A stretch of 25,309 nt of DNA, from positions 1 through 25,309 of the IMG/VR virus record IMGVR_UViG_3300049893_000653; one strand, given 5' to 3'. The position numbers and the translations under genes are program-made. Shown one piece after another: positions 1 through 25,309 of the stretch. The DNA comes from a virus. The notes under the pieces were generated by a model. That model was not told the origin of the DNA and made no database searches. It saw nothing but the letters and a program-made list of their open reading frames with translations. Each line of letters opens with the position of its first letter. Within the stretch, counting starts at the first letter, position 1.

Positions 1-850
1 TGCTGTCGCCGTACTTGAAGACCTGTTGCAGGTACCAGTCGTCATCGCCCTGGATGGCTTCCGGATTCAGGTAGTCCAAGGCCATGGCCATCGAACTGGA
101 GAAACACATGCGCTCGCCATTTCCGGTCTTGCTGTCACGCTGGTAGAAGTACGGCACCGGCAACGGGAACCCGGGAGTCTTCGGACGGCCCTCCACAGGC
201 GTCGGAGCGGCGCTATAAGCCGCCTTGAATGCCTCGAGCTGCTCCTTGGTCAAGGAACGCTCCAGAGCCTCGTACGCGGCCTCCTGGTGAGGCAGTCGCT
301 TGAAGTAGGTTGCAGCACGCACCAAGTATCCGGAATCTCCGGAAGGTTGCGCGGTAACTTGCCCGGTCACTTGCTCGGTAGCGAGTTGTACCTCAGCATT
401 CCTACGGCGCGTCAGACCCTCGAGGGGTCCCTTGTCGCCCTTGTTCCAGCGAGGAAGTTCTTCCCTGAGCACAAGGTTGATCGACTCTCCTTTGAGGATC
501 CGCTTGCGCAGCGTGGAGGATTCCAAGGCCCCTAGGCCAACATTGAAGGAGAAGCTCACCAGGGCATCGAACTGCCCCTGAGTCAGCGGCACGTTGATTA
601 GGCGAGACACACCTGCCTCAAAGCGTTCCAGGTCTGACAGCAGGAACTCCTCGGCGCGCTCGGGGGTAATGGCTCCACCAGTCGCAAGTAGAGCATCGGC
701 ATCCGGGCCAGTGTGCCCCCAGCCAATTGTCGCAATACCACTAGCACAACGATAAGGTTTCAGCCTGAGTCCCTCAAAAGACTTGATGAGATCAATGCCA
801 GTCTTTGAAATCCTCTGGTTGTTACGTGAGTTCTCCACCATTGATCGCAT
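1..850 (-). CDS. Endolysin: GH24 lysozyme plus C39-like cysteine peptidase domain (3' end outside window)
   Basis: Lyses the host by cutting peptidoglycan. Residues about 10-150 form a GH24 (T4/P22-type) lysozyme domain. FEGLRLKPYRCASGIATIGW contains Glu-x8-Cys-x5-Thr, the catalytic spacing of P22/R21-type lysozymes (Cys where T4 has Asp). After a linker of about 60 residues, a second domain starts with VPYFYQRDS and has MCFSSSMAMALDYL, which resembles the catalytic-Cys segment of C39-like or papain-fold peptidases. Its His/Asp part lies beyond the window edge. Two in-frame ATGs (850 and 841) follow an in-frame TAA, and neither has a clear ribosome binding site. The gene overlaps the preceding small fibre-like gene by about 29 nt, suggesting coupled translation. 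The holin-like gene two genes upstream completes a lysis cassette. Lysozyme assignment is firm; the peptidase assignment is moderate. Confidence 0.9.
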   Translation of the reverse strand, partial: MRSMVENSRNNQRISKTGIDLIKSFEGLRLKPYRCASGIATIGWGHTGPDADALLATGGAITPERAEEFLLSDLERFEAGVSRLINVPLTQGQFDALVSFSFNVGLGALESSTLRKRILKGESINLVLREELPRWNKGDKGPLEGLTRRRNAEVQLATEQVTGQVTAQPSGDSGYLVRAATYFKRLPHQEAAYEALERSLTKEQLEAFKAAYSAAPTPVEGRPKTPGFPLPVPYFYQRDSKTGNGERMCFSSSMAMALDYLNPEAIQGDDDWYLQQVFKYGDS

Positions 851-1058
851 CAGCAAGGTTTACCCATACTCCATTTTGCCGAACATAGAAGTTGCCGTCC
901 ATGGGGGCCTCGTCCACTTCGTTAACCTGCGCCCCGGCCTCAATGCCGGCAAGTTTGTTTATTTCCTGTTGGTTGACGAACTTGTTGGCTGTGCCTGTTG
1001 TCGGGATGTCGCCTGCGTCGAGAACAACAAACCCAATTTGGCCATTAACGGATTGGAC
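822..1058 (-). CDS. Small tail-fibre-like protein with a non-canonical (GTC) apparent start
   Basis: About 78 residues. The first part, VQSVNGQIGFVVLDAGDI, is the VNGQxGxVxLxAxDI module common in phage tail-fibre and collar proteins. The C-terminus, NFYVRQNGVWVNLADAI, is the usual YVRQNGxWVNL ending of such proteins. The reading frame is open from 1109 but has no ATG, GTG or TTG before an internal GTG that would remove the module. A promoter-like GGAATCCTA at 1076-1084 and a Shine-Dalgarno-like GAGG sit at the right distance from codon GTC at 1058, where GTG would be expected. Either initiation is non-canonical, the base is a mutation or sequencing error, or the frame is entered by +1 frameshifting from the upstream gene. 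The function may be virion attachment; its place between holin and endolysin genes is odd. Confidence 0.55.
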   Translation of the reverse strand, partial: VQSVNGQIGFVVLDAGDIPTTGTANKFVNQQEINKLAGIEAGAQVNEVDEAPMDGNFYVRQNGVWVNLADAINGGELT

Positions 1059-1075
1059 GCGATCCTCATCAGGCG

Positions 1076-1084
1076 TAGGATTCC
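1076..1084 (-). promoter_or_regulatory. Promoter-like element GGAATCCTA
   Basis: Matches the window-wide consensus GG(C/A/T)ANNCTA. It lies just after the stop codon of the holin-like gene and 17 nt before the proposed GTC start of the fibre-like gene. Confidence 0.45.
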
Positions 1085-1086
1085 GG

Positions 1087-1263
1087 CTACGGCTTCTGGC
1101 TGAGAGGTGTCATCAGGGCCAGAAGAATGGCCACGTAGGTCTCGGCGGCCTTCTGGAACGCCTGCGACGCATCGGGTTTGCCAGACTCAGCGACACCAAG
1201 GAAGGCAAGATGTGTTACCATCAGTCCCCCGAGGAGTCCCAAGACAAATGTCGGACGATCGAT
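1087..1263 (-). CDS. Small holin-like membrane protein (start codon uncertain, ATC)
   Basis: About 58 residues with two hydrophobic stretches. One is near residues 4-25 (PTFVLGLLGGLMVTHLAFLG) and a shorter one is near 41-53 (YVAILLALMTPL). They are separated by a polar segment, a topology seen in class II holins. It lies two genes before the endolysin. The frame has no ATG, GTG or TTG close to the end of the preceding gene. The codon after a good AAGG ribosome site (8 nt) is ATC, where ATG would be expected. In-frame ATGs exist about 60-80 nt upstream inside the preceding gene, or internally at Met-Val-Thr-His, which would lose most of the first membrane segment. Holin is inferred from size, hydrophobicity and context, not from family recognition. 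Confidence 0.5.
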   Translation of the reverse strand: MDRPTFVLGLLGGLMVTHLAFLGVAESGKPDASQAFQKAAETYVAILLALMTPLSQKP

Positions 1264-1273
1264 CCGGAACGCC

Positions 1274-1594
1274 TTACCGCTTCTTCCGCGGCTTGTAGCC
1301 GGGCTTGGCTTTCTTGGTGCCCTTGCCGTTGGCAAGCCGTCCGTTGTCTCCATGTCCATTGCGAGCCCTGTTGGTTTTCGGGTTTTCGATCTTGAAGCCA
1401 CCGCCGGCCTGATGACTGACGTCACCACCTCCCTTGCCCATGATGCCGCGAGCCCGACGCTCGCGTGCCAGTTCGGCCCGATACTTCTTGCGGTCGGGTT
1501 TTGCGTTGCGTTTCTTGTCGTAGGCAAGCTTCTTTTTGTACGCTTCGGGATTCGACTTGTAGAAGTCGGCGGTCGAGCGCTTCTTGGCTGCCAT
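1274..1594 (-). CDS. Highly basic KKR-rich phage protein of unknown function
   Basis: A 106-residue, strongly basic protein beginning MAAKKRSTADFYKSNPEAYK and ending in a Lys/Arg tail (KPGYKPRKKR). It has a KKLAYDKKRNAKPDRKKYRAEL segment split here as KKLAYDKKRNAK and PDRKKYRAEL, then ELARERRARGIMGKGGGDVSH and a NRARNGHGDNGR region. I recognise this layout (FYKxNPEA, DKK, RKKYRAEL, DxSH, RARN) from small conserved proteins of many cyanophages and other aquatic phages. Their function is not known to me; the charge suggests nucleic-acid binding. The start is fixed by AAGGA just before the ATG and by the promoter-like GGAAGCCTT 20 nt upstream. A longer in-frame extension to 1750 would run through that promoter and is rejected. 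Confidence 0.85.
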   Translation of the reverse strand: MAAKKRSTADFYKSNPEAYKKKLAYDKKRNAKPDRKKYRAELARERRARGIMGKGGGDVSHQAGGGFKIENPKTNRARNGHGDNGRLANGKGTKKAKPGYKPRKKR

Positions 1595-1614
1595 AGTCCT
1601 TGGGCTTTTCACAT

Positions 1615-1623
1615 AAGGCTTCC
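1615..1623 (-). promoter_or_regulatory. Promoter-like element GGAAGCCTT
   Basis: Ends 20 nt before the start of the basic KKR protein gene. It differs from the consensus only in the last base and is divergent from the plus-strand copy at 1666-1674. Confidence 0.4.
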
Positions 1624-1665
1624 TATCAAACGTCCGATTTCCCCAGTGGTTTCGGTTTCGTTTTT

Positions 1666-1674
1666 TGCATACTA
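1666..1674 (+). promoter_or_regulatory. Plus-strand promoter-like element TGCATACTA
   Basis: Same element in the opposite orientation, with T for the first G, downstream of a T-run. It ends exactly 20 nt before a GTG codon with a strong GAGGAGG ribosome site. This puts the plus-strand gene under the same control as the minus-strand genes. Confidence 0.45.
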
Positions 1675-1694
1675 TGTCAGAGGAGGCAGTACTT

Positions 1695-2333
1695 GTGCCC
1701 GAAGAGCGCGAAAACAGTAACCCGTCGGAATGGTCTTGGAAGGAGATCATCGCTCAGGAAGTATCCGACTTCCTATTTGATGCGCCAAAGTCAATCGCTG
1801 ACGTGAGCCGACGGGTCGCCGTCCTGTTTGTGGCGGTCTTCCTGGGACTCTCCGGATACCTGGTCGTACGTGCGGCTCCAGCCATCCAGGACAAGGTCTT
1901 CCAGCAAACCGAGGATGCCCTAAAGCAGGAGCTCGCCGAGCCTGAGCATGCTGGCACTAAGGCCGAGATTGAGAAGTGGCTCAGCCGGTGGTATGGCACC
2001 TACCAACCGCAGATGCTCGCCCTGCTCTCCTGGCGGGAGATCCCTCAGCTCGAGGGTCTCTGGGTGCAACCCGAGTCGTATCAACGCCAGTGGCTGGGCC
2101 CCCGCCCGCTATTCCCGGAACTGCGGCAGACGGGAGGTGCCTTTAGCTTCAATGAGTGCGGTCAGACTGCAATGCACGCAACGGACTCGGTGATCATCGT
2201 GTGCCCCATTCAGTCGGATGTGACCACCTGGGGGCTGCTTGTTGCAATCATGCCAGCGGATAAAGTCGGAGCAACCGATGCCGGCGAATCACTGAGGCAA
2301 CTTGCTGCCACCATTGCGCAGAGAATATACTGA
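1695..2333 (+). CDS. Single-pass membrane protein, function unknown
   Basis: 212 residues: a polar N-terminus of about 40 residues, one membrane helix (about 41-58, VAVLFVAVFLGLSGYLVV), then about 150 residues predicted to be outside the inner membrane. That part begins with a helical charged stretch, followed by a mixed domain with two Cys (NECGQT and IVCPIQ) and a hydrophobic strand (TWGLLVAIMP). I do not recognise the family; the C-terminal part loosely recalls a PAS/GAF-like sensor fold. The start is GTG at 1695: GAGGAGG lies 8 nt upstream and the promoter-like element ends 20 nt upstream. The in-frame ATG at 1674 would overlap that element. The gene is opposite to its neighbours and its 3' end overlaps the convergent minus-strand gene by 45 nt. 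An anti-superinfection or lysis role is possible but not shown. Confidence 0.75.
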   Translation: MPEERENSNPSEWSWKEIIAQEVSDFLFDAPKSIADVSRRVAVLFVAVFLGLSGYLVVRAAPAIQDKVFQQTEDALKQELAEPEHAGTKAEIEKWLSRWYGTYQPQMLALLSWREIPQLEGLWVQPESYQRQWLGPRPLFPELRQTGGAFSFNECGQTAMHATDSVIIVCPIQSDVTTWGLLVAIMPADKVGATDAGESLRQLAATIAQRIY

Positions 2334-2567
2334 GCCGGCTTCGATCTGAGAAGCTCCAGCTCCTTGGGTCATGAATCTCTCCGTAAGACCAAACCCTACG
2401 CCAACAAGAAAGGGAAGGGCTAGGATGGTGATAACCGCAATAGTACTGGCAACTCGACAGCCATGGCATTCGGAGTCAATCACCTCGCCCCCTCCTTCCA
2501 TTTGCTTGCCCTTTAGCTTTCCGCCGCAGGAGTGATTGCGACAGAGTGATTCCTTAAGACATACCAT
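2289..2567 (-). CDS. Small Cys-rich membrane protein
   Basis: 92 residues. The N-terminal half has CLKESLCRNHSCGG and, 25 residues later, a SECHGC pair, resembling a zinc-ribbon or Cys cluster. A single membrane helix follows (about 47-68, VASTIAVITILALPFLVGVG), then a polar tail. The ATG at 2567 is preferred over the in-frame TTG at 2582 because GAGGG lies 8 nt before it. The TTG overlaps the stop codon of the previous gene, so the two are probably translationally coupled. The 3' end overlaps the convergent plus-strand membrane protein gene. Family not recognised. Confidence 0.65.
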   Translation of the reverse strand: MVCLKESLCRNHSCGGKLKGKQMEGGGEVIDSECHGCRVASTIAVITILALPFLVGVGFGLTERFMTQGAGASQIEAGSVYSLRNGGSKLPQ

Positions 2568-2578
2568 GGCTATATCCC

Positions 2579-2764
2579 TCAATACTCCGTCCCGTTCCGG
2601 TTGAACTGTCCAGGTTCGTAGCCAACACCAATTAAGCCCGTGACCGGGTCGCTGATGTCAAGTTCAACCGAACGGACGACCTGAGCCGCCTCGACATCAG
2701 CATCAAGATTCACGCCATCGACAAACCGAGGACCGGTGCTGTAGGTCACATCCAGATCAGTCAT
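2579..2764 (-). CDS. Small acidic protein, unknown function
   Basis: 61 residues, mostly polar and acidic (MTDLDVTYSTGPRFVDG to FNRNGTEY), with alternating residues suggesting a small beta protein. The start overlaps the end of the previous gene by 8 nt (ATGACTGA), and the next start follows closely, so it reads as the middle gene of a coupled three-gene set. It is likely a minor virion or accessory protein because it sits among structural genes. No family recognised. Confidence 0.6.
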   Translation of the reverse strand: MTDLDVTYSTGPRFVDGVNLDADVEAAQVVRSVELDISDPVTGLIGVGYEPGQFNRNGTEY

Positions 2765-3110
2765 TGCCCAGCTCCTTGCAGGCGGCCAGAATGTCGCGCT
2801 TGGGCAGGGTGTTCTTCAGGTCCACTCCGTGCTCCATCGCGTACTCCAGGAGCTCAGCCTTGGTCATGGCCTCGAGCAGTTCGTCGCCTTCCAGGGGCAG
2901 CACATCTGCGTCGTCATCGAAGGCATCGACACCGACCTCTGCCACGATTTCAGGCAGGGGCTTATGGATGTTGGCAGCGATGATCTCGTTGTCGCCGTCC
3001 TCCTCCACGAAACCCTGCTCCAGCAGTTCGCGGGCCTGGATCGTGTAGTAGGCAGCGCGGCGCTCCTCTCCACGCACGAAATACGTCGGAAGCTTCTCGA
3101 GGTGTGCCAT
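2757..3110 (-). CDS. Acidic protein with a C-terminal SAP/HeH-like helical domain
   Basis: 117 residues. The N-terminal part (LEKLPTYFVRGEERRAAYYT) reads as a short beta-helix segment. The middle is very acidic (DAFDDDADVLPLEGDE). The last 35 residues, MTKAELLEYAMEHGVDLKN followed by PKRDILAACKEL, resemble the helix-extended-loop-helix/SAP-like pattern at the ends of phage head-completion and nucleic-acid-binding proteins. It starts 15 nt after the preceding gene, with no clear ribosome site and no copy of the promoter-like element. It overlaps the next gene by 8 nt. Its position just after the capsid block fits a head-associated role, but this is inference. Confidence 0.7.
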   Translation of the reverse strand: MAHLEKLPTYFVRGEERRAAYYTIQARELLEQGFVEEDGDNEIIAANIHKPLPEIVAEVGVDAFDDDADVLPLEGDELLEAMTKAELLEYAMEHGVDLKNTLPKRDILAACKELGND

Positions 3111-3125
3111 GTCGTATGAGTCTAG

Positions 3126-3374
3126 CTATCTATTGTTCCGATCGAGGTATCTGTCCTCAAGTCGCTCGAGCCTGCGTTCGTTGACAAGACTGCGTTGCAG
3201 AGCCTCGACAGATTCAGGGGCGGGAACGATCTTGTTGTCCGGCGTGACCAGGATCTTGGCGTCTTCCTCCAACCTGTCGAGTCTCGCGTCCAACTTGCTG
3301 GCAACATCGATCCCGTACAGCACCAGGCTGACCAGTCCGGTCAGAAGGGCCGCGTTGATTGCGCTACGATCCAC
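3126..3374 (-). CDS. Small membrane protein with a coiled-coil tail
   Basis: 82 residues. Residues about 8-24 (AALLTGLVSLVLYGIDV) form one membrane helix. The rest is charged and helical (LDARLDRLEEDAK and LERLEDRYLDRNNR), probably a coiled coil. The start is GTG at 3374, 21 nt after the promoter-like GGCAATCTA, with GGCGGAA as a weak ribosome site. Small N-terminally anchored proteins like this are sometimes lysis or virion accessory proteins; no family is recognised. It is the first gene after the terminator that closes the decoration-protein cassette. Confidence 0.65.
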   Translation of the reverse strand: MDRSAINAALLTGLVSLVLYGIDVASKLDARLDRLEEDAKILVTPDNKIVPAPESVEALQRSLVNERRLERLEDRYLDRNNR

Positions 3375-3395
3375 CTTCAGGAGTTCCGCCTGGTA

Positions 3396-3404
3396 TAGAT
3401 TGCC
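3396..3404 (-). promoter_or_regulatory. Promoter-like element GGCAATCTA
   Basis: Lies just after the terminator at 3408-3432 and ends 21 nt before the GTG start of the small membrane protein. Confidence 0.5.
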
Positions 3405-3407
3405 ATG

Positions 3408-3432
3408 AAAAAAGCCCCTCCGAAGAGGGGCC
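3408..3432 (-). terminator. Intrinsic terminator after decoration-like gene 1
   Basis: On the minus strand GCCCCTC and GAGGGGC pair around a TTCG tetraloop and are followed by TTTTTT. It lies 18 nt after the stop codon of the gene ending at 3450. Confidence 0.9.
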
Positions 3433-3449
3433 CTTGTCTATGGCCTAGA

Positions 3450-3815
3450 TTACTTGGCCGCGTAGTCAACCAGCTGCAGGAAGATGCCGCCGCCAGCAGC
3501 CACAGTGCCAGTGCCGCCAACAGCATAGCCAGCAGTGTTGGTCACGTCGCACAGGGCGCCGCGGATGTGAGCGATGTACACGCCGTTGGGATCAGCATCC
3601 TGAGCCTGGAACACCACAGCCTGACCGCCGACGGTAACGGTGATCTTGTTGGTGCCAGCGTTGTCGATGCCGGTGATGCCCAGGCCGATCACGCGAATGG
3701 TCTTAGCATACTTCAGGGTCACACCAGAAATGGCGGCCTGAGAGGTGGTGAGCTTGAGCTGTTCGTCGAGGTCGAAACCTTCGCGGGGGAACAGGCCAGA
3801 GGAACGAGCTGCCAT
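3450..3815 (-). CDS. Capsid decoration-like/small structural protein, copy 1
   Basis: 121 residues, largely beta-strand by pattern. It is a clear paralogue of the next upstream gene (3900-4268). Shared positions are ARSxxxFPRExFxL, LKYxxTIxVxxxGIT, DxDxNGVxIxHxRG and a GG(I/V)(F/Y)LxxL ending. It sits directly downstream of the major capsid protein gene, as capsid decoration or head-fibre proteins often do; this role is inferred. It has its own promoter-like element, a 69-nt leader with a strong hairpin, a good ribosome site (CAGGAG) and an intrinsic terminator. These signs point to very high expression, so this is probably the major of the two copies. Confidence 0.8.
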   Translation of the reverse strand: MAARSSGLFPREGFDLDEQLKLTTSQAAISGVTLKYAKTIRVIGLGITGIDNAGTNKITVTVGGQAVVFQAQDADPNGVYIAHIRGALCDVTNTAGYAVGGTGTVAAGGGIFLQLVDYAAK

Positions 3816-3840
3816 GGATAAAACTCCTGGTTGTGTTTAG

Positions 3841-3871
3841 CGACCCCTCTCGCAGAGATTAGAGCGGGTCG
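3841..3871 (-). promoter_or_regulatory. 5'-leader hairpin of decoration-like gene 1
   Basis: CGACCC and GGGTCG pair, extended by CTCT with AGAG and one bulged base. This stem of about 10 bp lies near the predicted 5' end of the mRNA and 25 nt before the ATG. It probably stabilises the mRNA and leaves the ribosome site free. Confidence 0.6.
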
Positions 3872-3884
3872 GGGCGTACGTCCT

Positions 3885-3893
3885 TAGTATGCC
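3885..3893 (-). promoter_or_regulatory. Promoter-like element GGCATACTA
   Basis: Exact match to the commonest form of the element. It lies just beyond the stop codon of decoration-like gene 2 and 69 nt before the start of decoration-like gene 1. Confidence 0.55.
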
Positions 3894-3899
3894 AATCGG

Positions 3900-4268
3900 T
3901 CAGAGGGTCTCGAGGTAGACTCCACCGTTCGGGTTGATGCCGGCGGATCCGGTATTCGGGACAAGTTCGTAGCCCACGTCCTGGGATCGATTGCGCAGCC
4001 GAGTACCCCTCATGTGACCGATAAAGACACCGTTCCTGTCCACGTCGCCAGCCGTGAAGCGCATGACGAGAGAGCCCGCCGAGTCAAAGATCACGCGCAA
4101 CTCGGCGTTGCCGGTCAGCGTTATCCCGACGGCCACCACCTTGATTGTGTTGACATACTTCAGGTTCCCGATGACGTCGGGTGTTCCACCGCCGAAACCT
4201 TGCACCTCGAGGGCCGCGCCCAACTCGAAGTTCTCTCTCGGGAAGATGTTGGTAGAGCGCGCTGTCAT
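3900..4268 (-). CDS. Capsid decoration-like/small structural protein, copy 2
   Basis: 122 residues, paralogous to the downstream 121-residue protein (same FPRE, LKY-TI, NGVFIGHMRG and C-terminal GGVYLETL landmarks). The sequence has diverged and carries an RGTRLRNRSQ insertion. Tandem duplication followed by divergence is the simplest reading. Unlike its twin it has a short 20-nt leader without a hairpin and no terminator, so it is probably made at a lower level. It may occupy special capsid positions or assist assembly. The ATG is 20 nt after GGAAGACTA, with a weak GAGGAT ribosome site. Confidence 0.8.
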   Translation of the reverse strand: MTARSTNIFPRENFELGAALEVQGFGGGTPDVIGNLKYVNTIKVVAVGITLTGNAELRVIFDSAGSLVMRFTAGDVDRNGVFIGHMRGTRLRNRSQDVGYELVPNTGSAGINPNGGVYLETL

Positions 4269-4288
4269 GGGTCCATTTCATCCTCGAA

Positions 4289-4297
4289 TAGTCTTCC
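4289..4297 (-). promoter_or_regulatory. Promoter-like element GGAAGACTA
   Basis: Lies between the capsid-gene terminator and decoration-like gene 2, ending 20 nt before its ATG. Confidence 0.5.
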
Positions 4298-4312
4298 GTG
4301 TCACAAGGGCAT

Positions 4313-4335
4313 AAAAAAAGGCCCCCGAAGGGGCC
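4313..4335 (-). terminator. Intrinsic terminator after major capsid gene
   Basis: On the minus strand GGCCCC and GGGGCC pair around a TTCG loop and are followed by seven T. It lies about 20 nt after the capsid stop codon. Confidence 0.92.
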
Positions 4336-4356
4336 CGGTAGAGAGATCCTAATGGA

Positions 4357-5253
4357 TCAGGTGGTTGCATCCTGGGTGGCATCGAAGCCGGCCAGACGAG
4401 CGGCAGCGCGGCCGTTGATCAGGGCCATGCCCACGTACCACTCAACACGGGTCACCAGCTGGGGCTTGTCCAGGGCTTCGCCGAGTTCGCGGACGTTCAC
4501 GCCACCGTTCTGGATGCCAGTCAGGTGATCGTTGCCGAAGGAGACGCAGTACAGGTCCTGGGCGGAAGGAGTGCCGTCCATGATGGCCACGTTCTTGTGG
4601 TCACGGTCCATCTCCAGCACGGGGATGCCAGCATACATCATCTGCTGGTAGCCAAACTCATTGCGAACGATATCGATCTGAGTATTGGTACGAGCGCGAC
4701 GGCTGAGAGCCCGACGGGCGGACTTCGACATCACGAGGTACTTGGAACCGCCCTGGGCGTCGACCATGTCGATGATTTCATCGAGCTTGCCGAGAGCCAG
4801 GCCGCCGGCACCGTTGGACAGGTACTGGCTGGAACCGCTCTTGATACGAGCAGCCAGGCCATCAAACTCAGAGGGAGCCTTGTTGGAGTCGCCGTTGATG
4901 AACAGGGCTTCGAAAGCGAGACGCATTGCGCGCACACGAGCCTGCACCTGGTAAGCCTTGGCCTCAGGGCCCTCCAGCTCAACGATCGCCTTGTCAACCT
5001 TGATGTCGCCACCAAAGAGCTTCAGGCTCTCGGACTGCTGGCTCACTTCGCCGTAGCTCTCAGCCAGGGCGCCGTTGTAGTTACGGAAGCCAACGTCGGG
5101 CAGAGCTTCTTCACGCTTCCAGAACAGACCGTTGCCCTCGATGTTACGGAAAGGCATGGTTTGGAGCAGAGGGCCAGCAGCCAGCTCGGCCACCACAGCC
5201 AGTTCGGCGGGGGTCTTGGCGTGCTTCTGGGCCTCGAGAAGAGTCAGGGCCAT
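4357..5253 (-). CDS. Major capsid protein (HK97-fold type)
   Basis: 298 residues, the usual length for a capsid protein without a fused delta domain. An N-terminal helix (ALTLLEAQKHAKTP) leads into a hydrophobic segment ending LLQTMPFRNIEGNGLFWKRE. Next come GEVSQQSESLKLFGGDIKVD and a long E-loop/spine-like helix with AFEALFINGDSN, typical of P22/HK97-type coat proteins of this size class. The A-domain region has YAGIPVLEMDRD and ends in RVEWYVGMALINGRAAARLA. The gene is preceded by the scaffold gene and followed by small decoration-like genes. It has TAGGAG 9 nt before the ATG, a long leader (about 120 nt) and a terminator: an isolated, strongly expressed unit. Lattice cross-linking cannot be judged. 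Confidence 0.9.
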   Translation of the reverse strand: MALTLLEAQKHAKTPAELAVVAELAAGPLLQTMPFRNIEGNGLFWKREEALPDVGFRNYNGALAESYGEVSQQSESLKLFGGDIKVDKAIVELEGPEAKAYQVQARVRAMRLAFEALFINGDSNKAPSEFDGLAARIKSGSSQYLSNGAGGLALGKLDEIIDMVDAQGGSKYLVMSKSARRALSRRARTNTQIDIVRNEFGYQQMMYAGIPVLEMDRDHKNVAIMDGTPSAQDLYCVSFGNDHLTGIQNGGVNVRELGEALDKPQLVTRVEWYVGMALINGRAAARLAGFDATQDATT

Positions 5254-5376
5254 TTGAAAGATCTCCTAGATGTTGGATGAACGAGGATTGGTGAATCGGT
5301 CCACGTCTCGTGGTAACCGCAGACACCCTTCCAAGTTCAGCCATCACGGCCTTACTCGAATCGGGTGCTCTACAAA
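5254..5376 (-). promoter_or_regulatory. Long 5' leader of capsid gene with hairpin
   Basis: This 123-nt untranslated stretch lies between the promoter-like element and the capsid ATG. It contains CCACG and CGTGG paired around a 3-base loop (5301-5313) and a strong TAGGAG ribosome site next to the ATG. No convincing leader gene is seen. Confidence 0.5.
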
Positions 5377-5385
5377 GAGGATACC
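5377..5385 (-). promoter_or_regulatory. Promoter-like element GGTATCCTC
   Basis: Variant of the consensus with C in the last position. It lies directly downstream of the scaffold terminator and drives the long capsid leader. Confidence 0.45.
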
Positions 5386-5393
5386 TATTCATG

Positions 5394-5414
5394 AAAAAGG
5401 GGCCTCTCGGCCCC
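5394..5414 (-). terminator. Intrinsic terminator after scaffold gene
   Basis: On the minus strand GGGGCC and GGCCCC pair around GAGA and are followed by TTTTT. It lies 35 nt after the scaffold stop codon. Confidence 0.88.
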
Positions 5415-5449
5415 AGGGAACTTCTAGTTTGATGGAAGTTAGAAGTTGA

Positions 5450-6163
5450 TCAGGAGAAAGCCCGCAGGAACTTCTCGGTATTCGACAGCGACCCGAAGTC
5501 CTCCGTCGGCATGCCGTTGGCGTCAGTGCCACCATAACCGATGCCGGCACCAGCACCCTTGGCGCCCTTGAAGAAGGTGCCGTAGACAGGGTGGACCTTG
5601 TAGGAACCGATGAAGTCTTCGGCACTGATGCGACGACCGGACTCCTTGTCCAGTACCGGATCACCCTGCGCGTCGATCACGGTGAGAGAGCCATCAGCCT
5701 CCTGACGGAAACGGTTGCCAACCTGGGCGGCCATCATGTCGAAGAAGCTGACCCCATCAGCTGCATCCGTCCGGCCACCAGCGGCAAGGAACACCTTCTC
5801 GAGGGCGTACTTCTTCTGGTAGTCGGCGAGCATGGCCTTGGCAGCGGCGGCCTCCTTGGCAGCGGCTTCTGCCTGCTGGCTGTACTTCAGCTCGATGGCC
5901 TCGCGTGCTTCACCGAACTGAGCCTGCAGCTGAGCAGCCTTGGCAGCCTCCTCCTGGAGCTTGTTGTACTCATCAGGGTTGATCGAGGCGAAACGCTCGA
6001 GCTGAGCCGCGCGTTCCTTGGCTTCACGCTCGTACTGCTTGCGGGTCTCGCGTTCCGCCTTGAGAGCCTTCATCAGGTTCTCGGTCTCAGAACGGGGAAT
6101 CATCTCTTCACCACCACCGGCGGCAGGGGCTTCCGTCACGGGAGCTTGGTTCTCTTCAGACAT
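5450..6163 (-). CDS. Capsid scaffolding protein
   Basis: 237 residues with the profile of phage scaffolds. The N-terminus is acidic and disordered (SEENQAPVTEAPAAGGGEE). A long charged alanine-rich coiled coil follows at about 25-125 (LMKALKAERETRKQYEREAK, then EAAAKEAAAAKAMLADYQKK), then a C-terminal region ending LSNTEKFLRAFS. It lies immediately upstream of the capsid gene and should template procapsid assembly and then leave the shell. The leader is 34 nt. It contains a GGGCG/CGCCC hairpin close to the ATG and no Shine-Dalgarno sequence, so translation may be structure-dependent or mediated by other contacts. An intrinsic terminator follows. No protease motif is visible. Confidence 0.88.
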   Translation of the reverse strand: MSEENQAPVTEAPAAGGGEEMIPRSETENLMKALKAERETRKQYEREAKERAAQLERFASINPDEYNKLQEEAAKAAQLQAQFGEAREAIELKYSQQAEAAAKEAAAAKAMLADYQKKYALEKVFLAAGGRTDAADGVSFFDMMAAQVGNRFRQEADGSLTVIDAQGDPVLDKESGRRISAEDFIGSYKVHPVYGTFFKGAKGAGAGIGYGGTDANGMPTEDFGSLSNTEKFLRAFS

Positions 6164-6170
6164 GGATGGC

Positions 6171-6183
6171 GGGCGTCACGCCC
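6171..6183 (-). promoter_or_regulatory. Hairpin just before the scaffold start
   Basis: GGGCG and CGCCC pair around TGA within the 34-nt leader, 7 nt before the ATG, where a ribosome binding site would be expected. It may stabilise the mRNA or moderate initiation. Confidence 0.45.
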
Positions 6184-6197
6184 AGCGAAATACGGGG

Positions 6198-6206
6198 TAG
6201 TATGCC
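6198..6206 (-). promoter_or_regulatory. Promoter-like element GGCATACTA
   Basis: Exact match, starting 2 nt after the stop codon of the Cys-rich gene and ending 34 nt before the scaffold ATG. Confidence 0.55.
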
Positions 6207-6208
6207 AA

Positions 6209-6778
6209 TCAGACCGTTCTGAACTCCCAGGTGCCAACTGTCGAGCACCCCGGCTGGCAGCAGCCCCGGTATGGAATACCGTTACCCCGATTCGCCCAGT
6301 CGCAGTCGCAACCAGGCGTCCACCCGGAAGGAATCTGGTCGATGTAGCCACCGGTGGCAATGTTTCGCCTGACAGCATAACACCCCGATGTGCCGCCGGA
6401 GCAACTTGCGCCAGGCTTGATGGTTGTCGTGACACCGTTCTCGAATCCCAGGGCCTGGGCCCCTGCGGGCGTGAAGACATGCTCAAAGCCAAGAGGAGCC
6501 CCCATCCATGTGAAAGCGCACCCATCGGGTTGGCAATCGGGTCCATCCAGGCTCTGCCAAGCTGAGATCCAGAAGAACTCAGTGCCCCCAATGTAGTGGT
6601 AGCTAACACCAGCAAACCTGGCCTGGTTCGCGGCCTGTAGGCAGTCACACGTGGCAGCGTCAAACACATACGGAGCGTCGCATTCGTCCCCCGGCGAGTA
6701 TGCTACACCAGAGTTCGGCCCAACAAGGCACTTCTTCTTGATCGAGCACTTGCTAAAGTTAGGTGTCTTCAGGGCCAT
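6209..6778 (-). CDS. Cys-rich putative virion protein
   Basis: 189 residues with 14 cysteines, several in close sets (KCSIKKKC, TCDC, DCQPDGC, SCSGGTSGC, CDCD, CCQPGC). It is rich in Gly, Trp and aromatic residues, like secreted or virion-surface proteins stabilised by disulfides or metals. No signal peptide is seen. The ATG at 6778 is chosen over a longer in-frame reading to 6952, because that would run through the upstream zinc-type gene and lacks a ribosome site. The stop codon of the upstream gene directly abuts this start (TGAGATG, with GGAG upstream), so the pair is coupled. Its place between fibre genes and scaffold suggests a structural or host-contact role, but no family is recognised. 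Confidence 0.75.
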   Translation of the reverse strand: MALKTPNFSKCSIKKKCLVGPNSGVAYSPGDECDAPYVFDAATCDCLQAANQARFAGVSYHYIGGTEFFWISAWQSLDGPDCQPDGCAFTWMGAPLGFEHVFTPAGAQALGFENGVTTTIKPGASCSGGTSGCYAVRRNIATGGYIDQIPSGWTPGCDCDWANRGNGIPYRGCCQPGCSTVGTWEFRTV

Positions 6779-6779
6779 C

Positions 6780-7163
6780 TCAGCGGCTCCACTTCTGCTG
6801 TGGACACAGTTGATTCGGATCGCCACCAATCCACGTCTTGGCCTCCATGAAGCAGCCACACTCGGAGCAACGTTGGCTCTCCTCAACAAAGAACGGACAG
6901 GCTCGGCAGGTCGCCATGCGCTCTTCTCGAATCGATTCAGGGACACGGCCATTGGTGACAGCCTGGGCTGCCGCCCTCACTAATCCGGTGGCCATCTGCC
7001 CGAAACTGGCCTTGACCCGAGCCTCATGCTGAACAGGCGTATGGGCCGCGACCCTCATCTGTTCCATCAGTGCAAGATGTCTTTCCTGCGGCCAAGCGGA
7101 TACTGGACCCAGCGGCTCGTGGCCGGCTGAACGAAGTTCTTCAATGAGTTCGGTCGGCGTCAT
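6780..7163 (-). CDS. Zinc-binding phage protein with CxxC / CxxCGC motif
   Basis: 127 residues. The C-terminal 45 residues contain CRACPFFVEESQRCSECGCF, then MEAKTWIGGD and CPQQKW: a four-to-five-cysteine zinc module that I recognise from many phage structural regions (DUF6171-like; family number from memory). The N-terminal helical part (ELIEELRSAGHEPLG, then helices to VTNGRVPESI) is more variable. The ATG at 7163 is fixed by AGGAGG at 7 nt; the nearer upstream ATG is too close to this site. The promoter-like GGCATACTA lies 21 nt upstream. It may act as a small chaperone or tail-fibre accessory; the function is unknown. Confidence 0.82.
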   Translation of the reverse strand: MTPTELIEELRSAGHEPLGPVSAWPQERHLALMEQMRVAAHTPVQHEARVKASFGQMATGLVRAAAQAVTNGRVPESIREERMATCRACPFFVEESQRCSECGCFMEAKTWIGGDPNQLCPQQKWSR

Positions 7164-7184
7164 GGGCATACCTCCTAGGCAGGG

Positions 7185-7193
7185 TAGTATGCC
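7185..7193 (-). promoter_or_regulatory. Promoter-like element GGCATACTA
   Basis: Exact match, a few bases after the stop codon of the large adhesin gene and 21 nt before the ATG of the zinc-type gene. Confidence 0.55.
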
Positions 7194-7202
7194 CAATCAG
7201 TT

Positions 7203-8966
7203 CTAAGCTGTGTACGGGGCTGTTGGCGGTGTGAAGTTGCTAGGGAACAAGTTGGCTCCGCGAACAAATCGGAACTCGTCGATGTAGCCATTGAAGTAAT
7301 AGGAGCTCCAGGCCCCGATTTTGAAGCTTGAGTCTGTGACGTTGAAAGACCCGCTGATCGGAGTGACTGTTATTGGCGTGCCATCGATGTAAAGGATGAC
7401 ATCGGCGGAGCGCCTGACTATGGCTACGTGGTACCAGACGTTTGCGGTTGGCCCCCAGCTTGTGACAAAGACGTTGCCACCGTTTGCTTTTAGCACCCAC
7501 CTGTCGCCATCTCCAAGCAGTCCAAAATTGCCACACCCCGTCGAAAACAACCCCCAGTTGCCACCAGCGTTCCACCTAGCCCAGCAATCAATGGACCAGA
7601 GATCTGAACCAACCGCAAACATGTCGTTGGCCGGGACTGAGACATAACTCACACCAGTCTGGCCCATGGAGGATCCGCCAAACTTAGAAGCAGCTGTACT
7701 TATGGCAGAAGAGCCGACCGCTGTTGGAGCCAAGCGATTCTTGGAGCTGTCCGTAAAGATGGTCGATCCGTTGGTGCCGTCCATGTGCAACAAGAACGTG
7801 CTATCTTGGGGCGCGACCGTTGGGGCGGTAAAGTTAGCCGTATAAAGACTCTCAGGGCCAACCCTGAATGCGTCGGCGTTTCCCCAAAACGAGTTGTTCC
7901 CAGTGCCGCCTTGACCAAAAGACGTAATCTGGATAGGCGTAGTATTTGCGCTACCGCTGGTAGCAACCAATGCGCCGTCGCTGAAAAGTCTGACGGTGCC
8001 AGCCGTACGTGTGATTGCAATGTGTGCCCACTGATTCCTGGGAGTCGTTGCGCTCGCGATTAGGTCAACGCCGCCAATGTTTGTGTAAAGTTTGTCCAGG
8101 TTAGGCGACCCCTTGAAGCCAAGCAACGTGCCATTGGTGCCATATTTGACTACGTCTTCAGCTCGGCCTGAGTTTCGATAGACCCAGCATTCAGCCGTGA
8201 AATCCTGAGAACCGGAATAAGTGGAAAAACCGCTGAAGTTGACGCATTCGCCATTGCCGCCAAGATTGACGGAACTGCCGCCAAACTTTCCTCGAGTTGT
8301 CGATATAACGGCGCCAGAATTGGAAGACGTAATTGCTCGGGTAGCGCTCAGCGGGAAAGATGTTGAGCCGTCGGCTCCGTCAAAGTGAATAAGGAGAACT
8401 GGCGCGTTTGGAGCATAGGTCTGGCCGGCCGCAAGGGCATAGAACTCCGACATGGCGAGATAGCCACTCGGAGCGGTGAGCCGGATGTAGCGAGCAGTAA
8501 ACGAAACAGTCTCGGTGTAGATGCCATCGGCGGCGTATGAGGGAGTGGTAAAGGCTAGCGTCCAATTAGTGCCATCAGCCGAATACTCCACCGACTTGTT
8601 GGAGGTATAGTTTCTATTCCACCCTCCCGGTATCGCGCTGGTAGCAGTGCCTATGATCACAGAGGCCACGGCGTAAGATGCGCCGAGGTCCATCCTGATA
8701 TAGGGTTGTGTCTCCGAGTTTGTTGCAGCACCCGTGTCGTTGAACGCGCCATTCGTCATGATGGCATTAGACACTGGAGTTGTGCCACCGTAAGTGGAGC
8801 TCTGGGTGTATGTAATTGATCCAACCGGAATAGCACCTCCGCCTCCGCCTCCGCCTCCGCCGGATCCAATGGTGAATGGACCACTGGAGCCGACATAGTA
8901 AACGGACACACTGGTTGAGCCAATCTTGACGGCAGAAACAGCACTGGTACCGACGAGGACTGGCAT
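7203..8966 (-). CDS. Modular tail adhesin: discoidin-like domain plus two LamG-like domains
   Basis: 587 residues, likely a receptor-binding tail protein. Residues 1-35 look like a small virion-attachment domain (PVLVGTSAVSAVKIGSTSVS), followed by a run of nine Gly at about 36-44. Residues about 50-180 resemble an F5/8 type C (discoidin) sugar-binding fold: PYIRMDLGASYAVASVIIG, then SVEYSADGTNW and ARYIRLTAP. Two concanavalin/LamG-like units follow, about 190-385 (LLIHFDGADGSTSF...FTAECWVYR...WAHIAITR) and about 388-587 (FLLHMDGTNGSTIF...WSIDCWARW...WYHVAIVRR). They are recognisable duplicates of each other. It starts 2 nt after the stop of the upstream fibre gene, without its own promoter-like element, so the two are co-translated. 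A (GCCTCC)n tract encodes the Gly hinge. Confidence 0.85.
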   Translation of the reverse strand: MPVLVGTSAVSAVKIGSTSVSVYYVGSSGPFTIGSGGGGGGGGGAIPVGSITYTQSSTYGGTTPVSNAIMTNGAFNDTGAATNSETQPYIRMDLGASYAVASVIIGTATSAIPGGWNRNYTSNKSVEYSADGTNWTLAFTTPSYAADGIYTETVSFTARYIRLTAPSGYLAMSEFYALAAGQTYAPNAPVLLIHFDGADGSTSFPLSATRAITSSNSGAVISTTRGKFGGSSVNLGGNGECVNFSGFSTYSGSQDFTAECWVYRNSGRAEDVVKYGTNGTLLGFKGSPNLDKLYTNIGGVDLIASATTPRNQWAHIAITRTAGTVRLFSDGALVATSGSANTTPIQITSFGQGGTGNNSFWGNADAFRVGPESLYTANFTAPTVAPQDSTFLLHMDGTNGSTIFTDSSKNRLAPTAVGSSAISTAASKFGGSSMGQTGVSYVSVPANDMFAVGSDLWSIDCWARWNAGGNWGLFSTGCGNFGLLGDGDRWVLKANGGNVFVTSWGPTANVWYHVAIVRRSADVILYIDGTPITVTPISGSFNVTDSSFKIGAWSSYYFNGYIDEFRFVRGANLFPSNFTPPTAPYTA

Positions 8967-8968
8967 GA

Positions 8969-10420
8969 TTACACGATAAAGTAAACGGTGTTTGCGTCCT
9001 TGCTTCCAAGGGCGTCATAGTTTGCCTGAGTGATCTTCACGACGTTTTGTACAGCAACACTGTTTGTACCGGCCTGTGTTGTGTCAGACTTGAGTCGCGT
9101 GGCAGGTACCCAGTTGGTACCATTCCAGGCTAGCACCTGACCGGAAGTCGGAGCAGAGGTCGCTGTGTCAACATCCGTCAGGTCGTTAATGCCAGCAACC
9201 GAAGAACCGTTACCTGGAACCCAGTTCGTCCCGTTCCATTTCAAGAACTGGTTAGTGGTCGGGGCGGTGGTTGCCGTGTCGACATCGTCCAGGTTATTGA
9301 TGCCATACGCTCCGGACACGGTACCAGGGGCCGCTGGATCAAGGGTGATGGTCCACTTGGCAGCCAGGTAGGAAAGCAGTGCCGCCCGGTTTGCTGCACT
9401 GATCAACGAGGGGAATACAATGACCTCGCTAATGGCACCACTCCACCCCCTGTTTAGAGTGAAGTTGTCCCGGTCGCAGCCCATAGTGAAGCCGCTGGTA
9501 TTTGCTAGGGCACCCGAGGGCCTGACAGCGCGTACGATACAGGGGCTGCCAATCTCAGTGAAGACATTGGATACCCTGTTCGTGCTCGGATGACCGAGGA
9601 GGTAGACTTCGGAGAACTCCGACGTGTAGAACCCGGTTGTGTTTCCAAGGGCCGTCAACCAGGGGCTGGCTCCACCCCCTCTGGGGCCAAAGATGGTGTC
9701 GTAGTTGGTAAAGTTGCTGGCGTTACCGGTGTACTTGCAGACGACATAGATCTCCTGGACGTTGACACTGGTCGCTGACGAGTTGGTCAGGTTCTTGTTG
9801 TTGTCGGTCGATGGCCACACAACACCATGAGTGGAGCCCAGGCCCGTGGCGCTGTAGGTGGGCTCGTTGCCACCAGCATTGGGAGTCAGGTGCCAACTGG
9901 AACTGGCCTTGTTCCTCCACTCGGTGACGATGTTTGCCGCGCCAAGCGTCATCGTCGAGGCGTCGCTCGAGTCCCACCAGCCAACAGGGCTCATCCCCGT
10001 CGGAGGCAGACCGGTGACCGGGTAGCGGAACCCACCGATGGCGGGACCGGCAACCCACTTACCGTTCTGGTAGATCAGAGCACGTCCGTCAGAAGGAGAC
10101 TGTATCGCGGCTGCGTCTACGTCGCCAATGTTGTCGAGATTACTGATTGCCGTGTCACCCGGCTTCCACTGGGAAGTACCACTATCCCAGACAAGCGCCT
10201 GGCCACCGGTTGGGGGCGTCGAACTTGTGTTGACGTCAGCCAGTTGGTCGATCGAGTTAGCACCAGTCGAAGTAAGAACTCCACCCTCTACCACATAGAG
10301 CATGTTCTCGTCTTTTGCGTAGACGACTTCACCCTCTTTGAAGCTAGACAGGTTCGCTGTCAGTACCGACTTGACTGCACGCGCAACCCTGACGGGAACA
10401 CGATTGGCGGGTACTGGCAT
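8969..10420 (-). CDS. Tail fibre protein with repeated NLxDVDTA...NGTNWVPG modules
   Basis: 483 residues. Four copies of a roughly 30-residue phage fibre repeat are visible: about 57-87, 93-127, 374-403 and 411-440, for example INDLTDVDTATSAPTSGQVL followed by AWNGTNWVPA. They flank a central beta-rich domain (about 145-370; WWDSSDASTMTLGAANIVTE, LNRGWSGAISEVIVFPS, LLSYLAAKW) that resembles LamG-like modules of adhesins. The C-terminus, ITQANYDALGSKDANTVYFI, is the common fibre-end motif. N-terminal repeats probably form the shaft attached to the virion, with the central domain binding the host surface. The start is ATG, 19 nt after GGCATCCTA. Confidence 0.87.
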   Translation of the reverse strand: MPVPANRVPVRVARAVKSVLTANLSSFKEGEVVYAKDENMLYVVEGGVLTSTGANSIDQLADVNTSSTPPTGGQALVWDSGTSQWKPGDTAISNLDNIGDVDAAAIQSPSDGRALIYQNGKWVAGPAIGGFRYPVTGLPPTGMSPVGWWDSSDASTMTLGAANIVTEWRNKASSSWHLTPNAGGNEPTYSATGLGSTHGVVWPSTDNNKNLTNSSATSVNVQEIYVVCKYTGNASNFTNYDTIFGPRGGGASPWLTALGNTTGFYTSEFSEVYLLGHPSTNRVSNVFTEIGSPCIVRAVRPSGALANTSGFTMGCDRDNFTLNRGWSGAISEVIVFPSLISAANRAALLSYLAAKWTITLDPAAPGTVSGAYGINNLDDVDTATTAPTTNQFLKWNGTNWVPGNGSSVAGINDLTDVDTATSAPTSGQVLAWNGTNWVPATRLKSDTTQAGTNSVAVQNVVKITQANYDALGSKDANTVYFIV

Positions 10421-10439
10421 TGTCCGATCACGACTGGAC

Positions 10440-10448
10440 TAGGATGCC
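10440..10448 (-). promoter_or_regulatory. Promoter-like element GGCATCCTA
   Basis: Its first G is the last base of the upstream gene's TAG stop. It ends 19 nt before the tail-fibre ATG. Confidence 0.55.
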
Positions 10449-10804
10449 TACGTCAGTTCTCCCCCGTCGTACCCACCATCATAGTCAGTGGGAATGTCAA
10501 TGTCACCAGTATCAAAGTCGCCGCCACCAAGAAGGGCATGCACATAGAATCCGTCGGCCTCGCCCGTATCAAAGTCACCACCATCTCCCCTCCCGCTTCC
10601 ACCACCACCTCCCCCGCCTCCTGAAATCTCCACAACATCATTAAGGGAGTCCAGGGTATAGATCGACGCCCCACCGCTAAACCTGCGAACGCAGAGTTCT
10701 CCAGGATACAGTCCCGCAGGCTGACCGGCGGCGAGAGCGGCTCTTGCAGCAGCGTCTTCGTCCGTGGTGTTCTTGAGGACTGTATGATCAGGGAAGACCG
10801 CCAC
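10448..10804 (-). CDS. Small Gly/Asp-rich structural protein
   Basis: 118 residues. Residues 1-60 contain AGQPAGLYPGELCVRRFSGG and IYTLDSLNDVVEIS, like the virion-binding collar segments at the start of fibre proteins. Then comes a Gly run (GGGGGGGG) and an acidic tail with two GGDFDTG repeats and DYDGGYDGGELT. It looks like a fibre base with a flexible acidic arm instead of a receptor domain. The start is GTG at 10804, 19 nt after GGCACCCTA; the frame is closed by TAG upstream, so it cannot be longer. An alternative frame over the same stretch (10453-10839) lacks these features and would begin inside the upstream gene. Confidence 0.75.
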   Translation of the reverse strand: MAVFPDHTVLKNTTDEDAAARAALAAGQPAGLYPGELCVRRFSGGASIYTLDSLNDVVEISGGGGGGGGSGRGDGGDFDTGEADGFYVHALLGGGDFDTGDIDIPTDYDGGYDGGELT

Positions 10805-10823
10805 GGGGACCTGGAAGCTTGTC

Positions 10824-10832
10824 TAGGGTGCC
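10824..10832 (-). promoter_or_regulatory. Promoter-like element GGCACCCTA
   Basis: Its first G is the last base of the TAG stop of the Cys-rich gene. It ends 19 nt before the GTG start of the Gly/Asp-rich gene. Confidence 0.5.
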
Positions 10833-12205
10833 TAGTCAAGGTACTGGATGGTGATGGTCACGGTGTAGTCCTTCAGGGCTGAACTGAGACCGGTTTGCGG
10901 GAAGAAGTTGCCACCGGGAACTTCCACGCCATCCTTATCTTGAATCTTGTAGGTGCCCACGTCCTGAGCCCACCAGCCGCCGAGTCCCGGCTCCTGGAGG
11001 TTTCCGCATCCGCCGGTCAGGTTGGGGCCCCCGGCATTGTACTTGAGGACATTGCCAACTGCGACCGTCACCTCCCTGGTCTCGGTGAAGCCGACCAAGG
11101 TGCAGTTGCCACCGCTGACCGTCTGAGCCTTTCGGCCATTGGCCACAAGGGTGTACTTCTTGGGCCTGCCAATCTCGCAAAGACAGTTGCCCCCAACGCA
11201 CAGGCAGTTTTCGGCGCAGTCGTTATGGCAATTACAGCCACAATTTGAGCAGTAGTCTGGTACGTTGCTCATGTCGCAATCGTCAACCAACCAGGCTGTT
11301 TTGCCGCCAGCCTCAATGCAGCCGGTAACTATCCTGTTCTTGTCACCGGGGCCGGCAGGAGCGTCGCCCCCGCAGTTTGACCCGTTTTGAATAATGGTCG
11401 TCGATTCGCACACACCTCGACAGGGATTAGGATCTCCCTGTGTTTGCTTGCAGAGCTCGGCACACTTGGCCTCATTCGCCTGCTGAGCGAGGTTACACGC
11501 CGATGGACCAGTGTAGCCATTGGCTTGGTGGCAGCCGTTGGAAACCACCCTGCTGCCACAGCAATCAAGGGTCTGCTCGCAACAGACCAGGCATTCACCC
11601 TGGACTACGGTACCATCTGACTGGCAGATGTCGCATTCACTAAGACCAGACCGGTCGCACTGACAGGGTCCAGCCGTCTTCTGCTGGCACCGGCTACTTC
11701 CATCCGGATTTGTTGCACTGCACTCCTCACACTCGTCGCAAGCGCTGCCATCGCTACAGGCGGGTGACAATGATCCGTGCGTCTTGTAGTATTCATCACA
11801 GTACTGGACGCAACTCTGGATGCCGAATACCGGGCATGGGCCGCACCAGCACTGCAGGTTCCCCGCGGCGTCAAACCGGCAGCACTTGTCTCCGCAGCAG
11901 TCGATCGCCGCACCATCTCCACATGTGCCCGTGCGGCATCCGGAGCCGCTCGAGGGACCACAGTTGCTCCCGCCATCGGGACCGCTTCCACAACCGCCGC
12001 CAGAGGGCTGCGCCGAGCTGTATCCACCGGTACCACCCCCAGCTCCGCTCAGTTTCACGCACTTCCCGCCGACGCACCCGAATCCCTTGGCGCACTGCTT
12101 GCTGGTAGTGCATTTGATTACAGCGCCACCAGTACCGATGGCTTTCGACACCTTGTCGGTCTCGCTCTTGACGGCATCTCCGAAGCTCCAGTTATCCCAG
12201 GTCAC
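10832..12205 (-). CDS. Very cysteine-rich (51 Cys) putative tail or fibre protein
   Basis: 457 residues with about 51 cysteines, nearly all between residues 32 and 350. The N-terminus (TWDNWSFGDAVKSETDKVSK) is helical, followed by a four-Cys knot (KCTTSKQCAKGFGCVGGKC) and a Gly/Ser linker. A long array of CxxC, CC and CxC pairs follows (DCCGDKCCRF, CWCGPCP, ECLVCCEQTLDCCG, CSNCGCNC, CLCVGGNCLCE). The last 110 residues form a Cys-poor, beta-rich domain (KYTLVANGRKAQTVSGG to KDYTVTITIQYLD). The pattern recalls EGF/knottin-like or metallothionein-like arrays, but I do not recognise a family. It lies among tail-tip and fibre genes, so a disulfide- or metal-stabilised host-contact structure is likely. 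The GTG at 12205 is 19 nt after GGCATACTA. Confidence 0.8.
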   Translation of the reverse strand: MTWDNWSFGDAVKSETDKVSKAIGTGGAVIKCTTSKQCAKGFGCVGGKCVKLSGAGGGTGGYSSAQPSGGGCGSGPDGGSNCGPSSGSGCRTGTCGDGAAIDCCGDKCCRFDAAGNLQCWCGPCPVFGIQSCVQYCDEYYKTHGSLSPACSDGSACDECEECSATNPDGSSRCQQKTAGPCQCDRSGLSECDICQSDGTVVQGECLVCCEQTLDCCGSRVVSNGCHQANGYTGPSACNLAQQANEAKCAELCKQTQGDPNPCRGVCESTTIIQNGSNCGGDAPAGPGDKNRIVTGCIEAGGKTAWLVDDCDMSNVPDYCSNCGCNCHNDCAENCLCVGGNCLCEIGRPKKYTLVANGRKAQTVSGGNCTLVGFTETREVTVAVGNVLKYNAGGPNLTGGCGNLQEPGLGGWWAQDVGTYKIQDKDGVEVPGGNFFPQTGLSSALKDYTVTITIQYLD

Positions 12206-12224
12206 TTACGCAGAGCGGCTGGAA

Positions 12225-12233
12225 TAGTATGCC
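12225..12233 (-). promoter_or_regulatory. Promoter-like element GGCATACTA
   Basis: Exact match overlapping the region just after the TGA stop of the upstream gene. It ends 19 nt before the GTG start of the 51-Cys protein. Confidence 0.55.
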
Positions 12234-12234
12234 G

Positions 12235-12579
12235 TCAGATACTCGAGAACGGGTCCCAGGAAGCGCCCGTGCTAGCGCTGGCATATACCGTCACCGGACG
12301 GACTGGTACCCACTTTAGAGGTGCCGGAGAAGGCTGTACTTGCACGGCCACGTACATCTTGGCCAGTGTGCTACCAGGCTCCCTCAGGACAATCACCTCC
12401 CCCTCCCTCGTGGGAGATAGCGAGACGTTCTGAAACAGGCCCGTGTCTAGATCATACAGGCTGATAGTACCAGACTGCAAACTCGCAGCCGAAGACCTGG
12501 AGAAGCGAACCAGTGTGTACTTGGCATCCGTCCTCTCTGTAGCGGCCTCCACAGACAGGTAACTGGAGTTGATGGCCAT
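12235..12579 (-). CDS. Small beta-rich structural protein, unknown
   Basis: 114 residues, mostly beta-strand by pattern (YTLVRFSRSS, EGEVIVLREPG, AKMYVAVQVQP). The start ATG shares its A with the stop of the preceding gene (TGATG), so translation is coupled and no separate promoter-like element is present. The in-frame GTG one codon earlier is less likely. It is the last of four coupled small genes behind the tail-hub gene, probably tail-tip components; no family recognised. Confidence 0.7.
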   Translation of the reverse strand: MAINSSYLSVEAATERTDAKYTLVRFSRSSAASLQSGTISLYDLDTGLFQNVSLSPTREGEVIVLREPGSTLAKMYVAVQVQPSPAPLKWVPVRPVTVYASASTGASWDPFSSI

Positions 12580-12791
12580 CACCCTACCCTGACGTACCCG
12601 AGACCACTGGCATTGACCACGTAGAGCTCTACCACGTTGGCTCCAGGGTTGTAATAGCCGAAGACGCGACCCGGCTGCTTAGCGGGCGAAATTACCGTCG
12701 AATCGGTGGGACGCTGAGGCAGTAATTCCAGCGTGACCTCCGTGTTGTCCGCAATGGCCTGTGTCGTGAAGGCGGATGGATTGATGCCCAT
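12579..12791 (-). CDS. Small structural protein, unknown
   Basis: 70 residues, beta-rich (EVTLELLPQRP, GRVFGYYNPGANVVELYVVN). The GYYNPGANVVELYVVN stretch resembles short modules in phage tail-tip proteins. The start lies 4 nt after the previous stop (TGA GAAC ATG), and the end overlaps the next start by 1 nt. It is part of the coupled set behind the 241-residue structural gene. Confidence 0.68.
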   Translation of the reverse strand: MGINPSAFTTQAIADNTEVTLELLPQRPTDSTVISPAKQPGRVFGYYNPGANVVELYVVNASGLGYVRVG

Positions 12792-12795
12792 GTTC

Positions 12796-13059
12796 TCACC
12801 AGTTCGAGTAGTAGATGCCGTTCGCGTGGCTCAGTTCCACCTGGTGGCCCGCGGGGATTGACGTGAATCCGATGGGCTTCGTGACGTATTCCTTATTGTT
12901 GTATCTCACGACGCCGGCACCATTCTCAGCCAGGCGAACCCAGTAGGCCGTGACGCTCCCTTCGAAGTCGCCCTGGATGATCTCGTTCTTTGAAAGACGA
13001 GATAACTCAACCATGCGACTGGCGCTATGGATGCTCTGTACTCGGGATAGGAGTTGCAT
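12796..13059 (-). CDS. Small structural protein, unknown
   Basis: 87 residues. The N-terminus is helical (QLLSRVQSIHSASRMVELSR) and the rest beta-rich (SVTAYWVRLAENGAGVVRYN, KPIGFTSIPAGHQVELSH). Its ATG shares one base with the upstream TGA (TGATG), a classic coupling arrangement, and no promoter-like element precedes it. A tail-tip or baseplate role is suggested only by position. Confidence 0.7.
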   Translation of the reverse strand: MQLLSRVQSIHSASRMVELSRLSKNEIIQGDFEGSVTAYWVRLAENGAGVVRYNNKEYVTKPIGFTSIPAGHQVELSHANGIYYSNW

Positions 13060-13784
13060 CAGCTGGCGTACCCGTAGAGTTTCAGGTTCCAGTAGAAGGC
13101 GGCCTCATTCCCGGCCGTCAGCGCCACCGTGTTCGCGGTCTGAGCCACCCCAAGCACTCGACCCGAGCTGCTCGTCACGGTGGCAACAGAGAACGAAAGG
13201 TTCCCCGTTCCGCTGGTGATGGCGCCAATCGATTGCAAGGTGGCCTGAGGGATCGACACGCCCTCGGCCGCGGTGAAGGAGTATCCAGGCTTCACAATGG
13301 TCAGAGCGTAGTCCCCAAGGGCTGCGCCACCATTAGTGATCACAAGGTTCACGGTCAGGTTCTTTCCTGACCCAGTGGCGACGACGGGGATGTTTGTGTA
13401 GGTGCCGTTCACCGCGGCGGTAGGCTTGGCAGTCTTGGCGCCCAGGGTCAGAGCGTTGCCGCTCCCTTGCACCAGCACCGCGTGGGTGAACTGCAGCGGG
13501 GTGGCTCCTCCATCGTGCGCGAACACCGTCGCCTTGGTGGCCATGGCAACGCCATTGTCGGCGTAACTGCCCACGTCACCAGTCGCGTACTTGATCACCT
13601 GGCGCTTGTAGCCGCCGGTGTTGTACGCAACCTCGTACCCGAGGAACGTCGCATCAGAGGTGACCCCAGGCTGGTACGTGACCCCTGGGGCATTGATCAG
13701 TCGCGCCTCGTAGTACTTGTCAGCGTAGTTGGCGGTAGCGAGGGCACTCAGTTCCGCTGCTGAGACCTTGGCGGCAATGGACAT
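13059..13784 (-). CDS. Virion structural protein (tail-associated), unknown fold
   Basis: 241 residues, Ala/Gly/Thr/Val-rich and beta-type throughout, with little charge, typical of virion proteins. Recognisable stretches include NYADKYYEARLINAPGVTYQ, FLGYEVAYNTGGYKRQVIKY and an AHDGGATPLQFTHAVLV segment. The last resembles repeated hypothetical tail proteins in environmental siphophages. It lies between the tail-hub gene and three coupled small genes, starts 19 nt after GGAATCCTA, and has GAGG as ribosome site. Confidence 0.75.
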   Translation of the reverse strand: MSIAAKVSAAELSALATANYADKYYEARLINAPGVTYQPGVTSDATFLGYEVAYNTGGYKRQVIKYATGDVGSYADNGVAMATKATVFAHDGGATPLQFTHAVLVQGSGNALTLGAKTAKPTAAVNGTYTNIPVVATGSGKNLTVNLVITNGGAALGDYALTIVKPGYSFTAAEGVSIPQATLQSIGAITSGTGNLSFSVATVTSSSGRVLGVAQTANTVALTAGNEAAFYWNLKLYGYAS

Positions 13785-13803
13785 CGGGACCTCGAAATCG
13801 TCG

Positions 13804-13812
13804 TAGGATTCC
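13804..13812 (-). promoter_or_regulatory. Promoter-like element GGAATCCTA
   Basis: Follows the TGA stop of the tail-hub gene and ends 19 nt before the next ATG. Confidence 0.55.
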
Positions 13813-13814
13813 TA

Positions 13815-16055
13815 TCACGAGAAGAGGTCTGCGTCAACAACAGTGGCACCGGTGGTAAGTAGCGACCCGTTGTAGTCGATGGGAATGCTACCGCCTGGGC
13901 CTGTCGCCAGAAGGTCTCCGGTCTGCACAACGAAACCGGTACACCAGACGGTCAGGGTCGGAACCACTGTGATGTCGAGGTCTGTCGGCATCGCGGGGAA
14001 CACGCCATTCTCGCCCCAGAAGTTCTTCTGCAGATCGATTCCGATCTCGATGTTGACTTCCCAGGCCAGGGCCCCCGCGTTGACAGAGGTCTCCCCGCCG
14101 ACGCTCGGGGGAGTAGAGGGTGCCACAGGCGGGACAGGAGCCCCACCAGAGAGATTGGGGACAGAGTTGCCCACCAGGTTGCTTCCGATGGTCAGCGAGC
14201 CATTGGAGATGCCACACCAGATGCCGTTCGTGGCTACAACAGACTCCGTGCTGCTCACGCCCCAGGTAGTGGCATCCATCCGAAGGGCGAGGATCTTCCC
14301 TTTGCGAGGATCGGAATAGCGGAACGGCATGCCAGGCCGCCAGTTGGACACGATCTCCGGGCGGAGAGTCTCAGAGATGCTCAGGCCAAAGGCGTCGCCC
14401 TTGACGAACCGGGTGAGGTAGTTAGAGTAGGAGTTGACGACTTGGTCGATCTGAGTCTTGTCGGTGAAGAGCACGGGCACCGGCACGCTCTCCTTGATGA
14501 CGTAGGGGCCAGACTGGGTGGGGGGCTCCTGGTACCTGCCGCTGTAGAGAATGATTCTCGTTTTGCTCTCAGTGGTGTTCGTCTTGACCGTGTTGACTGT
14601 GTCCGGCATCACCGGGTTTGCGGTGATGGTCGTCGAGATCCGGCGCTGGAACGTCTTGATGCCAGACAGCGCATCGATCAGGTACGGGCTATGGATGCCA
14701 CTACCGCGGCTCGTGCGGCTGGTCCAAGTGGTGGTCTCCTGGATCGTCTCGTTGCTGCCGTACTTGTATTCGACCATCTGGCGCTCCGACCGATACATGC
14801 TGGTGGTATCAAGCTCCCGGAATTGGAACGATTCGCCACCGACAGTACCCGACCGCCAGTCGAACGGTTGGGCGCCAGCAAGGCGGGTCTCCCACGTGTC
14901 CTTGATGGTCTTGATCAGCTCGTTGGCAGGGCCGTAGTAGTTGATCTGTTCGGTGTAGCCCAGGGGAATGATCTCGAGCCCGTCCATCGGGCACTCGCCG
15001 TTGGGCTGGCATGCGTTCGCATACGTGTAGCGGCAATACGCGAACTTGTCCGCATAGTACTGGTTGTTGGCCTCCAGAGCGGGACCCTTGGTCTCTTCGT
15101 AGACACGAGAGACCTGGCCGCCAGGAGCGGAGTACTCGGAGATGCTCTTCTCGATCCTGGTGGCAGGAACGAACGTCGCTTGCTGGACTGTCTCGTACCC
15201 TTCCGAGCAGGAGACGACGGTCTCACCATTACCAGGAACCGGAGGCGTGTTACCGCATCCGCTGGTCTTCGGGACCGGCTTCGGCTTCGTGGTGGGAGGA
15301 GTGTAGGGCCCCAGGTACGGAGACTTCCTGACGTAGACGGTCGCGGGGTAGTCCACGAAGTAGTAGGAGGTCGTCTCCGAGATGTCCACCTTCCCGGTCT
15401 GATCAGACGTGATGGCGTCGGACGGGACCTGGTAAGACAGTTCGATCTCGTCGGGGACGGGACTGCCTCCAGCCATTGGAGCTGCGGCAAGCGCCGTCAC
15501 TCCGAGCACGGAGGTCCAAGCCCCGGCCTCGGTACCAGCGGTTGAGTCAGTTCCGAAGAAGAAGCCGGAGACGAGGTTGCCCTGGTTGTCCTGGAACAGG
15601 TACTTCCCGGCCGAGGCAAAGCTTGCCGAGATGTTGGCGTACGTCTGCTGAGCTGGATCGAGCGGCACCGGCACCAGCGGGAGAAGCTCTGACACGTCTT
15701 CCGTCAGCGCAGCCAGGGCAAGCTTGCAGCCCAGGTCGACCATCAGGGAATCGTCGTCCGGATTATAGACGGTCGAGACGACATAGAGCAGCCCCCTGGG
15801 ATGACGCACGACACTGCCGTCGGGCATTGTGACGTTTACGACAACCTCGACACCACGTTTGAAATTGTCCCTATCGTAGTCCTCCATGGAGGGCGTGTTG
15901 CCGTAGCCTTTCAGTACCAGCTCTCCGCTTGTGGAGACTAGGCCGTTCTTGTTTGCGGAAGCGTCCGTCGCCGTAAACGACAACAGGTTGTTCGTATAGT
16001 TGACGCCGCCAATGGTGAGGGAAGCGACTCGAGTCGAAGTAGTGAGGTATCCCAT
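13815..16055 (-). CDS. Large tail-tip/hub protein
   Basis: 746 residues. The N-terminal 130 residues (SLTIGGVNYTNNLLSFTATD, GELVLKGYG, RGVEVVVNVTMPDGSVVRHP, RGLLYVVSTVYNPDDDSLMV) resemble the first domain of tail hub or tail-associated proteins. These sit below the distal tail protein in siphophages. A middle part has Pro-rich linkers (YTPPTTKPKPVPKTSG) and a small Cys set (CRYTYANACQPNGECP). The later part (GDAFGLSISETLRPEIVSNW, GMPFRYSDPRKGKILALRMD) is hub-like again, followed by another Pro-rich hinge and a C-terminal beta domain. It starts with GGAGG 8 nt before the ATG and is separated from the distal-tail-like gene by 1 nt. No lytic-enzyme motif is seen. Confidence 0.75.
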   Translation of the reverse strand: MGYLTTSTRVASLTIGGVNYTNNLLSFTATDASANKNGLVSTSGELVLKGYGNTPSMEDYDRDNFKRGVEVVVNVTMPDGSVVRHPRGLLYVVSTVYNPDDDSLMVDLGCKLALAALTEDVSELLPLVPVPLDPAQQTYANISASFASAGKYLFQDNQGNLVSGFFFGTDSTAGTEAGAWTSVLGVTALAAAPMAGGSPVPDEIELSYQVPSDAITSDQTGKVDISETTSYYFVDYPATVYVRKSPYLGPYTPPTTKPKPVPKTSGCGNTPPVPGNGETVVSCSEGYETVQQATFVPATRIEKSISEYSAPGGQVSRVYEETKGPALEANNQYYADKFAYCRYTYANACQPNGECPMDGLEIIPLGYTEQINYYGPANELIKTIKDTWETRLAGAQPFDWRSGTVGGESFQFRELDTTSMYRSERQMVEYKYGSNETIQETTTWTSRTSRGSGIHSPYLIDALSGIKTFQRRISTTITANPVMPDTVNTVKTNTTESKTRIILYSGRYQEPPTQSGPYVIKESVPVPVLFTDKTQIDQVVNSYSNYLTRFVKGDAFGLSISETLRPEIVSNWRPGMPFRYSDPRKGKILALRMDATTWGVSSTESVVATNGIWCGISNGSLTIGSNLVGNSVPNLSGGAPVPPVAPSTPPSVGGETSVNAGALAWEVNIEIGIDLQKNFWGENGVFPAMPTDLDITVVPTLTVWCTGFVVQTGDLLATGPGGSIPIDYNGSLLTTGATVVDADLFS

Positions 16056-16056
16056 C

Positions 16057-16458
16057 TCAAACCTCCGTCAGGCCAAAGCTTACGAGTTTGTCGGCCGGGC
16101 CGAACTTGCTGTAGGTCGGCGCCGTGGTGAAGACAGCACTGGTCGTCACGGTAGGGCCGAAGGTGGCATCAGCCACGCCCACTGCAGCGGAAAGTCCCGC
16201 ACCGCGGTCCGTGTCCCACGCCTGATACATCGCGTCGAACTCTGCCGCCTGAGCGTTCGACATTGGACTGCTGATGGCCCAGATCCGCTTCTGCTTGTAG
16301 GCGGGGCCCGTCATGGTCACGGTGCCGTTCACCGCGAACTCAAGGGAGGCAGAAGACGCGTAGCTCCGGGGCAGTTCGTCGCCGATGAACTTCGAGAACA
16401 CGAAGTTGTAAACCGGGCTGCCACCAGATGGTGTGTAAGAAACGCCAATCTGAGACAT
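16057..16458 (-). CDS. Distal-tail-like small tail protein
   Basis: 133 residues, beta-rich: YNFVFSKFIGDELPRSYASS, EFAVNGTVTMTGPAYKQKRI, WAISSPMSNAQAAEFDAMYQAWD. The AWAIS/AAEFDAMYQAWDTDRG pattern is common in small siphophage tail proteins next to the tape measure (Dit-like or minor tail proteins). Here it lies between the tape-measure block and the hub. The ATG is 19 nt after GGCAAACTA. Family assignment is by position and pattern and remains tentative. Confidence 0.7.
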   Translation of the reverse strand: MSQIGVSYTPSGGSPVYNFVFSKFIGDELPRSYASSASLEFAVNGTVTMTGPAYKQKRIWAISSPMSNAQAAEFDAMYQAWDTDRGAGLSAAVGVADATFGPTVTTSAVFTTAPTYSKFGPADKLVSFGLTEV

Positions 16459-16477
16459 CGCCCAACCGTGACTGGGC

Positions 16478-16486
16478 TAGTTTGCC
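16478..16486 (-). promoter_or_regulatory. Promoter-like element GGCAAACTA
   Basis: Its first G is the final base of the upstream TAG stop. It ends 19 nt before the ATG of the distal-tail-like gene. Confidence 0.5.
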
Positions 16487-16833
16487 TAACCCAGCACCCC
16501 AGCTAGCTTTTTGTACTTGTCGATGTTCTCACGTGTCCAGGGACCGACTGGCTGATGTCGGCCACTTCGCACCACTTCCCGAAACCTCTCAGAGGCTTCC
16601 GCAAGGGCCTGGAACAGCTCGTCGTACTGGTCCAGGAGTACTTGCTCCACCTCAGTGATTACACCGTCGCTCCAGGCGCTTGTGAGCGCCATGCGTGCAT
16701 AGACAACCGCCCTCTCCAACTCCTGGACAGTCATCTCGTCGATCGGCTTAGCCTCGAACTTCTCACCGAAAGACGACAGCGCCGCATCCCAGTAGGTAGC
16801 AGCGATGTCGTCGTGTGAACCAAACAGGAACAT
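16486..16833 (-). CDS. Small helical tail-region protein, unknown
   Basis: 115 residues, almost wholly helical (TYWDAALSSFGEKF, VQELERAVVYARMALTSAWS, VLLDQYDELFQALAEASERF). It ends in GPWTRENIDKYKKLAGVLG. It lies directly after the tape-measure gene, where siphophages often encode minor tail proteins. The ATG is 18 nt after GGTACTCTT with GGGAG as ribosome site. No family recognised. Confidence 0.72.
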   Translation of the reverse strand: MFLFGSHDDIAATYWDAALSSFGEKFEAKPIDEMTVQELERAVVYARMALTSAWSDGVITEVEQVLLDQYDELFQALAEASERFREVVRSGRHQPVGPWTRENIDKYKKLAGVLG

Positions 16834-16849
16834 CGGGGACTCCCAGTGA

Positions 16850-19735
16850 TCAAGAGTACCGATGACGCTTCAGCTTGGTGAGCTCAACCAGGATGTCGCT
16901 CGCGGCCTGGGTGGTGTTCGCAGCCTGGATGCTGACGTTGTTCGTGATGTTGTCACGAGAGCCGCCCACAAGCCCGCGCAGGAGCCCTGCGATCGATCCG
17001 CCCGCATCGACACGGGAAGCGACCATAGAGGCCCTGGAGGAGCTGCTAGCCCCCTCTGTGGCCTTCATCGCAGCGAACACGCCAGCGGGGATGATGGTAC
17101 CGGTGGAGGGTGCGCGCCACTGGCCCCACGCGGGAGCCTTGATCTCCGAGAGTTGTCCGGAGGCCGACAGGAAGCCCTCCCGGCCGAACTCGTTCACCGT
17201 GTACTTCTGGCCACCGGCAACAGAGCCACCAGCAAAGCGGTTGGGAGCAGGGGCACCACCGCGAGCGGCGTTGAGGGACTGTTGGGCCCTGGCAGCACGC
17301 TCGATCTGGGATGCCATCTCGGCGACGGCGGCAGTCGCGTTGTTGTAGGCCACCTTGGTGGCGTTGACCTGTTGAAGCTGGTTGTTGACAAGCTTGGGGA
17401 TGTCGCTCAGCTTCTTGATCTGGGTATCGTTCAGCTTGAGGGTGGCATCGATCTCCTCGTTGATCTTGGCCTGGGCGGACTTGTTATTGCCAAGTTCGGT
17501 AGTGAGAGCCTTGATAGCCTCCTCCAGCTTGTTTTGACGAGCGATCGATTGCTCCTCGAGCGCCTTCTTCTCTTCCTGGAACTTCCTTTCGGCAGCAGCC
17601 TTCTCTGCTGCGAGTGCCTTCAGCTCCTGTTCCTGCTTTGCTCGAACGGCAGTTGACTTTTCCTGCTGGAGCATGGTGTCCAGCTGAGCCTGTGCAGCGA
17701 TCTTCTCCTCATAGGAAGCGCTGGTACTGGCAACAGTAGCGGCCAGTTTCTCCTTGCGTAGACGGACCTGCTCAAGTTGAGCGGGAGTTTGAGCGTTGAT
17801 TGCGTCCAGTTCAGCGGCATACCGCTCTTTGACACGGGCCGTCTCGTCCTCGATGAGTTGCTTGCGGGTCTCGTACGCCGACTTAACGGTTTCCAGTTGA
17901 GAAGAAAGAGAGTCCTTCTCTTGTTGCAGAGCGTCCTTCTTGATCTGGACCTGCTCTTCGATCTTGGCATTCTCCGAGTCATACCTGTCGGCGATTTCGT
18001 CCTTCAGCGCCTTGAGTTGTTCGGATTGGACCTTGAAGGCTTCTTCGGCAGCGGTTCGCTGCGTCTCGAGTTCGGGGCGAAGTTGCTCCAGCTTGGTCTT
18101 ATACTCATCTACTCCAATTGCGCCAGCTTTGTATGCAGCAGTCAACTGCTCCATGGTGCTCTTCGCAGTGGACAGTTTGCCAGTGCTAGCTTGCACACCG
18201 GCCCCCAGCGCCAGGATGGCATCCGTTCCCTGCCGGAAACTATTGATCAAGAAGGTGCCGGCCCCCGTAAAGCTCTCAAGAACAGCCTTGGCTCCAGGTA
18301 CGGACTGGATGAAGTTCATGATAGCCTTCTGGAGGCCAAGGATCGCATCAACAACGACTAGGATAACCTTGATTCCATTCAAGAAGCCAACGACAAGGAC
18401 TTCAAGGACGACCCCGACAAGATCGAACAACTTCTTGAATCCATCCTGGATATTCGGCAACCCGCTAGTGATGGACGCAAAGAATTGGGAAACGGCAGCC
18501 CCGATCCGCTGCATTGCCATCCCAAAACCAGCAAAGGTCTTGTTCAGGCTCTCAAGGCTGATTGTATTCAGTGTATTTTTGACGTTGTCGATCTGCTGGA
18601 TATTCAACTTGTCAATGCGCTGTTGAACCTCACCGATGGCGCCAGCAAGCTGATCTCGAGCGCTTTGAGAAACAGCGACAAATGCTTCGCGGAAGAGGGC
18701 TGCGGTAACTTCGCCCTTCTTCATTGCATCATTGAGGTCAGTGATATTGTGCGTATTCGCGAGGTAGGAAGCAATTTGGCTGCGCAGAGCACCGTCAAGC
18801 TCGGAGAACTGCTGGTTAAGTTCTTCCGACTGCAGCTTGCCCTTGCCCATGACCTGGGCAAAAGCTTCGATGTATCGACCAGACTGTTCGGTGTTCAGGC
18901 CAAGCTGAGTGGTCCTGGCGGCCAGGCTCTCAATGATCTTTTCCGTTTCACCGAGCGTACCACCAGAGGCCAGGATGGCCGGAGTGATCCGCTTGTAGGA
19001 CTGTTCAATCTGGGTTAGCGATGCGCCGTACTGGAGCGAGATACCCTTTGCCGACGATAGAACACCGGCAACTTCAGAGGCCGACGCGCCAAAACCTTTC
19101 AAGGCCAGGGAGAGTCCTTGGATTTGCTTCTCACGCTGGACAAGTTGATCCGCGGCGCCGGCGATAGCCTGGAACGAGATGACAACAGCCTGAGCAACCT
19201 GCACGGCCTGGGAGATCGCGTTGCCAATGCTAAGTGCTTGACCAATCTGAGGGAACTTTGCCTTGCTGATTTGCAGGAAGTTGCCGTTAGCCTCAGCAAG
19301 TTTAACATTCAACGACTGAACGAGGTCGTTCTGCTCGCGCCAAAGAGGATTGATGCCGTTAAGAGTCCTCCCATACTTGTCTGTGATTGGCACAATCCGC
19401 TGTAAGCCATCTCGAAGCTGAGTGGCCGTGTTCAGTTGCTGGCGAAGACTTGTGACAGAGCCCTCCTGCGTCTTGTTGAACTTCTTCTGGGCATTATTGA
19501 GCTTCTCGTACTCGTTATAGACCTCCTTGACCACGGGCTGCAGGCGCTTGACACCATTTGCGTCTACGCGAACTTCCCAGTCAAGGATTGTCTTGACATT
19601 ACCGCCCAACCGTTCGTTGATAACCTTGGCCGCCTGAAGTGAGCCGTTCTGGGCCCTCTGCCACAGATCATCGAGCTCCGTCAGTGCCTGAGTGCTGTTG
19701 ATCTCAACGTTGTAACGCAAGCTCTTTTCAGCCAC
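16850..19735 (-). CDS. Tail tape-measure protein
   Basis: About 961 residues; sets tail length and is ejected with the DNA. The region around 190-400 has the tape-measure core, with LALKGFGASASEVAGVLSSA, SGRYIEAFAQVMGKGKLQSE and QQFSELDGALRSQIASYLAN. A hydrophobic stretch follows near 430-480 (VGVVLEVLVVGFLNGIKVIL), which may insert in the host membrane. A long charged coiled coil covers about 560-800 (QVQIKKDALQQEKDSLSSQL, then AEKAAAERKFQEEKKALEEQ). The end is Gly/Asn/Ser-rich. Two in-frame GTGs exist. I prefer 19735 because it lies 20 nt after GGAATCCTA with GGTGG in front; the one at 19744 would leave almost no leader. Residue length would imply a tail in the 130-150 nm range if the usual rise per helical residue applies. 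Confidence 0.9.
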   Translation of the reverse strand: MAEKSLRYNVEINSTQALTELDDLWQRAQNGSLQAAKVINERLGGNVKTILDWEVRVDANGVKRLQPVVKEVYNEYEKLNNAQKKFNKTQEGSVTSLRQQLNTATQLRDGLQRIVPITDKYGRTLNGINPLWREQNDLVQSLNVKLAEANGNFLQISKAKFPQIGQALSIGNAISQAVQVAQAVVISFQAIAGAADQLVQREKQIQGLSLALKGFGASASEVAGVLSSAKGISLQYGASLTQIEQSYKRITPAILASGGTLGETEKIIESLAARTTQLGLNTEQSGRYIEAFAQVMGKGKLQSEELNQQFSELDGALRSQIASYLANTHNITDLNDAMKKGEVTAALFREAFVAVSQSARDQLAGAIGEVQQRIDKLNIQQIDNVKNTLNTISLESLNKTFAGFGMAMQRIGAAVSQFFASITSGLPNIQDGFKKLFDLVGVVLEVLVVGFLNGIKVILVVVDAILGLQKAIMNFIQSVPGAKAVLESFTGAGTFLINSFRQGTDAILALGAGVQASTGKLSTAKSTMEQLTAAYKAGAIGVDEYKTKLEQLRPELETQRTAAEEAFKVQSEQLKALKDEIADRYDSENAKIEEQVQIKKDALQQEKDSLSSQLETVKSAYETRKQLIEDETARVKERYAAELDAINAQTPAQLEQVRLRKEKLAATVASTSASYEEKIAAQAQLDTMLQQEKSTAVRAKQEQELKALAAEKAAAERKFQEEKKALEEQSIARQNKLEEAIKALTTELGNNKSAQAKINEEIDATLKLNDTQIKKLSDIPKLVNNQLQQVNATKVAYNNATAAVAEMASQIERAARAQQSLNAARGGAPAPNRFAGGSVAGGQKYTVNEFGREGFLSASGQLSEIKAPAWGQWRAPSTGTIIPAGVFAAMKATEGASSSSRASMVASRVDAGGSIAGLLRGLVGGSRDNITNNVSIQAANTTQAASDILVELTKLKRHRYS
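16852..16860 (-). promoter_or_regulatory. Promoter-like element GGTACTCTT inside the tape-measure 3' end
   Basis: Overlaps the last codons and stop of the tape-measure gene (His-Arg-Tyr-Ser-stop). It ends 18 nt before the next ATG. Confidence 0.4.
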
Positions 19736-19755
19736 AACAGCCACCCGGTTCGGTT

Positions 19756-19764
19756 TAGGATTCC
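19756..19764 (-). promoter_or_regulatory. Promoter-like element GGAATCCTA
   Basis: Directly after the terminator of the major tail gene and 20 nt before GTG 19735 of the tape-measure gene. Confidence 0.5.
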
Positions 19765-19767
19765 ATG

Positions 19768-19789
19768 AAAAAAGCCCCCTTGCGGGGGC
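19768..19789 (-). terminator. Intrinsic terminator after major tail protein gene
   Basis: On the minus strand GCCCCC and GGGGGC pair around GCAA and are followed by TTTTTT. It lies 20 nt after the stop codon. Confidence 0.92.
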
Positions 19790-19809
19790 CGTGACTATCG
19801 GATCGGCGA

Positions 19810-20658
19810 TCAGGCGTTGACGTCGAGGTCAAGGCGATAAGCGCCGTAGCCAGTAACGGTAGCTTCCCAGGACACGATCGAACCAGCCTCGATGGACTCG
19901 GTATAGCCGGTCAGGGTGCCGTAGCCGTAGACGGTCTCCTTGGTACCGGTGGGGCCCACACGCACGAACTTCACACGCAGGCCGTCGGCCACGGTGTTCT
20001 GCTCGGTCAGACGCAGGATCTGATAGGCGGCGTCGCGGAAGTCGGCCACGCCAGCGAGGCTGACAGACCAGGACTTGCCGGTGGCGATGGTGGTGGCGAA
20101 ACCCTTGGTCTCGTCATCATAGGTCACCACGTCTTCGGTGTTGGTGTCGGTCTCGAGGGCGGCGTTGGTCAGGCCGGTCAGCACAGCAGGCTTGTCAGCG
20201 CCATTCATACTGAAGGTCACGCCCTCAGCGGTGAACACGCCACCGGTATAGGAGATGGTGTCGCTTGCCAGCACCTTGGAGCCAGTGCTGATGAAGCCAC
20301 CAGCGGCCGCGCCTTGAATTACAGCGGTACCAGTGTCGGCGCCAGCGGTGATGTTGGTGCCGGTCTTCACATAGGTGAAGGTGGTTGCGGTGGGCACGTC
20401 AACGATGGTGTAGGTGCCATTGATGGACGTGTTGGTAACAGCCGTCACGACAACGGTGTTACCGGCCGCGAAACCGTGGCTGGCGCCAGTGGTGATGGTA
20501 ACGATGTTCGCGGAACGGGCAACGTTGCTGATGGCCTTGCTGTTAGGGGTTAGGGACGCGACGCCCTGAGACACCCCAGCGAAGCTAGTGTCAACGCTCG
20601 AAGCCTTCAGGGGCACAATGTACACCTGGTAGCCAAAAGCGGCGGAATAATTTGCCAT
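19810..20658 (-). CDS. Major tail tube protein with an inserted beta module
   Basis: 282 residues. The beginning (ANYSAAFGYQVYIVPLKASS) and the C-terminal half (GKSWSVSLAGVADFRDAAYQ, GLRVKFVRVGPTG, GYTESIEAGSIVSWEATVTG) fit a siphophage tail-tube subunit. Between residues about 42 and 115 lies an extra module (VARSANIVTITTGASHGFAA, NGTYTIVDVPTATTFTYVKT). Its HGF-x2-G-(N/D)-x-V and NGTYTIxxVPxxxxFTY signature is that of a small beta domain repeatedly found inserted in phage virion proteins. It probably decorates the outside of the tube. Placement before the tape measure is typical. The gene has its own promoter-like element, a 54-nt leader with a 6-bp hairpin and an intrinsic terminator, indicating strong expression. 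Confidence 0.87.
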   Translation of the reverse strand: MANYSAAFGYQVYIVPLKASSVDTSFAGVSQGVASLTPNSKAISNVARSANIVTITTGASHGFAAGNTVVVTAVTNTSINGTYTIVDVPTATTFTYVKTGTNITAGADTGTAVIQGAAAGGFISTGSKVLASDTISYTGGVFTAEGVTFSMNGADKPAVLTGLTNAALETDTNTEDVVTYDDETKGFATTIATGKSWSVSLAGVADFRDAAYQILRLTEQNTVADGLRVKFVRVGPTGTKETVYGYGTLTGYTESIEAGSIVSWEATVTGYGAYRLDLDVNA

Positions 20659-20689
20659 TTTCTACAAAGGGGCGAAAGGGACTGCAGTC

Positions 20690-20706
20690 GAGAGGAAGCC
20701 CCTCTC
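20690..20706 (-). promoter_or_regulatory. 5'-end hairpin of the major tail protein mRNA
   Basis: GAGAGG and CCTCTC pair around a 5-base loop, starting almost at the predicted transcription start. This is comparable with the leaders of the capsid, scaffold and decoration genes. Confidence 0.55.
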
Positions 20707-20712
20707 ATTCCT

Positions 20713-20721
20713 CAGGATACC
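20713..20721 (-). promoter_or_regulatory. Promoter-like element GGTATCCTG
   Basis: Lies just after the stop of the tail-terminator-like gene and 54 nt before the major tail protein ATG. The last position is G. Confidence 0.45.
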
Positions 20722-20723
20722 GA

Positions 20724-21158
20724 TCAGGCTAGAATCGGACTGTCGGAAGGGATTGTCACTAGAGTCTGCGCCATGGCACCGAGCCCCTGTGGAACTGCTA
20801 CCGTCTCATTCGCGGTGGACCCCCCGAAGATCGCCATCAGGCGCATTGCGGCCGTTGTCATGCTGAGCCCGTCGGATCCGGGCCAACAGATCAGATAAAC
20901 ATTCCACCTTGGGATGATGTCGGATGCACCGGACACATAGTCCCTGCGACGGATGATGGCGGTGTCGTGGATGACACACTCGATTCCAGATACGTTCCTG
21001 GTCGCTGGAAGATCTGCACCAGGGGTGACTATCGACACAGCCGTAACCGGCAAGGTGCCAGCCCTGAAGGTATAAGTACCTAGCAGGGCTGACATCACGC
21101 CATCTGCTGAAACCTTGTCGTAGATGGCCTGTGGAGTCACAGGGAAAGATTGCGACAC
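20724..21158 (-). CDS. Tail terminator/completion-like protein
   Basis: 144 residues: QAIYDKVSADGVMSALLGTY, then VSGIECVIHDTAIIRRRDYV and DIIPRWNVYLICWPGSDGLS. The pattern of an N-terminal helix, beta-strand core and TAAMRLMAIF helix, directly upstream of the major tail gene, fits tail-terminator or neck-completion proteins. The start is GTG, 22 nt after GGAACCCTA, with GTGAGGCGG as ribosome site. The family is inferred mainly from position. Confidence 0.68.
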   Translation of the reverse strand: MSQSFPVTPQAIYDKVSADGVMSALLGTYTFRAGTLPVTAVSIVTPGADLPATRNVSGIECVIHDTAIIRRRDYVSGASDIIPRWNVYLICWPGSDGLSMTTAAMRLMAIFGGSTANETVAVPQGLGAMAQTLVTIPSDSPILA

Positions 21159-21180
21159 ATCCGCCTCACCGCTGGCTTTT

Positions 21181-21189
21181 TAGGGTTCC
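21181..21189 (-). promoter_or_regulatory. Promoter-like element GGAACCCTA
   Basis: Ends 22 nt before the GTG of the tail-terminator-like gene. A weak plus-strand look-alike, GGTAAACTG at 21194-21202, faces the HNH gene. Confidence 0.5.
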
Positions 21190-21279
21190 GGTCGGTAAAC
21201 TGAGGTTGACAACGCTTGATCGCCCATGGCTTTCGCTTCAGACCGCCTCCTTTCAAGCGTCGTCACTACAGTCTGAGAC

Positions 21280-21732
21280 ATGCACGACGCAAGGGCTTTC
21301 CTCCCCCTATACGAGAGGGTCTCCGACTACCTATTCACCATGTCTGCTCTGACCCGGCGAGAAGCCCGTCAGCAATGGCGGCAAAGCATCAAGGATGCCT
21401 GGAACAACCGTTGCGCCTACTGTGGGCAGCCACCGATTGACGACGCGAGCCTGACGATGGACCACGTTCGCCCCAAGTCGAGGGGTGGAGAGGACCGGAC
21501 CTCTAACGTGATCCCAGCCTGTGCTCCATGCAATAGTGATAAGGCGTCCATGGACTGGGTCGCCTGGTACCGCATGCAGCCGTTCTACTCAATCGAAGGA
21601 GAATGGAGGATTCGTCAGTGGCTGCATGACGGCCGCGTTGACTTTGGCCAATTTGACGAATCGGACGCCAAAGTTGTAGAAGAGTACGCCAATCGACTCT
21701 TCTCAGAATGGCCTAACGGCTCTGCAGCGTGA
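21280..21732 (+). CDS. HNH endonuclease, opposite to its neighbours
   Basis: 150 residues if started at ATG 21280, or 130 from ATG 21340 (MSALTRREARQQW), which is where similar phage HNH proteins begin. The HNH/zinc core is complete: RCAYCGQPP, then TMDHVRPKSRGGEDRTSNVI and PACAPCNSDKAS. This gives two CxxC pairs, the DH of the catalytic motif and the final Asn; the last part (WVAWYRMQPFYSI) is common in these enzymes. It should bind and cut DNA, either as a free-standing homing-type nuclease or in packaging. It is inserted between two tail genes against their direction and its 3' end overlaps the chaperone ORF by 20 nt. In the same frame upstream a 16-codon ORF (21226-21276) ends in TGA just before 21280. 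Confidence 0.88.
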   Translation: MHDARAFLPLYERVSDYLFTMSALTRREARQQWRQSIKDAWNNRCAYCGQPPIDDASLTMDHVRPKSRGGEDRTSNVIPACAPCNSDKASMDWVAWYRMQPFYSIEGEWRIRQWLHDGRVDFGQFDESDAKVVEEYANRLFSEWPNGSAA

Positions 21733-22333
21733 TGTTGTCCTGAGCCACTACTTTTGTTTCCAATTCTGGAACAAATAGCGTTTCCGTCCGGCCGCAAGGA
21801 GAGGTCATCTTGACCCACTTGCCGCCGGCGCTTTCTTGTGCAATCAGCATCCCCTTGAAGCCAACGGGAGTCTTGATCGGCGCAAGCAGTATCGCATCCT
21901 CTGACATGAAGGCCAGGAGAGGCGGAGCCATGCCATTGGCGCTAGAAGCGAGTTCTTTATAGCAGAAGAGCCCCCAGCTTGGAAACATGCCCTGCTTGAT
22001 AAGTTCCACCGCGGCAGACCCGCAGCGGCCAACAGGCAGATCCTTTTCTTCTCTCGGCTGATAGAGGAAAAAGTCCTCGAGCTGATGCGGTTTCCGCTGC
22101 CTTTTTTGATCCCTGTTGACGTTCGCAAGAAGCTGCGTCTGTAGAGCGATAGGACGCTCCTGGTGATGCAACTCAACCTGCAGCATGCGCTGAGCCCTCG
22201 AGTACGCAATTAAGACGTACTCGTAGGGCAATTTGTAGAAGTTGTCGTAACTGAACTCCGGGTCCCCGGGAAAGAAACGCTTGAGAGTCCAGTAACAGGC
22301 ATCGAAGTCAATGACAGCAGGACCGCTGGCTAC
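21713..22333 (-). CDS. Tail assembly chaperone, frameshifted C-terminal part (GT-type extension)
   Basis: 206 codons in the -1 frame relative to the upstream chaperone gene, with no start of its own near the junction. After the slippery site translation continues VASGPAVIDFDACYWTLKRF, then FPGDPEFSYDNFYKLPYEYV and LIAYSRAQRM. The FPGD-(x)-F-x-x-DNFxxLP-x-x-x-(x)-AYS pattern is what I know from the second half of tail assembly chaperones of cyanobacterial siphophages. The rest is mixed (AVELIKQGMFPSWGLFCYKE and a C-terminal beta part). The fusion protein would be about 390 residues. A TTG at 22231 would give a 172-residue product but would omit the conserved start. Confidence 0.8.
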   Translation of the reverse strand, partial: VASGPAVIDFDACYWTLKRFFPGDPEFSYDNFYKLPYEYVLIAYSRAQRMLQVELHHQERPIALQTQLLANVNRDQKRQRKPHQLEDFFLYQPREEKDLPVGRCGSAAVELIKQGMFPSWGLFCYKELASSANGMAPPLLAFMSEDAILLAPIKTPVGFKGMLIAQESAGGKWVKMTSPCGRTETLFVPELETKVVAQDNITLQSR

Positions 22334-22884
22334 TTTTTTTCGATGTCCTCAACAGCCGCTTCCTCCGTGCCGTCGGTGCCAGTATCCTCAATTAGCCGCT
22401 CGGTGCTCCTGTTCTCTTCGTCCACGTACAGCGCTGTGAGCCCCTGGATGATGTCTCCGTGGAGTTCCATGGCTTCTTCTACCTTGATGTTGGCATCCAC
22501 GCGATACAGGAGCATGCAGTAAGCCTGCACGAAACCACGGCGCTGCTCCGCTGCCAGCATGGCGCGGGTAATGAGCTCCAGATCGTCGCCGAACTGCTCG
22601 GTAATTGCCTCTGCAATCTCTCCTTCTGCGCCGGTGGTCAGGAGATCGGTCACCAGCTTGTAACACTCCTGCATGTCCATCTTGAACTGCTTTGCAATCC
22701 GACGGACAACCCCAACAACGGCAGAGGCGGTATCATCGCCCGCCATAGAGGCGCCCATGAATGCCTTCTCTCCAGCAGACAGATAGCCACGGCGCTCGAT
22801 CTGGATCTTGCCCGACTCGTCGGATCCAATCAGCTCAATAATGGGCTGCAGGCGAGGCTCTACGACGAAGGGAAGCTTGGCCAT
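22330..22884 (-). CDS. Tail assembly chaperone, short form (G-type)
   Basis: 184 residues beginning MAKLPFVVEPRLQPIIELIG, with ERRGYLSAGEKAFMGA, a helical middle (VVRRIAKQFKMDMQECYKLV) and an acidic end (TDGTEEAAVEDIEKK). It helps the tape measure recruit tail-tube subunits and is absent from the virion in known systems. The ATG at 22884 is chosen over the in-frame TTG 22896 because it lies 20 nt after GGTAGACTA. The gene ends GAA AAA AAG TAG, which contains the slippery heptamer used to make the long form. In this genome the pair lies before the tail-terminator and tail-tube genes, not between tube and tape measure. Confidence 0.82.
   Translation of the reverse strand: MAKLPFVVEPRLQPIIELIGSDESGKIQIERRGYLSAGEKAFMGASMAGDDTASAVVGVVRRIAKQFKMDMQECYKLVTDLLTTGAEGEIAEAITEQFGDDLELITRAMLAAEQRRGFVQAYCMLLYRVDANIKVEEAMELHGDIIQGLTALYVDEENRSTERLIEDTGTDGTEEAAVEDIEKK
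22333..22339 (-). other. Programmed -1 ribosomal frameshift site A AAA AAG
   Basis: The heptamer is in the zero frame of the short chaperone (GAA AAA AAG TAG) and is the most efficient slippery type in bacteria (as in dnaX). Slipping back one base bypasses the adjacent TAG and joins the 206-codon extension. A short CAGC/GCTG stem with a 6-base loop begins 6 nt downstream and may stimulate slippage. Confidence 0.85.
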
Positions 22885-22904
22885 GATCGGCTTCAAAAGT
22901 GCGC

Positions 22905-22913
22905 TAGTCTACC
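22905..22913 (-). promoter_or_regulatory. Promoter-like element GGTAGACTA
   Basis: Overlaps the TAG stop of the upstream neck-protein gene and ends 20 nt before the chaperone ATG at 22884. Confidence 0.5.
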
Positions 22914-23448
22914 TAAATGCCCTGGTAACGGCCTCGTCGTATATGGCATCGAGATTGACGACCGGGACTGGTCCGCCACCCTCCATGACGGCATCCACCC
23001 ACGGCCTTCCAGGGATGTACACGGCGTCTATCTTGGGGTTTCCGTAGGGCTTGATATAGCCACCGTAATGGACTAAGGCGGCGTAGGGCGCAGTGTAATA
23101 GAACGAGAACCCGTCTCCATCGCGCTCGAATTGAAGCGAGTCCCTCAACGTACCGCTGTCTACGATGTCGCGACTGCCATCCCTCCAACCCCACGCGCTT
23201 GACGACACAGCGAGATCCAATGCCTCCCTGACGGCATCCTGCGCCTTGGAATTGGCATAGTCGATGGCTTCCTCGAGGGCCGCTTTGGCTGCAGCAGCCT
23301 CGGCCTTGCTAGCAAAGGCAATCTTGACCCTGCCTAAAAGACCCGTTCCGGTCCAGGTAACACTCTGATCCTCGACAGCCTTCTCTGCGGAAGACAGCCT
23401 CTCGAGGAGCTGCCCCTGGACCTGGGCCATTGCAGACTGCAGTTTCAT
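22909..23448 (-). CDS. HK97 gp10-like neck/tail completion protein
   Basis: 179 residues. The N-terminal half is a helical charged region (MAQVQGQLLERLSSAEKAVE, AEAAAAKAALEEAIDYANSK). The C-terminal half has VDSGTLRDSLQFE, YTAPYAALVHYGGYIKPYGN, then YIPGRPWVDAVMEGGG. The DTGxLRxSL, YAxxVHYGG and PGRPWxDA set is the recognisable signature of HK97 gp10-family head-tail joining proteins. The start shares one base with the stop of the preceding gene (TGATG), so the two are translated together. Assignment is good. Confidence 0.85.
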   Translation of the reverse strand: MKLQSAMAQVQGQLLERLSSAEKAVEDQSVTWTGTGLLGRVKIAFASKAEAAAAKAALEEAIDYANSKAQDAVREALDLAVSSSAWGWRDGSRDIVDSGTLRDSLQFERDGDGFSFYYTAPYAALVHYGGYIKPYGNPKIDAVYIPGRPWVDAVMEGGGPVPVVNLDAIYDEAVTRAFR

Positions 23449-23954
23449 CAGTTCTGCACTTCCCCTGCCGTCAGCTGGATCTGAACGCCGCCAATCTTCT
23501 GGTAGACGATCTCATCGATCCCCTGGCCACCGAAAACACCGCTGGACCTCTCGATGGTTGAGTTTAGCATTTGCGGATCAGCGCCAAAGCGCATCTGCAC
23601 GGTTGTTCCAGGCAACATCCATTCGAACTGGGTCGTCACAGGCGTCCAAGTGAGCCCAGTTTCCACTGTGTCAAGGGTCCAGCTAGAGGCCACCGAAGCG
23701 TACTCCAGGGCATATCCACGGTAAAAGAACTGGTCTCCAGAGGCTCCTGGAAGCATCCTGCCGTCCAACTGGCTCTCAAGCGGCAGTTTCTTGGACCCAG
23801 ATGATACACCAGAGTACTGTTGACGCTTCAGGAAGCACTTGACAAGCACTTTCCCAATGCTCGTGGCCTGAATACGGCCATTCACAATGGCAATATCGTC
23901 CTCGACCCGAATCAAAAGACGAGAATTGGCGTAAGGGAGAAGTGGAGAAGCCAT
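23448..23954 (-). CDS. Probable head-tail connector or minor virion protein
   Basis: 168 residues, beta-rich: SRLLIRVEDDIAIVNGRIQA, SIGKVLVKCFLKRQQYSGVS, FFYRGYALEYASVASSWTLD, VYQKIGGVQIQLTAGEVQN. It directly precedes and overlaps the gp10-like gene, the usual place of head-closure or connector proteins. The VKCFLKRQQYSG and FFYRGYALEY segments look like those of small neck proteins of cyanosiphophages, but I cannot assign a family securely. The start lies 22 nt after GGCAACCTA with GCAGGAA as ribosome site. Confidence 0.72.
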   Translation of the reverse strand: MASPLLPYANSRLLIRVEDDIAIVNGRIQATSIGKVLVKCFLKRQQYSGVSSGSKKLPLESQLDGRMLPGASGDQFFYRGYALEYASVASSWTLDTVETGLTWTPVTTQFEWMLPGTTVQMRFGADPQMLNSTIERSSGVFGGQGIDEIVYQKIGGVQIQLTAGEVQN

Positions 23955-23976
23955 AGCGCCGGTTCCTGCGTCAGAT

Positions 23977-23985
23977 TAGGTTGCC
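23977..23985 (-). promoter_or_regulatory. Promoter-like element GGCAACCTA
   Basis: In the short gap after the small zinc-type gene; ends 22 nt before the ATG of the neck-type gene. Confidence 0.5.
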
Positions 23986-24021
23986 AGCGCCACAGCTTCC
24001 GACTCCGTCGGCTGCTAATTC

Positions 24022-24034
24022 GGCCCTTCGGGCC
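24022..24034 (-). terminator. Possible weak terminator (hairpin without a full T-run)
   Basis: GGCCC and GGGCC pair around GAA immediately after the stop codon of the small zinc-type gene. Only GAATT follows, so termination would be inefficient, or the hairpin protects the 3' end. Confidence 0.35.
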
Positions 24035-24217
24035 TCATTTCAGCTTCAAACCGCGGCATTTCGCGCAAGAATGGATCTCTCCTTGCAGATATTTTGCAAA
24101 GTTGGCATTCATCTTACGAAAAGCACCACACCCATGACACCAAACGTCAACCAGTTCCATCTTTTCGAACTCGGCCAGGGCATCCCCAAGGGGACCGTCA
24201 ACTTCAGGGTGTTGCAC
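24035..24217 (-). CDS. Small zinc-finger-like protein
   Basis: 60 residues. ELVDVWCHGCGAFRKMNANF followed by AKYLQGEIHSCAKCRGLKLK has two CxxC pairs separated by 22 residues, a zinc-ribbon pattern with a basic C-terminus. It may bind nucleic acid or a partner protein. The GTG start lies 21 nt after GGCATCCTT, which supports this gene despite its size. No family recognised. Confidence 0.65.
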   Translation of the reverse strand: MQHPEVDGPLGDALAEFEKMELVDVWCHGCGAFRKMNANFAKYLQGEIHSCAKCRGLKLK

Positions 24218-24238
24218 AGTGCTATAGCAGCGTCCTAG

Positions 24239-24247
24239 AAGGATGCC
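24239..24247 (-). promoter_or_regulatory. Promoter-like element GGCATCCTT
   Basis: Located just after the upstream gene and ending 21 nt before the GTG start of the small zinc-type gene. The last base deviates (T). Confidence 0.4.
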
Positions 24248-24253
24248 AACGCA

Positions 24254-24652
24254 TCAAGAATGCACCAGTTGGGTGATTCCACCCCAGAAAGCGATCTCGG
24301 GCGTACATGGACAGAACGCAAAGTAGTTCATCAGCTTCTTCCGGGCACTGCTAAGCTCACTTTGAGCACCCGTTGGCCCATTCCCGTTCCTTTCCCACTT
24401 CAGCACATCCGCCTGTACCAGCGTTTTCCCTTCCAGATTCGCCAGGTTCTGCGCACTGACGGCAGCACTCGCCGTATCATAGTCCGTCAATACACCCTTG
24501 ACCTGTAGAACCGCCTCCGGAGAAATACCCTCCATCTGGTTCATACACGTCTGCAAACAATCCAGCGAATACTCACTGAACTGCATCTGAAGAGCCTCCA
24601 GGAGACGGAAGTCATCCCCGGCATCCCAGTTCCCAGAGACATCAAGCGCCAT
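24254..24652 (-). CDS. Hypothetical neck-region protein
   Basis: 132 residues, largely helical: DDFRLLEALQMQFSEYSLDC, LQTCMNQMEGISPEAVLQVK, then SAAVSAQNLANLEGKTLVQA and DVLKWERNG. Helical bundle proteins with this LEGKTLVQADVLKWE-type ending occur near connector genes of cyanophages, so a head-tail connector or adaptor role is possible but unproven. It is the most upstream minus-strand gene in the window. The start lies 25 nt after GGAAGCCTA, in a short divergent region shared with the plus-strand gene. Confidence 0.7.
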   Translation of the reverse strand: MALDVSGNWDAGDDFRLLEALQMQFSEYSLDCLQTCMNQMEGISPEAVLQVKGVLTDYDTASAAVSAQNLANLEGKTLVQADVLKWERNGNGPTGAQSELSSARKKLMNYFAFCPCTPEIAFWGGITQLVHS

Positions 24653-24656
24653 GACT

Positions 24657-24665
24657 GGTACTCTA
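24657..24665 (+). promoter_or_regulatory. Plus-strand promoter-like element GGTACTCTA
   Basis: Faces the small plus-strand gene at 24702, 36 nt before its ATG. It lies 12 bp from a minus-strand copy, making a compact divergent pair. Confidence 0.4.
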
Positions 24666-24677
24666 AACGATCGCTCC

Positions 24678-24686
24678 TAGGCTTCC
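24678..24686 (-). promoter_or_regulatory. Promoter-like element GGAAGCCTA
   Basis: Ends 25 nt before the ATG at 24652. It is divergent from the plus-strand copy at 24657-24665. Confidence 0.45.
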
Positions 24687-24701
24687 GACCATTAGACTAG
24701 C

Positions 24702-24902
24702 ATGAACACCAACTCCCGTCTCATGCTTCGGAACTCCCTCGCTCTCCTCATGGCAGTCCGTTGCCGTCAAGAAGAAGCCGTCAGACAACTCTTGGCCTCC
24801 TTCTATCAAACCCTAGATGAATCCTCATCCCGTAACCTCATGATGAAGTCCATCTACCTCATGACACCCAAAGAGCGAGACTGGCTCAAGGCACTGTCTT
24901 GA
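24702..24902 (+). CDS. Small helical protein, unknown
   Basis: 66 residues, nearly all helical: LMLRNSLALLMAVRCRQEEA, VRQLLASFYQTLDESSSRNL, MMKSIYLMTPKERDWLKALS. No family recognised. The case for it being real is its plus-strand promoter-like element upstream, an intrinsic terminator 32 nt after its stop, and isolation from other frames. No good ribosome site precedes the ATG at 24702; the in-frame ATG 21 nt further in is an alternative. Confidence 0.6.
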   Translation: MNTNSRLMLRNSLALLMAVRCRQEEAVRQLLASFYQTLDESSSRNLMMKSIYLMTPKERDWLKALS

Positions 24903-24933
24903 CCCGCACCAATTTTTTTTTCAGACTTTTTGA

Positions 24934-24963
24934 GGCGCTTTTCCGGAGGCGCCTTTTTCTTTT
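24934..24963 (+). terminator. Intrinsic terminator after the small plus-strand gene
   Basis: GGCGC and GCGCC pair around a 10-base loop, followed by TTTTTCTTTT. A T-rich stretch also precedes the stem. Confidence 0.85.
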
Positions 24964-24987
24964 GCCACCCACTTTTTATCACGATTA

Positions 24988-25008
24988 TCAATAAGCTATA
25001 ATTATTGA
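24988..25008 (+). promoter_or_regulatory. TATAAT box inside an inverted repeat (operator-like)
   Basis: A perfect TATAAT at 24997-25002 is embedded in TCAATAA-N7-TTATTGA, a 7-bp inverted repeat. A convincing -35 is not visible. The region is A/T-rich, unlike its surroundings. The arrangement fits a host-polymerase promoter that a dimeric regulator could block. It would transcribe rightward into the gene-free region. Confidence 0.5.
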
Positions 25009-25009
25009 G

Positions 25010-25309
25010 AACATAAGGGGTGTGACGGTTGGGGAAGTGGAGGACGAGTATCGGTTTTTCTGCGAGCGACCGAGAGGGGACAGTCTGACATCCTGACTTC
25101 CGCTGTCGGGGGTGGGGGGGTCTGTTCCCCGGGGACCCAGGAGCGGTGGCACCCCCATGTGTTGTATGTGCGCACGAGAGGGGGCTCCACGCCTCTGCAA
25201 CGCCTCTGTGCTCTGCTCTGCTGTAGTGTGTACCTGATGCACGCTTGAGCCCTGCTGCTGGGGCATAGGGAAAGGATAAAGAGAATCGTGATCGCGAACG
25301 GCCCGTTGG
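25010..25309 (+). other. Gene-free, G-rich stretch with nested hairpins; possible structured RNA or long leader
   Basis: No ORF here has a ribosome site or protein-like composition. Downstream of the TATAAT box an outer stem GGGGGTG (25108-25114) with CACCCCC (25150-25156) encloses an inner stem GGGTC (25118-25122) with GACCC (25134-25138). Further on lie short CTCTG-type repeats (about 25193-25222). It could be a small RNA, a leader of a gene beyond the window, or a packaging or replication site. Confidence 0.35.

Follow-up and report, generated by a model that had tools for sequence, protein, structure and literature searches.

A nine-nucleotide element, GGHANNCTA, recurs upstream of genes in the 25,309-nt stretch of viral DNA analysed here (IMG/VR record IMGVR_UViG_3300049893_000653, hereafter the window) and in related phages. 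We propose that it serves as the -10 element in a class of late promoters found in marine cyanosiphoviruses of the S-CBS2/P-SS2 type. Most likely the host core RNA polymerase reads it when equipped with a SigF-like (group 3) sigma factor that the phage encodes, the binding of this sigma to the element being inferred. Taken as a whole, the proposal (late -10 element, phage sigma and possible coupling to the sliding clamp) is likely, with binding and start sites inferred and no reporter data.

Occurrence and conservation of the element

Exact matches to GGHANNCTA number 20 in the window, 18 on the minus strand, which is the coding strand, and two on the plus strand. An earlier note, made from the sequence alone, had counted 23 (21 minus, 2 plus), a slight excess; the rest must be variants. 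That note had also suggested a comparison with shuffled sequence, and this supports the element: 100 dinucleotide shuffles gave a mean of 4.9 copies and a maximum of 12 (Poisson p~2.5e-7). An unbiased de novo EM search returned GGHANNCTA as the top upstream motif in the window and in S-CBS2, S-CRES1, S-CRES3 and P-SS2, with likelihood ratios of 68–106 in these five genomes versus 34–47 in shuffles. Between 10 and 22 genes per genome had the motif at the set distance, as against a mean of 0.1–0.4 for permuted patterns at equal distance, so that the outcome which would have refuted the note's idea, an element equally common inside genes, did not materialise. The set of sites is therefore real and, taken together, not a product of chance. 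Once start codons had been refined, 13 exact window sites end 19–25 nt 5' of a plausible start codon (mode 19), so that the 18 elements previously placed at 17–25 nt were confirmed in part. Near-misses to the motif were found at 16852–16860, 3131–3139, 13075–13083 and 5377–5385. The sites, exact or variant, are as follows.

24678..24686, minus strand: motif GGAAGCCTA, 25 nt before the ATG of gene 24254–24652; kept in 3/3 orthologues
24657..24665, plus strand: motif GGTACTCTA, forming a divergent pair with the site at 24678–24686
23977..23985, minus strand: motif GGCAACCTA, 22 nt before the ATG of gene 23448–23954; 3/3 orthologues
22905..22913, minus strand: motif GGTAGACTA, 20 nt before the likely ATG at 22884; similar site at S-CBS2 9223
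21181..21189, minus strand: motif GGAACCCTA, 22 nt before the GTG of gene 20724–21158; 3/3 orthologues
19756..19764, minus strand: motif GGAATCCTA, 20 nt before the likely GTG at 19735, tape-measure gene
16852..16860, minus strand: variant GGTACTCTT, 18 nt before gene 16486–16833; one mismatch, weak
16478..16486, minus strand: motif GGCAAACTA, 19 nt before the ATG of gene 16057–16458; 9/9 orthologues
13804..13812, minus strand: motif GGAATCCTA, 19 nt before the ATG of gene 13059–13784; 17/19 orthologues
12225..12233, minus strand: motif GGCATACTA, 19 nt before the GTG of gene 10832–12205
10824..10832, minus strand: motif GGCACCCTA, 19 nt before the GTG of gene 10448–10804; 21/22 orthologues
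10440..10448, minus strand: motif GGCATCCTA, 19 nt before the ATG of gene 8969–10420; 24/24 orthologues
7185..7193, minus strand: motif GGCATACTA, 21 nt before the ATG at 7163
6198..6206, minus strand: motif GGCATACTA, 34 nt before the ATG of the scaffold gene 5450–6163
5377..5385, minus strand: variant GGTATCCTC, 132 nt from the start of the major capsid gene 4357–5253, a short way 3' of terminator 5414–5399
4289..4297, minus strand: motif GGAAGACTA, 20 nt before the ATG of gene 3900–4268; terminator 4336–4319 a short way 5'
3885..3893, minus strand: motif GGCATACTA, 69 nt before the ATG of gene 3450–3815; comparably long spacing at S-CRES3 57241
3396..3404, minus strand: motif GGCAATCTA, directly 3' of a terminator-like hairpin (3428–3415), 21 nt before the GTG of gene 3126–3374
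3131..3139, minus strand: variant GGAACAATA, 20 nt before gene 2757–3110; one mismatch, weak

Across genomes, the site was kept in 110 of 158 orthologues of genes that have one, and gained in none of 138 orthologues of genes that do not. The motif letters are fixed, with upstream flanks only 0.25–0.43 identical; at 10440..10448 the flanks are near random identity. Arrangements are shared as well: divergent pairs akin to that at 24678/24657 occur in S-CBS2 (7374 minus, 7387 plus) and S-CRES3 (34962 minus, 34942 plus), and the site at 19756..19764 adjoins the T-tail of a terminator (19790–19773), a layout repeated at S-CRES3 39641. For the scaffold gene, 23 of 34 orthologues have a site at 10–40 nt, mostly at 33–40, and in many relatives a GGTATTCTA-type site precedes the major capsid gene, at roughly -129 to -143. 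For gene 3900–4268 the site is kept in only 6 of 40 related genes.

Two copies were set aside as poor promoter candidates, one (9018–9026) lying where a gene encodes the conserved peptide ANYDALG, and the other (13882–13890) antisense within a gene. Those at 2514 and 1076 are doubtful.

Inferred promoter architecture and gene classes

A profile was built on 351 non-redundant sites. Neither the profile nor box counts at these sites revealed a -35 signal. A purine peak was present 5–6 nt 3' of the motif; it did not shift with start-codon distance and is thus anchored on the motif. A hairpin followed by a T-run lay directly 5' of the motif at 64 of the 351 sites, versus 15 in shuffles, and Shine-Dalgarno-like leaders were scarce in motif-led genes (49/351 versus 99/251). 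That the element is a -10-type promoter element lacking a -35, as the earlier note had supposed, is supported by the profile, the purine peak and the terminator adjacency; we consider it likely, by inference from sequence and without mapped 5' ends. Transcription would probably start 5–6 nt 3' of the element, giving most genes leaders of about 14–16 nt. The single-gene transcripts with short leaders foreseen in the note hold only in part, since some sites lead short operons.

Two other architectures were rejected. For a two-part promoter, only 5-mers resembling terminator stems were enriched upstream of the sites. For a promoter of a T7-like single-subunit polymerase, the conserved core is just 9 bp and has the look of a -10 box; no search for a polymerase gene stands behind this rejection.

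Sites occur before many structural genes, and late genes were over-represented in S-CBS2 (Fisher test, p=6.5e-6), S-CRES3 (p=3.4e-7) and S-CRES1 (p=1.2e-5), three genomes that bear out the suspected late use. In P-SS2 the bias was not significant by the same test. An exact site at 14–30 nt precedes only about 40% of the late genes.

A phage SigF-like sigma factor and its C-terminal tail

A SigF-like (group 3) sigma gene is present in all four named phages, S-CBS2 (where the deposited gene is frameshifted), S-CRES1, S-CRES3 and P-SS2. S-CBS1, S-CBS3 and S-CBS4, where a tblastn search turned up no SigF-like gene, had no GGHANNCTA site across 192 genes. Motif and gene thus co-occur in the four phages and are both missing from the three control cyanosiphoviruses, which differ from the motif phages in many genes besides sigma. 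The window contig is a fragment ending before the sigma region, and a sigma in its own phage is assumed from these relatives. A scan of genome contigs matched just one contig from a MAG, which is probably of phage origin.

Among phage SigF-like sigmas of relatives (not of the window contig), Pfam recognised region 2 in 27 of 27 and region 4 in none of 27. The phage sigma would then have retained regions 2 and 3 and lost region 4, and therefore use no -35. The full-length model reached moderate quality (pTM 0.40); all of its best fold matches were sigma factors, with large rmsd owing to flexible domain placement; the modelled C-terminal domain had no significant PDB match, neither to region 4 nor to another known fold. 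Among solved sequences, FliA (6pmi) and the sigma factor contained in 1l0o, taken here to be SigF, matched best. The type III sigma of P-SS2, ORF003 (PMC2784084), is a direct homologue, with 50% identity over about 150 residues. The 2009 paper on that phage noted the sigma and predicted only sigma-70 promoters, with BPROM; in its relevant sections we found no description of the sigma's target (PMC2784084). Nothing was found on the S-CRES phages in the literature searched, and an earlier description in the S-CBS2 genome paper is not excluded.

The earlier note's proposal of a phage sigma as reader, and of a search for its gene, is supported by a region-4-less sigma gene in each of the four relatives, binding being inferred; the identity of the sigma and its clamp-binding-like tail lay beyond what the note could identify. 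The motif also precedes the sigma gene itself and terS. Since the sigma gene belongs to a terS-terL-sigma unit carrying the element, it probably amplifies its own expression.

The C-terminus reads QxxLF in 37 of 39 complete IMG/VR sigmas and in those of S-CRES1 and S-CRES3, in whose proteomes no other protein ends in this way. QxxLF matches the bacterial signature for binding the sliding clamp, a motif match without binding data, and is predicted to act as a tag for the host beta clamp in most members. On this basis, late transcription may be linked to replication, as it is in T4. The sigmas of P-SS2, L123 and L125 lack the tail, so clamp coupling cannot be general. No DnaN, PolA or PolIII-alpha was found in the phages, and no match to PF00712 in four genomes (T4-type clamp families were outside this search). 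As neither a phage clamp nor a gp33 came to light, any coupling would go through the host clamp.

Alternative readers and known systems

The host's own group 3 sigma, SigF, might read the element, the phage borrowing a host regulon. Synechocystis SigF recognises GGTAA at -12 (PMC2758279), compatible with GGHAN, and the P-SS2 paper credits the host MIT9313 with a group 3 sigma (PMC2784084). However, the TAGGC -32 box was found at 2 of 351 sites, a background level, no sites occurred in other Chesapeake Synechococcus siphoviruses that lack this phage gene for a SigF-like sigma, and group 3 sigmas are rare in Prochlorococcus (PMC2784084). We regard this reading as unlikely. Also unlikely is recognition by the second, RpoD-like sigma that all four named phages encode, because the motif is missing from S-CBS1 and S-CBS3 even though both have a gene for an RpoD4-type sigma, and because the GG-A-CT(A) layout resembles -10 boxes of the SigF type and not those of sigma-70. 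Were the element a leader signal for translation or RNA processing, the tight spacing to start codons (mode 19 nt) and the few Shine-Dalgarno-like leaders would fit, but this is very improbable given motifs directly 3' of terminators, the motif-anchored purine peak, and the capsid, scaffold and 3885 sites lying 34–132 nt from starts. Chance or coding coincidence accounts for a few copies (9018, 13882, 2514) and is otherwise virtually ruled out by the shuffles, de novo EM, permuted patterns, orthologue conservation and fixed letters amid random flanks.

The preferred reading, a phage SigF-like sigma acting on a -10 element, has partial parallels. T4 late transcription uses gp55, gp33 and the gp45 clamp on late promoters consisting of a -10 TATA box only (PMC2988020, PMC7892883). 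Shared with it are late genes, -10-only promoters without -35 conservation, a phage sigma that has region 2 but not sigma-4, and a clamp-binding motif at the extreme C-terminus of sigma (for the cyanophages, the motif only, without binding data). In contrast, the cyanophage sigma is of another lineage (SigF-like with region 3), is no gp55 homologue by descent, its nearest relatives being SigF/FliA-type sigmas, and would read a different element; its tail is of the bacterial QxxLF type, whereas that of T4 is LDFL. T4 needs the coactivator gp33, and no such partner was identified for the cyanophages, with no homologue search behind this statement. Phage phiEco32 gp36, a sigma without region 4, serves late/middle promoters of sequence tAATGTAtA with starts 6–8 bp downstream (PMC8948821). 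The single-element promoter and the missing region 4 are alike; sigma family, sequence and host differ, and the relevant sections of that paper mention no clamp-binding tail. Cyanobacterial SigF (group 3) promoters, TAGGC-GGTAA, are autoregulated (PMC2758279). They share with the phage system a -10 box with GG, a sigma of the same broad group and autoregulation (inferred on the phage side), but host SigF retains region 4 and works with a -32 box that the phage sites lack. The phage element resembles both the Synechocystis GGTAA (PMC2758279) and the -10 box of B. subtilis csfB, a SigF promoter, GGGGAGGCTA (PMC4383634).

A bolder reading is that these phages possess a late system distinct from that of T4, in which a region-4-less SigF-like sigma on -10-only promoters is activated by the host beta clamp through QxxLF; here the evidence does not tip the balance either way. 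Through the clamp tag, the expression of viral genes would be linked to DNA replication, on the pattern of phage T4. If the bolder reading is true, host-type replication forks would switch on virion genes, and replication-coupled late transcription would have arisen by convergent evolution.

The element and the genes it precedes

The window, a viral fragment of 25,309 bp, covers the structural-gene block of a cyanosiphovirus, including the genes for major capsid, scaffold, tape measure, tail and neck. Its tail protein shares 60% identity with that of S-CBS2, 54% with S-CRES3 and 47% with S-CRES1/2 (all Synechococcus phages); Prochlorococcus phage P-SS2 gives a distant match (28%). From IMG/VR, 80 loci with a capsid gene related to that of the window were collected.

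The earlier note's claim that a 9-bp element is repeated in the window held: GGHANNCTA has 20 exact copies, 18 of them on the coding strand, against a mean of 4.9 (maximum 12) in 100 dinucleotide shuffles. Expectation-maximisation on the 60 nt upstream of each gene, without the pattern being supplied, gave GGCAtcCTA as the top motif in the window. The same element was best in S-CBS2 and S-CRES3, and the top motifs were GGtAtcCTA in S-CRES1 and GGAAGgCTaA in P-SS2; scores were about twice those from shuffled sequence. The claimed placement before start codons was compared with a null, and the element lay far above permuted patterns, which averaged 0.1–0.4 genes at 14–30 nt upstream.

Genes with a site ending 14–30 nt upstream, and sites in the structural block versus elsewhere
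Window: 10/28 genes
S-CBS2: 20/102 genes; 18/46 versus 2/56
S-CRES3: 22/122 genes; 20/52 versus 2/70
S-CRES1: 19/111 genes; 16/43 versus 3/68
P-SS2: 13/111 genes; structural-block bias not significant

Judging from gene position, the element very likely marks the late class in S-CBS2, S-CRES3 and S-CRES1. One window copy, 9018–9026 (−), lies within gene 8969–10420, where it encodes part of the conserved peptide ANYDALG, and is probably a coding coincidence.

Among non-redundant orthologues of site-bearing window genes, the site was retained in 24/24, 21/22, 17/19, 9/9, 3/3, 3/3 and 3/3, and for two other such genes in 23/34 and 6/40. None of the 138 orthologues of eight window genes without a nearby site carries one. 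In four orthologue sets the six fixed letters were invariant, with upstream flank identity of 25–43%, near chance. Letter invariance is conditional, since sites were picked by pattern, whereas the presence/absence contrast is not. We infer from sequence alone that the element is very likely under selection.

Probable promoter character

The earlier note's reading of a −10-like promoter without a −35 box is supported, without experiment, by the profile of 351 non-redundant sites, a purine peak and adjacency to terminators. Apart from a weak T-run and a preference for T/A immediately next to the element, positions upstream of the 351 sites hold almost no information. No enrichment was seen there for TAGGC, TTGAC or GTATA boxes, and the 5-mers enriched at −35 distance resemble terminator stems. 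Every distance class shows a purine peak at the 5th base past the element, and most show one at the 6th; no peak relative to the start codon was seen across these classes. Setting A4 at −11 and T8 at −7 would, by inference only, put the start at the usual spacing. The element or a variant lies close downstream of four window hairpins, and since a gene past a terminator needs a new promoter, this argues for the promoter reading:

19790–19773, terminator-like hairpin
4336–4319, terminator-like hairpin
3428–3415, terminator-like hairpin
5414–5399, terminator-like hairpin

Some further arrangements were observed. Motifs at 24657–24665 (+) and 24678–24686 (−) form a closely spaced divergent pair, and similar pairs lie near the first structural genes of S-CBS2 (7374−/7387+) and S-CRES3 (34962−/34942+). 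Behind a variant element, the major capsid gene is preceded by a predicted leader about 120 nt long (window 5254–5385, −); many relatives keep the site, at about −129 to −143, a conserved position that hints at a functional leader. Although the predicted leaders of element-led genes are only about 15 nt, 14% of these genes have Shine-Dalgarno-like leaders versus 39% of other genes (loci L001–L004 and L130–L131; 351 pooled sites).

A SigF-like sigma as candidate reader

The search for a phage sigma factor, also raised in the earlier note, found a SigF-like sigma gene directly after terL in all four named relatives (S-CBS2, S-CRES1, S-CRES3, P-SS2). The window contig carries none, and the window phage's own sigma is assumed. 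Each relative has a second, RpoD-like sigma (for instance L003:5004–5801 and, in S-CBS2, L002:8804–9589). The SigF-like sigma was found in 43 IMG/VR loci, and one contig (L009 + L093) carries it together with a capsid gene that shares 85% identity with that of the window. Pfam detected region 2 in 27/27 SigF-like sigmas and region 4 in 0/27. Among solved sequences, the nearest are FliA and the sigma in entry 1l0o, taken here to be SigF. The AlphaFold model has helices resembling regions 2 and 3, a linker modelled with low confidence, and a distinct C-terminal domain that resembles no solved structure.

In the control cyanosiphoviruses S-CBS1, S-CBS3 and S-CBS4, tblastn detected no SigF-like gene and the element precedes 0/192 genes; this comparison is correlational. 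The sequence GGTAGACTG often lies about 30 nt upstream of the sigma gene, and often a site also precedes terS, about 2.2 kb upstream of it. Both are consistent with self-amplification, in which the sigma would raise its own expression via these elements.

The deposited S-CBS2 sigma, gp077 (L002:17832–18564), has 206 aa versus 244 aa in relatives, and homology continues in the +1 frame (a sequencing error or a real frameshift). A SigF-like gene at 65% identity occurs on an 82-kb contig (L136) of MAG 'Proteobacteria bacterium UBA4457', probably a contig of phage origin that was placed in a bacterial MAG.

The sigma tail and a possible link to the host clamp

A C-terminal QxxLF (e.g. QGSLF, QPSLF, QGVLF) ends 37 of the 39 complete IMG/VR sigmas with intact frame, many of them related sequences and not 37 independent events. 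The S-CRES1 and S-CRES3 sigmas share this ending, as does the frameshifted S-CBS2 gene when read in its alternative frame; the sigmas of P-SS2, L123 and L125 lack it. Q, L and F are kept across tails while the intervening positions vary, and no other annotated protein of S-CRES1 or S-CRES3 ends in QxxLF. The bacterial clamp-binding consensus is given as QLxLF (PMC4549789) or QL(S/D)LF (PMC9690074). Searches of the four named phages turned up neither a beta clamp (PF00712) nor a family A polymerase or PolIII alpha, which would leave the host clamp as the partner that the tail engages. Resting on a short motif and no experiment, this link is an inference. T4 gp55 is alike in bearing a clamp-binding motif at its C-terminus, and in T4 the clamp activates late promoters (PMC2988020, PMC7892883).

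The whole reading is computational, without experiment. Sigmas lacking region 4 and using single-element promoters have precedents in phiEco32 gp36 (PMC8948821) and T4 gp55, and the kind of system is therefore already known. Within the literature searched, the S-CBS2 genome paper excepted, the sigma lineage, its element and the putative host-clamp link are probably new.
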